Source: Cupriavidus sp. D39
Lineage (GTDB): Bacteria; Pseudomonadota; Gammaproteobacteria; Burkholderiales; Burkholderiaceae
Direction: 5' to 3'
NCBI RefSeq assembly: GCF_026627925.1
Contig: NZ_JAPNLE010000009.1
Location: 1,426,001 to 1,490,000 of the forward strand
DNA: 64,000 bases
Shown here one piece after another: positions 1 through 64,000 of the stretch. The notes beneath the pieces were generated by a model. That model had not been told where the DNA came from and did not search any database. It saw nothing but the letters and a program-made list of their open reading frames with translations. Both the position numbers and the translations under genes were made by a program. How positions within the stretch are numbered: position 1 is the first letter of the stretch; every line of letters starts with the position of its first letter.

Positions 1-1
1 G

Positions 2-334
2 CGGCGCGAGAACCTGACCATCCGCCAGCTTTACCAGCGCGTTGCGGGTGCCCGCGGCCACTGGCAGGTGATCGGCACGCCAGAGCAGATCGTCGACCAG
101 CTCGAAGAGCGCTTCCGCAAATACGGCGCCGACGGCTACAACATCATGTCGCCGGTGCTGCCGGGCGGGCTCACCGATTTCATCGCACTGGTGCTGCCGG
201 AGCTGCGCCGCCGCGGCCTGTTCCGCGCGGAGTACGACGGCAGCACGCTGCGCGAGCACCTTGGGCTCAAGCGTCCCGCGCACCCAGCCGCTTCCTCCAG
301 ATCCGCCGCCCAAACCCTTGCCGCTGCCGCATGA
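2..334 (+). CDS. LLM-class flavin monooxygenase, C-terminal part (NtaA/SnaA/SoxA type)
   Basis: The reading frame is open from base 2, so the gene begins outside the window. The visible 110 residues include the stretch TIRQLYQRVAGARGHW followed by a GTPEQIVDQLEERF helix, which is typical of the C-terminal end of FMNH2-dependent nitrilotriacetate/dibenzothiophene-type monooxygenases of the luciferase superfamily. Such enzymes are cytoplasmic and oxidise small organic substrates using reduced flavin from a partner reductase. The stop overlaps the next start (ATGA at 331-334), which indicates translational coupling. The substrate cannot be read from the sequence. Confidence 0.8.
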   Translation, partial: RRENLTIRQLYQRVAGARGHWQVIGTPEQIVDQLEERFRKYGADGYNIMSPVLPGGLTDFIALVLPELRRRGLFRAEYDGSTLREHLGLKRPAHPAASSRSAAQTLAAAA

Positions 335-1803
335 CTACCACCTCTTCCCTCCCCGCTTCCGACCCCGATTTCCTCGCGCGTGAAACGCTGCGCCTGCTCG
401 GTCCCGCGCCAGACAACTGGGTGCCGGACCACGCCGGCATCGACCACAACGTGGCCATCGTCGGCGGCGGCCAGAGCGGCAGCGCCTACGCCTTCGCGCT
501 GCGCCGCGCGGGCATCGGCCGCGTGACAATGCTGGACGCCGCGCCCGACGGCGCGCTGGCCGGCGTCTGGCGCACGCGCGCCCGCATGCAGAAGCTGCGC
601 ACGCCCAAGAACCTGGTCGGGCCGGAGCTTGGCCTGCCCACGCTGGGCTTCCAGGCCTGGTATGAAGCGCGGCACGGGGCTGAGGCCTATGCCGTCATCG
701 ACCGCATTCCTCGCCTGGCCTGGGCCGATTACCTGGACTGGTACCGGAGCTTCCTCGGCGTGCAGGTGCGCTATGCCACGCGGGTGGTACGCATCGAACC
801 CGTAACCGGCGCCGCGGTGCAGCACTTCCGGCTGCATCTGGAAGTGAATGGGCAGCCGCGCATCGAGACGGCGCGCAAGGTCATCCTGGCCAATGGCGTG
901 GCCGGCAATGGCGCACCGTTCGTGCCAGCCGTGCTGTCGCGGGCCGTGGCCGCCGGGCTGGCCGCGCATACGGCCGATGCCATCGACTTCGACGCGCTGC
1001 GCGGCAAGACGGTCGCCGTGCTGGGCGCGGCGGCATCCGCCTTCGACGCCGCCGCCGTGGCGCTGGAATCCGGCGCGGCTGCCGTGCACCTGTTCGCGCG
1101 CCGCGACCATATCGCCGCCACGCCGGTATCGCGCGTGCGCGCCTACCCCGGCCTTTACGACAACTACCACGCCCTGCCCGACGCCACGCGCTGGGAGCAA
1201 GCCATCCGCTATCGCCGCGCCGGCTCCACGCCACCGGCCGATTCCGTTGAGCGGGTGCTCAAATTCCCGCAATTCCATTTGCACCTGGGCACGTCGCTGT
1301 CCGGCGCCGAGGTGGAATCCGGCCGCATCGTCACCCAGGTGCAAGGCGAGAACCTGCGCTTCGACTTCGCGATTGCCGGCACGGGCTATCTGGTGGATCC
1401 GTCGGCTCGTCCGGAACTGGCCGACATCGCGCCGCATATCCTGCGCTGGCGCGACCGCTATGCAGCCCCGGCCGACGCACGCGACGACGACCTCGCCGCG
1501 TCGCCCTATCTGGGCAGCGGCCTTGAGTACCTTGAGAAAACACCAGGCGCCGCGCCGTGGCTGCGCGATCTCCACGTGCACAACCCTGCTGGCTTCGCCA
1601 GCGTCGGCGTGCCGCTGGGCGATGTGCCCAGCATGCGGCGCGATATCCCGGGCTCTGTCGCCCGCATCAGCCGCGATCTGCTGCTGGCGGACCTGGCGCT
1701 GCATGAACAGCGGATTCGCGGCGACGTGCCGGCGGATTTTGGTGCGGCGCTTTATGCGGGTGCGCTGTGGAAACCGGCTGATGCCACGCTAGCTGCGGCG
1801 TGA
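331..1803 (+). CDS. FAD/NAD(P)-binding oxidoreductase, flavoprotein-monooxygenase type
   Basis: A 490-residue protein with two dinucleotide-binding folds. The N-terminal one has VAIVGGGQSGSAYA at about residues 41-54 for FAD. The second has KTVAVLGAAASAFDAA at about 226-241, the NAD(P) site, with GAAAS in place of the more usual GxGxS. IAGTGYLVD near residue 350 matches the strand closing the FAD site. It is translationally coupled to the preceding luciferase-like monooxygenase, so the two probably act on the same compound. The family includes hydroxylating and Baeyer-Villiger-like flavoproteins; the substrate is not evident. Confidence 0.75.
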   Translation: MTTTSSLPASDPDFLARETLRLLGPAPDNWVPDHAGIDHNVAIVGGGQSGSAYAFALRRAGIGRVTMLDAAPDGALAGVWRTRARMQKLRTPKNLVGPELGLPTLGFQAWYEARHGAEAYAVIDRIPRLAWADYLDWYRSFLGVQVRYATRVVRIEPVTGAAVQHFRLHLEVNGQPRIETARKVILANGVAGNGAPFVPAVLSRAVAAGLAAHTADAIDFDALRGKTVAVLGAAASAFDAAAVALESGAAAVHLFARRDHIAATPVSRVRAYPGLYDNYHALPDATRWEQAIRYRRAGSTPPADSVERVLKFPQFHLHLGTSLSGAEVESGRIVTQVQGENLRFDFAIAGTGYLVDPSARPELADIAPHILRWRDRYAAPADARDDDLAASPYLGSGLEYLEKTPGAAPWLRDLHVHNPAGFASVGVPLGDVPSMRRDIPGSVARISRDLLLADLALHEQRIRGDVPADFGAALYAGALWKPADATLAAA

Positions 1804-1900
1804 GGCGAGGACGCGTGACAGGGAGGCCGTGGCCGGCATGTCCGGCACCGGCTGCCTTCGGCTATCGGGTCACGTTGACCCGGTAGCATCGGCGCGGTCC

Positions 1901-1927
1901 GCCTGATCTGCCTGATCCGCCTGATCA
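1901..1927. repeat. 9-nt tandem repeat, three copies
   Basis: Three consecutive copies of GCCTGATC followed by a variable base. The last copy runs into the stop codon of the convergent minus-strand membrane-protein gene. Short and probably slippage-prone; no function is inferred. Confidence 0.7.
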
Positions 1928-2365
1928 GTGATGAAGCAAGAGAACCAGGAAGAGAACGGAGGCGAGAAGACTCAGCACGGACCGGACCGCATGTAGCCTT
2001 CCCCATTTGTCCAGCAGGATCCGCGTTTCAGCCGAAGCGAGATCGCGCTTGCCCTCAAGCAGTTGCGCGTTGACATGCTTGATCACGAGCAAGGTGAACG
2101 GCACAACGCTGCCGATGAGCACCGCGCCAATCAGCCACATCGTGCCGCCCCCGAGCAGCCCTGAGGCCACACCCGCAAGACAGCTCAGGATTGCCAGCGG
2201 CGCCTGCATCAGCGTCGCGCGCTTGTAGCTTGGCGCCCAGACCGTTGCCGCCGTTTTCGTGTCACATCCCATCCGCGCGGGATGCTCGACAAACGTAATG
2301 TAGACCGCTGCGCCCGAGAACAGGGTGCAGCAAAAGGTAGCGATAAACTGGGCAGCCTGAAGCAT
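1925..2365 (-). CDS. DUF1772 (anthrone-oxygenase-like) membrane protein
   Basis: A 146-residue inner-membrane protein with four hydrophobic segments. It has the layout of the DUF1772 family: an early YITFVEHPAR loop and a final hydrophobic helix ending in LVLLLHH. The start at 2365 is preferred over the in-frame ATG at 2392 because AGGAGAGG lies 7 nt upstream of it. Family members are mostly uncharacterised; some fungal relatives act as anthrone oxygenases. It stands alone between the FAD oxidoreductase and aceB. Confidence 0.7.
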   Translation of the reverse strand: MLQAAQFIATFCCTLFSGAAVYITFVEHPARMGCDTKTAATVWAPSYKRATLMQAPLAILSCLAGVASGLLGGGTMWLIGAVLIGSVVPFTLLVIKHVNAQLLEGKRDLASAETRILLDKWGRLHAVRSVLSLLASVLFLVLLLHH

Positions 2366-2518
2366 CTTTGCCTCTCCTGCTGGAATGAGCATTCCAAGCC
2401 TTATCGGTCGGCGTGAGCAGATCGCGGAAAAATTCCGGCAAGAGCAAGCCTGGTCCGGATCATGTTACGCCAGATGGCATGGGCGCGAATCGCGTCGGCT
2501 TACCTGGAGCCTGGAAAT

Positions 2519-2545
2519 AAAAAACCCGCAGCACCAGGCTGCGGG
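2519..2545 (-). terminator. Rho-independent terminator after aceB
   Basis: Read on the minus strand, an 8-bp stem (GCTGCGGG pairing with CCCGCAGC, 5-nt loop) is followed by six T residues. It lies 54 nt past the aceB stop codon. Confidence 0.85.
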
Positions 2546-2598
2546 TTGTTTAACGCCGAGGCAGGCGCCCCGGCAAGGCCAGTGTACGGCCAGCCCGA

Positions 2599-4185
2599 TC
2601 AGATCTCTTCGTACAGCGGCAGCGTCAGGAACTCAGCAAAGTCTTCCGACGTGGACATCTGCTCGAAGATCTCGCCGGCGCGGTCATACGTCTTGGTGTC
2701 GCCACCGACGAATGCCTTGACCTTGGCCAGCTCTTCCGGGATCAGCGCGCGCACCATCTCGGCGGTCACCTTGCGGCCATCTTCCAGCTTGCCCTTGGGC
2801 GAGCGGATCCACTGCCACACCTGCGAGCGCGAGATCTCGGCGGTGGCGGCGTCTTCCATCAGGTTGTGGATGGGCACGCAGCCGTTGCCGGCTAGCCAGG
2901 AGCCGAGGTAGTGGATGCCGACGTTGATGTTCATGCGCAGGCCGGCTTCCGTGATCGGCGTTTCCGGCTGGAAGTCCAGCAGGTCCTTGGCCGCCACGTT
3001 GACGTCGTCGCGTTGCTTGTCGAACTGGTTGGGCTTGTCGCCCAGCACTGCCACGAATTCCTTCATGGCCGGCTCGACCAGGCCCGGGTGCGCCACCCAG
3101 CCGCCGTCGTAGCCGTCGGTGGCATCGCGCTTCTTGTCGTTGATGATGCCTTGCATGGCGATGGCGTTCTTTTCCGGATCGTTCTTGATCGGGATCAGGG
3201 CGCTCATGCCGCCGATGGCGGGCGCGCCGCGCTTGTGGCAGGTCTTGAGCAGCAGCAGCGCGTACGAGCGCATGAACGGCGCGGTCATGGTGACCTTGGC
3301 GCGGTCGGCCAGGCAGAAGTTCTTGTCGACCTTGAACTTCTTGATGCACGAGAAGATGTAGTCCCAGCGGCCGGCGTTCAGGCCAGCGCTGTGCTCGCGC
3401 AGCTCATACAGGATTTCTTCCATCTCGAAGGCGGCCAGGATCGTTTCGATCAGCACGGTTGCCTTGACGGTGCCTTGCGGCAGGCCGATTTCGTTCTGGG
3501 CCATGACGAAGACGTCGTTCCACAGGCGAGCTTCGAGGTGGCTTTCCATCTTCGGCAAGTAGAAGAAGGGGCCGGCGCCGCGTGCGATCTGTTCCTTGGC
3601 GTTATGGAACAGGAACAGCGCAAAGTCGAAGATGCCGCCGGAGACGCGCTGGCCGTCGATGGTGACGTGCTTTTCGTCCAGGTGCCAGCCGCGGGGGCGC
3701 ACCTGCAGCGTGGCGATCTTGTCGGCCAGCTTGTAGTGCTTGTCGTTGGAGTCCAGCGTGAGGGTGCGGCGCACGGCGGCCTTGAGGTTGACCTGGCCCT
3801 GCAACTGGTTGTGCCAGTTGGGGGTGTTGGAGTCCTCGAAGTCGGTCATGTAGCTGTCCGCGCCGGAGTTGAACGCGTTGATGACCATCTTGGCTTCGAC
3901 CGGGCCGGTGATTTCCACGCGGCGGCAATGCAGTGCCGGCGGCACCGGCGCGACCTTCCAGTCGCCTTCGCGCACGCTCTTGGTTTCCGGCAGGAAGTCG
4001 GGCAGCTCGCCGGCGTCCAGGCGCTTGGTGCGCTCGACGCGGGCGGCCAGCAGTTCCTGGCGGCGCGGCTCGAAGGCGCGATGCAGTTTGTCCACCAGGG
4101 CCAGTGCGGCCGGCGAGAGGATGTCTTCGTAGGCCGGCAGGATTTCGCCGGTAATCTTCATGCCCGCAGGCAGCGTGATGGCCAT
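2599..4185 (-). CDS. aceB: malate synthase A
   Basis: Condenses glyoxylate with acetyl-CoA to malate, the second step of the glyoxylate shunt, in the cytoplasm. The 528-residue protein is full length for malate synthase A. The family signature REHSAGLNAGRWDYIF is present, with EDSNTPNW earlier and HNLMEDAATAEISRSQVWQW in the C-terminal domain, where the catalytic acid of this family lies. The start at 4185 (MAITLPAG) is preceded by AGGAGAA. Isocitrate lyase lies 3.7 kb away on the same strand but in a separate unit, since usp and LysR genes intervene. Confidence 0.97.
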   Translation of the reverse strand: MAITLPAGMKITGEILPAYEDILSPAALALVDKLHRAFEPRRQELLAARVERTKRLDAGELPDFLPETKSVREGDWKVAPVPPALHCRRVEITGPVEAKMVINAFNSGADSYMTDFEDSNTPNWHNQLQGQVNLKAAVRRTLTLDSNDKHYKLADKIATLQVRPRGWHLDEKHVTIDGQRVSGGIFDFALFLFHNAKEQIARGAGPFFYLPKMESHLEARLWNDVFVMAQNEIGLPQGTVKATVLIETILAAFEMEEILYELREHSAGLNAGRWDYIFSCIKKFKVDKNFCLADRAKVTMTAPFMRSYALLLLKTCHKRGAPAIGGMSALIPIKNDPEKNAIAMQGIINDKKRDATDGYDGGWVAHPGLVEPAMKEFVAVLGDKPNQFDKQRDDVNVAAKDLLDFQPETPITEAGLRMNINVGIHYLGSWLAGNGCVPIHNLMEDAATAEISRSQVWQWIRSPKGKLEDGRKVTAEMVRALIPEELAKVKAFVGGDTKTYDRAGEIFEQMSTSEDFAEFLTLPLYEEI

Positions 4186-4228
4186 CAGTGTTCTCCTGTG
4201 ATCGATGGTTGAGTTGGGGTGCCCGCCG

Positions 4229-4930
4229 TCAAACCGCCGCACCTTGGGTGCGCACGAATTCGAGCAGGTCGTTCATGTCGTGCCCGGTGCCGGAAGGGCT
4301 CACATCGAGCCGCTCCGCCGGATGACCGGCACGATTGATCCAGAACGTGGTGTAGCCGTACCAGGTGGCGCCGCAAGCGTCCCAGCCATTGGACGAGACG
4401 AAGAGGATCTCCCCGGCCGGCACGCCAAATGCCTTGGGGCCCAGCGCGTAGGCCTCGGGCGCGGTCTTGTACATGCGCACCGCATCGACCGACAGCACGT
4501 GGTCGAACAGCCCGTGCATGCCGGCGCTCTTGACCGAGATGTCCAGCATCTCGGGGTTGCCGTTGGAAAGAATGCCCAGCGGCAGCCCGGCGGCCCGCAG
4601 GCGCTTGAGCGCCCCGAGGTTTTCCGGGAAGGCCGACAGGCACGCGTACTCCTTGAGCAGCTGCGCCTCCAAGGCCGGGTCCAGCACCAGTTGCAGGCGC
4701 TCGGCCGCATAGCGCAGCGCATCCACCGTAAGCGCCCAGAACGGCTTGTAGTATGCGCCGTCGGGGGCGGCCATCGAGCGAATGCGGGTGTAGTCGATCT
4801 GCCGCTCGCGCCACAGCAATGCCAGCGCCTCGCCCTTGCCCGGAAACAATTGCTCCGCGCGCGCGGTGACGGAATACACGTCGAACAGCGTGCCGTAGGC
4901 ATCAAAGACGACTGCGCGGATCTTTTGCAT
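4229..4930 (-). CDS. haloacid dehalogenase, type II
   Basis: A cytoplasmic HAD-superfamily enzyme of 233 residues. The nucleophile motif DAYGTLFD is near the N-terminus, followed by SNGNPEML (motif II), the motif III lysine in YKTAPEAY and SSNGWDACGA. These match L-2-haloacid dehalogenases, which hydrolyse 2-haloalkanoates to 2-hydroxyacids. The start at 4930 (MQKIRAVVFDAYG) places the nucleophile at the usual position; in-frame codons upstream encode a low-complexity stretch from a 9-nt repeat. The gene ends 43 nt before the aceB start, so the two may be cotranscribed. The physiological substrate may not be halogenated. Confidence 0.85.
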   Translation of the reverse strand: MQKIRAVVFDAYGTLFDVYSVTARAEQLFPGKGEALALLWRERQIDYTRIRSMAAPDGAYYKPFWALTVDALRYAAERLQLVLDPALEAQLLKEYACLSAFPENLGALKRLRAAGLPLGILSNGNPEMLDISVKSAGMHGLFDHVLSVDAVRMYKTAPEAYALGPKAFGVPAGEILFVSSNGWDACGATWYGYTTFWINRAGHPAERLDVSPSGTGHDMNDLLEFVRTQGAAV

Positions 4931-4953
4931 GAGCTGGAGCGGTTCCTTTGGAC

Positions 4954-4980
4954 AAACCCGGCAAACCCGGCAAAGCCGGC
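4954..4980. repeat. 9-nt tandem repeat AAACCCGGC, three copies
   Basis: Two perfect copies and one with a single change, directly upstream of the haloacid dehalogenase start. Reading in frame through the repeat would give a cysteine/arginine-rich peptide, which argues against the longer upstream start. Confidence 0.7.
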
Positions 4981-5192
4981 AAGCCAACACCACTGCGTGG
5001 GCCTGTACACCAATGAATGCATAGCATTGTAGGGAGACGTTGCAGTGCGGCAAAGTCGGTCAGGGTCACTTGATCTTTTACTTTTACCCCACTAATCTTC
5101 GCTAACGGTATAAAGATAAGGCACCAAATCCACCCCATTGCCTCACCCACCTCGTTTTTTGGGCGGTATGAGGCACAAAACTGGCGAGCTTC

Positions 5193-6146
5193 GTGGATCA
5201 TTTCAAACAATTGGAGACCTTCGTCTCGGTAGCCGCTCGGGGCAGCCTTTCGGCGGCCGCGGCGGCTGAAGGCGTGGCGCCCGCCATCATCGGCCGGCGC
5301 ATCGATGCGCTGGAAGAGCGCCTGGGGGTCAAGCTGCTGCTGCGCACCACCCGCAAGATCAGCCTCACCTTCGAGGGCTCGGCCTTCCTGGAAGACTGCC
5401 AGCGCATCCTCAACGACCTGCACAACGCCGAGGCCAGCGTCTCGGCAGGCGGCGTCAAGGCCAGCGGCCACCTGCGCGTGACCGCGCCGGCTGGCTACGG
5501 GCGCAAGCACGTGGCGCCCCTGGTGCCGCTGTTCATCGAGTCGCACCCGGACGTGACCATCACGCTGGACCTGTCGGACCGCGTGGTGGATCTCGTCAAC
5601 GAGGGCTTCGACTGCGCCATCCGCCTGGGCGACCTGCCCGACTCCAGCCTGGTGTCGATCCGCCTGGCGGAGAACCGCCGCGTGGTGGTGGCGTCTCCCG
5701 AATACCTGGCGCGCCATGGCGTGCCCGCCCTGCCCGAGGATCTCACCCGCCACAACTGCCTGGCCTTCGGCGCCAGCGCCAACGTGCAGCGCGGCTGGGC
5801 CTTCCAGCAGGAGGGCCGCCAGGTGACGGTCAAGGTGGGCGGCACCATGGAATGCACCGATGGCGCGGTGCTCCACGCGTGGTGCCTGCATGGCCACGGG
5901 CTGGCATGGCGCTCCTGGTGGGAGGTCGGGCAGGAAATTGCCAGTGGCCGGCTGGTCACGGTGCTCGACGAATTCCAGGCGCCGCCGATCGGCATCCACG
6001 CTGTCTTTCCGCAGCGCAAGCACCTGCCGCTGCGGGTGCGGCTGTTCATCGACCACCTGAAGAACACTTATGGGAATCCGGCCTACTGGCGCCGCGCGGA
6101 ACAGGCATCCGCCGCCAGCAAGCCGCAACTGGCGGTCAATTCGTAG
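5193..6146 (+). CDS. LysR-family transcriptional regulator
   Basis: A 317-residue DNA-binding regulator. The N-terminal winged helix-turn-helix (FKQLETFVSVAARGSLSAAA through LGVKLLLRTTRKISLT) is followed by a periplasmic-binding-like effector domain. The start is GTG at 5193. It is transcribed away from the dehalogenase/aceB unit across about 260 nt, the usual geometry for a LysR regulator controlling its divergent neighbour, so control of that unit is plausible but inferred. The domain resembles the CrgA/DsdC-type subgroup common in Burkholderiales. Confidence 0.9.
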   Translation: MDHFKQLETFVSVAARGSLSAAAAAEGVAPAIIGRRIDALEERLGVKLLLRTTRKISLTFEGSAFLEDCQRILNDLHNAEASVSAGGVKASGHLRVTAPAGYGRKHVAPLVPLFIESHPDVTITLDLSDRVVDLVNEGFDCAIRLGDLPDSSLVSIRLAENRRVVVASPEYLARHGVPALPEDLTRHNCLAFGASANVQRGWAFQQEGRQVTVKVGGTMECTDGAVLHAWCLHGHGLAWRSWWEVGQEIASGRLVTVLDEFQAPPIGIHAVFPQRKHLPLRVRLFIDHLKNTYGNPAYWRRAEQASAASKPQLAVNS

Positions 6147-6278
6147 TTCGATTTGATTTAGGGCAATGCTGCATGCGCCACCCCTGCCTACAATGAAACC
6201 TGACAGGTGCCATGCGGCCTGCCTCCGTCCACACGTCAATTCGGTCCACGCGGTCCATTCGCCCCAAAGGAGTCCAGC

Positions 6279-6713
6279 ATGTTCAAGCACATCCTGCTAC
6301 CCACCGACGGTTCGGAACTGTCCAAGAAGGCCATCGACGGCGCGCTGGAGCTGGCCAAGACAATCAACGCGCGGGTCACCGCCTATGTCTGCCTGGAGGA
6401 ATATCCCTACACGCCGTTCAGCGAGATCGTGGTGGAGGCACCCCAGGCCTTCCGGGACCGAATCGAAAGCCAGGCCAAGCTGTACCTGAAAGAAGTGGAA
6501 ACCGCCGCCAGGGCCGACGGCATCAGCTTCGACGCCGATATGTCCACCTTTGCCGTGCCCTACCTGGGCATCATCGACGCGGCCGAGCGCCATGGCTGCG
6601 ACGTGATCTTCATGGCCTCGCACGGCAGGCGCGGCTTGTCGGGCCTGCTGCTGGGCAGCGAAACCCAGAAGGTGCTGACGCACACCGACATCCCGGTGAT
6701 CGTGTATCGCTAA
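6279..6713 (+). CDS. universal stress protein (UspA family)
   Basis: A 144-residue cytoplasmic single-domain Usp protein. It starts FKHILLPTDGSELSKKA and ends with the ATP-binding signature SHGRRGLSGLLLGSETQKV followed by DIPVIVYR. The G-2x-G-9x-G-S spacing is intact, so nucleotide binding is expected. The ATG at 6279 follows AAAGGAG. It stands alone and is followed by a strong terminator. Confidence 0.92.
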   Translation: MFKHILLPTDGSELSKKAIDGALELAKTINARVTAYVCLEEYPYTPFSEIVVEAPQAFRDRIESQAKLYLKEVETAARADGISFDADMSTFAVPYLGIIDAAERHGCDVIFMASHGRRGLSGLLLGSETQKVLTHTDIPVIVYR

Positions 6714-6742
6714 GTGCGCCCTGGCGCCGGGCGCCAGTCAAC

Positions 6743-6782
6743 AAAAAGGCTGGCCACCCCGAGCGGGGCAGCCAGCCTTTTT
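6743..6782. terminator. Bidirectional Rho-independent terminator
   Basis: AAAAAGGCTGGC pairs with GCCAGCCTTTTT around a CCCC/GGGG inner stem. T runs are present in both directions, so it serves the convergent usp and M48 protease genes. Confidence 0.9.
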
Positions 6783-6820
6783 GCTTGATCGGCCCGCCGA
6801 TGCGGCCAGGCCGGCCAGGA

Positions 6821-7570
6821 TCAGCTGCTCTTCTTGATGCGGTCCTCGATGTGCTTGGCGCGGTCTTCCGAGCCCGGATGCGACGAGAACATGCTGGACT
6901 TGCCGCCATCGAGCTTGGCCAGCTTCTGGAACGCCGTGACCAGGCCGCGGGTGTTGGCCTTGTTCTTGGTCAGCACGTCGAACGAGTAGTCGTCCGCGGC
7001 GCTTTCCTGCGTTTGCGAGAATTGCGCGTTGATCAGCTGCTCGCCCATTTCGCCCAGTTGCGAGGCCGACAACGCGGCCACGGTGCCGCCGGCGGCGGCC
7101 AGCGCGCCGCGCGCGGCCATGGCGGCGTACGCCACCTGCATCTTGTTCTTGGTGTGGCCCAGCGCCACGTGGCCCAGCTCATGCCCCACCACGCCGCGCA
7201 CTTCGTCGTCGGTCATCATGTCCATCAGGCCGCTGTACACGCGCACGCAACCGTTGGCCATGGCCCAGGCGTTGACGTCCTTGGTCAGGTAGACCTTGGC
7301 GTTGACGCTGGGCAGGTCGCCCGATTGCAGGCCCGACATGATCTTGGTCAGGCGCTTGCTGTAGGTGCTGTTGGCGGCCGCGATCTTGTTGGTCTTGTCG
7401 AGCTCTGCGCAAGACTGGTCGGACATGGTCTTGACGTCGCCGTCGCTCAGCGAGGCCGCCTTGAACATCGACGTGCCGGCGCCCAACATGCCGTCAACAT
7501 TGGTGCCGGCGCAGCCGACCACAAAGGCGGATAGAGCAACGATGGCCGCCAGGGAGAGTTTGTGCTTCAT
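6821..7570 (-). CDS. M48-family metalloprotease lipoprotein
   Basis: A 249-residue protein with a lipoprotein signal peptide (hydrophobic segment ending VVGC, Cys20) and the zinc-protease motif HELGHVALGH at about residues 130-139, so it should act tethered in the periplasm. It resembles the BepA/LoiP class of M48 proteases involved in envelope quality control. The start at 7570 (MKHKLSL) is chosen because it gives the complete signal peptide, with AAGAAGA upstream. An inverted repeat about 150 nt upstream may be its operator. Confidence 0.88.
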   Translation of the reverse strand: MKHKLSLAAIVALSAFVVGCAGTNVDGMLGAGTSMFKAASLSDGDVKTMSDQSCAELDKTNKIAAANSTYSKRLTKIMSGLQSGDLPSVNAKVYLTKDVNAWAMANGCVRVYSGLMDMMTDDEVRGVVGHELGHVALGHTKNKMQVAYAAMAARGALAAAGGTVAALSASQLGEMGEQLINAQFSQTQESAADDYSFDVLTKNKANTRGLVTAFQKLAKLDGGKSSMFSSHPGSEDRAKHIEDRIKKSS

Positions 7571-7820
7571 GATTGATCTTCTTCTTGGGATGTGCACCGA
7601 CCGGGTTGCCTGCCAGTGACTTATATGGACATGTGCCGGTGGCTCACCGGCGACCTGCTGCGCGCCTCTTCTGGCACACGGCGGAATCATATCGCTGAAA
7701 TCGTCCCAAGTGAACCTGAAATGTCTGAATCGATACAGACACAATATTTGACATTTCCGCGCGTACCGGCCTCGGCTCTCCCTTTCCGGGCCGGGCGCCT
7801 GCCTGCCTGGCGCCAAAAGC
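7571..7820. other. Intergenic upstream region of the M48 protease
   Basis: No gene is supported here. It carries an inverted repeat at 7722-7741 and an AT-rich stretch around 7735-7760, and presumably holds the promoter of the minus-strand M48 protease gene. Small frames crossing it look like random high-GC translation. Confidence 0.5.
7722..7741. promoter_or_regulatory. Inverted repeat TGTCTG-N8-CAGACA
   Basis: Perfect 6-nt arms around an 8-nt spacer, about 150 nt upstream of the M48 protease start. A dimeric regulator could bind it; none is identified. Confidence 0.4.
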
Positions 7821-7857
7821 AAAAAACCGCGCCGTCCCTGAGAGGGAGACGGCGCGG
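7821..7857 (-). terminator. Rho-independent terminator after aceA
   Basis: On the minus strand a 10-bp GC stem (CCGCGCCGTC with GACGGCGCGG) is followed by six T residues. It lies about 70 nt past the aceA stop. Confidence 0.9.
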
Positions 7858-7929
7858 CGCCTAATTGAGGGGCGTGATGGTCGCACGCCCTTCAGGTGAC
7901 CAGCTCTATTGATCTGAAGATCTGAAGCC

Positions 7930-9225
<1,296 letters not shown>

Positions 9226-9576
9226 TTCACTCTCCTAGTGTTTAAGACGGGGATGGCATTGGAAACTTGCGACAGGCTAGGCGGACCGTGGTGCCGACTT
9301 GCCGACCAGGGCACTTTCGGGGGTGTTCAGGCGGCGCTGATTTGCTGGCCTCGCCACCCCTGTTTTTTGCCGTTCAGGTCATGTGTCTTATATAAGAGTG
9401 TAGGGAAACGTCCCGCGTCGCAACAGGTCGGAATGCAGTCCTTGCTTAGTTTTTTCTTATTTATAATCAATGGCTTGCGATATACTTTTCACGATGTGGC
9501 AGGCAATCTTCCATCATGAGAAATGCCCGTTGTGCTTCGCATCTACATTTTTTGCCGCGCAAAACATCATTCCGCA
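9226..9576. other. Intergenic region upstream of aceA
   Basis: About 350 nt with no supported gene. It contains AT-rich patches (about 9385-9410 with TTATATAAGA, and about 9445-9495) that are unusual here and likely include the aceA promoter. The downstream end of the minus-strand hydrolase lies at 9577. Short frames across it show no recognisable protein. Confidence 0.5.
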
Positions 9577-10539
9577 TTATGAAATTTCGGAATTTGGCGC
9601 CATCCGTGCCTGCCGCAATGCCAGCGGTTCCGGGCCGCCATCGATATGCCCGGCCAGGTCGCGCACCATCGCGGCCATGGCGGCGGGGTCCGCCAGCGGC
9701 AGCCAGTGCCGCGCGCTGACCTCCCGGCGCCACCAGCGCCCCACCCAGCGCGACAGATCCTCGGAGAGCGCCGGCCTGACATAGCGATCCAGCAGCGGCA
9801 CGATCACCTGCACCGGCGCGTGGGCGTGGCGCTCGCCCGGAGAAAGCAGGCGCGGCAGCATATTGGCGCGGTACAGCGCCAGCCCAAAGCAGCCGTCCGC
9901 GATCTGGGTGGGATTCCGATCCGCCTCGATGCGCTCGGTCCGCTTCAGGTAAAGCGGCCAGGCGCGGCCCATCCAGAGCCGCCAGCTGAGTTCCGGCAGC
10001 CACGGCAGGTGGAAGAGATAGATGTACCAGGACGAGGCCATCTGCCGCAGCGAGCGTGAAAGCGCCGTGAACGACAGGCGCCGGTTTCCCCGCATCCAGT
10101 GGCCGACATGGTCCAGGCAAGGCCCGGAGCACGACGTGAACGAGGCGATGCGGCCGCGCAGACGTGGCTCGGTGACAAACTCCCAGCACTGGATCGAGCC
10201 CCAGTCATGGCCGACCAGGTGGACGGGCGCATGCGGCGAGACGGCATCGATCACCGCGCTGAAGTCTTGCGCCAGCCGCTCCAGGCGGTAGGCCGCCACC
10301 CCTTTGGGCGCCGTAGAGCCGCCGGCGCCCCGCACGTCATAGGCAACTACGTAATAGTCATTGGCCAGCAGCGGCGCCACGCCATGCCAGACGGCGCTGT
10401 TGTCCGGATAGCCGTGCACCAGCACGATGGCCGGGCGCGCGGGATCGCCCCAGGTCTTGACGGCAAGCCGCACGTCGCCGGACTGGACGAAGCGCTGGTT
10501 GGGAAGGGAGTTGGAAGCTTGCATGCTTGACCATGACAT
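9577..10539 (-). CDS. alpha/beta-fold hydrolase with an Asp nucleophile elbow
   Basis: A 320-residue alpha/beta hydrolase. HGYPDNSAVW forms the oxyanion region and GHDWGS is the nucleophile elbow with aspartate, as in epoxide hydrolases and haloalkane dehalogenases. The C-terminal part is divergent and the catalytic histidine is not obvious. Similar domains also occur fused to short-chain dehydrogenases. The start at 10539 is uncertain: an in-frame ATG lies at 10524 and neither has a strong ribosome site. No operon partner; the substrate is unknown. Confidence 0.75.
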   Translation of the reverse strand: MSWSSMQASNSLPNQRFVQSGDVRLAVKTWGDPARPAIVLVHGYPDNSAVWHGVAPLLANDYYVVAYDVRGAGGSTAPKGVAAYRLERLAQDFSAVIDAVSPHAPVHLVGHDWGSIQCWEFVTEPRLRGRIASFTSCSGPCLDHVGHWMRGNRRLSFTALSRSLRQMASSWYIYLFHLPWLPELSWRLWMGRAWPLYLKRTERIEADRNPTQIADGCFGLALYRANMLPRLLSPGERHAHAPVQVIVPLLDRYVRPALSEDLSRWVGRWWRREVSARHWLPLADPAAMAAMVRDLAGHIDGGPEPLALRQARMAPNSEIS

Positions 10540-10620
10540 CGGACGATGGAATGGTTGCCGATGCTACGCCAAGACCCGCCGCGCGGCGAGCGCGCGGCGT
10601 GGCGTTTCAAACGCGAGGGG

Positions 10621-11022
10621 CTAGCGGGCGCGCCGGTAGGCTACCCAGTCGCCGGAATCGATGCGCGGCAGGCCCGCGACCGCCTCCTCGCCCACCGGAT
10701 AAAGCAGGCAGCTGACGGCTTGTTCGCCAACCGCCACCACGCGCTCCTCGCGCACAAACAACGAGGCCTGGCCCGGATAGACTTCTTCGATCTCGTCGAG
10801 CACAGGCACCAGCGCGGCATCGACCTCGTACAAGTCGCCCGCCACGCCGGGCGCGGCGGCGTCCAGCACCAGGCCGGGATACGTGCCGAAGTCATAGAGC
10901 CGCCCCGGCACGGTCGCGCTGCCGATCAGGCGCGGCGCGGCAATGCCGTGCTTGCGCGCGGCCGCGTTGAGGTCGTTGACTTCGCCCGCGCGCAGCGTGC
11001 CATAGACAAAGACCACCGGCAT
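10621..11022 (-). CDS. gamma-glutamylcyclotransferase-family protein
   Basis: A 133-residue protein beginning [15 protein letters not shown], the GGCT-fold glycine/Tyr-Gly-Thr-Leu motif. [12 protein letters not shown] and a central GDLYEVD follow; the Glu of the [13 protein letters not shown] segment is in place. Family members cleave gamma-glutamyl amines or peptides by cyclisation. The start at 11022 is preceded by GGAGGG and lies 2 nt past the broken rraA, so the two are probably cotranscribed. Confidence 0.82.
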
Positions 11023-11024
11023 GC

Positions 11025-11521
11025 TCAGCCCTCCAGCTTGGTGTCCGCCACCAGCACGCCATCGGCGTCGGCATAGACCCAGTTGCCCGGCCGCACCACG
11101 GCGCCGGGCATCTGCACGGTGACCTCGCGCTCGCCCACATTGCGCTTCTGGCTCTTCTGCGGATGCAGGGCCAGGGCGCGCAGGCCGATATCGCACACCG
11201 CAAGCTCCCCGCTGTCACGCACGCAGCCATTGACGATGATGCCGACCCAGCCGTTCTTCTCGGCCAGCACGCCAAGGTTGCCCCCACCAGCGCGCAGCGC
11301 AGCGAGCCGCCGCCATCGACCACCAGCACGCGGCCGTTGCCGGGCGACTCGACCGCCTCGCGCACCAGCGAGTTATCCTCGAACACTTTCAGCGTGGCCG
11401 CCGGGCCGGAGAACGCGGCGCGCTTGCCGAACTGCTGGAATACCGGCGACAGCACGCGCAGCGAGCCGTCGGCCAGGCGTGCCTCATTGGCGTCGCACAG
11501 GTCAGTGGTAGCAAAGCTCAT
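11025..11521 (-). pseudogene. rraA: RraA-like protein, frameshifted
   Basis: The N-terminal half ([19 protein letters not shown] to [11 protein letters not shown]) and the C-terminal half ([18 protein letters not shown] to the end) of an RraA-family protein lie in different frames. The break falls in a run of five C at 11281-11285; a sixth would restore [15 protein letters not shown] and a 165-residue protein, the normal length. RraA binds and inhibits RNase E, and related proteins are HMG/oxaloacetate aldolases. The missing base may be a sequencing error. Confidence 0.85.
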
Positions 11522-11592
11522 GAAGGACTCCCGAATCAGGAAAGTGGAAATTGGAAATTGAAGGCTGCATGCGGAACCATGGGGCCTAGGGA

Positions 11593-11624
11593 CCGCCCGG
11601 ATCGCGCTAGCGCGATCCGGGCGG
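11593..11624. repeat. Perfect 32-nt palindrome
   Basis: The 16-nt arm CCGCCCGGATCGCGCT is followed immediately by its reverse complement, between the MFS transporter stop and the rraA start. It could form a long hairpin ending transporter transcription, but no T run follows on either strand. Confidence 0.75.
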
Positions 11625-11633
11625 GTGCCGGCG

Positions 11634-12898
11634 TCAGCCGGCGGCCGCCCGCTTGCCCGCCACCTCGCGGCGGGAGCGGTTGCCATTGCCCACGGTGACG
11701 GCGGTGAAGATCGCCAGCATCTGGAAGGCGCCGATCATGAAGAAGACCCAGCTCGGCCAATGCGCATCCATCAGCATGCCGAAGAACAGCGGCCCGCTGG
11801 CCAGGCCGATATCCAGGCCGGAGTAGACCACGCCATAAACCCGGCCCGTGGCGCCAGCGGGGCTGCCGCACGCACCAGCAGGTCGCGCGAAGGCCCGGCC
11901 GTGCCCGCACCGAAGCCGATCACGCCCATCAGCACCGGCACCATCACGGCCGGCAGCACGCCCAGCCCCACCACGATGGCGACCAAGCCGGACAGCGTGA
12001 AGCTCATCGCGATCAGGCGGTCGTGGTTGCTGGTGCGTCCCGCGGCAAAGCCGCCCACGATCATGCCGCCCGCGCTGCACAGCATGTAGACGGTGTACGA
12101 CGCCGTGGCGAGCGTCAGCGGCATGCCGTAGAGCTGGGTCAGCGCGGTCGGCGCGAAGCTCTGGATGCCGGAGAACGAAAAGGTGGTGACGAGGAAGAAG
12201 GCCCAGCAGATCCACACTTGCGGCAGCTTGAGGAACGCCAGCATGCTGCCGCCCGCCTTGGGTGCAGCGCTGGCCGGCCTGGGCGCCGCACCGGCGGCGG
12301 CGCGGGGATCCAGCACATGGCGAAAGGCCAGCAGCACGGCCAGCACGCCAAAGGCCACCGCCGAGGCACAGGCAAGCGCGGTGCGCCAACTGCCGAGCTC
12401 GGCAATGGTCACCAGGAAGATCGGCGCCGCAGCCCAGCCGAGGTTGCCCGAGATGCCATGCACGGAGAACGCATGGCCCAGCCGCGGCTGGGAAACATGC
12501 TTGTTGAGCAAGGTGAAATCGGCGGGATGGAACACCCCGTTGCCGATCCCGGCCACGCCCGCGCCAAGCAGCAGCATCGCGTAGCTCGGGCTGATGGACA
12601 GCAGCAAGGCCGCCGCGCCCAGCAGCCCGAGGCCGCCAAACAGCACCGGCTTTGCGCCAAAGCGGTCCACCACGAAGCCTGACGCGGTCTGCACCACGGC
12701 CGACACGGCAAAGAACACCGTCATCAGCAAACCCAGCTCGGCATAGCTCAGGCCGAACTCGGCCTTGATCCACGGGAAGAGAGGCGCCAGGAGCAGGTGA
12801 AAGAAGTGGGAAACGCCGTGGGCCAGCCCGACCAGACCGATGACCTGGGCGTCGTGGCGCAGCGGATTGCGAACGGGATCGAGGGTGGCAGCAGTCAT
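11634..12898 (-). pseudogene. MFS transporter, frameshifted
   Basis: A major-facilitator permease with about 12 membrane segments. The frame from 12898 (MTAATLDPVRNPLRHD) runs to LLVRAAAP, after which the matching sequence (GATGRVYGVVYSGLDIG to GKRAAAG) continues in another frame. The break coincides with GGGG at 11859-11862; one more base restores a 421-residue protein of normal length. The first half (FHPADFTLLNKHVS, HGISGNLGWA) resembles fosmidomycin-resistance/nitrate-type MFS carriers. The substrate is unknown; a sequencing error is possible. Confidence 0.82.
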
Positions 12899-12985
12899 TG
12901 GGCGGCTATCGGGCTGGGCTTGGCATGGCGCGCCGGCCATGCTGCCAGGCACAAGAAGCGCGCTGCGAATACCGCATCATAGAGT

Positions 12986-13009
12986 AAAAGCACCCCTGGC
13001 AGGGGTGCT
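12986..13009 (-). terminator. Rho-independent terminator after the LytTR regulator
   Basis: On the minus strand the AGCACCCCT stem pairs with AGGGGTGCT around a 3-nt loop, followed by TTTTA. It sits just past the response-regulator stop. Confidence 0.8.
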
Positions 13010-13016
13010 CTGCGCG

Positions 13017-13847
13017 CTACATCTGCTTGAACAGATAGGCGTACTGGCGTGCCACCGGCAAGGTTTCCGAGCGATTGCGCAGCTTGAGCGCGAGCCGCCC
13101 CAGCGACTGGTTCACGGCGCTGGCCACGCAGTCGATGTTGACCACCGTGCCGCGATGGATCTGCCAGAAGCGCTCGGGGTCGAGTTGCTGCGACAGCTCG
13201 CGCAGGCTGGTGCGGATCAGCGCTTCGCCGCTGGCGGAAACCACGTTGACATACTTGTCCGTCGCCTCCAGGTAGATCACCTCGTCCACCGGAATGATGC
13301 GGACCTCCTGGCCGACCAGTGCCTTGATAAAGCGCAAGTAGCCATGTTGCGGCGCGCCCGCCGCCTGTTGCGCGGGCCCGCCGCCGCCCGGCTCCAGCGT
13401 CTCGAGGCGCGCCAGCAATTGCGCCAGGCGATCGGTATCGATGGCGGCGCCGCCCTCCTCGCTGGCCTGCGCCTGGGCCGCCAGCCTCGCCTTGAGGCGG
13501 TGCACGGTGGCCTCCAGCCGCTCGGGCTGCACCGGCTTGAGCACGTAGTCGACCGCCTCGCGCTCGAAGGCTTCCAGCGCGAACTGGTCATATGCCGTGA
13601 CGAACACCACCAGCGGCGGCGGATCGAACGCCATGAGCTCGCGCGCCACGTCCATGCCGCTCATGCCAGGCATGCGGATATCGAGAAACGCTACCTGGGG
13701 CTCGTGCTGGCGGGCCGCCTCCAGCGCGGACACGCCGTCATGCACCACGGCGACGATCTGCGCTTCGGGCCAGAGGCTGGACAATTCGGCATGCAAGGCG
13801 CGCGCGAGCAGCGGCTCGTCGTCGGCAATCAACAGGGTCGGGGCCAT
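13017..13847 (-). CDS. LytTR-family response regulator
   Basis: A 276-residue two-component regulator. The receiver domain has the acidic pair at residues 9-10, phospho-acceptor Asp56 in FLDIRMPGMSG, and the conserved Thr and Lys (VTAY, LKPV). A C-terminal LytTR DNA-binding domain (about 165-270) has EVIYLEATDKYVNV and FWQIHRGTVVNI. It follows the histidine kinase gene by about 70 nt and forms the second half of an AlgR/LytR-type pair. The target genes are not apparent from the neighbours. Confidence 0.93.
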   Translation of the reverse strand: MAPTLLIADDEPLLARALHAELSSLWPEAQIVAVVHDGVSALEAARQHEPQVAFLDIRMPGMSGMDVARELMAFDPPPLVVFVTAYDQFALEAFEREAVDYVLKPVQPERLEATVHRLKARLAAQAQASEEGGAAIDTDRLAQLLARLETLEPGGGGPAQQAAGAPQHGYLRFIKALVGQEVRIIPVDEVIYLEATDKYVNVVSASGEALIRTSLRELSQQLDPERFWQIHRGTVVNIDCVASAVNQSLGRLALKLRNRSETLPVARQYAYLFKQM

Positions 13848-13920
13848 GGAAACGGGAGTAAGGGGCGGATCGGTCGAAGCAGTCCAAGCGGCGGTCTAAG
13901 CGCCTAAGCGGCGAGGCGCC

Positions 13921-15111
13921 TCAAGAATGGGAAATGCCTTGCGTGGCGGCGCTCACAGGGGTGATTGCGCGCGCGCCTGCGGCCTTGGCCGCGGGCACCG
14001 GCAGCGGTGCGTGGGCTGCGACAGGCGCCGCCGTGCGCACAACCGGCAACGTCAGCCGGACGATCACGCCGCGCGGCGTGTTTTCTTCCATCTGCATGCT
14101 GGCCGCCGCCCCGAAAATCCGCGCCAGCCGCTCGCGCACATGGGTCAGCCCGAGGCCGGAGCCCTTGGTCACGGCATGCCCGAAACCCACCCCGGTATCG
14201 GTGATCACCACCTGCACGGCGCTGTCGCCCTGCGCCCGGGCCGACAGCACGATCTTGCCGCCACGCATGCACGGCTCGATGCCGTGGCTGACCGCGTTCT
14301 CCACCAGCGGCTGGATCAGCATGGGCGGGATCTCCACCTCCGCCAGCTCGGGCGGGAGCTCGATCTCATAGGCCAGGCGCGTGCCGAAGCGCAGCGCCTG
14401 GATGTCCAGGTAGCTGCGCAGCAGCTCGAACTCCTGGCGCAGCGTGCATTGCTCGGCGCGCGTGTGGGACAGCGACATGCGCAGGAAGCCGATCAGCCGC
14501 TGCAGCAGGCGCCTTGCGGCCTGCTGGTCGGTGGCAATCAGGCAATCCAGGTTGGCCAGGGAGTTGAACAGGAAATGCGGCTCGATCTGCGCCTGCAGGG
14601 CCATCAGTTGCGCGCGCACCAGCTGCTTCTCGGCTTCTTCGCGCTGCAGCGCATCGAGCGCGGCCTGCCGCTCGAGATGCGCGAGCTTCTCCCGTGACCA
14701 GTAGAAGTAAATCATGCTGGCCGACGCAAGCATGCCCACTACCAGGCACATGCGCAGCATATCGGTAGCTTCCTCGAAGGACTTGGCCGGCTCGTTCAGG
14801 ACCACGCGCGTGGTCCAGCTGCCCATGATCACGCCCAGCGGCACGGCCACTGCGGTCAGGCACAGGAAAGGCCAGCGCCGCGGCCTGTCGTTCCACCAGA
14901 TCAGCACGCGGGCAATGTCGATCAGCAGCCAGATCGACAGGCCGATCAGCTGGCTGTAGACGAAGTTGTGCCACAGCGAGCCGCCGGTGCGGAAACCGTA
15001 GTTCAGGCTGACGGCGATGATGGTGTTCGCGCACAGCACGAACACCAGGTCGCGCGCGAGGATCGAGATCCGGGAGGGAATGGCGGCAGGACAGCGATCC
15101 AGCGATTTCAT
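13921..15111 (-). CDS. LytS/YehU-type sensor histidine kinase
   Basis: A 396-residue membrane kinase with four hydrophobic N-terminal segments (about residues 20-135) and a short coiled linker. A His_kinase domain follows with the phospho-acceptor in EPHFLFNSLANLD (His179). The ATPase part has LVENAVSHGI and ITDTGVGFG. The C-terminal 40 residues are Ala/Pro-rich and probably disordered. It is the partner of the adjacent LytTR regulator. No extracellular sensor domain is visible, so the signal may be membrane-derived. Confidence 0.92.
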   Translation of the reverse strand: MKSLDRCPAAIPSRISILARDLVFVLCANTIIAVSLNYGFRTGGSLWHNFVYSQLIGLSIWLLIDIARVLIWWNDRPRRWPFLCLTAVAVPLGVIMGSWTTRVVLNEPAKSFEEATDMLRMCLVVGMLASASMIYFYWSREKLAHLERQAALDALQREEAEKQLVRAQLMALQAQIEPHFLFNSLANLDCLIATDQQAARRLLQRLIGFLRMSLSHTRAEQCTLRQEFELLRSYLDIQALRFGTRLAYEIELPPELAEVEIPPMLIQPLVENAVSHGIEPCMRGGKIVLSARAQGDSAVQVVITDTGVGFGHAVTKGSGLGLTHVRERLARIFGAAASMQMEENTPRGVIVRLTLPVVRTAAPVAAHAPLPVPAAKAAGARAITPVSAATQGISHS

Positions 15112-15154
15112 AGGGGCAAGGTCGGGGACAACTGATCGTTATTGTAGGGGCCGT

Positions 15155-15580
15155 TCACGGGCGCTGCCGTCCTTTGCCCGGCTTATGCGCATCTTGTGCC
15201 TCATTTTCGTGGGCGGTTTCGTCCGTGATGCGGCCATGCAAAGCGGCCCACCACCGCCCCGACAGCACATAGCGAGGAAAGGTGATCCATTGCTCGGCCA
15301 GGATGCGGCGGACAATATCGAGCGGGCCATCGAACGGCTCGGGCCGTACCGCTTCGAGCCGGTGCCCGCGTCCTTGCAGCATCATCGACAAGCCCATGCA
15401 TATCATGCCCAGCCCGATTGCCTGAGCGGACAGCGAGAGCACGCCATAGACGAGCAGCACATTGCCGGCCATGAACATCGGCACCGCGACAATGTGCAGC
15501 AACAGGCTGAGAGGGTGATTGTGATTGCGGGCGTAGCCTTGCCATTGCCAGCGCAGCAGCCCTTGGGGGCGTGCGCTCAT
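15155..15580 (-). CDS. DUF962/Mpo1-like membrane protein
   Basis: A 141-residue protein with two hydrophobic hairpins and the DUF962 histidine pattern: HNHPLSLLLH near the N-terminus and LQGRGHRLE in the middle. This family includes yeast Mpo1, an iron-dependent 2-hydroxy fatty acid dioxygenase. EQWITFPRYVLSGRWW is highly typical of beta-proteobacterial members. The start at 15580 overlaps the upstream small membrane gene by ATGA, so they are cotranscribed. Confidence 0.75.
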   Translation of the reverse strand: MSARPQGLLRWQWQGYARNHNHPLSLLLHIVAVPMFMAGNVLLVYGVLSLSAQAIGLGMICMGLSMMLQGRGHRLEAVRPEPFDGPLDIVRRILAEQWITFPRYVLSGRWWAALHGRITDETAHENEAQDAHKPGKGRQRP

Positions 15581-15783
15581 GGCTTCTGCCCTCCCTGGCT
15601 GGCGCGGCGCCAGGCCAGGCGGCGCACGAGCACGATGGCGCCCAGGGCGATCAGCAGCACGGGCCAGCCCTCGCGTAGCAGATAGGCCGGCAGGATGCCG
15701 CCATTCTGCGCGAGGAGCACCGCGCCCAGTGCAATCAGGATGATCGGGGCGATCAGCCCCTTGCCGCCACGGCCTTGCTTCAT
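15577..15783 (-). CDS. small LiaF-TM/DUF5668-like membrane protein
   Basis: A 68-residue protein with two membrane segments: IAPIILIALGAVLLAQN and WPVLLIALGAIVLVRR. This matches the duplicated hairpin of the LiaI/LiaF-TM family, which is linked to envelope stress sensing. GAGGAG precedes ATG at 15783. Its stop overlaps the start of the DUF962 protein gene. Function unknown. Confidence 0.7.
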   Translation of the reverse strand: MKQGRGGKGLIAPIILIALGAVLLAQNGGILPAYLLREGWPVLLIALGAIVLVRRLAWRRASQGGQKP

Positions 15784-16012
15784 CGCGCTCTCCTCGCGTG
15801 CGGACCCGCGCACCGTCGATATTGCAGTGCATCAAGCCATGTGGCGGCAGCAATCTATGCCACCACGGACAGTGGTGACTTTACGCGGACACCGGCCGGG
15901 ACGAAAGTGGCGTGCGACGAATGGAAAGCGGATGGCGCGAAAGGCGAGGATGCGGCGCGATCGGCACCGCGGCCTCTGCGGGCCAATGAGACCCATGAGG
16001 CCCAGGAAGCCG

Positions 16013-16959
16013 TCAGGCCTCGACCACCTGCCCGCCCGCTGGCTCGGACAGCGCGCTGCTGACCGTGTCGCGCGAGAGATGCGGCGCGAACATGTTGATG
16101 AAGGCATGCGCGTAGCCGCGCAGGTAGGCGCCGCGGCGCACGGCCACGCTAGTGGTGTTGGGCTCGAACAGGTGGTCGGCCGCGATCCGCACCAGCCCGG
16201 CGTCCTTGCGTTCGTCGTAGGCCATCGAGGCGATGATGCCCACGCCCAGTTCCAGCTCGGCGTACGTCTTGATGACGTCCGCGTCCATGGCGGTCAGCAC
16301 GATTTCCGGCTGCAGCCCGGCGGCGGCGAAGGCGCCATCGATCTTGCGGCGCCCGGTGAAGCCGGCGTCGTAGGTAATGATCGGGAAGCCGGCGATGTCT
16401 TCCAGCGTCGGCTCCGGTAGGAGCGTCAGGGGTGCTCGGGCGAGACCACCAGCACGTGGCGCCAGGTGTAGGCCTCGAACGAGGTCAGCCCGGCCTCGCT
16501 GGCCACCGCCTCGGTCGCGATGCCGATATCGGCCTGGCCGCACAGCACCAGCTCCACGATATGCGCGGGCGAGGCTTCCTGTAACGCCAGCGTCACATGG
16601 GGGTAGGCGCGGCGGAAGCTCTGCACCACCTTGGGCAAGGCATAGCGGGCCTGGGTGTGGGTGGTGGCCACCGTGAGGCGGCCGGTATGGCGCCCGGCGA
16701 ATTCGTCGCCCGCCTGGCGCAGGTTCTCGGCCTCGAGCAGCAGGCGTTCGACGATGCGCACGATTTCACGCCCGGGCTCGGTCAGGCCGGTCAGGCGCTT
16801 GCCGTAACGCTCGAAGATCTCGACGCCAAGCTCCTCCTCCAGCTCGCGGATCTGGCGCGACACGCCGGGCTGCGAGGTGTAGAGCGCATTGGCCACCTCG
16901 GTCAGGTTGAATTGGCGGCGCACCGCCTCGCGGATGGAACGTAGTTGCTGGAAGTTCAT
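16013..16959 (-). pseudogene. cysB: CysB-like LysR regulator, frameshifted
   Basis: The N-terminal half ([40 protein letters not shown]) is the CysB helix-turn-helix, and the C-terminal half (TLEDIAGFPIITYDAGFTG, TAMDADVIKTYAELELGVG) is the CysB effector domain. They are separated by a stop after VVSPEHP. GGGG at 16429-16432 is one base short; restoring it gives EHPLTLLPEPTLEDIAG and a 315-residue protein, the normal length. CysB activates sulfate and sulfonate assimilation in response to N-acetylserine. It is translationally coupled to cysA (4-nt overlap). Confidence 0.9.
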
Positions 16960-18080
16960 TGTGCGGCTCCTGCCGGCGTGCCCCTGGCGCTAGCCGGGGC
17001 GGATGAATGGGGTTGGACGAAGACACGCAGCCGGCGCGGCCGCACGGCGAGCAGTTCGCCCTCGCGGAAGCCCTGGTGGCGGAAGCGCTCGAGCGGCAGC
17101 GCCACCTCGATGACTTCCTGGGTGTCTTCACGTTCCAGTTCGAGCTGGGCCACGGGGCCCAGGGTGAGCGCGCGGCGCAGCGTCACGGCAATGCCGTCGG
17201 TGCCGGGCGAATAGCGCTCGAGATCGAGATCGTGCGGGCGGACATAGGCCACGGCATCGCCGGCGGTTTCATGGCCGCTGCCGATCACCGGCAGGATCGA
17301 GTCGCCGGTGTGCAGCAGGCCGCCCCGCTCCCCAACCTCGAGCCGGCCGTGGAACAGGTTGACGTTGCCGAGAAAGCCGAACACGAACGGCGTGGCCGGA
17401 TGGTTGTACACCGCCTCCGGCGTGCCCGCCTGCTCGACATGGCCGCGGTTCATCAGCACCACCTGGTCGGCCACTTCGAGCGCTTCTTCCTGGTCGTGGG
17501 TGACGAACACGCTGGTGACATGGAGCTCGTCGTGCAGGCGCCGCAGCCAGCGGCGCAGTTCCTTGCGCACCTTGGCATCGAGCGCGCCGAACGGCTCGTC
17601 GAGCAGCAGCACGCGCGGCTCCACCGCCAGCGCGCGGGCCAGCGCAATGCGCTGGCGCTGCCCGCCGGACAACTGCGGCGGATAGCGCTCGGCCAGCCAG
17701 TCGAGCTGCACCAGCTCCAGCAGCGCGCGCACCTTGTCGCGGATCTGCGCCTCGCTGGGGCGCTCGGCACGCGGCTTGACGCGCAGGCCGAAGGCCACGT
17801 TCTCGAACACCGTCATGTGCTTGAACAGCGCGTAGTGCTGAAACACAAAGCCAACCTGGCGCTGGCGCACGTGCTGGTGCGAGGCGTCGCGCCCTTCCAG
17901 CAGGATCTGGCCAGCGTCCGCGCGTTCCAGGCCGGCAATGATCCGCAGCAGCGTGGTCTTGCCGCAGCCCGAGGGGCCCAGCAGCGCCGTCAGCTGGCCT
18001 TCGTCGAAATCGAGGGTGACGTCGTCGAGCGCAACGAAATTGCCAAAGCGCTTCCGCACATTCTTGACCTGGATGCTCAT
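16956..18080 (-). CDS. cysA: sulfate/thiosulfate ABC transporter ATP-binding protein
   Basis: A 374-residue ATPase of the CysTWA importer on the cytoplasmic face. Walker A is GPSGCGKTT, the signature [15 protein letters not shown], Walker [13 protein letters not shown] and the switch histidine is in [11 protein letters not shown]-terminal TOBE-type extension follows from about residue 240. The start overlaps the cysW stop by four bases and its own stop overlaps the cysB start, so cysW-cysA-cysB are translationally coupled. Confidence 0.95.
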
Positions 18081-19015
18081 GATGCCTGTCCTTGCAATTT
18101 GCCAGCGCTCGGGTTCTCCGGCGCAAAGTTCTCGTCTTCCCTGTGCTCGCGGCTCGCCCGGTATTCCACCAGCGTCTTGATGCCGAGCGTGACCAGGGCC
18201 AGCAGTGTGAGCAGCGACGCCACCGCGAAGGCTGCGGCGAAGTTGTATTCGTTGTAGAGAATTTCCACGTGCAGTGGCATGGTGTTGGTGAGGCCGCGGA
18301 TATGGCCCGACACCACCGAGACCGCGCCGAACTCGCCCATTGCCCGCGCGTTACACAGGATCACGCCATACAGCAGGCCCCAGCGGATATTGGGTAGCGT
18401 GATGCGGCGGAAGGTCTGCCAGCCCGAGGCACCCAGCACGATGGCGGCCTCCTCTTCCTCGCTGCCTTGCGCCTGCATCAGCGGGATCAGCTCGCGCGCC
18501 ACAAAGGGAAAGGTGACGAAGATGGTGGCCAGTACGATGCCCGGCACCGCGAACATGATCTTGATGTCGTGCGCCTCCAGCCACGGTCCCAGCCAGCCCT
18601 GCGCGCCGAACAGCAGCACATAGACCAGGCCGGAGATCACCGGCGACACCGAGAACGGCAGGTCGATCAGCGTGGTCAGCAGGCTCTTGCCGCGAAAATC
18701 GAACTTGGCGATGGCCCAGGACGCCGCCACGCCGAACACCACATTGAGCGGCACCGCGATGGCGGCCACCAGCAATGTGAGCTGGATCGCGGCCACGGCA
18801 TCGGGCTCGACCAGCGAATCAAGATAAGTCTGCACGCCTTTGCGCAGCGCTTCATAAAAGACCGAAGCCAGCGGGATGAACAGGAACAGCGCCAGGAACA
18901 GCACCGCGATGGCGATCAGGGTGTAGCGCACCCACGGCGCTTCACCCGTGGCATCCCGGAAACGCGCGGCGGGGGCAGCACGGCCGCCCAGGCCCTTGGT
19001 AGCGACGCCGGCCAT
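18077..19015 (-). CDS. cysW: sulfate ABC transporter permease CysW
   Basis: A 312-residue inner-membrane permease with six hydrophobic segments and the binding-protein-dependent transport signature [19 protein letters not shown], which docks with the ATPase. [15 protein letters not shown] is highly characteristic of CysW. It lies 1 nt after cysT and overlaps cysA. It forms the translocation channel together with CysT. Confidence 0.95.
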
Positions 19016-19016
19016 T

Positions 19017-19961
19017 TCAGCTCTCCTTGTCCGGCGCCACGGAAGCGCGCACTGCCTGGTGGTGACGGCGCGTCCACGCTTGCAGCAGGTTGATCAGCAG
19101 CAACAGCGCGAAGGAGATCACCAGCATCACCACCGCTACCGCGGTAGCGCCCGCGTAGTCGTATTGCTCCAGCTTGGAATAGATCATCAGCGGGGCGATC
19201 TCGGAGACCATCGGCATATTGCCGGAGATGAACACCACCGAGCCGTACTCGCCGGTGCCCCGTGCGAACGACAGCGCAAACCCCGTCAGCAGCGCCGGCA
19301 GGATGGTCGGCAGGATCACGCGGACAAAGGTCTGCAGGCGCGTGGCGCCCAGGCTGGCCGCGGCTTCTTCCAGCTCCTGCTCCGCGTCTTCGAGCACCGG
19401 CTGCACCGTGCGCACCACGAACGGCAGCCCGATAAAGGTCAGCGCCACCACCACGCCCAGCGGGGTGAAAGCCACCTTGACGCCCAGCGGCTCCAGGTAG
19501 CGGCCGATCCAGCCGTTGCCGGCGAACAGCGCGGTCAGGGCAATGCCGGCCACCGCGGTGGGCAGGGCAAAGGGCAGGTCGACCAGCGCATCGATCAGGC
19601 GCTTGCCGGGAAAGCGGTAGCGCACCAGCACCCAGGCAACGATCAGCCCGAACACCGTGTTCACGATGGCGGCGATCAGCGAGGCGCCGAAGCTCAGTTG
19701 CAGGGAGGCGACCACCCGGGGCGAGCTCACCGCGGTCCAGAAGGCCTCCCAGGTCATGGTGAAGGTCTTGAGGAAGGTGGCCGACAGCGGGATCAGGACG
19801 ACCAGCGTCAGGTAGAACAGCGTGAAGCCCAGCGAGAGGCCGAAGCCTGGCAGCACGGTAAAGCGCTGCTTGCCTGGCTTGGCGGGCGCGCTTTTGCGCG
19901 CTTGGCGGTCATCCGGCCGCGCCGGGGGCGGATTGTCCGCCAAGGAAATCGAGGGTGGCAT
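19017..19961 (-). CDS. cysT: sulfate ABC transporter permease CysT
   Basis: A 314-residue inner-membrane permease (also called CysU). Six membrane segments follow a proline-rich cytoplasmic N-terminus of about 40 residues; the EAA-loop is [20 protein letters not shown] and [16 protein letters not shown] is typical of CysT. The start at 19961 ([10 protein letters not shown]) is taken because upstream codons encode a non-conserved arginine-rich stretch. The start is a little long for the family, so an internal start is possible. First gene of the cysTWA-cysB unit. Confidence 0.93.
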
Positions 19962-20096
19962 GTTGTCTCGTCTGTGCCGTCGTATCCGCCTCCGGAGAAG
20001 GGCTTCCGAGCGGGATTCGCTGGAAACCGAAGCAGCGGGGGCGGCTTCTTTATGACGCCGGCGCATAACGCTCCGGCCTACGAGACAAATTCTGCA

Positions 20097-20165
20097 GATG
20101 CCGCCTTATAAACAGAACGAATCTTTACGTATGTTCTTAGGCGTTTTAGATATAAGGAAACGTAG
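20097..20165 (-). promoter_or_regulatory. AT-rich promoter region of cysTWA-cysB
   Basis: Between the RBBP9-like hydrolase and cysT lies an AT-rich block with TATAAG-like and TATATCTA elements in the minus orientation. It contrasts with the GC-rich surroundings and is the best candidate for a CysB-controlled promoter. No exact CysB site can be assigned by eye. Confidence 0.4.
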
Positions 20166-20856
20166 ACGACACTTCCATCCCGCCTTCCCAAGGCCCGGCG
20201 CGGTCGCCGGACGGGCCGGCGCTGCCGTCCGCCTCGATCCGCTGGATCAAGGTATCGAGCAAGGCGAGCCCCTCAGGCCACTGGTCAAGGCCAGAATCGG
20301 CGTTAATGTGACCTAGCATGCCTGCATCATGGAGCTCGCTGCCCCATAGCGTGCCCCAACTGAACGCGGTGCGCTGTTGCATCCAGGGATCGTTGCGGCT
20401 GGCCACCAGGATGGTGGGAAACGGCAGCCGGTACGCGGGCAGCAGCCCGGCCACGCCAAATTTGTCGGGATCGGCGGGGGCCACCAGCACTGCGCCCGCA
20501 ATGCCCTCGGGATCAAGCGCCGCCTGGCGCAGAGTGGCCAGGCAGCCGAAGCTGTGCGCCACCAGGATGGCCCCGCGCGGGGCCACGCGTTGCGCTCGCA
20601 TGACGCTCTCGGACACGCGCTCTGCCCACAGCGGCAGGCTCGGGCGCGACCAGTCGTGCTGCTCTACGCGCTGCCAGTCGGGAAAGCGCTGCTCCCAGCG
20701 GCTTTGCCAGTGGCCCGGGCCACTGCCATGCAACCCTGGCACCGTCAGGATCTGCAAACCCTTGGGCACCTTCAACCGTACGTCGGCGGGTCGCCCGCTT
20801 GCGCCCGCCTGCCCGCCGCGCTGCTCCCGCGCGGCCGGCCTCTTCGTCTGCGTCAT
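20146..20856 (-). CDS. RBBP9/YdeN-family alpha/beta hydrolase
   Basis: A 236-residue protein. From residue 35 it has the RBBP9 pattern: TVPGLHGSGPGHWQSRWE at the N-terminus, VAHSFGCLA as the serine nucleophile elbow, VAPADPDKF, and HINADSGLDQWPEG supplying the catalytic histidine. Family members are serine hydrolases with few known substrates. The N-terminal 30 residues are low-complexity. It lies between the EAL-like gene and cysT on the same strand, inside the sulfur cluster, with no known sulfur role. Confidence 0.85.
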   Translation of the reverse strand: MTQTKRPAAREQRGGQAGASGRPADVRLKVPKGLQILTVPGLHGSGPGHWQSRWEQRFPDWQRVEQHDWSRPSLPLWAERVSESVMRAQRVAPRGAILVAHSFGCLATLRQAALDPEGIAGAVLVAPADPDKFGVAGLLPAYRLPFPTILVASRNDPWMQQRTAFSWGTLWGSELHDAGMLGHINADSGLDQWPEGLALLDTLIQRIEADGSAGPSGDRAGPWEGGMEVSSTFPYI

Positions 20857-20924
20857 TTCGGCTCCTTGGTCAACGCCATCGGGACGCCGCCGGATCCGTT
20901 CCGGGGCACCCCGCCCTCGAACTC

Positions 20925-21755
20925 CTAAATGCGAACCTCGCCGGCCACTTCATGCAGGTGGCGCGCGCTCACCGCCGCGCCGGTGAAGCTGCCCTGCCCC
21001 AGCACGATGCCGGCTGCCTGCAGCCGCTCGGCATTCTCGGCGTTCTCCAGCCGGCGCCCGATCAGCGTCACGCCGGCACTGTCGGCACTGGCCTGCAGCC
21101 CGGCCAGCTGGCGGTCGGTCCAGTTGCGGCGCATGTCCAGCTTGAGCCAGTCGGGCAGCGCGTGCGCCATCAGCGCGCCGGCCTCCGCCGGGTCCGATGC
21201 CTGCAGGCTCACGGCAAAGCCGTTGCGGCGGTAGTTGCCCACCACATGCAGCAGCAGCGGCAGGTCGTCGTTGGCGCTGGCCGGCACCTGGATCACGAAC
21301 CGGTCAAGCGGCAAGCCCAGCGACTGAAGCGCGCGCCGGAAGGCCGAGCCGTGATCGTCGGCCACGGCAGCCAGCAGCCGGTTGTGCACGTTGAGCACCA
21401 GCTTGCGATCGCCGTCGGCCGCAAAATAGTTGATGGCATGCACCAGGCGCGAGAGCCGGTCGAGCGAGACCAGGGAGGCATCGTCCGCCGCCATCGCAAA
21501 CAGCTTCCATGCACTCAGGCCAACGCCGTCGCCCGCGTACGTGCGCAGCGTGCCTTCGTGCGCCACCACATCGCGACTGGACAAGGTGATGAGCGGCTCG
21601 AACGCGCTGGTCAGCGAGCAGTTATAGAACTGGCCCTGCACCTGCCCACGCTCGTCGCGCCACAGTTGACGATCGTTTTCTGGCCGGCGCGGCAGCGCTT
21701 CCAGGTAGTGGGTGAGCGCCGTCAGTGCCGCGCCTCTTTCGTTCGCGCTTGCCAT
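20925..21755 (-). CDS. degenerate EAL-domain protein
   Basis: A 276-residue protein that follows the EAL fold but has lost most catalytic residues. The EALLR motif is HEGTLR, the Asn strand is LVLNVHN, the strand usually carrying Glu reads FVIQVPAS, the DDFGTG motif is absent, and the AEGVE motif is IGRRLEN. QGSFTG still matches the C-terminal QGY. It is therefore unlikely to hydrolyse cyclic di-GMP and may bind it or a protein. The start at 21755 follows AAAGGAAA. It sits between the Mop protein and the hydrolase within the sulfur cluster. Confidence 0.78.
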   Translation of the reverse strand: MASANERGAALTALTHYLEALPRRPENDRQLWRDERGQVQGQFYNCSLTSAFEPLITLSSRDVVAHEGTLRTYAGDGVGLSAWKLFAMAADDASLVSLDRLSRLVHAINYFAADGDRKLVLNVHNRLLAAVADDHGSAFRRALQSLGLPLDRFVIQVPASANDDLPLLLHVVGNYRRNGFAVSLQASDPAEAGALMAHALPDWLKLDMRRNWTDRQLAGLQASADSAGVTLIGRRLENAENAERLQAAGIVLGQGSFTGAAVSARHLHEVAGEVRI

Positions 21756-21796
21756 TGCGATTTCCTTTGCGTTGCGCTTGCGCCTCGGGCGAGGCT

Positions 21797-22012
21797 TCAA
21801 AGCTTGGCCAGGGATACCTCGGTAGCCTTGACCAGGGCAACGACTTCGCTGCCGATGGTAAGGCCGAGATCCTTGACCGAGCGGGTGGTGATGACCGAGG
21901 TGACGATGCCGGCCGGCGTCTCGACGTCGACCTCCGAGACCACAGGGCCTTCGATGATGGCAGCAACCTTGCCGCGGAACTGGTTACGTACGTTGATCGC
22001 CTGAATGCTCAT
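21797..22012 (-). CDS. Mop/TOBE-domain molybdopterin-binding protein (molbindin)
   Basis: A 71-residue single TOBE domain: MSIQAINVRNQFRGKVAAII, then GPVVSEVDVETPAG and SEVVALVKATEVSLAKL. This is the pattern of molbindins, which oligomerise and hold molybdate or other oxyanions in the cytoplasm. AAAGGAA precedes the ATG at 22012. It lies after ssuB and before the EAL-like gene, so an oxyanion role shared with sulfate uptake is plausible but inferred. Confidence 0.88.
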   Translation of the reverse strand: MSIQAINVRNQFRGKVAAIIEGPVVSEVDVETPAGIVTSVITTRSVKDLGLTIGSEVVALVKATEVSLAKL

Positions 22013-22226
22013 GATAGAAGTTCCTTTGCGTGAGTGAAAATGAGAAATGCGTAAAACTTTGGTTCAGCGGATGGCGGCCGCGCGGGTGAGTGACGTTGCC
22101 CGCTCACCCGTGGCTGCCGCCGCTTAAGCGGGTTGCGCCGGCTTCGCTCAAGGCTGGCTGCGCGACCCTTGTTTCATACTTGTTTGCCTTCTCGCTGGCG
22201 TCCTTGCTTGCGGCAGGGTTTGCGCG

Positions 22227-23102
22227 CTAGATCGCCCAGCGCACTGAATCGACCGTGCGCGCCACCGACCAGTCCACTGCAGACAACAATGCTTGCCCGT
22301 GCTGGCTCTCATTGACCGGCGATGTGCCATCACGTTGCATCACCCGGCGCAGCACCGCGTCCTCCAGTTGCGCGAACGCCGCCGAGCCACGCTGGCGCGG
22401 ACGCGGCAGCGCCACCCGCTGGTCCAGCGCGATGCGGCCGTCTTCGATCAACACCACGCGGTCGGCCAGCGCTACCGCTTCCGACACATCGTGGGTGACC
22501 AGCAGCGCCGTGAAGCCCAGGCGCTGCCACAAGGCCTCGATCAAGCCCTGCATCTCGATGCGGGTCAGCGCATCCAGCGCGCCGAGCGGCTCGTCCAGCA
22601 GCAGCAAGCGCGGGTGATGCACCAACGCACGCGCCAGTGCCACGCGCTGGCGCTGCCCGCCCGACAGGCGCGCCGGCCACTCGCCCGCGCGCTCGGCCAG
22701 GCCGACCTGGCCCAGCACCCTGGCCGCATCGGCCAGCCGCGCGCGCGGCAGCCCCAGCGCCACGTTGTCCAGCACCTTCTTCCATGGCAGCAGGCGCGCG
22801 TCCTGGAACATCACCCGGACCGCCTCGCGCTGCTTGTTGCCAGGCACGCCGTCCAGCGTTACGCCACCGCCATCACTGTCTTCCAGGCCGGCCACCAGCC
22901 GCAGCAAGGTGCTCTTGCCGCAACCGCTGCGGCCCACGATGGCGAGGAACTCGCCCGGCGCGGCCTGCAGGTGGATGCCGTGCAGCACCTCGCGCCCGCC
23001 GTATCGCTTCACCACCTGCTGCACGCGCAGCGCGAGGCCCTTGCCATCCTGGCTGGCGGGCACATCGGCCAGCGCGGCTTGCTCGATCGGGTTGCTTTGC
23101 AT
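22227..23102 (-). CDS. ssuB: aliphatic sulfonate ABC transporter ATP-binding protein
   Basis: A 291-residue ATPase. Walker A is GRSGCGKST, the Q-loop is [20 protein letters not shown] (typical of SsuB/TauB), the signature [15 protein letters not shown] and Walker [15 protein letters not shown]-terminal tail of about 60 residues follows, longer than in E. coli. It is third in ssuD-ssuC-ssuB, 26 nt after ssuC. It should power sulfonate import with SsuC. Confidence 0.9.
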
Positions 23103-23128
23103 ATCGGGTTCTCCTTGGCCGGCGGCGC

Positions 23129-23938
23129 TCAGTGCGCCTGGTAGCCGGGGTGCCAGCGCAGCCAGAATCGCTCCAGCCCGCGTGACAGCAAATCAGCCAG
23201 CTTGCCCAGCAGCGCGTAGAGCAGGATGCCCACCAGCACTACGTCGGTCTGCAGGAACTCGCGCGCATTCATGGTCATGTAGCCGATGCCCGACTGCGCC
23301 GAGATGGTCTCGGCCACGATCAGGATCACCCACATCAGGCCGAGCGAGAAACGCACGCCGACCAGGATGTTGGGCAAGGCGCCTGGCAGGATCACCTCGC
23401 GGTAAAGGCGCCAGCCCGACAGGCCGTAGCTCTTCGCCATCTCGATCAGCCCGGGGTCGACCGCGCGGATGCCGTGATACGTGTTCAGGTAGATCGGGAA
23501 GAACACGCCCAGCGATACCAGGAACAGCTTGGCGGTCTCGTCGATGCCGAACCACAGGATCACCAGCGGGATCAAAGCCAGCGGCGGAATATTGCGCACC
23601 ATCTGCAAGGTGCTGTCGAGCAGGGTCGCGGCCGGGCGGAAGGTGCCGGTCAGCAGGCCCAGCGCCAGCCCGAAGCCGCCGCCAATGGTGAAGCCGAGCA
23701 CGGCGCGCCAGGTGCTTACCCACACGTGGCGCCACAGTTCGCCCGTCACGGCCAGGCCCCAGGCGGCCTTCACCACATCGAGCGGCGCCGGCAGGATGCG
23801 GTTGGACAGCCAGCCCAGCTGCGAGGCCAGTTGCCACGCCACCACCAGCAGCACCGGCACGATCCACGGCGCGGCCGAGCGAGACGCATGGCGCAGCCAG
23901 TCAGGGTTGCGTGCAGGCAGGGTCAAGGGAGCGGACAT
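23129..23938 (-). CDS. ssuC: aliphatic sulfonate ABC transporter permease
   Basis: A 269-residue inner-membrane permease with six hydrophobic segments. [19 protein letters not shown] and the EAA-type loop [19 protein letters not shown] match the SsuC/TauC/NrtB group, and [12 protein letters not shown] is typical of SsuC. It lies 9 nt after ssuD. No sulfonate-binding protein gene (ssuA) is adjacent. Confidence 0.93.
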
Positions 23939-23947
23939 GGTTGCCTC

Positions 23948-25111
23948 CTACCCGCGCGCCGCGCGCGGCACGATGCCGGTTGCCATGACTTCGCCAAAAG
24001 GGCCGGACAGCACCTTGCCCTGCAGCTTGTCGCGTACGGAGCGCGGCAGCAGCGGAAAAACCAGCTCGGCGAAGCGATAGGCTTCTTCCAGATGCGGGTA
24101 GCCGGAAAGCACAAAGGTATCGATGCCCAGCGCTGCGTACTCCTTGATGCGCGCCGCCACGATGTGCGGGTCGCCCACCAGTGCCGTGCCCGCGCCGCTG
24201 CGCACCAGGCCTACGCCGGCCCACAGGTTGGGGCTGATCTCCAATTCCGCGCGGCTGCGTGCGCCGCCACCGGCATGCAGCGCAGCCATGCGGCGCTGCC
24301 CTTCGGAATCCATCCTGCCGATCACCGCCTGCGCGCGCTCCACCGTCGCATCGTCGAGCTTGCTGATCAGCTGATCGGCCGCGGCCCATGCCTCGTCCTC
24401 GGTCTCGCGCACGATCACGTGCAGGCGGATGCCGAACTTCACGGTACGCCCATGGCGCGCCGCGCGCTGGCGCACGTCGGCGAGTTTCTTCGCTACCTCG
24501 GCCGGCGGCTCGCCCCAGGTCAGGTAGGTATCCACCTGCTCGGCCGCCAGCTCGTGCGCGGCAGCCGAGGAGCCGCCGAAGTACACCGGCGGATGCGGCC
24601 GCTGCAGCGGCGGGAACAACACCTTCGCGCCCTTGACCTTGAGGTGCTTGCCCTCGTAGTCGAGCTCAGCGCTTTCATGGCTGGCGGCCAGCACCTCGCG
24701 CCAGATACGGATGAACTCGGCCGAGGCTTCGTAGCGCTCGGCATGATCCAGGAACAGGCCATCGCCCTCCAGCTCCGACACATCGCCGCCGGTCACCAGG
24801 TTCACCAGCAGGCGTCCGCCCGACAGGCGGTCAAACGTCGCCGCCATGCGCGCCGCCAGCGTGGGCGCCATCAGCCCGGGGCGCACCGCCACCAGGAAGC
24901 GCAGCCGGCTGGTGACCGCGGCGAGCGTGGAGGCGACCACCCACGGATCCTCGCAGGAGCGGCCGGTGGGAATCAGCACGCCTTCGTAGCCAAGCGTATC
25001 GGCCGCGGTGGCGATCTGCTTCAGGTAATCGATATTGACCTCGCGCGCGCCCACCGAGGTGCCGAGGTAGCGGCTGTCGCCGTGCGTGGGGATAAACCAG
25101 AAGACCTGCAT
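23948..25111 (-). CDS. ssuD: FMNH2-dependent alkanesulfonate monooxygenase
   Basis: Releases sulfite from C2-C10 alkanesulfonates using reduced FMN and oxygen. The 387-residue protein matches SsuD throughout: [57 protein letters not shown] and [17 protein letters not shown], including the conserved active-site Arg and His region. It starts at 25111, with ssuC directly downstream. The usual FMN reductase partner SsuE is not in this cluster and must be supplied from elsewhere. Confidence 0.96.
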
Positions 25112-25123
25112 GTCCGTGCCTCT

Positions 25124-25264
25124 TCAGCTCTGTTTGTGGATCTTGGCCGCCCGGCCCTCGCCGGACGCGCCCAGGCCGATCGCCAGCAAGGCAGCGCCCA
25201 GTGCGCCGGTGACTAGCGCCACCAGCAATACGTGGCGCAGCGGCGCGCCGGCTTGGATCGGCAT
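25124..25264 (-). CDS. possible 46-residue membrane peptide
   Basis: A small frame from ATG 25264 (MPIQAGAPLRHVLL) to 25124 encodes one membrane helix, VLLVALVTGALGAALLAIG, flanked by basic residues and ending KIHKQS. It fits exactly between sbp and ssuD, with 12 nt before the ssuD start. There is no good ribosome site, and the frame is also open upstream by GC bias. It could be a real small protein of the sulfur cluster or chance. Confidence 0.35.
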   Translation of the reverse strand: MPIQAGAPLRHVLLVALVTGALGAALLAIGLGASGEGRAAKIHKQS

Positions 25265-25331
25265 CGGGATAGGAATCAGGGATCGGGCACGGCAGATGCG
25301 CGGCGGGCGCGCGCCCGCCGCAGGCTGCGTC

Positions 25332-26339
25332 TTACTTCTTGCCAGGCTGGTAGACCTGGTCGAACGAGCCACCGTCGGCGAAGTGCGCCTTCTGCGCTTT
25401 CTGCCAGCCGCCAAAGGCCTCATCGATGGTGAACAGCTTGACCTTGGGGAAGTTGCTCGCATACTTGGCGGCAATCTTCTCCGAGATCGGGCGGTAGTAA
25501 TTCTTGGCCGCGATTTCCTGGCCCTCGTCGGTGTACAGGAACTGCAGGTAGGCTTCCGCCACCTTGCGCGTGCCCTTCTTGTCCACCACCTTGTCCACCA
25601 CCGCCACCGGCGGCTCGGCCAGGATGGAGATCGACGGCGCAACGATGTCGAACTTGTCCGGGCCCAGCTCCTTGATCGCCAGGATGGCCTCGTTTTCCCA
25701 GGCAATCAGCACATCGCCCAGGCCGCGCTCGACAAAGGTCGTAGTGGCGCCGCGGGCGCCGGAATCCAGCACCGGCACGTTCTTCAGCAGCTGGCCGACG
25801 AACTCCTTGGCCTTCTGCTCGTTGCCGCCCGGCTGGCGCAGCGCGTAGCCCCAGGCCGCCAGGTAGTTCCAGCGCGCGCCGCCCGAGGTCTTCGGGTTAG
25901 GCGTGATCACCTGCACGCCCGGCTTGACCAGGTCGTTCCAGTCCTTGATGCCCTTGGGGTTGCCCTTGCGCACCAGGAACACGATGGTCGAGGTATAGGG
26001 CGACGCATTGTGCGGCAGGCGCTTTTGCCAGTCCGGCTTGAGCAAGCCCTTCTCGGCGATGGCGTCGATGTCATAGCCCAGCGCCAGCGTGACCACATCC
26101 GCATCCAGCCCATCGATCACCGAACGCGCCTGCTTGCCCGAGCCGCCGTGCGACTGGCGGATGGTCAGCGCGTCGCCGCCCTTGGCCTTCCACGCCTTGG
26201 CGAAGGCCGCATTCACGTCCACATACAGCTCCCGCGTGGGATCGTACGAAACGTTCAAGAGGGCGGTGTTGGCCCACGCGGTCTGGGTGGAACCGATGAC
26301 GGCCAGTGCCGCGAGTCCGATGGCCAGCTTGCGAATCAT
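25332..26339 (-). CDS. sbp: periplasmic sulfate-binding protein
   Basis: A 335-residue periplasmic protein with a signal peptide ending near STQTAWA. The mature start [20 protein letters not shown] is diagnostic of Sbp/CysP, and [27 protein letters not shown] and [10 protein letters not shown] follow, which contact the sulfate. It should deliver sulfate to CysTWA, encoded about 5.4 kb downstream on the same strand. The start at 26339 follows GGGAGC; upstream in-frame codons are non-conserved. Confidence 0.95.
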
Positions 26340-26736
26340 GTGTCTTGCTCCCGTATTCTCGTCGTGAAATGGCGCGCTCGCGCCGCGTTTCATGGCCCTC
26401 CTTGCGTGGGAAGGCTTGTGTCAGGGAGGAAGACTACCGAGGGGGCTATGTGAAAGGAACGAATGGTTTCGCCGATCCTTGCACGTTTTCCGCATAAGAA
26501 TTTGCGGAAATATGGGCATGCCGTAGGGGGATGGTCGAAGGTGCAGTCCTGCCGCGAATGATGTCCCAAAGACTGCTGCCGCACAGCGTAGGGCATCCGG
26601 GGCCTGCATGCGTCGCGTTCCCGCGATCCCGGCAGGCGCAGCATCGCCCCGTTCAACGTCACAGGCCCATCTGGCCCGCTCCCGGCAACAAGGAGAGGGT
26701 GCATGGGGGCCCGCGTGCTACGGATAGCGCCGACGA
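26340..26736. other. Intergenic region upstream of sbp
   Basis: About 400 nt with no gene I can support. It must carry the sbp promoter in the minus orientation. AT-richer patches occur near 26445-26520. A 104-codon minus-strand frame and its overlapping alternatives show no recognisable protein pattern. Confidence 0.45.
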
Positions 26737-26777
26737 TTGGTCTTCAGGGAACCAATGCGTATAATTCTCATTTGCAA
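26737..26777 (+). promoter_or_regulatory. Near-consensus sigma70 promoter with Fur-like box
   Basis: TTGGTC at 26737-26742, a 17-nt spacer and a perfect TATAAT at 26760-26765. The -10 overlaps 26759-26777, which read on the minus strand as TTGCAAATGAGAATTATAC, close to Fur boxes of Burkholderiales. It is 93 nt upstream of the small secreted-protein gene, so iron-repressed expression is suggested. Confidence 0.55.
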
Positions 26778-26857
26778 TTGCCGTGTTGGCGAGAGCGCAT
26801 CTCACCGTACCCCGGTGGGGCTGATCGTTTTAGCGACGGATTTCAAACCTACACGAC

Positions 26858-27298
26858 ATGAAGAACTTGATCATTTATCTGACATTACTATCCGCTATCG
26901 GCGGCGCCCAATCATTTGCCAGCACAGATGTCGATCAAATTGACCGTGACAAGGAGAAACTGGCGAATGCCAGTACTTTCTCGCTTGGCATGGTGGGATT
27001 CACTGGACATATCAGCGAAAGCGAGAAGATCTATAGAAAGATACTAAAAAACAGGGAGGCGAATGAGATCTTCAAGGAAATAATAAGATCCAAAGAATCT
27101 ACAAATGAAGCAAAACTCTATGCCGCGTGCGGACTCCGCACGTTATCCCCGTCCCTATTCAAGAAGGAAGCATCCGACATTCTTCCAAATGGCGGTTCAG
27201 CCAGCGTATTGAGAGCAGACATTCTCAACAAGGAGAAAATGACCGACCTGATCGAATCAATCGGCAAAAACGGCTGCAATCAACTTGGCAAACAATAA
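26858..27298 (+). CDS. small secreted protein of unknown function (AT-rich gene)
   Basis: A 146-residue protein with a signal peptide (MKNLIIYLTLLSAIGGAQSFA). A charged helical mature part follows, containing SEKIYRKILKNREANEIFKE and TNEAKLYAACGLRTL. The EAKLYAACGL segment vaguely recalls small secreted proteins such as the MchS3 group, but I would not assign it. Codon use is visibly AT-rich (ATA, AAA, AGA) against the GC-rich surroundings, which indicates recent transfer. There is one Cys in the AACGL segment and another near the C-terminus (GCNQ), possibly a disulfide. It is monocistronic. Confidence 0.75.
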   Translation: MKNLIIYLTLLSAIGGAQSFASTDVDQIDRDKEKLANASTFSLGMVGFTGHISESEKIYRKILKNREANEIFKEIIRSKESTNEAKLYAACGLRTLSPSLFKKEASDILPNGGSASVLRADILNKEKMTDLIESIGKNGCNQLGKQ

Positions 27299-27331
27299 AA
27301 TCACAAAATATGTAAACCACCGAAATTTGCA

Positions 27332-27367
27332 GCCTCCATTTGTCGTTCACCATGGAGGCCCGTTTGT
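27332..27367 (+). terminator. Possible terminator hairpin
   Basis: GCCTCCAT pairs with ATGGAGGC across a 12-nt loop, followed by CCGTTTGTGT. It lies 34 nt past the AT-rich gene. The T run is weak. Confidence 0.4.
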
Positions 27368-27384
27368 GTCAGCCTGCAAGACTA

Positions 27385-28344
27385 TCAACCTGCGCCCTTC
27401 ACGCGGGCAGGCCACTGGCCATCGGCGATCAGCGAGCGCACCGTATCCATCAGCAGGTCCAGCACGGCCGAGACGGCGATTGACAGCGGCATGGTGGCGG
27501 ACCGGCACAGATAGACGGGGCGCGACATGCTCGGTTGGGTGATCCGCGCCGCGGACAGCAAGCCATTGCGCAACTCGGCGCAGACCGATGCGTAGGAAAG
27601 GATCGTGCACCCCACGCCTTGCGCGGCGAGATTGATGAGCTGCGGAATGGCATTCACCTCCGCCAGCACCGAGAGCTCGACATGATGAGCACGCAGATAG
27701 CCATCGATCAATGCGCGCAGGCCATGCTCGGCCGCAGGCAGGATCATGGGGAAGCGCTGAAGGTCCTTGAACCGGACTGCTTTGGTCAGTTCTGCTCCGG
27801 TCTTGCGGGCATCGGCGAACTGGCCCGGAGGCGCCAGCAAGACGAGATCCTCGTCGACAACGTGCTCGAACAGCAGGCCGGAGCCGGCATCCGCCTGGAA
27901 GGTCAGGCCAAGATCGATGCGCCCGCTCAGCAGGTGATCGGGGATATACCCGGTGCTTAGCTCGACCACCTGCAACTGGACCTTAGGCCAGCGCCGGATG
28001 GTTTCGCGCACCAGCGGCACGGTCAGTATCTTCGCCATGGATTGAGGCAGGCCGATTGCGACCCTGCCGGCCGGATCGGTCATCAGGTCACGTACGTCCT
28101 CGCACGCGACGTCGAGCCGCTTGAGGATATCCCTGGCGTGGCTCTCGAATCTCAGCCCCGCGGCGGTCTGGACAACGCCCTTGTGGCTGCGCATGAAGAG
28201 AGCCACGCCCAGATCCTGTTCGATGTGCTTGATCTGCAGGCTCAGCGCCGGCTGCGCCAGATGCATGTTCTCCGCGGCCCGGGAAATCGATCCCGCCGAT
28301 ACCACGGCCAGAAAGCACCTGAGTCCACGTATATCGATCGACAT
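27385..28344 (-). CDS. LysR-family regulator (Nac/CynR-like)
   Basis: A 319-residue LysR protein. The N-terminal HTH (DIRGLRCFLAVVSAGSISRAA, LAQPALSLQIKHIEQDLGV) is followed by the effector domain with VAIGLPQSMAKILTVPLV. The start is at 28344 (MSIDIRG). It is divergent from a Bug-CaiB-crotonase operon across 190 nt with an AT-rich inverted repeat, so it most likely controls that operon in response to the compound imported or degraded. Confidence 0.9.
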   Translation of the reverse strand: MSIDIRGLRCFLAVVSAGSISRAAENMHLAQPALSLQIKHIEQDLGVALFMRSHKGVVQTAAGLRFESHARDILKRLDVACEDVRDLMTDPAGRVAIGLPQSMAKILTVPLVRETIRRWPKVQLQVVELSTGYIPDHLLSGRIDLGLTFQADAGSGLLFEHVVDEDLVLLAPPGQFADARKTGAELTKAVRFKDLQRFPMILPAAEHGLRALIDGYLRAHHVELSVLAEVNAIPQLINLAAQGVGCTILSYASVCAELRNGLLSAARITQPSMSRPVYLCRSATMPLSIAVSAVLDLLMDTVRSLIADGQWPARVKGAG

Positions 28345-28417
28345 AAGCCAGTCTCCGCATGCCGCGCCACGGGGCCCGCCGGTCGGCGGCACGGTGGCAA
28401 GATGGCTGGGTATAGCA

Positions 28418-28460
28418 CAGATATATAGTCACTATCAAATATCTATCTTGGACATATAGC
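28418..28460. promoter_or_regulatory. AT-rich LysR operator/promoter candidate
   Basis: An AT-rich block with GATAT-N14-ATATC symmetry between the divergent LysR and Bug genes. The T-N11-A style and position fit a LysR-type operator. Confidence 0.45.
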
Positions 28461-28535
28461 CTGCTGCCGGCCATAGTGACGCCAGCTTCCGCGCACCGCA
28501 CGCGGATTCCAAGACAGATGATCCACGGAGACACC

Positions 28536-29510
28536 ATGGCACTCAGCCGCCGTACATTCCTGACGGGCGCAGCCGCATCCTTGCTCACCCGCCCGCTCCT
28601 TGCGGAGCAATGGCCGTCGCGACCGGTCAAGCTTGTCGTCCCGTTCGCCGCGGGTGGCCCCGGGGACTTCGTGGCACGCCTGATTGCCATACCGCTGGGC
28701 AATCGGCTCGGCCAGCCCGTGGTGGTCGAGAACAAGCCCGGCGCCGGCGGCAATCTCGGCACGCAGACTGTGCTCGACGCCAATGCCGACGGCTATACGC
28801 TGCTGCTGAACACGGTCGGCATGCACGCCGTCAATCCGCTGCTGTTCCCCGACTTGCGCTTCCGCCCGCAACGCGACCTGGTGGCCATCGGCGTGGTGGC
28901 GACGGTGCCGAACGTGCTGGTGGTGCACCCGAGCAAGCTGGGCGTCAACACCCTTGCGGACCTGGTGCGCATCGGCAAGCAGCGGCCGAACAATCTCACC
29001 TACGCCACCTTCGGCGCCGGCAGCTCGCCGCATATCTATGGCGCGCTGCTGCAGAAGGAGGCGGGCTTCAGCGCGGTGGCCGTGCCCTACAAGGGCAGCG
29101 CGCCGGCAAGCACCGATGTCATGGCCGGGAATGTGGATTTCCTCTTCGACAGCATGACCACCTCCATCGGCCAGATACAGGGCGGCAAGCTCAAGGCGCT
29201 GGCGATCACCGCCGCGGCGCGCTCGCCCCTGCTGCCGGATGTGCCGACGCTGCAGGAAGCCGGCTATCCCGCGCTGGACCTGAAGTTCTGGCTGTCCCTG
29301 CAGGCCAGCGCGAAGACGCCGCCCGCCCTTGTCGAGAAGCTGCGCCAGGCCGTGGCGCAAAGCGCAAGCGATCCGGGCTATGGCAGTGCGCTGATTGCAC
29401 GTGGGGCGGAGCCGTTTCACATGGCGCCCGCCGATTTGCAGGCCTATGTGAATCGCGACGCTGCGCGATGGACGGCCCTGGCCCGGTCCATCGACATCAA
29501 GCCCGAGTAG
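28536..29510 (+). CDS. Bug/TctC-family solute-binding protein (Tat-type signal)
   Basis: A 324-residue periplasmic carboxylate-binding protein. The N-terminus SRRTFLTGAAASLL is a twin-arginine signal. The mature protein has WPSRPVKLVVPFAAGGPGDFVARL and VVVENKPGAGGNLGTQTVLDANADGYTL, with the two loop motifs of Bug proteins, and PYKGSAPASTDVMAGNVDFLFDS. No TctAB membrane genes are nearby, as is common in Burkholderiales. First gene of the operon with CaiB and crotonase. Confidence 0.92.
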   Translation: MALSRRTFLTGAAASLLTRPLLAEQWPSRPVKLVVPFAAGGPGDFVARLIAIPLGNRLGQPVVVENKPGAGGNLGTQTVLDANADGYTLLLNTVGMHAVNPLLFPDLRFRPQRDLVAIGVVATVPNVLVVHPSKLGVNTLADLVRIGKQRPNNLTYATFGAGSSPHIYGALLQKEAGFSAVAVPYKGSAPASTDVMAGNVDFLFDSMTTSIGQIQGGKLKALAITAAARSPLLPDVPTLQEAGYPALDLKFWLSLQASAKTPPALVEKLRQAVAQSASDPGYGSALIARGAEPFHMAPADLQAYVNRDAARWTALARSIDIKPE

Positions 29511-29602
29511 CCGCCCGGCTTCCCATTGCGACAACACGACGGCGGACTTGCACCCGCAAGCCTGGGCGGAGTCCGCCGTCGACCTGTTTCGGAGACACAT
29601 TC

Positions 29603-30829
29603 ATGATCGCATTGCAGGGCATTCGCGTCCTCGATCTGAGCAAGGTGCTGGCCGGCCCCTTGTGCGGGCAGTACCTGGGCGAACTGGGCGCCGAGGTCAT
29701 CAAGGTCGAACCGGTCGGTAGCGGCGACGATACGCGCGCCTGGCTGCCGCAGGATCGCGGGCAGTCCGCCACCTTCCTGGCCGTCAACCACAACAAGCGC
29801 AGCCTCGCCGTCGACCTCAAGACCAGCGAAGGCAGGCAGATCGTGCAAGCGCTGGCGGCCAAGGCGGACGTCGTGCTGCAGGGCTTCGGCGGCGGCGCCG
29901 CCGCCAGGCTCGGCGTGGACTACGACACGCTGTCCGCCCTGAACCCGGCGCTGATCTACTGCGAGATTTCCGGCTACGGCCGCTCGGGGCCCCTGGGCCA
30001 GGAGCCCGGCTACGACGTCATGCTGCAGGCATTCAGCGGCATGATCAGCACCATGGGCCAGCCCGGCGGGCAGCATGCACGCGCCAGCTTCTCTCCGGTC
30101 GACCTTGGCACCGGCATGCATGCGTTCAGCGGCATCCTGGCCGCGCTGATCGAGCGGCAGAAGACCGGCCGCGGCATGCACCTGGAGGTGTCCCTGCTGG
30201 ATACGGCCATGGGTTTCATGGGCTATCTCGCCCAGAACTACTGGCTCAGCGGCAAGGTGCCGCGGCCTATGGGCACCGCGCATCCGGCCATGGCGCCCTA
30301 CCAGGTGTTCGACGCAGCCGACGGGCCGGTGATGATCGGCGTGGGCAACGACGCGCAGTGGCGGCGCTTCTGCCCGGTCGCCGGGCTGCAGGATGTCGTC
30401 GACGCGCCGCGCTTCGCCACCAACGCGGCCCGCGTCGCGCACTTCGCCGAGACGGTCGAGATGGTCCAGGCGCGCATCCGTACCCAGCCGGTGGCCTACT
30501 GGCTGGACGCGCTGCGCAAGGCGGGCGTGGCCTGCTCCCCGATTCACACGCTGGACCAGGCGCTGGCACACCCGCAAGTGGCCGAGCGCGCGCTGATCGC
30601 CGAATCCGAGCATCCGGTGCTGGGCAAGGTGCGGAATATGGGCTTGCCCGTTCGCTTTCGCGGCGGCAGCCGGCAAGCGCACCGCGCGCCGCCTTTGCTG
30701 GGCCAGCACACGGACGAGATCCTGTTGCAGGCGGGCTACACGCCCGAGTCCATCGAACAATTCAAGGCGCGCGGCGTGGTTGCCTGCGCCGAAGCCAATG
30801 ACACCCACGGCCTGTCCACGGCCGCATGA
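29603..30829 (+). CDS. CaiB/BaiF-family (class III) CoA transferase
   Basis: A 408-residue class III CoA transferase. IRVLDLSKVLAGPLCGQYLGE and LGAEVIKVEP form the CoA-binding part, CEISGYGRSGP and GYDVMLQAFSG follow, and the catalytic aspartate is expected at Asp167 (SPVDLGTGMHAFSGI). It transfers CoA to a carboxylic acid by a glutamyl/aspartyl-anhydride mechanism. GGAGAC precedes the ATG. It stands 90 nt after the Bug gene and overlaps the crotonase region, suggesting activation of the imported acid. The acid is unknown. Confidence 0.92.
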   Translation: MIALQGIRVLDLSKVLAGPLCGQYLGELGAEVIKVEPVGSGDDTRAWLPQDRGQSATFLAVNHNKRSLAVDLKTSEGRQIVQALAAKADVVLQGFGGGAAARLGVDYDTLSALNPALIYCEISGYGRSGPLGQEPGYDVMLQAFSGMISTMGQPGGQHARASFSPVDLGTGMHAFSGILAALIERQKTGRGMHLEVSLLDTAMGFMGYLAQNYWLSGKVPRPMGTAHPAMAPYQVFDAADGPVMIGVGNDAQWRRFCPVAGLQDVVDAPRFATNAARVAHFAETVEMVQARIRTQPVAYWLDALRKAGVACSPIHTLDQALAHPQVAERALIAESEHPVLGKVRNMGLPVRFRGGSRQAHRAPPLLGQHTDEILLQAGYTPESIEQFKARGVVACAEANDTHGLSTAA

Positions 30830-30843
30830 ATCCAGGAATAGCC

Positions 30844-31614
30844 ATGCCGTCAGTCAAGTATGAAGTACGCGACAGGGTCGCCGAGATCCTCCTCGATAGC
30901 GCGCCCGTCAATGCCCTGAACGAGGCCATGATCGACGATTTGCTGCTCGCGCTGCGGCGCGCGGCCCAGGATGATTCGGTCAGGGCCGTCATACTGGGCA
31001 GCGCCCTGCCCCGGCGCTTCTGCGCCGGCCTGAGGCTGGATGCGCTGCATGGCGCGCCGCCGGCGCGGGTCCACGGCCTGGTCGACAAGCTGTACAACGA
31101 TCTGTGCGACGCGCAATTCCACCTCGGCAAGCCGTCCATTGCCGCCGTGAACGGCACCGCCCGCGGCGGCGGCATGACGCTGGCAATCTCCTGCGACATG
31201 ATCGTCGCCGCCGACACGGCCACCTTCGGCTACCCGGAAATCGACGTCGGGCTGACTCCCGCCATCCACTACACACACCTGCCACGCGTGATTGGCCGCC
31301 ACCGCGCGTTCGACCTGCTTTTCACCGGACGCGCGTTCGACGCCGCCGAGGCCATGTCCCTCGGGCTGGTCAGCCGCGTGGTGCCCGAGCAGGACGTCAT
31401 GCGCGAGGCCAGGGCGCTTGCCCAGACGCTGTGCGCGAAATCGCCCGTCGTCGTCAGGATGGGACGCAAGGCCTTCATGCACGCCAATGACAACGGCTAC
31501 CGGCGCGGCGTGGCCTCGGCAGTGGAAAGCTTCGGCAATGTAGTGGCGACGGACGACGCGAGGGAAGGCATCGCCGCGTTCGTGGAGAAGCGCAAGCCAT
31601 CCTGGCAAGCCTGA
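30844..31614 (+). CDS. enoyl-CoA hydratase/isomerase family protein
   Basis: A 256-residue crotonase-fold protein. FCAGLRLDAL and NGTARGGGMTLAISCDMIVAA form the CoA and oxyanion regions, with PEIDVGLTPA giving one acidic residue (Glu132). The first catalytic Glu of hydratases (GGGxELA) is replaced by Thr112, so activity may be isomerase-, decarboxylase- or hydrolase-like rather than hydration. The start at 30844 follows AGGAAT; an upstream ATG at 30826 overlaps the CaiB stop and is an alternative. It shares an operon with the CoA transferase. Confidence 0.88.
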   Translation: MPSVKYEVRDRVAEILLDSAPVNALNEAMIDDLLLALRRAAQDDSVRAVILGSALPRRFCAGLRLDALHGAPPARVHGLVDKLYNDLCDAQFHLGKPSIAAVNGTARGGGMTLAISCDMIVAADTATFGYPEIDVGLTPAIHYTHLPRVIGRHRAFDLLFTGRAFDAAEAMSLGLVSRVVPEQDVMREARALAQTLCAKSPVVVRMGRKAFMHANDNGYRRGVASAVESFGNVVATDDAREGIAAFVEKRKPSWQA

Positions 31615-31647
31615 TCGTCCCGATCTCAACGAAAGCGGAGTGCACGC

Positions 31648-31912
31648 ATGCGATTTCCAGGAACCCTGCGCCGGAGCACCCCAATCTTCCTTGCCCTCCT
31701 CGCGGCCCAGCCGACCGGCACCGACGGCGCACTGACGGGACTCGCGCAGGTGCGCGCGGGGACGGTACGGCTCAACGCCGGAAGTCAGCGAACTCGCGCC
31801 GAACCGGAGCACCTGCGTGCTGGCCATGCGTACAACGGTGCATAACCAGTCCGCGGTGCTTGTGCTGGAAGGCACGCAGCGCTACCTGTTGAAGAAGCGC
31901 CAGCCGGACTAG
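31648..31912 (+). pseudogene. degenerate MaoC-like dehydratase remnant
   Basis: After a good ribosome site (GCGGAG) the frame from ATG 31648 encodes TDGALTGLAQVRAGTVRLNAG. A +1 frame then continues EVSELAPNRS and VHNQSAVLVLEGTQRYLLKKR to a stop at 31910-31912. The second part has the typical C-terminal pattern of MaoC-like acyl dehydratases. The N-terminal hot-dog half and its catalytic Asp-His are absent, so this is a decayed copy at the end of the CaiB-crotonase operon. It could also be an over-reading of chance similarity. Confidence 0.55.
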
Positions 31913-32047
31913 GTTCCTGCCGCAACCTGGAGTCCAGGGCCAGCGGTGCTCTCCTTGCGGCACCAGGGGAGGCAGCCACACCTGCCGCCCGCTCCCTGGG
32001 CCGCCGTGGCTACCCGGCGGTACAATTCCGCCGGTCTTGCTCACCCA

Positions 32048-32746
32048 TCACACCGACACGGGATTGTGCTGCCCTTGCCTGCCGCCTTTGGCGTGGCGCA
32101 GTGCCGGCAACATCTCGGAAGGCTCCGGCCGGTGCGTGTAGTCAGGATTGACCTCGGCATAGAGGATGGTCCCATCCTGCCCGATCACGTAGCGCGCCGG
32201 CATCGGCAGCGTCCAGCTCGCGTCGCCGTTGAACGCCGGCAGGTCGTTCTTCAGTTGCTTGTACAGATCCACCAGATAGTCCGGCAGTGCGAAGCGCAAG
32301 CCAAACGCGGCAGCCACGTCGTTATGCGTGTCGCTGAGGATGGGGAAGCTCAGCTTGTTGGTGCGCACGGACTTGCGGCTATTGACTGCGTTCTGCGGCG
32401 AAATGGCCACCACGCTGGCGCCGGCTTGCCTGAACGCCGGCACGGCCTCTTCCAGCGCCTGCAGTTCCATATTGCAATACGGGCACCACACCCCGCGGTA
32501 GAAGCTGACGATGAGAGGCCCTTGCGCCAGCAGTGCCTCCGAGGAAACCGGTGCGCCCTCCGGGTCCGTCAGCGTGAAGACGGGCGCCTTGTCCCCCGCC
32601 TTCAGCGCGCGGCCTGCTTGTCCCGAGGCAATCAGTTCAGCGGTGGCCCGCTCCATGATGGGATGGATTTCCGGTGGTGCGAAATACGGCGCCTTGCCGG
32701 CCTTGAAGTCCGCCTTGAAGGCGTCGAGTTTTTGCTGCAGTGACAT
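32048..32746 (-). CDS. thioredoxin-fold peroxiredoxin (AhpC/TSA family)
   Basis: A 232-residue cytoplasmic protein. A 60-residue helical N-terminus precedes an AhpC/TSA domain with SFYRGVWCPYCNMELQALEE, where the first Cys of CPYC would be the peroxidatic residue and the second lies three away. AISPQNAVNS and LPMPARYVIGQDGTILYAE complete the fold. The N-terminal extension before the redox domain is typical of this Burkholderiales group. The start at 32746 follows GGAG; it is divergent from a LysR gene. Confidence 0.9.
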   Translation of the reverse strand: MSLQQKLDAFKADFKAGKAPYFAPPEIHPIMERATAELIASGQAGRALKAGDKAPVFTLTDPEGAPVSSEALLAQGPLIVSFYRGVWCPYCNMELQALEEAVPAFRQAGASVVAISPQNAVNSRKSVRTNKLSFPILSDTHNDVAAAFGLRFALPDYLVDLYKQLKNDLPAFNGDASWTLPMPARYVIGQDGTILYAEVNPDYTHRPEPSEMLPALRHAKGGRQGQHNPVSV

Positions 32747-32908
32747 GATGACTACTCCATCTGATCCAAGTAAGCTGCTCGATGCGAAGGTGCACGTTGC
32801 TGGAATCATGTTCGGTCAAGCCGCTTCACGGCGGTAGGCGAGCCGCGGGAATATGATTCATTCTTTTGAGGCATAACCCGGCGGCAATCCAATGAGAGGA
32901 AACACATC

Positions 32909-33802
32909 GTGGACAGGATGACTGCCATGGAAACATTCGTTGCCGTCATCGAGGCAGGCTCTTTCTCGGGCGCCGCGCGGCTGCTGAAGGTCGGGCAGCC
33001 CTCCGTATCGAAGTCGGTCGCACAGCTGGAAGACCAGCTTGGCGTGCGGCTGCTCGTGCGGTCCACCCGCGGCCTGTCGCCGACCGAAGCAGGAAAGAAT
33101 TTCTACGAGCACGCCAAGCGCGCGATCGAGGAAGCGGATGCGGCGGAGCATGCGGCCAGGGGCTCGGGCGCAAGCCTCTCCGGCCGCCTGCGCGTGACCG
33201 CGGCCGTCACCTTCGCGCGGCTGCATATCGTCCCGCACCTCAAAGCCTTCCTGGCCGAGCATCCGCAACTGGTGGTGGACGTGCTGCTGGAGGATGGCAA
33301 TATCGACCTGCTCGAGCATGGGGTGGATGTCGCCCTGCGCATGGGCGCGCTGCGAGATTCGGCCATGACCGCCAGGAAGATCGCGCAAAGCCGGCGGGTC
33401 GTGGTCGGCACGCCGCGCTACTTCGCCGCTGCCGGCGAGCCAAAGGTGCCCGCCGACTTGCTCGCGCATGAGGCCATCGTCTACGACCGCGAGGGCGGCG
33501 GCGATGCCTGGGCATTCCACCGGGGCGGCGCCGAGGTATCCGTCGAGGTGTCCGGCCGCTTGCGGGTCACGGCCGCCGAGGGCGTACGCGCCGCGGTGCT
33601 CGCGGATATCGGCGTGGCGATCGGCTCCGAATGGATGTTCGCGCCGGAACTGGCCAGCGGCGAAGTCAGGCAGGTGCTCGCCGAATGGACGCTGGCGCCG
33701 GTCGACCTCTGGGCGGTATTTCCGACCGGCCGCATGGCCAGCGCCAAGGTCAAGGCTTTTGTCGCGTTCGTGGAAGCGGCACTGCGCCTGGACATCGCTT
33801 AG
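32909..33802 (+). CDS. LysR-family transcriptional regulator
   Basis: A 297-residue LysR protein of the CrgA-like group, starting at GTG 32909 with GAGAGGAAA upstream. HTH motifs METFVAVIEAGSFSGAARLLK and QPSVSKSVAQLEDQLGVRLL are clear, followed by the effector domain. It is divergent from the peroxiredoxin across 160 nt and may control it, for example in a peroxide or carbonyl response; this is inferred from position only. Confidence 0.9.
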   Translation: MDRMTAMETFVAVIEAGSFSGAARLLKVGQPSVSKSVAQLEDQLGVRLLVRSTRGLSPTEAGKNFYEHAKRAIEEADAAEHAARGSGASLSGRLRVTAAVTFARLHIVPHLKAFLAEHPQLVVDVLLEDGNIDLLEHGVDVALRMGALRDSAMTARKIAQSRRVVVGTPRYFAAAGEPKVPADLLAHEAIVYDREGGGDAWAFHRGGAEVSVEVSGRLRVTAAEGVRAAVLADIGVAIGSEWMFAPELASGEVRQVLAEWTLAPVDLWAVFPTGRMASAKVKAFVAFVEAALRLDIA

Positions 33803-33815
33803 CGAAGAGAAAAAA

Positions 33816-34781
33816 CTAGTCCGCGTGAAATGCCGGCAGGACTTCGGCGGCCAATTCTTCAATCACCTCGCGCGGCGCACGTTCGGATGCCTGCAGGTTG
33901 AGCGAAACATGATGCGTGCCGCTGCCGCGCATGTCCCGCAGCAACTCCCTCAGCCCATTTCGCCCGGTGCGATAGCCAAGCGAGATTGCGGTAGGCGGCT
34001 CGCCGGCATCGGCGCTCAGGTCCAGTTGCATCGCCACGCCAAAGGCGCGGAACTGCCCGGGCGCGGCACGCTCAACCGCCGTGCGCCACATGCGATAGCG
34101 CTCCCGCTGCACCGCGGGCTCGCGGTGATAGGTCATCCAGCCGATGGCATGGCGCGCGATCCAGTCGACGCTCTGCCCGCCCGAGCCCACGGCCAGCAAG
34201 GGAATGGCCGCGGGGAGCCTGGGGAGCAGGAAAAACTCGGGCGTGTCGTCATGGACCTGATCCGGGATCACCCGGGAAGGCGCTCCCACCGCCGCCGCCA
34301 CCGTCTCCCAGTGACGCAGGTACAAATCGCGCCGTGCGGCCGTAGCCTGCCCAAACGCAGCGTACTCGGCAGGACGGTCGCCAGAACCCAGGCCGAGCAC
34401 AAAGCGGCCCTGCGACAACGCGCTGACTGAAATCGCCCCTTTGGCGACATGCAGCGGATGCCGCAGCGTCAGCACGATGGCGCCGCTCACCAGCGCGATG
34501 CGCTCGGTCTGGCTGGCCAGCGCGCCAAGGAACACCCAGGGATCGAGATGCCCGACCGGGTCCGGGTAGTCGGCGCTGTTCAGCGGCACGTCGCGCACCC
34601 ACAATGCGCGGAAGCCGAGTGCGTCGGCGAGCTTGGCCAGCGCCACCTGCTCGCGGAAGTCCGCGACGACCTGGCCGGATTGCAGCATCGGCAAGGTCAG
34701 GCCGAGCGAGAGGCGGCCTTCCTGGAACACGCGGTCTTGCACGGCAGCGTTGTGCGGCGAAGGGGCTTGTGTCTGAGGCAT
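33816..34781 (-). CDS. LLM-class flavin oxidoreductase (BA3436-type)
   Basis: A 321-residue luciferase-superfamily protein. EGRLSLGLTLPM, RALWVRDVPLN, SGAIVLTLRHPLHVAKGA, RFVLGLGSGDRPAEYAAFG and LLAVGSGGQSVDWIA are the characteristic segments. It ends 13 nt past the convergent LysR stop. The start at 34781 follows GGAGGAC. Such proteins use FMN or F420; no reductase or partner gene is adjacent, so the substrate cannot be named. Confidence 0.85.
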   Translation of the reverse strand: MPQTQAPSPHNAAVQDRVFQEGRLSLGLTLPMLQSGQVVADFREQVALAKLADALGFRALWVRDVPLNSADYPDPVGHLDPWVFLGALASQTERIALVSGAIVLTLRHPLHVAKGAISVSALSQGRFVLGLGSGDRPAEYAAFGQATAARRDLYLRHWETVAAAVGAPSRVIPDQVHDDTPEFFLLPRLPAAIPLLAVGSGGQSVDWIARHAIGWMTYHREPAVQRERYRMWRTAVERAAPGQFRAFGVAMQLDLSADAGEPPTAISLGYRTGRNGLRELLRDMRGSGTHHVSLNLQASERAPREVIEELAAEVLPAFHAD

Positions 34782-34928
34782 TCGAGTCCTCCGGAGGGAC
34801 TTGCGGGTCGCTGGCCCGTTTGCGGGGACCGTCCGGCATATTAGCAGTCGCCACGCGCTGGCCGCTGCGCACAACCGGGTGAGCCGGGCGGATAGGAACC
34901 CATAGCGCCGGGCGGACAAGCGGCAAAG

Positions 34929-34959
34929 AAAAAGCCCGCCCCACTTGCGTGGCGCGGGC
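34929..34959 (-). terminator. Rho-independent terminator after the GST gene
   Basis: On the minus strand GCCCGC/GCGGGC plus an inner CCAC/GTGG stem is followed by five T residues. It lies about 190 nt past the GST stop at 35147. Confidence 0.75.
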
Positions 34960-35146
34960 CAAGTTTCCGTATGCTGGAAACGGGTAGACAAGTCATGAAG
35001 AGCGCCCCCGCATCTCCATGACGGAAACCATCTTAGCGGGGCGCACCATTCTGGTTCTTGACCCATGTCAAATGGGCGCCCGGTTTGTGCAAAGGAGGTA
35101 CGGCGGATGTATGGAGCTTGTATGGATTCGCCAGCTTCAGGTCAGG

Positions 35147-35782
35147 TCAAGCCAGGTCATCGAGCTTGACCGCAAAGCCGCGCTGCACGCCGGGACGCGC
35201 AAACAGGGCGTCATACCACCGCTTGACATTGGGGAACGCCTCCAGCGGGACCTGATGGCGCTCGTGGCGCCACGCCCAGCCCAGAATCGCGAAATCCGCC
35301 ACGGACAGGTCGCCGGCCACGTATTCCACTTCCGCCAGGCGCCGGTCCAGCACGCCGTAGAGGCGCCGCGTTTCTTCCGAATAGCGCTTAAGCCCATAGT
35401 GCCGGTCGGCCTCCGGCTCGACCGTGCGGAAGTGATGCACCTGGCCCGGCATGGGCCCGAAGCCGCCCATCTGCCACATCAGCCACTCCAGCACCGGCAC
35501 GCGCTCACGCAGGCTCGCGGGCAGGAACTTGCCGGTCTTCTCGGCAAGGTAAAGCAGGATCGCGCCGGATTCGAAGACGCTGATCGGTTGTCCATCGGGG
35601 CCATCGGCATCGACGATGGCCGGGATCCGGTTGTTGGGGCTGATGCGCAGGAAATCCGGCTGGTGCTGCTCGCCCTTGGTGATGTTCACCGTCTTGACGG
35701 TATAAGGCAGCGCCATTTCCTCGAGCGCGACGCTGATCTTGCGTCCGTTCGGCGTGTTCCAGGTGTGCAGGGTGATAGTCAT
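35147..35782 (-). CDS. glutathione S-transferase (YfcG-like)
   Basis: A 211-residue cytoplasmic GST. The thioredoxin-like half has TLHTWNTPNGRKISVALEEM, NNRIPAIVD and FESGAILLYLA (the glutathione-binding Glu-Ser), and the helical half has ADFAILGWAW. The TPNG and FESGAI context matches the Nu-class enzymes YfcG/YghU, which have disulfide reductase activity. It lies 31 nt after a second GST gene, likely in one transcript. Confidence 0.9.
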   Translation of the reverse strand: MTITLHTWNTPNGRKISVALEEMALPYTVKTVNITKGEQHQPDFLRISPNNRIPAIVDADGPDGQPISVFESGAILLYLAEKTGKFLPASLRERVPVLEWLMWQMGGFGPMPGQVHHFRTVEPEADRHYGLKRYSEETRRLYGVLDRRLAEVEYVAGDLSVADFAILGWAWRHERHQVPLEAFPNVKRWYDALFARPGVQRGFAVKLDDLA

Positions 35783-35813
35783 GGGAATCGGTCCGTGATG
35801 AAGGTATCCAGGC

Positions 35814-36443
35814 TCAGCTTAGCGGCGCCGCGACGTACTGGCGGAAGCCGGCACGCTCGGCAACGCGCGCATACCAGCGCTCGATATGGCGCAGTGCGGG
35901 ACGGTCGATCTGGCCGTCCAGGCCGAACCAGCGGCGCGCGTAGGCGCCCAGCACCAGGTCGGCGAGCGTGAAGACGCCGCCTTCCATATAGTCGCGCCCT
36001 TCCAGGTGCTGGTCGAGCATCCGCCACAGTCCCGCCACCACGCCGGCTTCGGCGGTGAGGCGAGCCACATCGCGCTCGGCGGCGGGCGTGCGCACAAAGC
36101 CCCAGAAGACCGGCCGTTCCGCCGGCTGCAAGGTCGACAGCGACCAGTCCAGCCAGCGGTCCACGCTGGCGCGCACCTTGGGCGCGGCCGGGTACAGCGC
36201 GCCTGCCTTGCCATATTCCATGGCGAGGTAGCGCAGGATGGAATTCGACTCCCACAGCACAAAATCGCCATCGATGATGGTCGGGACGCGCCCGTTAGGA
36301 TTCATGGCGAGATAGTCGGGCTCGTTGTTGCCGCCGAATTGCATGCCGGCGTCGATCCGCTGGAACGGCAAGCCAAGTTCTTCGCAAGCCCACAGTACTT
36401 TCTGCACATTGACCGAATTCGCACGGCCCCAGATCGTCAGCAT
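35814..36443 (-). CDS. glutathione S-transferase
   Basis: A 209-residue GST. LTIWGRANSVNVQKVLWACEEL is the N-terminal half with an Asn-Ser site typical of bacterial GST groups. NPNGRVPTIID and WESNSILRYLAM carry the cis-Pro and Glu-Ser glutathione contacts, and FTLADLVLGAYARRW is the C-terminal helix. It is first of the GST pair; the substrate is unknown. Confidence 0.9.
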   Translation of the reverse strand: MLTIWGRANSVNVQKVLWACEELGLPFQRIDAGMQFGGNNEPDYLAMNPNGRVPTIIDGDFVLWESNSILRYLAMEYGKAGALYPAAPKVRASVDRWLDWSLSTLQPAERPVFWGFVRTPAAERDVARLTAEAGVVAGLWRMLDQHLEGRDYMEGGVFTLADLVLGAYARRWFGLDGQIDRPALRHIERWYARVAERAGFRQYVAAPLS

Positions 36444-36539
36444 TCGATGCGTCCCCGTTGAAGATTCCCGCGTTTCGCGGAAGCCTTCAACGATACACCA
36501 AGGCGCGGATCGGGGCCTCGGCGTCGCTCGGCCGGATCA

Positions 36540-37840
36540 CTACCGCTGCGGCATGTCCGCGGCCGAGTAACCCAGGCTGACCGTGGCGTCCTGCGGAATC
36601 GGCGGCATGCCCGCATTCCACGCTAGCCACGCCTCGCGCATCGCCGCCAGCCGCTGGGGCTCGCGTTTTGCCAGGTTGGCGCGCTCGCGCTCATCGCGGC
36701 TGAGATCGAACAGGTACTCGTGTCCGTCCACCTGCAGGTACTTCCAGTCGCCGTCGCGCAGCGCGCGCTGGTCGCGGTGGTTCATGCGCCAGTGCAGCGG
36801 ACGGTGGAAGCGGTGCGCCGCATCGCGCAGCAACGGCATCAGCGACACGCCGTCGAGCGGGTAGCCGGCATCGGCCTGCACGCCCGCCGCGTCCAGCATC
36901 GTGGCCGACCAGTCCATCGTCATGCAGTGCTGCGCGCTGGCGCCGCCCGGCGCGATCACCGCGGGCCAGTGCGCGATCCACGGCACGCGGATGCCCCCTC
37001 GGTCAGGTCCATCTTGCCGCCCACCAGCGGCCAGTTGTCCGAGAAGCGCTCGCCGCCGTTGTCACTGGTAAAGACGATCAGCGTGTTGTCGAGCTGGCCG
37101 AGCTGGCGCAGCGCCCGCACCAGCCAGCCGATGCCCTCATCCATGTGGCCGATCATGCGCCGGTAAGTGTGGATGTTGCCGCCGTCGAGATGGAAGAGGT
37201 TGTTGCTGACCTGCGGCGCCAGCGCGGCGTCGTCGCGGGTTTCCCACGGCCAGTGCGGCGCGGTGTAGTGCAGGCTCAGGAAAAACGGTGCGCCCTGCGC
37301 GCTCATGCGCGTCACGTAATCCACCGCGCGCCGCGACAGCAGATCGGTCAGGTAGCCGGCCTCCTGGTGCGCCGCGTCGTTGTGCCACAGGTCGTGGCGG
37401 CCGCTGGAATCGCAGTGCGTGAAGTAATCGACACCGCCCGCCATGGGCCCGAAAAACTCCTGGTAGCCCGACAGCAGCGGCCCGAACGCCGGTGCAAAGC
37501 CCAGGTGCCATTTGCCGATCAGCGCCGTGCGGTAGCCCTGCGCCTGCAGCAGCGAGGGCAAGGTGGGATGCGCCGGCGGCAGGCCCAGCGTGTTGTTGCC
37601 GCGGCTCTTGCTGTTGATCGGCTCCTCCGCCGCGCCGCGCAGCCGGTACTGATAGCGCGCCGTCATCAGCGCAAAGCGCGTGGGAGAGCACACCGGCGAG
37701 TTGGCATAGCCCTGCGTGAGCATCAGGCCGTTGGCGGCCAGGCTGTCGAGCACCGGAGACACCGGCACGCGCCCGCCATAGCAGCCCAGGTCCGCATAGC
37801 CGAGGTCGTCGGCGACGATATAGATCAGGTTCGGTTTCAT
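36540..37840 (-). pseudogene. type I sulfatase, frameshifted
   Basis: NLIYIVADDLGYADLGCYGG starts the protein and supplies metal Asp residues. SPVCSPTRFALMTARY gives the CxPxR motif (Cys51), the formylglycine site of type I sulfatases. The frame is lost after MDLTEG; one extra base in the run of five C at 36994-36998 restores EGGIRVPWIAHWPAV and a 433-residue enzyme. It hydrolyses a sulfate ester. No signal peptide is visible, unlike many sulfatases. The ATG overlaps the stop of the upstream Bug gene (ATGA). Confidence 0.88.
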
Positions 37841-38815
37841 TCGACCTTCATGCCGGTAGCGACGATGAGTTGACGATAACGATCGGACAGTTCCGACAAG
37901 CGCCGCGCGGCGGCCGCGCCCGTGACGCCTTCGGGCTGCAGGTCCAGCGCCTGCATGCGTGCCTGCACATCCGGCCGCGCCAGCGCATCGCCGATGGCAC
38001 GCTCAAGCACGCGCACCACCGGCTCGGGCGTGGCCGCCGGCACCATCGCCACATACAGTACCTCATGCTCCAGGTCCTTCATGCCCAGCTCCGCCACGGT
38101 GGCGATGCCCGGCGCCAGCCGCGAGGCGCTGGCGGCTGGTCACCGCCAGCGCCGTCACCTTGCCCGCCTTGACGAAGGGCAGCATGCTGGGCGTGGCCAG
38201 GAAGCCGCCATCCACCTCGCTGCCCACCACAGCGGTCACCGCCGGCGTGCTGCCCTTGTAAGGCACATGGTTCAGCCTGAGGCCGGTGGCGCGCTGGAAC
38301 TCCTCGATGGCCAGGTGGCCCGGGCTGCCGCTGCCGCCGGAGCTGAAGTTCAAGCGCTTCGCCTTGGCCTGCTTGACCAGGTCCGGCAAGGAGGCGATGC
38401 CCGACGACGGGGACGTGCCTACCAGCAAACCCGAACTGGCCAGGATCATCAAGGGCTTGAGCTCGCCGGGCCGGAACGGCATGGTGCTGTAGATATGCGG
38501 GTTGACGGTAAAGGTGGTATCGATGCCGAACAGCACCGCGTAGCCATCGGCCGGGCTCTTGGCCACCGCGCCCGCGCCCAGGTTACCGCCCGCCCCCGGC
38601 TTGTTCTCGACCACAAAGGCCTGCTTGAGCTCGCCCTGCAGCACCTCGGCCACCGAGCGGGCCAGCAGGTCGGACGGGCCGCCCGGCGGGAACGCGTTGA
38701 CGAAGCGCACCGGCTTGGCCGGATAGCGCTCCTGGGCGTGCGCCGCGAGTCCCGGCGCGCAGAGCAGCAGCGCAAGGGTTGCGGCCCGCAGCGGGGCGGA
38801 AAGGCGATGGAACAT
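37837..38815 (-). pseudogene. Bug/TctC-family solute-binding protein, frameshifted
   Basis: The signal peptide (LALLLCAPGLAAHA) and mature ERYPAKPVRFVNAFPPGGPSD are followed by VVENKPGAGGNLGAGAVAKS. The frame is lost near 38124-38135 and continues as ASRLAPGIATVAELGMKDLE to ATGMKVE. Removing one base gives 325 residues and the family spacing between VTS and VAE. Unlike the other breaks it is not in a C/G run. The stop overlaps the sulfatase start, so the two are one unit and the ligand may be a sulfated organic acid. Confidence 0.87.
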
Positions 38816-39114
38816 GGCGTGGTCTCCGTTGTTATGATGGCGCCGGCTGGCACCAGCTTGCTGGCGCCTACGTGCCGCACAACTGTACGTGCCATGCCAT
38901 CGATTGTTCTAATCAATCATTCCCAGACCCATCGCCAGTCCATCGCGGCTAGCCGGCCACGCCCGGATGGACAGGTTGCACGCGATGTCGCGTGCAACGC
39001 TCCGCTGCAGCCGAAGCGTCGGGCCTGAATCGCAAGTGCCTTGCGCTGCCCAAGCCAGGCACTATCCTTATCGATACAGCCCGTGGCGGGCCTGTTCGAT
39101 GAGCGTCACCCCAC
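38816..39114. other. Divergent promoter region between Bug and pyc
   Basis: About 300 nt with no gene. It holds AT-rich TTCTAATCAATCATTC at about 38904-38919 and should contain promoters for both the Bug-sulfatase unit and the pyruvate carboxylase gene. No exact operator is apparent. Confidence 0.4.
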
Positions 39115-42100
39115 ATGAAACAGATCAAGAGCATCCTGGTAGCCAATCGCGGCGAGATCGCCATCCGCATCATGCGGGCGGCCAGCGAGCTGGGCATTCG
39201 TACCATCGCCATCTACTCGAACGAGGACCGCTTCGCGCTGCATCGCTTCAAGGCGGACGAAAGCTACCTGGTCGGCAAGGCGATGAAGCCCACCCAGGCC
39301 TATCTGTCCGTGCCCGAGATCCTGCGGGTGGCCAAGCATGCGGGGGTCGATGCAATTCACCCCGGCTACGGCTTCCTGAGCGAGAACCCGGACTTTGCCC
39401 AGGCCTGCGCCGCCCAGGGCATCGTCTTCATCGGGCCGGAGCCGGAAGTCATGCGCACGCTGGGCAACAAGATCGCCGCCAGGCAGGCGGCGCAGCGCGC
39501 CGGCGTGCCCGTGATGCCTGCCACGCCTGCACTCACGGGCAGCCTGGACGATGCACTCGCCGCTGCCGAGGCGATCGGCTATCCCGTGATGCTCAAGGCA
39601 AGCTGGGGTGGCGGCGGGCGCGGCATGCGCGTGATCGAGAGCGCGGACGACCTGCGCGCCCAGCTCGACGTGGCACGCCGCGAAGCGCTGACGGCCTTCG
39701 GCAACGACGAGGTGTACCTCGAGAAGCTGGTGCGCCAGGCGCGCCACGTTGAAGTCCAGCTGCTGGGCGACACCCATGGCAACCTCGTCCACCTGTTCGA
39801 GCGCGACTGCTCGATCCAGCGCCGGCACCAGAAGGTGGTGGAGCGCGCGCCGGCGCCCTATCTCGATCCGGCCCAGCGCGAGGCGCTGTGCCAGGCCGCG
39901 CTGCGCCTGGGGCGCGAGGTATCCTACACGCACGCAGGCACCGTCGAGTTCCTGATGGATGTGGAGACCTCGGCGTTCTACTTCATCGAGGTGAATCCCC
40001 GGATCCAGGTGGAGCACACGGTGACGGAGCAAGTGACCGGCATCGACCTGATCAAGGCGCAGATCAAGGTGTCGGAAGGCGCGCGCATCGGCGACGCTGC
40101 GTCCGGCGTGCCGCTGCAGGCCGGCATCGAGGTGCGCGGCCACGCGCTGCAGTGCCGCGTCACCACCGAGGACCCGGAGAACGGCTTCAACCCCGACTAT
40201 GGCCGGCTGACCGCCTACCGCACCGGCGCCGGCTTCGGCATCCGCCTGGATAGCGGCACCGCTTATGCCGGCGCGGTCATCACGCCCTACTACGACTCCT
40301 TGCTGACCAAGGTGACCGCATGGGCGCCAACGGCCGATGAAGCGGCCCAGCGCATGCTCCGTGCCCTGCGCGAGTTCCGTGTGCGCGGCGTCTCGACCAA
40401 CCTGCGCTTTCTGGAGAATGTGGTCTCCCACCCGAAGTTCGCCGCTGGCGACTACACCACCCGCTTCATCGACACCGAAGCCAAGCTGTTCCGCTTCACG
40501 GCGCGCAAGGACACCGCGACCAAGCTGCTGCAGTTCATCGGCGAGACCACCGTGCACGGCAGCCCCGAGATGCGCGGCCGCACCGCGCCGGCCGGCACGT
40601 TCGGGCCGCCGCGCCTGCCGGTGGAGGCCGGTACCCCGCCCGTCCAGGCCGGATTGCGCCCTTGCTCAAGCAGCTTGGCCCGGAAAAGTTCGCGGCGTGG
40701 ATGCGCGAGCAGAAAGCCGTCCTGCTGACCGACACCAGCATGCGCGACGCGCACCAGTCGCTGTTTGCAACCCGCATGCGCACCCGCGACATGGCGCAGA
40801 TCGCGCCGCACTACGCGGCCAAGCTCCCGGGGCTGTTCTCGGTGGAGTGCTGGGGCGGCGCGACCTTCGACGTCGCCATGCGCTTTCTCAAGGAGGATCC
40901 GTGGCAGCGGCTCGAGAAGCTGCGCAGCGCCATGCCGGACATGTTGCTGCAGATGCTGCTGCGCGCGAGCAACGCCGTGGGCTACACCAACTATCCGGAC
41001 AACGTGGTCCGTCATTTCGTGCAGCAGGCCGCGGCCACCGGCATCGACCTGTTCCGGGTCTTCGACTCGCTCAACAGCGTCGACAACATGCGCGTCGCCA
41101 TGGAGGCCGTGCGCGAATCCGGCGCCCTGTGCGAAGCGGCGATCTGCTATACGGGCGACCTGTTCGACGCGTCACGCCGGTACACACTTCCCTACTATCT
41201 CAAGATGGCGAAGGAACTGGAAAGCGCGGGCGCGCACATCATCGCCATCAAGGACATGGCCGGGCTATGCCGGCCGGCAGCGGCGAAAGCGCTGGTCAGC
41301 GCGCTGAAACAGGAGACCGGCCTGCCGATCCACTTCCATACGCACGACACCAGCGGCATTGCCGCCGCCAGCGTGCTCGCCGCGATCGACGCCGGCGTGG
41401 ATGCGGTGGACGGCGCCATCGACGCCCTGAGCGGCCTGACCTCGCAGCCCAACCTGGGTTCGATCGTCAGCGCGCTGCAGGGCACCGAGCGCGCCCCGGC
41501 GGTCTCGCCCGCGGCCATCCAGGAAATCTCCCGCTATTGGGAAGACGTGCGGGCGTACTACACGCCTTTCGAATCCGAGATGCGTGCCGGCACGTCCGAC
41601 GTCTATCTGCACGAAATGCCCGGGGGCCAGTACACCAACCTGCGCGAACAGGCCCGGGCCATGGGCCTGGAGCCACAATGGGCCCGCGTGGCGACGACCT
41701 ATGCCGAGGTCAACCAGCTCTTCGGGGATATCGTCAAGGTCACGCCCACCTCCAAGGTCGTGGGCGACATGGCGCTCTATATGGTGGCCAACAACCTCAG
41801 CGCCGACATGGTGCTGGCGCCGGACAGCAACATCCAGTTCCCCGACTCCGTCGTCTCCCTGTTTCGCGGTGACCTGGGCTTCCCCGAGCAGGGCTTTCCG
41901 CGGGCGCTGCAGGACAAGGTGCTCAATGGCATGGCGCCGCTCACGGCACGCCCCGGCGCCGTCATGCCGCCGGCCGACATGGAAGCCGCGCACGCGGCGG
42001 TACAGGCGCTGCTCGGCCACGCGCCGACGGAGAACGACATCTCCGCCTACCTGATGTACCCAAAGGTGTTCGCCGACTTTGCGCATGCGCGCAAGACTTA

Positions 42101-42563
42101 TGAGGACGTATCGGTGCTGCCCACCCCGGTGTTCTTCTACGGCATGCAGGAAGGCGAGGAAGTCGCCGTCGATATCGCCCAGGGAAAGACGCTGATCGTC
42201 CGCCTGCTGGGCAAGTCCGTGGCGGACGACGACGGGCAGGTAAAGCTGTTCTTCGAGCTCAACGGCCAGCCCAGGCTGGTGCGCGTGGACGCCACCCGGG
42301 ACGGCGGCGGCAAGCGGCGGCGCGCGCCCGCCGAGGAAGGCAATCCCCTGCATGTGCCGGCCCCCATGCCCGGCGCGGTCGCCTCGGTCTGCGTCAAGGC
42401 CGGCGACATCGTCAAGGCAGGCGCCACACTGCTCTCGCTCGAAGCCATGAAGATGGAAATGACCATCCAGGCCGAAGCCGACGGCGTGGTCGAGATGGTC
42501 CATGTCAAGCCGGGAGACCTGGTGGAAGCCAAGGACCTGCTGGTGGCGATGAAGCCGGCTTAG
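39115..42563 (+). pseudogene. pyc: pyruvate carboxylase, single chain, frameshifted
   Basis: Biotin-dependent carboxylation of pyruvate to oxaloacetate. The biotin carboxylase domain (residues 1-450) has ILVANRGEIAIRIMRAASEL, KASWGGGGRGMRVIE and EVNPRIQVEHTVTEQ. The carboxyltransferase domain has LLTDTSMRDAHQSLFATRMRT and VECWGGATFDVAMRF. The C-terminal biotinyl domain has the lysine in LEAMKMEMTI. The first domain stops in frame near 40728, while the second continues in another frame; one more base in CCCC at 40634-40637 fuses them into 1149 residues, the normal pyruvate carboxylase length. Confidence 0.92.
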
Positions 42564-42591
42564 GCCGCCGCAACTACCTGCAAGCCGATCC

Positions 42592-43752
42592 TCAGAAAGA
42601 CCGCGGCATGCCAAGGATGTGCTCCCCGACATACGACAGGATGAGGTTGGTCGAGATCGGCGCGACCTGGTACAGGCGGGTTTCGCGGAACTTGCGCTCC
42701 ACGTCGTATTCCGCGGCGAAGCCAAACCCACCGTGATACTGCAGGCAGGCGTTGGCGGCCTCCCAGGAGGCATCCGCCGCCAGCAGCTTGGCCATGTTGG
42801 CCTGCGCGCCGCACGGCTGGTGCTCGTCGAACAGCTTGGCAGCCTGGAAGCGCATCAGGCTCGCCGCTTCCACGTTGACGAACGCCCGCGCGATAGGGAA
42901 CTGCACGCCCTGGTTCTGGCCGATGGGCCGGCCGAACACCACGCGCTCGTTGACGTACTTGGTCACCTTGTCGATGAACCAGTAGCCGTCGCCGATGCAT
43001 TCCGCTGCAATGAGCGTGCGCTCGGCATTCAGGCCATCCAGGATGTACTTGAAGCCCTTGCCCTCCTCGCCGATCAGGTTCTCGGCCGGGATCTCCAGGT
43101 TGTCGAAAAAGAGCTCGTTGGTCTCGTGATTGACCATGTTGATGATCGGCTGGACCGTCAGGCCCTTGCCGATGGCCTCGCGCAGGTCCACGAGGAAGAT
43201 GGACATACCTTCCGACTTCTTCTTGCACTCCGCCAGCGGCGTGGTCCGCGCCAGCAGGATCATGAGATCCGAGTGCTGCACGCGCGAGATCCAGACCTTC
43301 TGGCCGTTGACGACATACTTGTCGCCCTTGCGCACCGCGGTGGTCTTGATCTTGGTGGTATCCGTCCCGGTGCTCGGCTCGGTGACCGCCATGGATTGCA
43401 GGCGCAGCTCGCCGCTCGCGATCTTCGGGAGGTACTCCCGCTTTTGCTCGAGGGAGCCGTGGCGCAGCAGCGTGCCCATGTTGTACATCTGGCCATGGCA
43501 AGCGCCCGAGTTGCCGCCGGCACGGTTGATCTCTTCCATGATGACCGAGGCCTGCGTCAGGCTCAGCCCCGATCCGCCGTACTCCTCGGGGATCAGGGCG
43601 GCCAGCCAGCCGGCGGCGGTCAGTGCATTGACGAATTCCTCGGGATAGCCCCGGACCTCGTCGATCTTGCGGAAATACTCCGACGAGAACTGCCCGCACA
43701 GGTCGCGGATGGCTTCGCGGATTTCTTGATGTTCATCGACTATGTTCAGCAC
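42592..43752 (-). CDS. acyl-CoA dehydrogenase (isovaleryl-CoA-type active site)
   Basis: A 386-residue FAD enzyme. MAVTEPSTGTDTTKIKT and YVVNGQKVWISRVQHSD are the flavin/acyl regions. The usual MCAD catalytic Glu (YEGT) is replaced by VAPIST; instead Glu occurs in LNAERTLIA, the position used by isovaleryl-CoA dehydrogenase. The start is taken at GTG 43752 (LNIVDEHQEI) after GGAGAC; the longer frame to 43854 runs through a 10-nt repeat. Likely oxidises a branched C5 acyl-CoA such as methylsuccinyl-CoA, inferred from the neighbours. Confidence 0.85.
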   Translation of the reverse strand: MLNIVDEHQEIREAIRDLCGQFSSEYFRKIDEVRGYPEEFVNALTAAGWLAALIPEEYGGSGLSLTQASVIMEEINRAGGNSGACHGQMYNMGTLLRHGSLEQKREYLPKIASGELRLQSMAVTEPSTGTDTTKIKTTAVRKGDKYVVNGQKVWISRVQHSDLMILLARTTPLAECKKKSEGMSIFLVDLREAIGKGLTVQPIINMVNHETNELFFDNLEIPAENLIGEEGKGFKYILDGLNAERTLIAAECIGDGYWFIDKVTKYVNERVVFGRPIGQNQGVQFPIARAFVNVEAASLMRFQAAKLFDEHQPCGAQANMAKLLAADASWEAANACLQYHGGFGFAAEYDVERKFRETRLYQVAPISTNLILSYVGEHILGMPRSF

Positions 43753-43793
43753 GGGATGTCTCCGTAAGCGTTTTGCTTTGTCTGGTTCGGTTT

Positions 43794-43833
43794 GATTCGG
43801 ATTGATTCCGATTGATTCCAATTGATTCCGATT
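43794..43833. repeat. 10-nt tandem repeat GATTCCGATT, four copies
   Basis: Four units in a row with one or two substitutions in each, between the acyl-CoA dehydrogenase and the hydratase gene. It lies within the longest in-frame N-terminal extension of the dehydrogenase, where it would encode repeated Asn/Gln/Ile residues that are not part of the family. Confidence 0.75.
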
Positions 43834-43846
43834 GGGTGAGCCTGGC

Positions 43847-44695
43847 TTAGCCAAGCTCGGCGGTAGCGGTCATGGCGAGGGCGCCGTCCGCCTGGCGAAT
43901 CCACAGCGCGACCGTCTTGCCGTCCTCGCTCACTTTCCCGCAGGCCTGGAAGCGCTGGGGAACATGGGTGGGCCGCACGCCCTTGAAGGAGAAGCTGCTG
44001 ACGGTGGCATCCGGCAGATTCCTGCGTACCAGGTCGAGCAGCAGCACGGCCAGCAACGGGCCGTGGACGATCAGGTCCGGATAGTGCTCGACGGTGGTCA
44101 CGTACTCGTGGTCGTAGTGGATCCGGTGGCCATTGAACGTCAGCGCGGAGAAGCGGAACAGCAGCACCGGGTCGGGCACGATGTCGCGGGACCAGTCTTC
44201 GTCCGTGCGCGCGGCAACCGGCTCCGGCGCCGCGGCGCCCGGAGCGGCTTGCTCGCGGTAGACGATGTCGTGCTCTTCCGTCACGGTCAGGCCCTGCGGC
44301 CCCGAATATCTGTGCTCCACGGTCACGAAGGCCAGCGAGCCGGTGCGGCCCGTCTTGGCGTTCACGTCGAGGATGGTGGAGGTCTTCGACACCGCGTCGC
44401 CAACGCGCAGCGGCTGGTGAAAGCGCAGGCGCCCGCCGGCCCACATGCGGCGCGGCAGCGGCACGGGCGGCAGGAAGCCACCGCGATTGGCGTGGCCGTC
44501 GACGCCCAGCTCGGACTGCCGGTGCAGCGGCAGGAAATACAGCCAGTGCCAGAGCGGCGGCAAGGCATCGCCACGCACGGGGGCCGGGTCTTCACGGTCC
44601 AGGGTCGCGCAAAGCGCCTTGACCGGGAACGCGGTGATTTCGTCCTGGGACTCGGTTGACTTACCGATCCACTCCTTCAGTTTGGCAGTGTCCAT
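43847..44695 (-). CDS. MaoC-like itaconyl-/mesaconyl-CoA hydratase-type protein
   Basis: A 282-residue double hot-dog hydratase. DALPPLWHWLYFLPLHRQSELGVDGH and GGFLPPVPLPRRMWAGGRLRF match the N-terminal part of FAS1-like dehydratases, and HRIHYDHEYVTTVEHYPDLIVHGPL holds the catalytic Asp/His. This is the pattern of itaconyl-CoA hydratase and mesaconyl-C4-CoA hydratase. It lies between CitE and the acyl-CoA dehydrogenase genes. It would give citramalyl-CoA from itaconyl- or mesaconyl-CoA. Confidence 0.8.
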   Translation of the reverse strand: MDTAKLKEWIGKSTESQDEITAFPVKALCATLDREDPAPVRGDALPPLWHWLYFLPLHRQSELGVDGHANRGGFLPPVPLPRRMWAGGRLRFHQPLRVGDAVSKTSTILDVNAKTGRTGSLAFVTVEHRYSGPQGLTVTEEHDIVYREQAAPGAAAPEPVAARTDEDWSRDIVPDPVLLFRFSALTFNGHRIHYDHEYVTTVEHYPDLIVHGPLLAVLLLDLVRRNLPDATVSSFSFKGVRPTHVPQRFQACGKVSEDGKTVALWIRQADGALAMTATAELG

Positions 44696-44738
44696 CAATC
44701 TCTCTGTGGTTATGCTCGGGGTCAGTCGTTGATGTTGA

Positions 44739-45557
44739 TCAGGCCGGCGCCCGGCCCGCGCGCTCAAGCAGGCTCACGGCGCGCGCAATGACGGGCGCGT
44801 CGATCATTTCGCCGTCCAGCTGGAATGCGCCCGGGCCTGACCTTGCCTGCTCGACCACTCTCGCGGCCCAGGCCAGTTGCGCTTCGGTTGGCCGGTAGGC
44901 ACCGTTGACTTCGGCCACCTGCGCGGGATGAATGCAGAGCTTTGCCCCGAAGCCCAGGCGCCGCCCGCGTTCGGTGGCGTTGCGGAGTTCGTCGACATCG
45001 GCAATGGCAACCGTCACCCCGTCCACCGGCGCCGCAATGCGCGCGACCCGGGACGCAAGGACGAGCATGGAGCGGAAAAACAGCAGTTCCTGGTCGTCGC
45101 CTTCGATGCCCATCTCCGTGCGGAAGTCCACGGTCCCGAATACCAGGCGGTCAACGCCCGGCGCGCCGGCCACCTCGTTGATATTGGCCATGCCCCTGGC
45201 GGTCTCGATGAGCGGGAGCACCTTCACGCCGGGGCGAAGGTGTTTTGCCACCAGCGCGACATCCGCCGCGCTTTCCGCCTTGGGCAGGACGACGCCCGTC
45301 ACGCCTGCCTCGCCGCAAAGGCACAGGTCATGCTCAAACCATTGCGTCTGCGTGGCATTGATGCGCACCATGCCGGCCCCACCGCCAGCCAGGTACGCCT
45401 CCAGCAGCCCCCTTGCCCGGTCCTTGTCCTCGTCGGACACCGCGTCCTCGAGGTCGAGAATGACCGCGTCCGCGCCTGACGCGTTGGCTTTGGCGAAGCG
45501 TTCGGGACGATTGGCGGGCACGAAGAGATAGGAACGAGCGAAAGCGGCGGTTGCCAT
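44739..45557 (-). CDS. CitE/HpcH-family lyase, probable citramalyl-CoA lyase
   Basis: A 272-residue TIM-barrel lyase. FVPANRPERFAKANASGADAVILDLEDAV is the CitE start with the metal Glu/Asp, and VRINATQTQWFEHDL, LPKAESAADV, LPLIETARGM and GAKLCIHPAQVAEVN complete the family motifs. In this context cleavage of citramalyl-CoA to acetyl-CoA and pyruvate is the best guess; malyl-CoA is the alternative. The start at 45557 avoids a non-conserved N-terminus. Confidence 0.83.
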   Translation of the reverse strand: MATAAFARSYLFVPANRPERFAKANASGADAVILDLEDAVSDEDKDRARGLLEAYLAGGGAGMVRINATQTQWFEHDLCLCGEAGVTGVVLPKAESAADVALVAKHLRPGVKVLPLIETARGMANINEVAGAPGVDRLVFGTVDFRTEMGIEGDDQELLFFRSMLVLASRVARIAAPVDGVTVAIADVDELRNATERGRRLGFGAKLCIHPAQVAEVNGAYRPTEAQLAWAARVVEQARSGPGAFQLDGEMIDAPVIARAVSLLERAGRAPA

Positions 45558-45598
45558 GAGGTCTTTATCCGGATAGCGGGCAATAGCGGGCAATAGGT

Positions 45599-46777
45599 TC
45601 AGATCGCGCCTTCGGCGCTGAGGCGGGCTACATCGTCCGCGGTGTAGCCAAGCTCGCGCAGGATGCGCTCGCTGTGCTGGCCAAGCGCGGGAATCGCGTC
45701 CATGCGTGGCTCGAACGACTGCGGCGTGCCGGGCGGCAGTAGCGCCGGAATGACGCCGACGGGCGACTGCACCGAGGTCCAGCGCTCGCGCGCCTTGAGC
45801 TGCGGATGGTCCCAGACGTCGCGCATGTCGTTCATGCGGGCATTGGCGATCTGCGCGCGCTCGAGCCGCTCGATCACCGCCTCGATCGTCAGGGCGGAGA
45901 ACACCGTCGTGATGATCTCCGTCAGTTCAGCGCGGCTCTGTGTGCGCAGGGAGTTCGTGACAAAGCGCGCGTCGGCCGTCAGCTCCGTCCGCTCCAGCAC
46001 GACGCGGCAAAAGGCCTCCCACTCGCGCTCGTTCTGCAGGCCCAGGATGATGGTCTTGCCGTCGCCGGCGGTAAAAGGGCCGTACGGGAAGATGGTCGCG
46101 TGCGAGGCGCCGGCACGCGGCGGCGGCGTTGCGCCATCGAAGGCGTAATAGAGCGGGTAGCTCATCCACTCGACCATGCTCTCCAGCATCGACACGTCGA
46201 TATGCGCGCCCTTTCCGGTCTTGCCGCGCTGCAGCAGCGCGGCCAGGATGTTGGTATAGGCGTACATGCCGGCGGCGATGTCGGCAATGGAGCAGCCTGC
46301 CTTGGCGGGGCTATCTGGGGCGCCGGTGATGGAGACGAAGCCGGACTCCGCCTGGATCAGCAGGTCATAGGCCTTCTTGTCCCGGTAGGGACCGTCGTTG
46401 CCGTAGCCTGAGATATCGCAAACGACCATGCCGGGGTAGCGCTGCGACAACGCCGCATAGGAAAGGCCGAGCCGGTCCGCCGCGCCCGGCGCCAGGTTCT
46501 GCACCAGCACGTCGGCCTTGTCGAGGATCTTGTCCAGGATGGTGGATGCCTCGCTGTGCTTGAGGTCCAGCGCCAGGCTTTCCTTGGAACGGTTGGTCCA
46601 GGCGAAATGCGAGGACAGGCCATCCACCCGTTCATCGTAGCCACGCGCGAAATCGCCCACCTTGGGCCGCTCGACCTTGATGACCCGGGCACCAAGGTCC
46701 GCCAGCTGCCGGGTACAGAACGGCGCGGCAATGGCGTGTTCGAGGGAAACGACGGTGATGCCATCCAGGGGGCGCAT
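45599..46777 (-). CDS. CaiB/BaiF-family CoA transferase (itaconate/dicarboxylate type)
   Basis: A 392-residue class III CoA transferase. ITVVSLEHAIAAPFCTRQLADLGARVIKVERP is the family start, CDISGYGNDGPYRDKKAYDLLIQ follows, and the catalytic Asp166 is in CSIADIAAGMYAYTNIL. It is first in the minus-strand unit transferase-CitE-hydratase-acyl-CoA dehydrogenase. The set is that of the P. aeruginosa itaconate cluster (as I recall: LysR, hydratase, dehydrogenase, transferase, lyase), so it probably activates itaconate or mesaconate with succinyl-CoA. Confidence 0.85.
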   Translation of the reverse strand: MRPLDGITVVSLEHAIAAPFCTRQLADLGARVIKVERPKVGDFARGYDERVDGLSSHFAWTNRSKESLALDLKHSEASTILDKILDKADVLVQNLAPGAADRLGLSYAALSQRYPGMVVCDISGYGNDGPYRDKKAYDLLIQAESGFVSITGAPDSPAKAGCSIADIAAGMYAYTNILAALLQRGKTGKGAHIDVSMLESMVEWMSYPLYYAFDGATPPPRAGASHATIFPYGPFTAGDGKTIILGLQNEREWEAFCRVVLERTELTADARFVTNSLRTQSRAELTEIITTVFSALTIEAVIERLERAQIANARMNDMRDVWDHPQLKARERWTSVQSPVGVIPALLPPGTPQSFEPRMDAIPALGQHSERILRELGYTADDVARLSAEGAI

Positions 46778-47060
46778 AGCAGCCTTATCCGGTCAGGGTC
46801 CCGCCTGCCCTGCGCAGCGCAGCGGCAAACGGGAGAAATGGGTCCACGGCGCCCCGTCCCAGCCGGAAGTCGCCACGCTTGGGCGGCACGCCTGGTGCAG
46901 CGTCCGCCGGAGCTAGTCTCTCAAAGTGAGGGGTATCGGTATATCTTGTTTTATCGAAGCAGCCATTCGCTTTAGTGGAAACCATCGCCTTGCCAGCGCG
47001 GCCGCCGCATGAATTGCGGCGCCAGCGACCCCTTGGTACAGTGGCGGCGAAGGAGTATCC

Positions 47061-47984
47061 ATGCACTTTGACTTTGCCGACCTCAGGCTCTTTGCCCGCA
47101 TCGCCGAGGAAGAAAACCTCTCTCGCGGTGCGAGAAAAGCATTTTTGTCCCCAGCTGCTGCCAGCGCGCGCCTCAAGTCCCTGGAAGACCAGTTGGGCAC
47201 CCGGCTGTTCTACCGGGAGAGCAAAGGACTGGCGCTGACGCCCGCCGGAGAACGGTTGCTGCGCCACGCGCGGGTCATCGAGCGGCAGTTCGAACATGTG
47301 CGCAGCGATTTCGAGGAGTTTTCGAAGGATACCGTCGGTCACATCCGCATCTTCGCGAACACCACCGCGGTCACGGAGTTCATGCCGGAAGTGCTTTCCC
47401 GCTTCATGGCGGAGCGCCCTGCCGTGACCGTTGACCTGCAGGAGCGCCTGACGCGGGACATCATCCGGGGCGTGCTCGACGGCAGCGCGGACCTTGGCAT
47501 CATCTCCGGGCCCCTGAACCCGGAAGGGCTTGAAGTGGTGCACTTCAGCACCGACAAGCTAGTGCTTGCCACGCCCATCGGCCATCCGCTCACGCAAAAG
47601 AGCAAGGTCTCGCTCGCCGACACCCTCGAGTACGAGCACGTGAGCCTGCACGAAGGCAGCACCCTGCATGCCTTCCTCACCGACCTGGTCCGCGAGCAAC
47701 GGCGCAAGCTGCAGATCCGCATCCAGATTCGCAGCTTTGAAGCGATGTGCCGCATGATCGAAGCGGGCGTGGGCATCGGCGTGGTGCCGCTCTCCGCGGC
47801 GCTGCGGCACCGCCAGACCATGAAGCTCGCCATCGTCGAGCTGGACGACCCGTGGGTGATCCGCGAGCGCGCGGTCATCGTGCGCGAACTGCAGGGGCTG
47901 CCCGGCTGCGCGCGCGCCCTCATCGACGAGCTGATCAACGTGGCGCAAGCTGCCGGCGGAAGCCCGGCAAAGCTCATCGGCTGA
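47061..47984 (+). CDS. LysR-family regulator of the C5-dicarboxylate cluster
   Basis: A 307-residue LysR protein with the HTH in FADLRLFARIAEEENLSRGA and AASARLKSLEDQLGTRLF and an effector domain with HIRIFANTTAVTEFMPEVL. The ATG at 47061 follows GAAGGAG. It is divergent from the CoA-transferase gene across 280 nt, the same arrangement as the LysR gene of known itaconate clusters, so it probably senses the substrate or its CoA ester. Confidence 0.9.
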   Translation: MHFDFADLRLFARIAEEENLSRGARKAFLSPAAASARLKSLEDQLGTRLFYRESKGLALTPAGERLLRHARVIERQFEHVRSDFEEFSKDTVGHIRIFANTTAVTEFMPEVLSRFMAERPAVTVDLQERLTRDIIRGVLDGSADLGIISGPLNPEGLEVVHFSTDKLVLATPIGHPLTQKSKVSLADTLEYEHVSLHEGSTLHAFLTDLVREQRRKLQIRIQIRSFEAMCRMIEAGVGIGVVPLSAALRHRQTMKLAIVELDDPWVIRERAVIVRELQGLPGCARALIDELINVAQAAGGSPAKLIG

Positions 47985-48024
47985 CGACGCGAACGCTGCA
48001 CCGAGGCATCTCGCCAAGGCACCG

Positions 48025-49494
48025 CTACCGCATGGTGAACGGATTGCCGGAGCCCGCGCCGGTATTGATCCAGACGCTCTTGGTCTGCAGATAAGCCCGG
48101 ATCGCGTCGATGCCGTTCTCCCGCCCCAGGCCGGAGTCCTTGTAGCCACCGAATGGCGACATGACACTGACCGCCCGGTACGTATTCACCCAAACGGTGC
48201 CGGCCTGGATCTGCTCGGACATGCGGAACGCCCTGCCGATATCGCTGGTCCATACGCCCGCCCCGAGGCCGTAGCAGCTATCGTTGGCGATCGCTATCGC
48301 TTCGCGTTCGTCCTTGAACTTCAGGATGGACAACACCGGGCCAAAGACTTCCTCCCGCGCGATGCGCATCTGCGGGGTAACGCCGGTGAAGATGGTCGGC
48401 TCGACGAACCACCCGTCCCCGCACGACGCGGGCTGGCCGCCCAGCACCAAGTTGGCGCCCTCGTCCTTGGCAATCTGGATGTAGGAAAGCACCTTGTCAT
48501 ACTGCGCCGGCGTGGTAATGGGGCCGACCTGCGTCGAGGCGTTCATCGGGTTGCCAAGCTTTGCCGTCCTGGCCAGCGCCACCAGCTTGTCCACGAATGC
48601 ATCGTGGATGTCTTCCTGCAGCAGCAAGCGGGAACCGGCAATGCAGGTTTGTCCGCTGGCCGCGAAGATGCCCGAGACGGCGCCATTGACGGCATCCTCC
48701 ATGTTGGCATCGTTGAACACGATGTTGGGCGACTTGCCGCCAAGCTCCAGGCTGACATGCTTGAACTGCGCCGCGCACTGCTGGTTGATCACGCGGCCGG
48801 TGGCATCGGACCCCGTGAACGTGACCTTCCTGACCAGCGGATGCGTGACGAGCGGCGAGCCGACCTCCGCGCCGAAACCCGTCACGACGTTGAAGACGCC
48901 CGGCGCAAAGCCTGCCTCCTGGAACAGCAGCGCCAGCTCCAGCGCGGAAACGGAAGTGAATTCCGACGGCTTGACCACCACCGTGCACCCGGCGGCCAGC
49001 GCCGGCGCGATCTTCCACGCCAGCAGCATCAGCGGGGAATTCCAGGGCGTGATGGCGGCCACCACGCCCAAGGGCTCGCTGCGCGTGTAGTTGAAGTAGC
49101 CCTTCTTGTCGAGCGGGATGACCGTGCCCTCGATCTTGTCGGCCAGGCCGCCAAAATAGTAGAACCACTGCGGCAGGTACTTCACCTGCCCGCTCATCTC
49201 GGCGAGCAGCTTGCCGTTGTCCTGCACTTCGAACTCGGCCAGGCGCTCGGCGTCCCTGGCGATCAGGTCGCCGAGCCTGCGCAGCAACGCGCCACGCTGG
49301 GTGGCCGTCAGCTCCGCCCACGGTCCCACGCGGAATGCGCGATCGGCTGCGCTGGCCGCGCGGTCCACGTCGGCCGCCGTGCCGCGGGCAACCTCTGCCC
49401 AGGCTTTGCCGGTGAAGGGATTTTGGGTTTCGAACCAGCGACCGTCGCTTGCATTCACGAAGGTCCCGTCGATGAACATTTGATACTGCTTCAT
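48025..49494 (-). CDS. aldehyde dehydrogenase (NAD(P)-dependent)
   Basis: A 489-residue ALDH. WNSPLMLLAWKIAPALAAG is the cofactor region, VSLELGGKSPNIV holds the general-base Glu and FAASGQTCIAGSRLLLQ the catalytic Cys. It lies 79 nt past the ThDP decarboxylase subunit on the same strand. A decarboxylase releasing an aldehyde followed by its oxidation is a consistent two-step path; the aldehyde is unknown. Confidence 0.9.
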   Translation of the reverse strand: MKQYQMFIDGTFVNASDGRWFETQNPFTGKAWAEVARGTAADVDRAASAADRAFRVGPWAELTATQRGALLRRLGDLIARDAERLAEFEVQDNGKLLAEMSGQVKYLPQWFYYFGGLADKIEGTVIPLDKKGYFNYTRSEPLGVVAAITPWNSPLMLLAWKIAPALAAGCTVVVKPSEFTSVSALELALLFQEAGFAPGVFNVVTGFGAEVGSPLVTHPLVRKVTFTGSDATGRVINQQCAAQFKHVSLELGGKSPNIVFNDANMEDAVNGAVSGIFAASGQTCIAGSRLLLQEDIHDAFVDKLVALARTAKLGNPMNASTQVGPITTPAQYDKVLSYIQIAKDEGANLVLGGQPASCGDGWFVEPTIFTGVTPQMRIAREEVFGPVLSILKFKDEREAIAIANDSCYGLGAGVWTSDIGRAFRMSEQIQAGTVWVNTYRAVSVMSPFGGYKDSGLGRENGIDAIRAYLQTKSVWINTGAGSGNPFTMR

Positions 49495-49573
49495 GGCGCA
49501 ATGCTGTCCGGTTAGGTTGGAAGTGCAGGATGGATGCGCAGGATGGCAAGCTGCCGCGGCACGGCTGGGACGG

Positions 49574-50170
49574 CTAGAACGGCTCGAAGCCCAGATGCTG
49601 GCGGAACCGGTTCTTGACGAATACGCCGTCGCGCGGCGGCAAGGCGCGCTGGTGCTCCTCGGCGCCGATGCTCACCCGGGCCACGGTCATCCCGCCGGCG
49701 TTGCGGATCGCGTGCGCCAGCGTCTCGACTTCGTCGATGTCGAAGATCTCGAGCGTCGAAGCCACGCCGCAACCCTTGGCCACCTGCGCGAGGTTGGTGC
49801 CCAGGCTGGTGTGGCTTTGCTGCATGCCGGTCTCGCCAAAGTGCCCGTTATCCAGGATCACCACCGCGAGGTTCCTCGGGTTCTGCGCAGCGGCGGTCGC
49901 CAGGCTGCCGATGCCCATTAGTTGCTCGCCGTCGCCCGTGATGGCGATGACCTGCTTGTGCGGCTGTGCCACGGCCAGCCCGAGCGCCACCGAGGTGGAT
50001 CCGCCCATGGCGCCCCACAGGTAGAAATTGCTCGGCCGGTCGCCGGCGGCAAGGACGTCGTACGAGGGCGAGCCGAGACCGGTCACGACGAGCGCATCGG
50101 GAAACTGCCTGAGCAGCGCGGCAACGAAATCGCGGCGGTTGATCGCCGGCTTGGAGGTCGAGGTAGTCAT
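49574..50170 (-). CDS. ThDP-dependent decarboxylase, beta subunit (ComE/phosphonopyruvate type)
   Basis: A 198-residue protein containing the ThDP pyrophosphate/metal-binding domain: LWGAMGGSTSVALGLA, then GDGEQLMGIGSLATAA with the Asn of ILDNGHFGET, the GDG-N motif. It corresponds to the beta subunit of sulfopyruvate decarboxylase or the C-terminal part of phosphonopyruvate decarboxylase. It starts 4 nt after the alpha gene, so the pair is coupled. The substrate is a 2-oxoacid but not identified. Confidence 0.85.
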   Translation of the reverse strand: MTTSTSKPAINRRDFVAALLRQFPDALVVTGLGSPSYDVLAAGDRPSNFYLWGAMGGSTSVALGLAVAQPHKQVIAITGDGEQLMGIGSLATAAAQNPRNLAVVILDNGHFGETGMQQSHTSLGTNLAQVAKGCGVASTLEIFDIDEVETLAHAIRNAGGMTVARVSIGAEEHQRALPPRDGVFVKNRFRQHLGFEPF

Positions 50171-50174
50171 AGGT

Positions 50175-50708
50175 TCAGCGCACCCACTTTTTGCGGCCGA
50201 TGAGGCTTTGAGAGAGAAGAATCGCGACGCGTTGCCCGGCGTCGAATGCGGAAGACAGCCCCGCATCGACCAGTTCCGCAGCGTCCTGCGGCGAGTCCAC
50301 GCGGTACACCGTGATGCCCATCAGCTTGAGCGCCCCCTCGGTAGCCAGGCCCATCGGCCCCTGCCAGGGATTGAACTCGGCGTACTCGCCGCGCATGGTC
50401 ACGATGGTGAAGAACGGGAAACGGCAGCTTTCCAGCAGCGAGAACATGTTCACGCAGTTGCCCACGCCGCTGCTCTGCATGAGCAGCACCGCGCGCTCGC
50501 CGCCCAGCCACGCGCCGCTGACCACGCCGACGCCCTCTTCCTCGGTGGTGAGGACGATGTCGCGGATCTCCGGGTCGGCCTTGGCCCGCTGGATGACATG
50601 CGAGTGGCCGGCGTCCGGCACGTAGGCAACTTGGCGGACCCCGGCTTGCTTGATGACTCGGAAGATGTCTTCTTGCCAGGCAAGGGGCTCAGGATTTGGA
50701 TTTGTCAT
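50175..50708 (-). CDS. ThDP-dependent decarboxylase, alpha subunit (ComD/phosphonopyruvate type)
   Basis: A 177-residue Pyr domain. QEDIFRVIKQAGVRQVAYVPDAGHSHVI begins it, TTEEEGVGVVSGAWLGGERA provides the catalytic Glu that activates ThDP, and SSGVGNCVNMFSLLESCRFP follows. It pairs with the downstream beta subunit as in ComDE sulfopyruvate decarboxylase. The start at 50708 is preferred over 50777 because the latter would add AT-rich sequence lying over an inverted repeat. Confidence 0.85.
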   Translation of the reverse strand: MTNPNPEPLAWQEDIFRVIKQAGVRQVAYVPDAGHSHVIQRAKADPEIRDIVLTTEEEGVGVVSGAWLGGERAVLLMQSSGVGNCVNMFSLLESCRFPFFTIVTMRGEYAEFNPWQGPMGLATEGALKLMGITVYRVDSPQDAAELVDAGLSSAFDAGQRVAILLSQSLIGRKKWVR

Positions 50709-50756
50709 GGGAAGTGATCCAGGTAGGGGAACAACGCTGTTATCATAAAATTGAAT

Positions 50757-50789
50757 GGAATCATTTATGAAATACAATAATTTGATTCC
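50757..50789. promoter_or_regulatory. Inverted repeat GGAATCA-N19-TGATTCC in an AT-rich region
   Basis: Perfect 7-nt arms in an AT-rich block between the divergent decarboxylase alpha gene and a LysR gene. Its position and symmetry fit a LysR operator controlling both. Confidence 0.55.
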
Positions 50790-50853
50790 TCCATCAGTAA
50801 TTTGGATAGCCGGGCATCACCGGCCAACCATCAGGATCTCGCACCCCACGCCC

Positions 50854-51782
50854 ATGGACATCAAGCAACTTCGCGCCCTCCTGGCCATCGCCGAGACCGG
50901 CAGCGCCACCAAGGCCGCCGAGCTTCTTCGCATCGTGCAGCCGGCCGTCTCCCGGCATGTACGGCTGCTTGAAGAGGAGTTCGGCGTAGAGCTGTTCGAG
51001 CGCGAACGGCATGGCATGGTCCTGACCGACGCGGGCCGGACCCTGGTTGAGTACGGCCGCCGCGCACTGCGCGAGCTTGACCGGGCCAAGGCGGAGATCC
51101 AGCCGGTGGCTGGGACGATCTCCGGCACGGCGGCGCTCGGCCTGCTCCCCAGCACGTGCGAGCTGCTGGCCGCGGCGCTGGTCGCCACCGTGAAGGACAA
51201 GCACCCGCAACTGGTCATGCGGCTCAACGTGGGCTACGCGGGCAACCTCATGCAATGGCTTGAGTCGGGCGAGGTCGAGATCGCGCTGCTGTACGACATC
51301 AAGGCTTCCCCGGCCTGCAGGTCGAGGCGCTGCTCGACGAACAGCTCTGCCTGATCGGCCTGCCCGGCACCGTGCCCGCGGGCGCCGCGCACACCATCGA
51401 GAGCCTGCGGGACCTGCCGCTGGTGCTGCCCAATGCGCCGCACGGCCTGCGCACGGTGGTCGAGCATGCGTGTGCGGTAGCCGGGGTCTCGCTCACGGTC
51501 GCCGTCGAGACCAACTCCCTGAGCGTGCAGAAATCCCTGGTTGCCAAGGGCTTTGGCTATACGGTCCTGCCCAGCTCGGCGGTCTCCGAAGAACTGGAAA
51601 GAGGCACGTTGGCCGCAGCGCCGATCACCTCTCCCAACCTTTCCCGGCGCATCGTGCTGGCGCATCCGGCCACGCGCCGGATGTCGCCTGCCGCCAGCTT
51701 CGCCTCGGCGGAACTGGTCACGCTGATCAAGCGCCTGGTGCTGGGTGGCGCCTGGCCAGGGGCCACCTGGATTGGCGCGTAG
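50854..51782 (+). pseudogene. LysR-family regulator, frameshifted
   Basis: DIKQLRALLAIAETGSATKAAE and VQPAVSRHVRLLEEEFGVELFER are the HTH part. The frame continues to DIKASP and then degenerates, while the rest (GLQVEALLDEQLCLIGLPG to GGAWPGATWIGA) lies in another frame. One more C in CCCC at 51308-51311 restores SPGLQVEALL and 309 residues, the family length. It is divergent from the decarboxylase/ALDH operon and would regulate it. Confidence 0.85.
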
Positions 51783-51810
51783 CGCGGCCGGGCGCCGCCG
51801 AGGGCTGCAC

Positions 51811-52773
51811 TCAGTCCGCCTGGATGTTGCCCGCCTTGATGACCTCCGCCCAGCGGCGCGTCTCCGCCTGCACGAACCTGGCGGCCTGGTCCGGGCTGGA
51901 ATCCACCACGGGTTCCACGCCGATCTTTTCCATCCGCTCCCGTACTTCAGGGTCCTTGACGGCCTGTTGCAGGGCCGCGCTCAGCTTTTCGATCACGGGC
52001 GCGGGGGTGCCGCGGGGCACCATCACCATGTTCCAGATCGAGGTTTCATAGCTGGGAAAACCCGCCTCCTTCATCGTCGGGACCTTCGGCAGCACGCTCG
52101 AACGCGTCCCGGTCGTGACCGCGAGCGCCTTCAGGCGCCCGGCCTTGATCATGGGCGCGGAAGTGGAAACGGCATCGGTGATGAACTGCAGGTCGCCGGA
52201 CATCACGGACTGGATCGCCTGGCTCGCACCCCGGTAAGGCGCGTGGACGATGTCCAGGTGTTCCTGGTACTTCAGCAGTTCTACGGCCATATGCAGCGCG
52301 CTGCCCTTGCCCGCGGAGCCGTAGCTGTACTTGCCGGGGTGCTTCCTGATGTCGTCGACCAGTTCCTTTGCGGTGTTGGCTTTCACCGATGGGTTCACCG
52401 AGAGCACCATCGGCACGGCGGCCACGATCGACACGGGCACGACCGCGCCGCTGTCATAGGGAAGCGTCTTGTATAGCGACGCGTTGATGGCGTGCGAGCT
52501 GGTGCCGAACAGCAGCGTGTAGCCATCGGCCTTGCTCTTGGCGACGGCGTCGGTGGCAATGCTGCCGCCCGCGCCTGCCCGGTTCTCGACCACGATCGAC
52601 TGGCCCAGCAGCATGCCGACCTTGTTGGCGACGATACGCGCCACCAGGTCCGTGCTGCCGCCGGCGGCAAAGCCGACCACCATGCGGATGGGATGGTCGG
52701 GGTACACCGGCTGGGCGTGCGCGCCAAAGGCGACGAGCGCACCGATCCCGACTTGCACAATCAAGCGTTTCAT
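51811..52773 (-). CDS. Bug/TctC-family solute-binding protein
   Basis: A 320-residue periplasmic protein. The signal VQVGIGALVAFGAHA is followed by VYPDHPIRMVVGFAAGGSTD and VVENRAGAGGSIATDAVAKSKADGYTLL, the family loops, and HAPYRGASQAIQSVMSGDLQF. It converges with the LysR gene that borders the ThDP cluster and may deliver its substrate, which is inference. Confidence 0.92.
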   Translation of the reverse strand: MKRLIVQVGIGALVAFGAHAQPVYPDHPIRMVVGFAAGGSTDLVARIVANKVGMLLGQSIVVENRAGAGGSIATDAVAKSKADGYTLLFGTSSHAINASLYKTLPYDSGAVVPVSIVAAVPMVLSVNPSVKANTAKELVDDIRKHPGKYSYGSAGKGSALHMAVELLKYQEHLDIVHAPYRGASQAIQSVMSGDLQFITDAVSTSAPMIKAGRLKALAVTTGTRSSVLPKVPTMKEAGFPSYETSIWNMVMVPRGTPAPVIEKLSAALQQAVKDPEVRERMEKIGVEPVVDSSPDQAARFVQAETRRWAEVIKAGNIQAD

Positions 52774-52949
52774 GTCTCTTCCAGATTGTTATAGTGCGGG
52801 CCCGGCGGCAATCGCCAGACCCGTGGAGACGATGGTAGCCAGCGGGCAAGACAATGGTGAAATAGAAAATTACGCTGCTGCCATCAGCGAACTAGATGCC
52901 TGCAGTGCTGGCCCGGGCGCGCGCTGCTACCGCCCTGCCGCAGGCAAAC

Positions 52950-52988
52950 GCAAAAACGCCGCGCTGCGGCTGCAGGCGGCGTTCTTGC
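52950..52988 (-). terminator. Rho-independent terminator after the second Bug gene
   Basis: On the minus strand the GCAAGAACGCCGC / GCGGCGTTTTTGC stem carries a T run. It lies about 50 nt past the stop of the Bug gene that starts at 54047. Confidence 0.75.
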
Positions 52989-53039
52989 GATGACGGCGGG
53001 CCCTGGCCGGCCCGCGCTGGCACCCGTCATGCCATCTCG

Positions 53040-54047
53040 TTAGTCCGCTTCCACCTTCATCGTTCTCAGTAGCGGTTGCCATTTGTCGCTCTCCGCCTTG
53101 AGCCAGGTGTGCAGCCCTTCCGGCGTCTGCTTGTCGACTGGCACGACCTCGGCGCCGAGATCATCGAGCCGCTTCGCTACCAACGGGTCCTGCAGGCCCT
53201 TCTGCAGGGCTTTGGTCAAGCGCGCGGTGACGGCTGGCGGCGTGCCCTTGGGCGCGTAGACCCCATGCCAGACCTTCATGTCGAAACCCTTGAGACCGCC
53301 CTCCTGCAGCGTCGGCGCATTGGGTAGCGCCTTGATGCGCTTGGGCGTGGTCACGCCATAGAACCTGAGCCGGTTGGCATTGATATGCGGCAACGTCGAC
53401 GTGGTCTGGTCGCACAACAGGTCAACCTGCCCGCCAAGCAGCGCCGTAAGCGCCGGCCCGGTGCCCTGGTAGGGAATCGCGGTCATCTTCACATGCACCG
53501 CCTCCTCGAACAGCAGCCCGCACAGCTGGGATACCGCCCCCAGCCCAGCATTGGCCAGGGAGACCTTGTCCTTGTTCTGGGTGACGTACTTCACCAGGTC
53601 TTGCGCGGTGGCCGGGGGCAGGTCCTTGCGCCCGAGCAGCGTCATCGGGACATCCGCGACTTGCCCGATGTACTCGAAGTCTCTCAGCGGGCTGTACGAC
53701 AGCTTCTTGTACAGCGCGGGCGCCGTCGCCATCCCGTTGTGGTGGATCAGGATGGTGTAGCCATCCGGCTGGGCCCGCGCGACATAGGCCGCCGCGACGG
53801 TGCCGCCGGCGCCGAGGCGGTTCTCCACGATCACGCTCTGGCCAAGATCCTTGGACATCGCCTGCGCGAGTGCTCGCGCCACGACATCCGTCGGGCCGCC
53901 CGCCGAAAAGGGAACCACCAGCGTGACCGGCTTGGACGGGAACCCATCCGCGGCCATCGCGCCCGAGGCAAGCGCTGCCGCAAGCGGCCCGAAAACCATC
54001 CACTTCAACCCAGTGCCTACGTGCTTTATCGCGGTCATGCCAATCAT
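53040..54047 (-). CDS. Bug/TctC-family solute-binding protein
   Basis: A 335-residue periplasmic protein with signal FGPLAAALASGAMA, then DGFPSKPVTLVVPFSAGGPTD and VIVENRLGAGGTVAAAYVARAQPDGYT. The ligand region shows IPYQGTGPALTALLGGQVDLLCD. The start is taken at 54047, after GGAGACAACG; a second ATG lies at 54038. It is alone, divergent from a MarR gene, and followed by a terminator. Confidence 0.92.
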   Translation of the reverse strand: MIGMTAIKHVGTGLKWMVFGPLAAALASGAMAADGFPSKPVTLVVPFSAGGPTDVVARALAQAMSKDLGQSVIVENRLGAGGTVAAAYVARAQPDGYTILIHHNGMATAPALYKKLSYSPLRDFEYIGQVADVPMTLLGRKDLPPATAQDLVKYVTQNKDKVSLANAGLGAVSQLCGLLFEEAVHVKMTAIPYQGTGPALTALLGGQVDLLCDQTTSTLPHINANRLRFYGVTTPKRIKALPNAPTLQEGGLKGFDMKVWHGVYAPKGTPPAVTARLTKALQKGLQDPLVAKRLDDLGAEVVPVDKQTPEGLHTWLKAESDKWQPLLRTMKVEAD

Positions 54048-54309
54048 CGTTGTCTCCGAAACTCGTGCCGGCAAGCTGAGGCGCTTGCCTGTTCTAGGGT
54101 GCTGGCCGAAGGTTGCCGGATAAGCCCGCGCGAGAGAATCCGGATTATCTGAACGGGCCATACGACGTGGCCGAACGCGGGCCCGCCGCCGTGTAGCATT
54201 CGTCGCATTGATTGACGCCATGGCGCCGCTGGACTGTAATGCGGCTTCTCGCGTGAGAGCCTTGCCAGGCCACGCGATCACGAACATCCGATTCACCAGG
54301 GTCGCCTCC

Positions 54310-54906
54310 ATGCCAGCTTCCGTGCCAGCTTCCGTGCCAGCTACCAGCCGCCTGAACCAGCCGCAATCGATCGAGGACCTCCTGCTCTACCGCCTGAGCT
54401 GCCTGCTGGCGGATGCCGGCGGCATCGTGATCCGCTATTGCGAGGGCCAGTTCGGCATCACGCGCAGGGAATGGCGCCTGCTGGCCCTGCTGGGCGCACA
54501 GGGTGCGCCGCGTGAGATGAGCTCGTCCGAGCTGGCGCAACTGGCCCACCTGGACCGTCCCCGCGCCTCCCGCACGATCACCGCCCTGGTCGACAAGAAG
54601 CTGGTCAGCCGGGTGGCGCGGCCGGACGATGCGCGGCAGGTCACGCTGGCGCTGACCGCTGCGGGAGAGGCGCTGTACGGCGAGATCTTCCCGCTGACGA
54701 AACAGGTCAACCTGGAACTGCTGGATGCGCTGGAGGACAAGGAAGTGGCGCAGCTAGGTGACATGCTGGGGCGGCTTGAGCAGCGCTCGCGGCAGATGGC
54801 CGCGCGTGGCGGCCTGCCGCTCGCGGACCGGCGGCGTGGTGGCAGCGGGCGCAGCCGCCAGGCGCCGGCGCAGGGCGATGCGCAGGTGGCTGGAAATGGC
54901 AAGTAG
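54310..54906 (+). CDS. MarR-family transcriptional regulator
   Basis: A 198-residue winged-helix regulator. IEDLLLYRLSCLLADAGG is the dimer helix, ITRREWRLLALLGAQG and SSSELAQLAHLDRPRASRTITALVDKKLVSRV the DNA-binding part. The N-terminus contains a 12-nt triple repeat encoding PASVPASVPA, and the C-terminal 35 residues are basic. It is divergent from a Bug gene, whose expression it may control; the start is uncertain as the frame is open upstream to 54208. Confidence 0.82.
   Translation: MPASVPASVPATSRLNQPQSIEDLLLYRLSCLLADAGGIVIRYCEGQFGITRREWRLLALLGAQGAPREMSSSELAQLAHLDRPRASRTITALVDKKLVSRVARPDDARQVTLALTAAGEALYGEIFPLTKQVNLELLDALEDKEVAQLGDMLGRLEQRSRQMAARGGLPLADRRRGGSGRSRQAPAQGDAQVAGNGK
54311..54346. 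repeat. 12-nt tandem repeat TGCCAGCTTCCG, three copies
   Basis: Two perfect and one altered copy at the 5' end of the MarR gene, encoding repeated Pro-Ala-Ser-Val. Length variation would add or remove four residues without a frameshift. Confidence 0.75.
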
Positions 54907-54980
54907 CCCGCCTGCTTAGCGCCGGCAGCTTCATGCTCAAAGCCTGCTACCTGCGCAAGGCCTGAGCACGCGCGCCACGG

Positions 54981-55886
54981 TCAGCGCCGCGCCTCCCGCG
55001 CCGCGAATCGGGCCTCCAGCAGCGCGGCGAATTCCTCGGTGATCGCGGAGCTGGCCGACTGGCTGGGCAGCGCCATGCACACTTCCACCGGGCAAGCCGG
55101 CAGCAGCGGCAGCACGCGCAGGCCGTGCGCGAACACGTCAGCCACGTACGGATTCACGATGCCGATGCCGGCGCCCTGCGCGGCCATGCTGCAGATGGTC
55201 CCCGAATAAGTGGTCTCGATGGTGGCCGACGGCTCTACCTGCCACTGCCGCATGCCCCGCAGGAATGCCACATGCAGTTCGTCATCGGCGTTCAGCGTGA
55301 GCAGGAACTGGTTGTGCAGGTCGCGTACGTGAATCGTGGCGCGCCCGGCCAGCGCGTGGCCGGGATGCATGACGCAAACCGCGTTGGTGCGATGCATGAC
55401 GCGCACGTCGAAGTGGGGATCGTCGAGATGGCTGGTGGACAGCACCAGGTCATACTGGCCATTGAGCAGGCCCTCGCGCAGGTGGTGCCCGCCTACCGTC
55501 TGCAGATTGACGTGCACGTCCGCATGGCGGCGCGCGAACTCGCCGACCACTTGCGGCATCACCCCCAGCCCGAGTGACGGCGTGCAGCCGATCCGCAGCA
55601 CGCCGGTGCCGGACTTGCGCAGCACCGCCACGTCCTGCTCGATCCTTGCCAGCCCCATGAAGTGATGCTGCACGGTATCGAACAAGCGGCGCGCTTCCTG
55701 CGTTGGGCGTAGCCGCCCCTTCTGTGTATCGAACAGCTTGAGCCCCGCCGCGGCCTGCATCTGGGCCAGCAGCCGGCTCACCGAAGGCTGGGTCGTGTGG
55801 AGCATCGCTGCAGCCGCGGTGGTGGTGCCGGTCAGCATCACCGCCCGGAAGGCTTCGATTTCTCGGAAATTCAGGGTTCTCGCCAT
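54981..55886 (-). CDS. LysR-family transcriptional regulator (NocR/OccR-like)
   Basis: A 301-residue LysR protein. LNFREIEAFRAVMLTGTTTAAAAM and QPSVSRLLAQMQAAAGLKLFD form the HTH; the effector domain has LRIGCTPSLGLGVMPQVV. It is divergent from a Bug-propeller operon, with a perfect 17-nt palindrome between them that is likely its operator. Confidence 0.92.
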   Translation of the reverse strand: MARTLNFREIEAFRAVMLTGTTTAAAAMLHTTQPSVSRLLAQMQAAAGLKLFDTQKGRLRPTQEARRLFDTVQHHFMGLARIEQDVAVLRKSGTGVLRIGCTPSLGLGVMPQVVGEFARRHADVHVNLQTVGGHHLREGLLNGQYDLVLSTSHLDDPHFDVRVMHRTNAVCVMHPGHALAGRATIHVRDLHNQFLLTLNADDELHVAFLRGMRQWQVEPSATIETTYSGTICSMAAQGAGIGIVNPYVADVFAHGLRVLPLLPACPVEVCMALPSQSASSAITEEFAALLEARFAAREARR

Positions 55887-55953
55887 GGGAAAACGTCCGG
55901 ATCGATTAGACCCGCAAGATATACCACGACTGCATAGTCTCCCCGCGATAAAG

Positions 55954-55970
55954 CATTATTCAGAATAATG
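55954..55970. promoter_or_regulatory. Perfect 17-nt palindrome CATTATTC-A-GAATAATG
   Basis: A single-base-centred palindrome in the 168-nt space between the LysR gene (start 55886) and the Bug gene (start 56055). It contains an ATTAT-N5-ATAAT core, which resembles the T-N11-A LysR box, and is strongly AT-rich in a GC-rich setting. Confidence 0.65.
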
Positions 55971-56054
55971 TCGCTCCCCTACACTCGCCGCACGATCAAG
56001 ACGAACGCCGCCGCCGATAGCCGGGCCAGCGGCAAAAAAGAGGAGAACACACCG

Positions 56055-57047
56055 ATGAAGCGGAAGCTGCTGTTGAATGATGACTGGAAATCCTGCGTGG
56101 CCGCGGCCGTCCTGGGCGCCGCCTTCGCAGGTGGCGCGTTCGCGCAGCAGGGCTACCCCGACAGGACCATCCGTATCATCGTGCCGTTCAGCGCGGGCGG
56201 CAGCTCCGACATGCAGGGCCGCATGCTGGCGGACCGGCTGGGCCGGCTCTACAAGCAATCCGTGGTGGTGGAAAACCGTCCCGGCGCGGGCGGCCATATC
56301 GGCGGCAAGGCGGTGGTGGATGCGCCGACCGACGGCTACACCCTGCTGCTTGGCTCAATCGGCCTGCACGCCACCTACAACACCTACAAGAAGCTCAACT
56401 ACAACCCGGCCACGGACCTGAAGATCGTCACCGTGCTGGCCGAAATGCCGCATGTGGTCGTGGTGAACCCGAAGGTGCCGGCCAACAACCTGAAGCAACT
56501 CGCCGCAGCCGCGCGCCAGCGCCCGGACACGATGACATTCGGCTCCGCGGGCGTGGGGTCGTCGGTCCATATGATGGGCGAGCTCTACAAGCTCAACGCC
56601 GGCGCACCGCTGGTGCACGTGCCGTACAAGGGCAGCGCGGCAGCCATGACCGACCTGCTGGGCGGCCAGATCGACATGATGTTCGAGAATCCGCCGACCA
56701 CGCTGTCATACATCCGCTCGGGCAAGCTCAAGGCGCTGGCCGTCACCGGCAAGACGCGCTCGCCCGCGCTGCCCGACGTGCCGACGGCCGCGGAGTCCGG
56801 CTATCCGGGTTTCGTGGCGACGTCGTGGACCACCGTGGCCGTCAGCGCCAAGGTGCCTGACGCGATCGCCGACAAGCTCAACGCCGATATCCGGCAGATC
56901 GTCGCCACGCCCGAATTCCGCCAGGGCCTGCAGGAGCAAGGCATGACCCCCGTGGCCAACACCCGCGACGCCGCGCAGCGCTTCATCGCGACGGAAAAAG
57001 CGCGCTGGGACCAGGTCATCGCCAAGGGCAAGATCAGCGCGGAATAA
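56055..57047 (+). CDS. Bug/TctC-family solute-binding protein
   Basis: A 330-residue periplasmic protein. AAVLGAAFAGGAFA is the signal, followed by YPDRTIRIIVPFSAGGSSDMQGRML and VVVENRPGAGGHIGGKAVVDAPTDGYTLLL; PYKGSAAAMTDLLGGQIDMMFEN binds the ligand. The start at 56055 follows AGGAGAAC. It is followed by a propeller enzyme-like gene after 100 nt, so both may handle the same (possibly uronic or carbohydrate-derived) acid. Confidence 0.92.
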   Translation: MKRKLLLNDDWKSCVAAAVLGAAFAGGAFAQQGYPDRTIRIIVPFSAGGSSDMQGRMLADRLGRLYKQSVVVENRPGAGGHIGGKAVVDAPTDGYTLLLGSIGLHATYNTYKKLNYNPATDLKIVTVLAEMPHVVVVNPKVPANNLKQLAAAARQRPDTMTFGSAGVGSSVHMMGELYKLNAGAPLVHVPYKGSAAAMTDLLGGQIDMMFENPPTTLSYIRSGKLKALAVTGKTRSPALPDVPTAAESGYPGFVATSWTTVAVSAKVPDAIADKLNADIRQIVATPEFRQGLQEQGMTPVANTRDAAQRFIATEKARWDQVIAKGKISAE

Positions 57048-57147
57048 CGCGGAACAACGCGAAGTAGCGCGGAACAAAGCGGCGCGATACCAAGGCGGCA
57101 AACCCGCCTCGCGCCAGCATATCCAGTCTCAACGGAAACCCAGCTTC

Positions 57148-58435
57148 ATGCATTCCTCACGCATCATTGCCAGCCCGCTACCCTACCGGCGGCTGGGCGC
57201 CGACGGCCTCCACCACTTCTTTGGCTACTACAACAAGAGCACCTGGGACCGCAGCCAGCGCTACGTGCTAGCGCAGCGCGTGCCGATGGCCGACGCCGAA
57301 CTGGGGCCGGACCTGGTAGCCGAAATCGGCTTCTTCGACCTGCAGGACGGCGACCGCTTTCACCGCGTAGGCCAGACCACCGCCTGGAACTGGCAGATGG
57401 GCGCACAGCTACAGTGGCTCGACGGCGCGCCCCGGCAGGCAGCTCATCTACAACCGCAGGACGGACGACGCATCGGCCTTCTTCCCGCATCTGGGCGCGA
57501 CGGTGCATAACGTGGACACGGGGGAAGACAGGACCCTGCCCATGCCCGTGTATGTGGTCGCGCCGAACAGCGAGTACGGCCTGTGCGTGAACTACCGCCG
57601 CCTGTACATCACGCACCAGACCATCGGCTACAGCGACGCGACGCCGCAACCCGCGCTGCCCAACGCGCCGGCCGACGACGGCATCCACTACATGGACCTG
57701 CGCACCGGCGAGACGCGCCTGGTCCTGAGCTACCAGGACCTGCGCAACTTCCACCCGAAGGCCTCGATGGACAAGGCCATCCACTGGGTCAGCCATATCG
57801 AGATCAACCCGCGCTCGTCGCGCGTGCTGCTGCTGCACCGTTGGACCGAGCGAGTGAAGGACGAGACATGCTTCCTGCACCGGCTCATCACGGCCAATCC
57901 CGATGGCTCCGACCTGCGCCTGCTGGAGTGCTCCGACCATCCGCTGCCGCAACTGGCGGCGGATTTCGATCCCGGCGCGGTCGGCACGTTTGACTACGAG
58001 AAGTCCGAGTACCAGATCTCGCATCCGCTGTGGCAGGACGATGCGCACATCATCGTATGGGGGCCGCATGCCGGCAGCATCCACTACCACCTCTACCACG
58101 ACAGCGAGGGCGGCGGGGTGCAGGTCGTCGGCGACGGCGTGCTGACGGAAAACGGCCACATGACATTCTCGCCGGTGGCGCGCAACTGGCTGCTGAGCGA
58201 CACCTATCCCGATGCCGCCACCAACGAGCGGATCCTCTTTCTCTACGACACGGCGTCTGGCTTGCGCCATGACCTGGGCAGCTTCTACACGGACCCCGGC
58301 CTGAAGAAGGAGAACCGCTGCGACCTGCATCCGCGCTGGAGCCGCGACGGCCGCCACGCCTGCATCGATTCGATCCACGACGGCGAACGGCAGATGTACG
58401 TGATGGACGTCAGCGCGCTCACGGCCAGCGCCTGA
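57148..58435 (+). pseudogene. TolB/oligogalacturonate-lyase-like beta-propeller, frameshifted
   Basis: HHFFGYYNKSTWDRSQRYVLAQR opens the protein, which ends with DLHPRWSRDGRHACIDSIHDG and GERQMYVMDVSAL; repeated Trp/Asp motifs fit a beta-propeller. The pattern resembles oligogalacturonate lyase (PL22), but assignment is tentative. The frame breaks at 57430-57433 (CCCC): removing one C gives APGRQLIYNRRTDDASAFFP and 428 residues. No signal peptide, so it is probably cytoplasmic. It shares an operon with a Bug protein. Confidence 0.75.
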
Positions 58436-58454
58436 AACAAGGCCGCCCTGGCGT

Positions 58455-59225
58455 TCAGCGCGTCGCCACGATGAAGAACCTCGGGAACGGCAGCAGCACG
58501 CTGCCGTCCGCCATCGGCGGATAGGCGCGCGCCACCGCCGCCGTATAGCGCTCCAGGTACGCCGCGCGCTCGGCTTCGTCCAGCGGGTCGAGGAAGGGGC
58601 GCAGGCCGGTGCCCTTGAACCACTCGACAATGGCGGCGGGGCCGCCGGCCAGCGCGTGGTGGTAGGTGGTGTGCCAGACATCGACCGTACTGCAATGCGC
58701 GCGCAGCAGTTCGTAATACCAGCCAGCGCCCTGCAACCCGGTGCGCGCCTGCGAGGCCGCGGCCAGCTTGCCGGCCCACGGGCCATTGGCGGCGACCTCG
58801 CGCATCAGGCGGTGCGCGGGCGTGTCCAGCGTGTCGGGCACCTGGATGGCAAGGCTGCCGCCGGGCGCCAACTTGGCGGCCAGCGCGGGCAGCAGGCGGC
58901 CGTGGTCGGGCAGCCATTGCAGCACGGCATTGGCGAGGATCACATCGTAGGGGCCCGGGTCATACCAGGTTTCGATGCTGCTCACCTCGAACTTCAATGC
59001 CGGCAGCCGCTTGCGCGCGGCTTCGACCATGTCGGCCGAGCTGTCCAGCCCGGTCACGCTCGCGCCGGGAAAGCAGGCGGCCAGCACCTCGGTCGAGTTG
59101 CCCGGGCCGCAGCCGATGTCCACCGCAATGCGCGGCTCGCGTCCCGGCACCGCGGCCAGCAGGTCGCGTACCGGGCGGGTACGCTCGTTCTCGAATTTCA
59201 CGTATTGCTTGGCTGACCAAGTCAT
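58455..59225 (-). CDS. tam: trans-aconitate 2-methyltransferase
   Basis: A 256-residue SAM-dependent methyltransferase. The start MTWSAKQYVKFENERTRPVRDL and the SAM motif VDIGCGPGNSTEVLA are characteristic of Tam, with ANAVLQWLPDH in the middle and LLPFPRFFIVATR at the end. It detoxifies trans-aconitate, an aconitase inhibitor, by monomethylation. It lies 24 nt past a small conserved hypothetical gene on the same strand. Confidence 0.95.
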   Translation of the reverse strand: MTWSAKQYVKFENERTRPVRDLLAAVPGREPRIAVDIGCGPGNSTEVLAACFPGASVTGLDSSADMVEAARKRLPALKFEVSSIETWYDPGPYDVILANAVLQWLPDHGRLLPALAAKLAPGGSLAIQVPDTLDTPAHRLMREVAANGPWAGKLAAASQARTGLQGAGWYYELLRAHCSTVDVWHTTYHHALAGGPAAIVEWFKGTGLRPFLDPLDEAERAAYLERYTAAVARAYPPMADGSVLLPFPRFFIVATR

Positions 59226-59249
59226 TGCTGCTCCTTTGCGGGTTCGGTC

Positions 59250-59510
59250 CTAGTGCTTCGGAAGATCTGGCTTGTTCGGATTCTTCGGCATCGCGGGCTG
59301 CCTGGCCTGTTGCAGCGCGGCCCTGCCCTTGAGGGTCAGCGCGACGATGGCCTGCGCGCGCGGCACGCCGGGCCGGGACGTCATCCCCACCAGGCCGGCC
59401 GTCGTCGCGTCCTCCCACGCGGACAGCCGTGGGCAGGACGTGCGCCATGCTTCCATGGTGTCGGCGAAGGTGCGCGGCGTGGCGTCCAGCCACGCCAGGA
59501 ATTCCAGCAA
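59250..59510 (-). CDS. conserved hypothetical protein
   Basis: An 86-residue protein with LEFLAWLDATPRTFADTMEAWRTSCPRLSAWEDA and a VALTLKGRAAL segment, a pattern I recall from Burkholderiales hypotheticals. The C-terminus is Pro/Lys-rich. It lies directly upstream of tam, so the two probably form one transcript. No function is assigned. Confidence 0.65.
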   Translation of the reverse strand: MLEFLAWLDATPRTFADTMEAWRTSCPRLSAWEDATTAGLVGMTSRPGVPRAQAIVALTLKGRAALQQARQPAMPKNPNKPDLPKH

Positions 59511-59562
59511 ATTGCCGGAGTACGAGGGGGCGGGAAGGTTGGCGTCCCTGCCTTGATCCTAA

Positions 59563-59600
59563 TCCCTTCCCGCTCCCGTTCCCGTTCCCGTCCCCTTTCC
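59563..59600. repeat. low-complexity CCCGTT/CTCCCG tract
   Basis: Tandem hexamers of the type TTCCCG, upstream of the small hypothetical gene. Low-complexity slippage tract; no gene crosses it. Confidence 0.6.
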
Positions 59601-59707
59601 CTGGTCCATGGCCGTGCTCCGTTGATGCCCGAAACATGCCGTCAGGATAGAGCCGAACTGCTATGATTTCCAATGCATATTGAACACGATTTCAATACCC
59701 TTAGAGT

Positions 59708-60660
59708 ATGGCAATGATAGAGCTACGCCGGCTGCGCGCCTTCGTCGTGCTGGCCGAAGAAGGCCACGTCACCCGCGCCGCCGAGCGCCTCGGCATGCAG
59801 CAGCCGCCGCTCACGCGCCTGCTGCGCGGGCTGGAAGAGGAACTGGGCGTTTTGCTGATGCGCCGCCTGCCGCGCGGCGTGCGCCCGACAGAGGCCGGCC
59901 TGGCGTTGCTGGAAGAGGCCCGCGCCGTGCTGGCCCGTGCCGAAGGCGTGGCCGACGTGGTGCGCCGCGCCGCGGCCGGGGAGCAAGGGCGGCTGGCGGT
60001 GGGCTTTACCAGCTCCGCCGCCCTGCACCCCTTGTGCCCGCCGTGCTGCGCCGGTTTCGCGAGAGCGTGCCGGGCGTTGCGGTGACGCTGGAGGAAGCCG
60101 GCACCAGCGAGCTGGTGGACGCGATCCTGCACGAGCGGCTGGACGCCGCCTTCGTACGCTCGCCGGTGGGCAGCACCGCCGGGCTGGTGCTCGATGCCGT
60201 GCTGGAGGAGCCGATGCTGGCGGCGCTGCCGGCAGGGCATCCGCTGGCGGCGCAGGCTGGCGCACTGCCGCTGGCCGCGCTGGCGCGCGAGCCCTTCATC
60301 CTCTACCGCCGCCCCGCCGGGCCCGGCCTGTATGACGCGATCCTGACGGCCTGCCGCGCCGCAGGCTTCAGCCCGCTGGTGGCGCAGGAAGCGCCGCGCC
60401 TGCCGGCCACGCTCAGCCTGGTGGCGGCGGGCCTTGGCGTGTCCGTGGTGCCCGCGTCCATGCACCGCCTGGGTGGCGAGGACATCGTCTATCGCCCGCT
60501 GGGCGAGAGCCCGCCGCTGACCGCGCCCCTGCACCTGGCGCTGCGCCACGGCATGCTGCCGGCGGCCGTGGTCCGCTTTCGCGCAATGGTGCGCGAGATG
60601 GTGGCTGCTGCGGCTGAAGCACCCAATGCACCCAATGCGCCCAACGCACGCGGGACGTGA
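59708..60660 (+). pseudogene. LysR-family regulator, frameshifted
   Basis: The HTH part (IELRRLRAFVVLAEEGHVTRAA, QPPLTRLLRGLEEELGVLLM) and the effector part (AVLRRFRESVPGVAVTLEEAG to NAPNARGT) lie in different frames. One more C in CCCC at 60028-60031 restores HPLVPAVLRRF and 317 residues, normal for LysR. The C-terminus ends with a 9-nt repeat encoding APNAPNAPNA. It lies divergent from the small hypothetical and tam genes. Confidence 0.85.
60619..60645. repeat. 9-nt tandem repeat at the LysR 3' end
   Basis: GCACCCAAT twice and GCGCCCAAC once, giving a repeated Ala-Pro-Asn tail in the LysR frame. Confidence 0.7.
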
Positions 60661-60678
60661 TGCAACAACACTCGCGCC

Positions 60679-61017
60679 ATGATGTCATTCAACCGCAAGA
60701 CAGCCGCGCACGCGGTGAGCCAGATGGATGAAGTGACGCAGCAGAACGCGTCGCTGGTCGAAGAAGCGGCCGCGGCAGCGCAATCGCTGGAAGAACAAGC
60801 CGCCAAGCTGAAGGACACAGTGGCCGTGTTCAGGCTGGGCAACCAGGGCGTGGCAAGCGCGGCGAGTACGGCAAGTGCGGCGAGTGCGGCGGCGCCCCGT
60901 GCCGTGCGGGCCGTGAGCAGGCCCGCGGCATCGTCGCCGCGCTGCGCCGCACCGGTGGCACCGCGTGCCGTTGCGGCTGCGGCGCCGGCCTCGGCATCCG
61001 ACTGGTCGTCCTTCTAA
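60679..61017 (+). pseudogene. orphan C-terminal fragment of a methyl-accepting chemotaxis protein
   Basis: [42 protein letters not shown] is the extreme C-terminal signalling-helix sequence of MCPs, followed by an Ala-rich tail ending in the pentapeptide-like DWSSF. The entire ligand, membrane and HAMP parts are absent; the preceding sequence is the LysR 3' end. It is a remnant of a deleted receptor. Its stop overlaps the glycerate kinase stop on the other strand. Confidence 0.8.
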
Positions 61018-62167
61018 ACGGAACGGCGCGCGGCCGCATAGAGCCGTGCCAGCTGCGCGGCGGCCGCTTCCAGCAGTGCCCCGCCCTGCGCGATCGACCA
61101 GGCCAGCGACGCAGGACCGGCCTGCACCGAGAAGCAGCCGTCGAACGCCTCGCGCAGCAGCGCGCCATCGGCAATCTCCCCGATAGCAAGGTCACCGGCA
61201 CGCCGTGCCGGCGGCCCAGCGCCGCGATCAGCGCCGGGCCCTTGCCAAGCAAGGTCTGGCGATCCGAGCGGCCTTCGCCGGTCAGGATCCAGTCGTACCC
61301 GGCCACCGTCGCCAACCCGGCGGCGTCGAGGATAAAGCTGCCGCCCGGCAGCAATTGCGCGCCAAGCAACCGCAGGGCAAAGCCCAGCCCGCCCGCGGCG
61401 CCCGCGCCCTGCGCTTGCGCTGCATGGCGACCGAGCGCCAGCTCGCAGCGCGCCGCGAACTCCCCCAGCACCTCATCCGCTTGCGCGAGATCCGTCACGC
61501 CCTTTTGCGCGCCAAAGATCATGCTGGCGCCAAGCCGCCCGCACAAAGGGCTGGTGACATCGGTGAGCGCCACCAGGCGCGGCGCTTGCCACCGGCCCGC
61601 ATCAGCGCGTGGGCGCAGGCTGCGGATCGACGCAAGATTGTCGAGCACCGGGTCGATGCGCCCGCCCGCCGCATCGAGGAAATCGAGCGCCAGCTCCGCC
61701 AGCAGGCCGGCGCCGGCATCGTTGGTGGACGAGCCGCCCAGGCCAACCACGATGGTGGCGAAGCCCTGCGCGGCAATCCCGCGTATGGCCTGCCCTACCC
61801 CGCGCGTGGTGCGCGCGCCGGGCGCGGCCATCGCGTCGGGCAGGCCGGCCACCGCCGCCACATCGAAGATCGCGAAGGCGCCAAGCGCCGCGCTCTCGCA
61901 TGCGGCAAACGGCATGCGCACAAGCTGGCCGTTGGCATCCGTCACGTCCACCGCATGCCAGCACCCGCCGCATGCCGCGGCCACCACGGCAGCCGTGCCT
62001 TCGCCGCCATCGGCAATGGGTACCTGCGTCACCCGGGCATCCGGCAGCGCATTGCGGATGCCCTCGGCCATATGCCGGGCCGCCGCCGGCGCATCCAGGC
62101 TGCCTTTGAACGAGTCGGGCGCCAGCAGCACGCGCAGCCCGCGCGCAGGCACGGTCTTCAACGCCAT
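61014..62167 (-). pseudogene. glycerate kinase, frameshifted
   Basis: A GlxK/GarK-type kinase that phosphorylates glycerate. LRVLLAPDSFKGSLDAPAAARHMAEG and VPIADGGEGTAAV are the start, IVVGLGGSSTNDAGAGLL and LTGEGRSDRQTLLGKGP the conserved core. The frame is lost after VTLLSG; one more base in CCCC at 61178-61181 restores LLSGEIADGALLREAFDG and a 384-residue protein ending ARRSV. The start at 62167 (MALKTV) could instead be GTG 62179, overlapping the VOC stop. Confidence 0.9.
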
Positions 62168-62175
62168 CTCGCTGG

Positions 62176-62559
62176 TCACGGCGCGGCCAGCTCGGAGATC
62201 TCGATCAGGTTCAGGTCCGGATCGCGCACGTAGACGGAGCGGATCTTCTGCGTGGCACCGGTCCGCGCGACCGGCCCCGCAACGATGGGCCAGTCGGATG
62301 CCCGCAGCCGCTCGATCACGGCATCGAGCGGGATCGATGCGATAAAGCATAGGTCCAGCGCGCCGGGCACCGGCAGGTGCGCCTTGGGCTCGAACTCCCT
62401 GCCCCGCACGTGCAGGTTGATCTTCTGGTTGCCGAAGCGAAACGCCACACGGTTCTCGCCGAAGGCTTCCAGCTGCATGCCGAGCACGCGCGTATAGAAA
62501 TCAATGGTGGCGCCGGCATCCGTGCTGGTCAGCACCAGGTGGTCGAGGTGGTCAATCAT
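62176..62559 (-). CDS. VOC (glyoxalase/bleomycin-resistance) family protein
   Basis: A 127-residue single vicinal-oxygen-chelate domain. IDHLDHLVLTSTDAGATIDFYTRVLGMQL is the first beta-alpha-beta-beta unit and RSVYVRDPDLNLIEISE the final strand with the metal Glu. It resembles the glyoxalase-like or ring-cleavage-like VOC group; no substrate is suggested. The start at 62559 gives a typical VOC beginning. It is upstream of and nearly overlapping glycerate kinase. Confidence 0.88.
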   Translation of the reverse strand: MIDHLDHLVLTSTDAGATIDFYTRVLGMQLEAFGENRVAFRFGNQKINLHVRGREFEPKAHLPVPGALDLCFIASIPLDAVIERLRASDWPIVAGPVARTGATQKIRSVYVRDPDLNLIEISELAAP

Positions 62560-62700
62560 GTCGCGCTTGCTCTCTCTGCGATTTAGCCGGATGCCATCAT
62601 GGCAGTAGCGCAGGCGCACGAACATGTCGGATTGCTCCACCACCCTTTCCGAAAACGCAAAGCTGTGGCGGCCACCTCAGCCGCACCTTCAGCCACACCT

Positions 62701-63600
62701 TCAGCGCGGCGCCAGCAAGTGATCGAACAGCTTGCGCGCCTCGGGCTGCAGCGCCGCGGCCGACTTCACGCCAAGCCACAGCGTGCGCGAGGCCCACGGA
62801 TCGGCCAGGCGGATGGCGCGCAACCCGGCGCCAAGGATCTCGGCGCGCACGGCGCCCTCCGGCAAGACCCCGATGCCAAGGCCCGCCTCGATCATGCGGC
62901 AGATCGCATCGAAACTGCTGACCTGCACGCGCAGCTTGAGCACCCGCTCCAGCGCGGCCGATGCGTCGGCCAGCCGCTGCAGCAGCGAGCTGCCCTGGTT
63001 GAGGCCGACGAAGTCGTATTCGAGCGCGTCGGCGAAGGCCACCTCGGCGCGCGCCGCCAGCGGATGCTCCGGCGGCACCAGCACCACCAGGCGGTCGCGG
63101 CGGTATTCGAACTTTTCCAGCGCGCCGGCCGCGACGTTGTCGGCAAACACGCCGATATCCGCCTGCCCGCCCGCCACCGCCGCGATCACCTCGTCGCTCA
63201 TGCGCTCCTCCAGGCTGACGCGGATCAGCGGCTGCGCGTGCAGGAACACGCCCAGGTCCTGCGGCATGAACTGGATGATGGCCGAGGTATTGGCCCACAC
63301 GCGCACATGCCCCCGCACGCCGATGGCGAAATCGCTCATGTCGCCCGCCAGGCGATTCACCGTGTCGAGCACGGCCCGGGCATGGCCAACCAGCCCGTGG
63401 CCGGCCGGGGTAAGCTCCAGCCCGCGCGGCAGCCGCACGAACAAGGCGCAATCGGTCGTCTTTTCCAGGTCGGCGACGCGGCGGCTGAGCGCCGACAGCG
63501 TCATGTGGGTGCGCTCGGCGGCCTTGGTAAAGCTGCCGCTCTGCGCCACCATCAGGAACAGGCGCAGGGACTGCAGGTCGAGATGGGCGGGATTGATCAC
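62701..63600 (-). CDS. LysR-family transcriptional regulator
   Basis: A 299-residue LysR protein. LDLQSLRLFLMVAQSGSFTKAAER and LSALSRRVADLEKTTDCALFVR form the HTH; the effector domain has VRVWANTSAIIQFMPQDLG. The start is taken at GTG 63600, giving family length; the ATG at 63708 would place an inverted repeat inside the gene. It is divergent from the 2-hydroxyacid dehydrogenase and may control it. Confidence 0.85.
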   Translation of the reverse strand: MINPAHLDLQSLRLFLMVAQSGSFTKAAERTHMTLSALSRRVADLEKTTDCALFVRLPRGLELTPAGHGLVGHARAVLDTVNRLAGDMSDFAIGVRGHVRVWANTSAIIQFMPQDLGVFLHAQPLIRVSLEERMSDEVIAAVAGGQADIGVFADNVAAGALEKFEYRRDRLVVLVPPEHPLAARAEVAFADALEYDFVGLNQGSSLLQRLADASAALERVLKLRVQVSSFDAICRMIEAGLGIGVLPEGAVRAEILGAGLRAIRLADPWASRTLWLGVKSAAALQPEARKLFDHLLAPR

Positions 63601-63694
63601 GCGGAGCGTCCGGAAGGCGGCGGCATCGATGGCGGCGGGATGGCCTGGGTCGTCCAGCCACGCCCCGAGGTTTGAGAATCGGGAAAGGCTAGTG

Positions 63695-63712
63695 GACAAG
63701 AACGACATTGTC
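63695..63712. promoter_or_regulatory. Inverted repeat GACAA-N8-TTGTC
   Basis: A symmetrical site between the LysR gene and the divergent 2-hydroxyacid dehydrogenase, within the expected operator position. Confidence 0.35.
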
Positions 63713-63819
63713 AATTTGGCCGCCCGACGCCACCATGGCCGCTTCACACGCTGCGCACCGGCACCAGCGGCGTGGCGCACTCACCACCCAGGCGCAGAGA
63801 TCCGAGACAGGCAAACACC

Positions 63820-64000
63820 ATGAATCCCACCCAGACCACGCCGGAAGTCGTCTTCCTGGACCGCGGCACGCTGGCCCCCGAGACCGTGCTGCGCGCGTTG
63901 CCGTTTGCGCATCGGCTGACGGTCTTTGACGCCACCGCGCCGCATGAAGTGGCCGGACGTATCGCCATCGCGCAGATCGTCATCACCAACAAGGTCAAGC
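63820..64000 (+). CDS. D-2-hydroxyacid dehydrogenase, N-terminal part
   Basis: The frame from ATG 63820 is open to the window end. It encodes EVVFLDRGTLAPETVLRALP and, near the end, IAIAQIVITNKVK, the substrate-domain pattern of D-2-hydroxyacid dehydrogenases such as hydroxypyruvate/glyoxylate reductases. The NAD-binding half lies outside the window. Hydroxypyruvate reduction to glycerate would fit with the glycerate kinase nearby. Confidence 0.85.
   Translation, partial: MNPTQTTPEVVFLDRGTLAPETVLRALPFAHRLTVFDATAPHEVAGRIAIAQIVITNKVK

Follow-up and report, generated by a model that had tools for sequence, protein, structure and literature searches.

Ten split genes in the assembly of Cupriavidus sp. 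D39 very probably reflect single-base consensus errors

In a nanopore assembly described in the Kastor paper (PMC12007338), most deletion errors occur after runs of four to five bases, A/T runs are affected at about double the rate of C/G runs, and many genes are falsely frameshifted, one draft having 23.3% of its genes annotated as pseudogenes; the errors were detected through comparison with related genomes. For genomes sequenced by 454, PMC6861863 reports revisions in Acinetobacter baumannii in which run errors of one to three bases had split genuine ORFs. The assembly of Cupriavidus sp. D39 resembles the long-read assemblies of the first paper in having gene-splitting deletions at short runs that are found through related genomes, and the 454 genomes of the second paper in having ORFs split by run-length errors. 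Unlike the bias in PMC12007338 towards A/T runs (about twofold over C/G), nine of the ten coordinates reported for D39 lie at C/G runs; unlike the 454 case, in which the runs were mostly of A or T (PMC6861863), the errors in D39 lie at C/G and the contigs reach 5.3 Mb.

The window, i.e. the whole stretch of 64,000 nucleotides that was analysed, spans positions 1426001-1490000 of contig 9 (5,336,522 bases) and has a G+C content of 66%. The D39 assembly comprises 7,740,597 bases in 11 contigs, three of them only 2-7 kb long, with a completeness of 97.84 and a contamination of 1.08. Homologues were searched in 60 genomes of the genus, D39 included. The closest relatives were G003 (8 contigs), G007 (2 contigs) and G005 (420 contigs), to which D39 is largely collinear, with a DNA identity of mostly 90-95% over the aligned pieces. 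For one window gene, the best rows among named genomes belonged to Ralstonia, Glaciimonas and Paraburkholderia, all of them Burkholderiales. The following ten genes of the window are split (window coordinates, strand, position of the break, and genomes with the gene in a single frame):

rraA, 11028..11521, minus strand: two frames, break near 11281 in a C run; single frame in 3/3 relatives
MFS transporter, 11637..12940, minus strand: break near 11859, adjoining a G run; single frame in 3/3 relatives
CysB-family LysR regulator (cysB), 16016..16959, minus strand: break near 16429 in a G run; single frame in 19/19
sulfatase, 36543..37840, minus strand: break near 36994 in a C run; single frame in 3/3
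Bug/TctC-type solute receptor, 37840..38836, minus strand: break near 38130, one extra base, no C/G run of four; single frame in 13/13
pyruvate carboxylase (pyc), 39115..42560, plus strand: break near 40634, exact site not fixed; single frame in 25/26
LysR regulator, 50755..51779, plus strand: break near 51308 in a C run; single frame in 11/11
uncharacterised protein, 57148..58432, plus strand: break near 57430, one extra base in a C run; single frame in 5/5
LysR regulator, 59708..60600, plus strand: break near 60028, at or up to two bases from a C run; single frame in 7/7
glycerate kinase, 61020..62350, minus strand: break near 61178 in a C run; compared with G005 alone

A reading of the sequence alone (hereafter the sequence-only reading) had listed these ten genes as split between two frames at these places, and the frame comparison with relatives confirmed it. 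Comparison with orthologous genomes, the check that this reading had proposed, was run for nine genes across the genus and for glycerate kinase against one relative. Only genomes with the two pieces located next to each other were counted, and these came from selected loci, a subset of the 60 genomes; the pieces of the nine genes were adjacent and in one frame everywhere save in one of the 26 genomes compared for pyc (G043, where pyc is also in two frames). The pieces of rraA, the MFS gene and the sulfatase gene had a median protein identity of about 95-99% to near relatives. The 13/13 for Bug refers mostly to distant paralogues, since the median identity of the pieces to these genomes was only about 29-37%; the Bug break is directly visible against the near relatives G007 and G005. 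Residues 1-393 of the G005 glycerate kinase (445 aa) match the window in one frame and the rest to the end in another, and the Pfam profile is covered at positions 1-324 of 372 in D39 vs 1-371 in the relative. When the pieces were scanned against Pfam, both halves of cysB, sulfatase, pyc and each LysR gene matched parts of one type of protein, as did those of the MFS gene, its second half scoring below the Pfam cut-off; of rraA, Bug and glycerate kinase, one half each was scanned in the right frame. The pieces of the 57430 gene gave no Pfam match, and the intact protein of a relative gave no Pfam, NCBIfam or PDB sequence match (one PDB row stood at E = 0.54), so that the earlier naming of this gene as a propeller finds no backing in these searches.

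DNA alignment placed nine of the ten breaks, seven of them short of one base and two (Bug and the 57430 gene) with one base extra. The pyc break falls between the two halves of the carboxylase, in a linker of low conservation where the frame offset equals -1 or +2 bases; the proposal that eight sites need an added base and two a removed one is thus right for the nine placed breaks, and the tenth is consistent with it. Of the nine breaks with an assigned place, eight are in contact with a C/G run of four or five bases; the contact is ambiguous at 60028, where the alignment gap coincides with the run in two relatives and is two bases away in another two. Only 2.6% of the window positions lie in or beside a C/G run of at least four bases, giving a chance of P = 1.9e-12 for eight of nine. 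The sequence-only reading had assigned nine breaks to C/G runs of four or five bases, and nine of its ten coordinates are indeed the first base of one; it is the pyc break that could not be placed on its run. The idea that the relatives carry each run one base longer failed at most of the ten sites: there, the relatives have an interrupted run, with a single base between two short runs, and outright loss of this separating base may be what occurred at most of the sites. We also considered whether the miscalls might in part mark chemically modified bases in C/G-rich contexts, the errors thereby outlining a methylation pattern, which appears improbable.

To determine how widespread frame breaks are, the relatives' proteins were used as queries in a strict test of two regions, 224 kb around the window and 220 kb around the ribosomal genes. 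Around the window, 15/110, 14/104 and 5/37 orthologues were frame-broken in D39 with G003, G007 and G005 queries, respectively, and in the ribosomal-gene region 13/134 and 12/135 (G003 and G007 queries), compared with 1/117, 0/119, 1/159 and 1/162 in the G003-G007 controls of the same two regions. The frame-broken share was therefore 13-14% around the window and 9-10% in the second region, vs 0-0.9% between the two near relatives, and the cause is not local to the window. Two small 20-kb regions showed no contrast in the strict test (0/15, 1/16, 1/9 and 1/10 vs 1/16, 0/18, 1/14 and 1/14 in controls). Among the ten genes, the test recovered rraA, MFS, cysB, Bug, the LysR gene at 51308 and the 57430 gene, and missed sulfatase, pyc, the LysR gene at 60028 and glycerate kinase, as well as mutL outside this set; it revealed no further break in the window among genes with an orthologue in the compared stretches, having missed four of the ten.

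The broken genes include essential ones. The D39 assembly holds one match to rpoC, with an open frame of 683 aa vs 1431 in both relatives, and one match to the gene for ribosomal protein S3 (rpsC), with a 198-aa frame vs 271-272 in the relatives; for the S8 gene (rpsH) there are only two partial matches, which add up to a single gene. All three are intact in both relatives. Also broken in the second region were the genes for 50S L30, PilM, a PBP1A-family protein, DsbD, RecQ and GspD, named by above-cut-off NCBIfam matches of the intact relative. No bacterium would be expected to survive the loss of RpoC, S8 and S3; the breaks must therefore be a property of the assembled sequence, not of the living cell, and, with essential genes found once and broken, real gene loss is not credible.

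The dependence on run length was determined by counting C/G runs that kept their length or were cleanly shorter by a single base; any run with a substitution or another kind of gap was dropped. Four-base runs were one shorter in D39 in 7/366 (G003), 6/346 (G007) and 3/97 (G005) cases, vs 4/466 and 3/465 in the controls; for five-base runs the counts were 10/51, 9/47 and 1/11 vs 2/74 and 1/68, and for six-base runs 2/4 (G003) and 2/4 (G007), with none available for G005, vs 0/6 and 0/6. Shortening thus rose from about 2% of four-base to about 20% of five-base runs. Long runs vary between the relatives too, as both clean C/G runs of at least seven bases in G007 (2/2) were one shorter in G003. 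In line with downward miscounting, which would leave such a scarcity, C/G runs of exactly six bases are rare in D39: 491 in 7.74 Mb (about 63 per Mb), the lowest of 17 genomes, vs about 79-155 per Mb in the other 16 (hand-picked as nearest and mostly little-fragmented) and 128-134 in the three nearest. Runs of at least six numbered 0 in the window and 12 in 292 kb elsewhere in D39, compared with 23 in 200 kb of G003, 45 in 200 kb of G007 and 8 in 60 kb of G005; the contrast was smaller with 15 named loci from other genera (22 in 317 kb). Aligned to G003, D39 has four six-base runs as assembled and 12 five-base runs facing a stretch one base longer, together about 16; G003 and G007 have 9 and 12 six-base runs when compared with D39, and 15 and 20 when compared with each other. 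Runs private to the D39 lineage and later shortened account for the larger part of the run-length counts, and fit this run comparison only roughly.

Taken together, the ten breaks almost certainly arose as one-base errors in the assembly consensus rather than as mutations in the bacterium itself, and the earlier preference for sequencing or assembly error over real decay is borne out by the intact relatives, the wide break rate, the breaks in essential genes, the run-length dependence and the scarcity of six-base runs. Sequencing or assembly would have undercounted C/G runs, at about 2% of four-base and 20% of five-base runs and at a higher rate for six-base runs (small numbers), with fewer extra bases inserted as well; since a one-base miscount shifts the frame, an intact gene would then look split. 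As a counterpoint to undercounting, a surplus base is present at two of the ten breaks, and the one in Bug lies outside any C/G run of four. The most likely source would be an incompletely polished long-read consensus, which fits contigs as long as 5.3 Mb and the predominance of deletions. This is an ordinary artefact, with no new biology. If the two sampled regions are typical, about one gene in seven to eleven would be wrongly counted as broken, ribosomal and RNA polymerase genes included, and conclusions drawn from the D39 assembly about lost genes, pseudogenes or absent pathways are not trustworthy without reads.

Real frameshifts in a mismatch-repair-deficient hypermutator, in which runs slip and the genes are truly broken or phase-variable, would likewise cluster in runs, and repair-gene matches are found in shortened frames: the sole MutL_C match is in an open frame of 323 aa (vs 732 and 959), the mutL orthologue is in three frames in D39, and the frame around the MutS_V match is somewhat reduced (944 aa vs 1053 and 1059 in relatives). 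However, breaks in mutL can arise from the same error process, and their weight is exceeded by that of rpoC, rpsH and rpsC, each found once and broken, as such a cell is not expected to survive; under real decay or hypermutation, essential genes would be expected to be spared. Moreover, about one gene in seven to eleven would have been lost, yet the pieces of rraA, MFS and sulfatase are still about 95-99% identical to near relatives. We therefore consider a hypermutator highly improbable. Slightly less credible again is a mixed-strain consensus or a misassembly as the source of the indels in place of miscounted runs: the 11 contigs, three of 2-7 kb, would agree with it, but contamination is 1.08, and both the run-length dependence and the six-base scarcity are better accounted for by miscounted runs. 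Homopolymer runs can be slippery, and breaks at C/G runs might accordingly be read as sites of programmed ribosomal frameshifting at which the genes stay functional; this we regard as having a negligible chance, because the same proteins are in one frame in relatives and the breaks affect unrelated genes and go in both directions. Nor are the breaks conserved, with one of 26 relatives two-framed for pyc and none for the other eight genes.

Indels were also assigned to branches for D39, G003 and G007, and the rates were additionally scaled to substitutions because D39 is farther from G003 and G007 than these are from each other. The D39 branch had 5.7 and 5.9 one-base coding indels per 1000 coding substitutions, vs 2.2, 1.1, 1.3 and 0.6 for the others; the counts were made without an outgroup root, so that the D39 branch also takes in the stem shared by the two relatives. 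Within genes, one-base deletions at C/G runs numbered 14 and 16 on the D39 branch, compared with 0, 0, 0 and 1 for the relatives, whose branches have about 2.5-2.8 times fewer coding substitutions. Outside genes, one-base indels on the D39 branch were denser (173 and 140 per 100 kb, vs 22 and 19 inside), as were C/G-run deletions (about 50-55 vs 12 per 100 kb); coding here means covered by a relative's protein, so that missed genes were counted as non-coding. Natural indels must add to the D39 count; errors falling purely at random would be equally dense inside and outside genes, unless long runs were commoner outside. More long runs outside genes, together with natural indels, would explain the denser non-coding indels.

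Queries in the opposite direction, D39 ORFs against relatives, gave 3/119, 3/111, 5/132 and 6/136 in the strict test and 6/118 and 10/130 in a looser one; some of these cases may stem from ORFs that extend beyond a break. With the relatives' proteins as queries, the looser test found frame changes in D39 in 26/123, 26/114 and 9/42 cases, vs 5/122 (G003 to G007), 6/124 (G007 to G003), 3/33 (G005 to G007) and 5/42 (G005 to G003) in controls. In-frame stops in this test did not single out D39 (11, 7 and 3 vs 8, 0, 8 and 0 in the relative-to-relative controls). Additional frame changes appeared in the window at about 6.9, 28, 30-31, 43-44 and 47 kb, several of them common to relatives or poorly aligned. 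Three more one-base differences lie in the window at 28461, 46799 and 54256.

The stretch carrying the pyruvate carboxylase gene (39115–42560) gave no collinear match of at least 800 bases in G003, G007 or G005, the nearest relatives in the genus, and the relatives of this gene within the genus showed a DNA identity of about 70–75%. The two pieces of the gene, i.e. the halves on either side of the apparent one-base break, were also found in two frames in one of 26 genomes, the fragmented relative G043 (locus L097).

For the gene interrupted at 57430 (57148–58432), the two pieces lie side by side in five genomes of the genus. The sequence-only reading had called this gene a propeller, a label that found no backing in its intact relative (locus L164:2743–4035, 431 aa), for which searches of Pfam, NCBIfam and PDB sequences returned no match.

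Other features located in the window were the following:

10624–11196, gene with a gamma-glutamylcyclotransferase (AIG2-like) match, adjoining rraA
28461, 46799 and 54256, further one-base differences, each relative to two relatives and absent from the breaks listed in the sequence-only reading

In another genome of the genus, G004, 617 six-base C/G runs were counted in 7.8 Mb, the second lowest density among the 17 genomes counted, and errors similar to those of the D39 assembly may be present in G004 as well. Elsewhere in the D39 assembly, the mutL orthologue (locus L231:7152–9358) is spread over three frames when compared with both near relatives.
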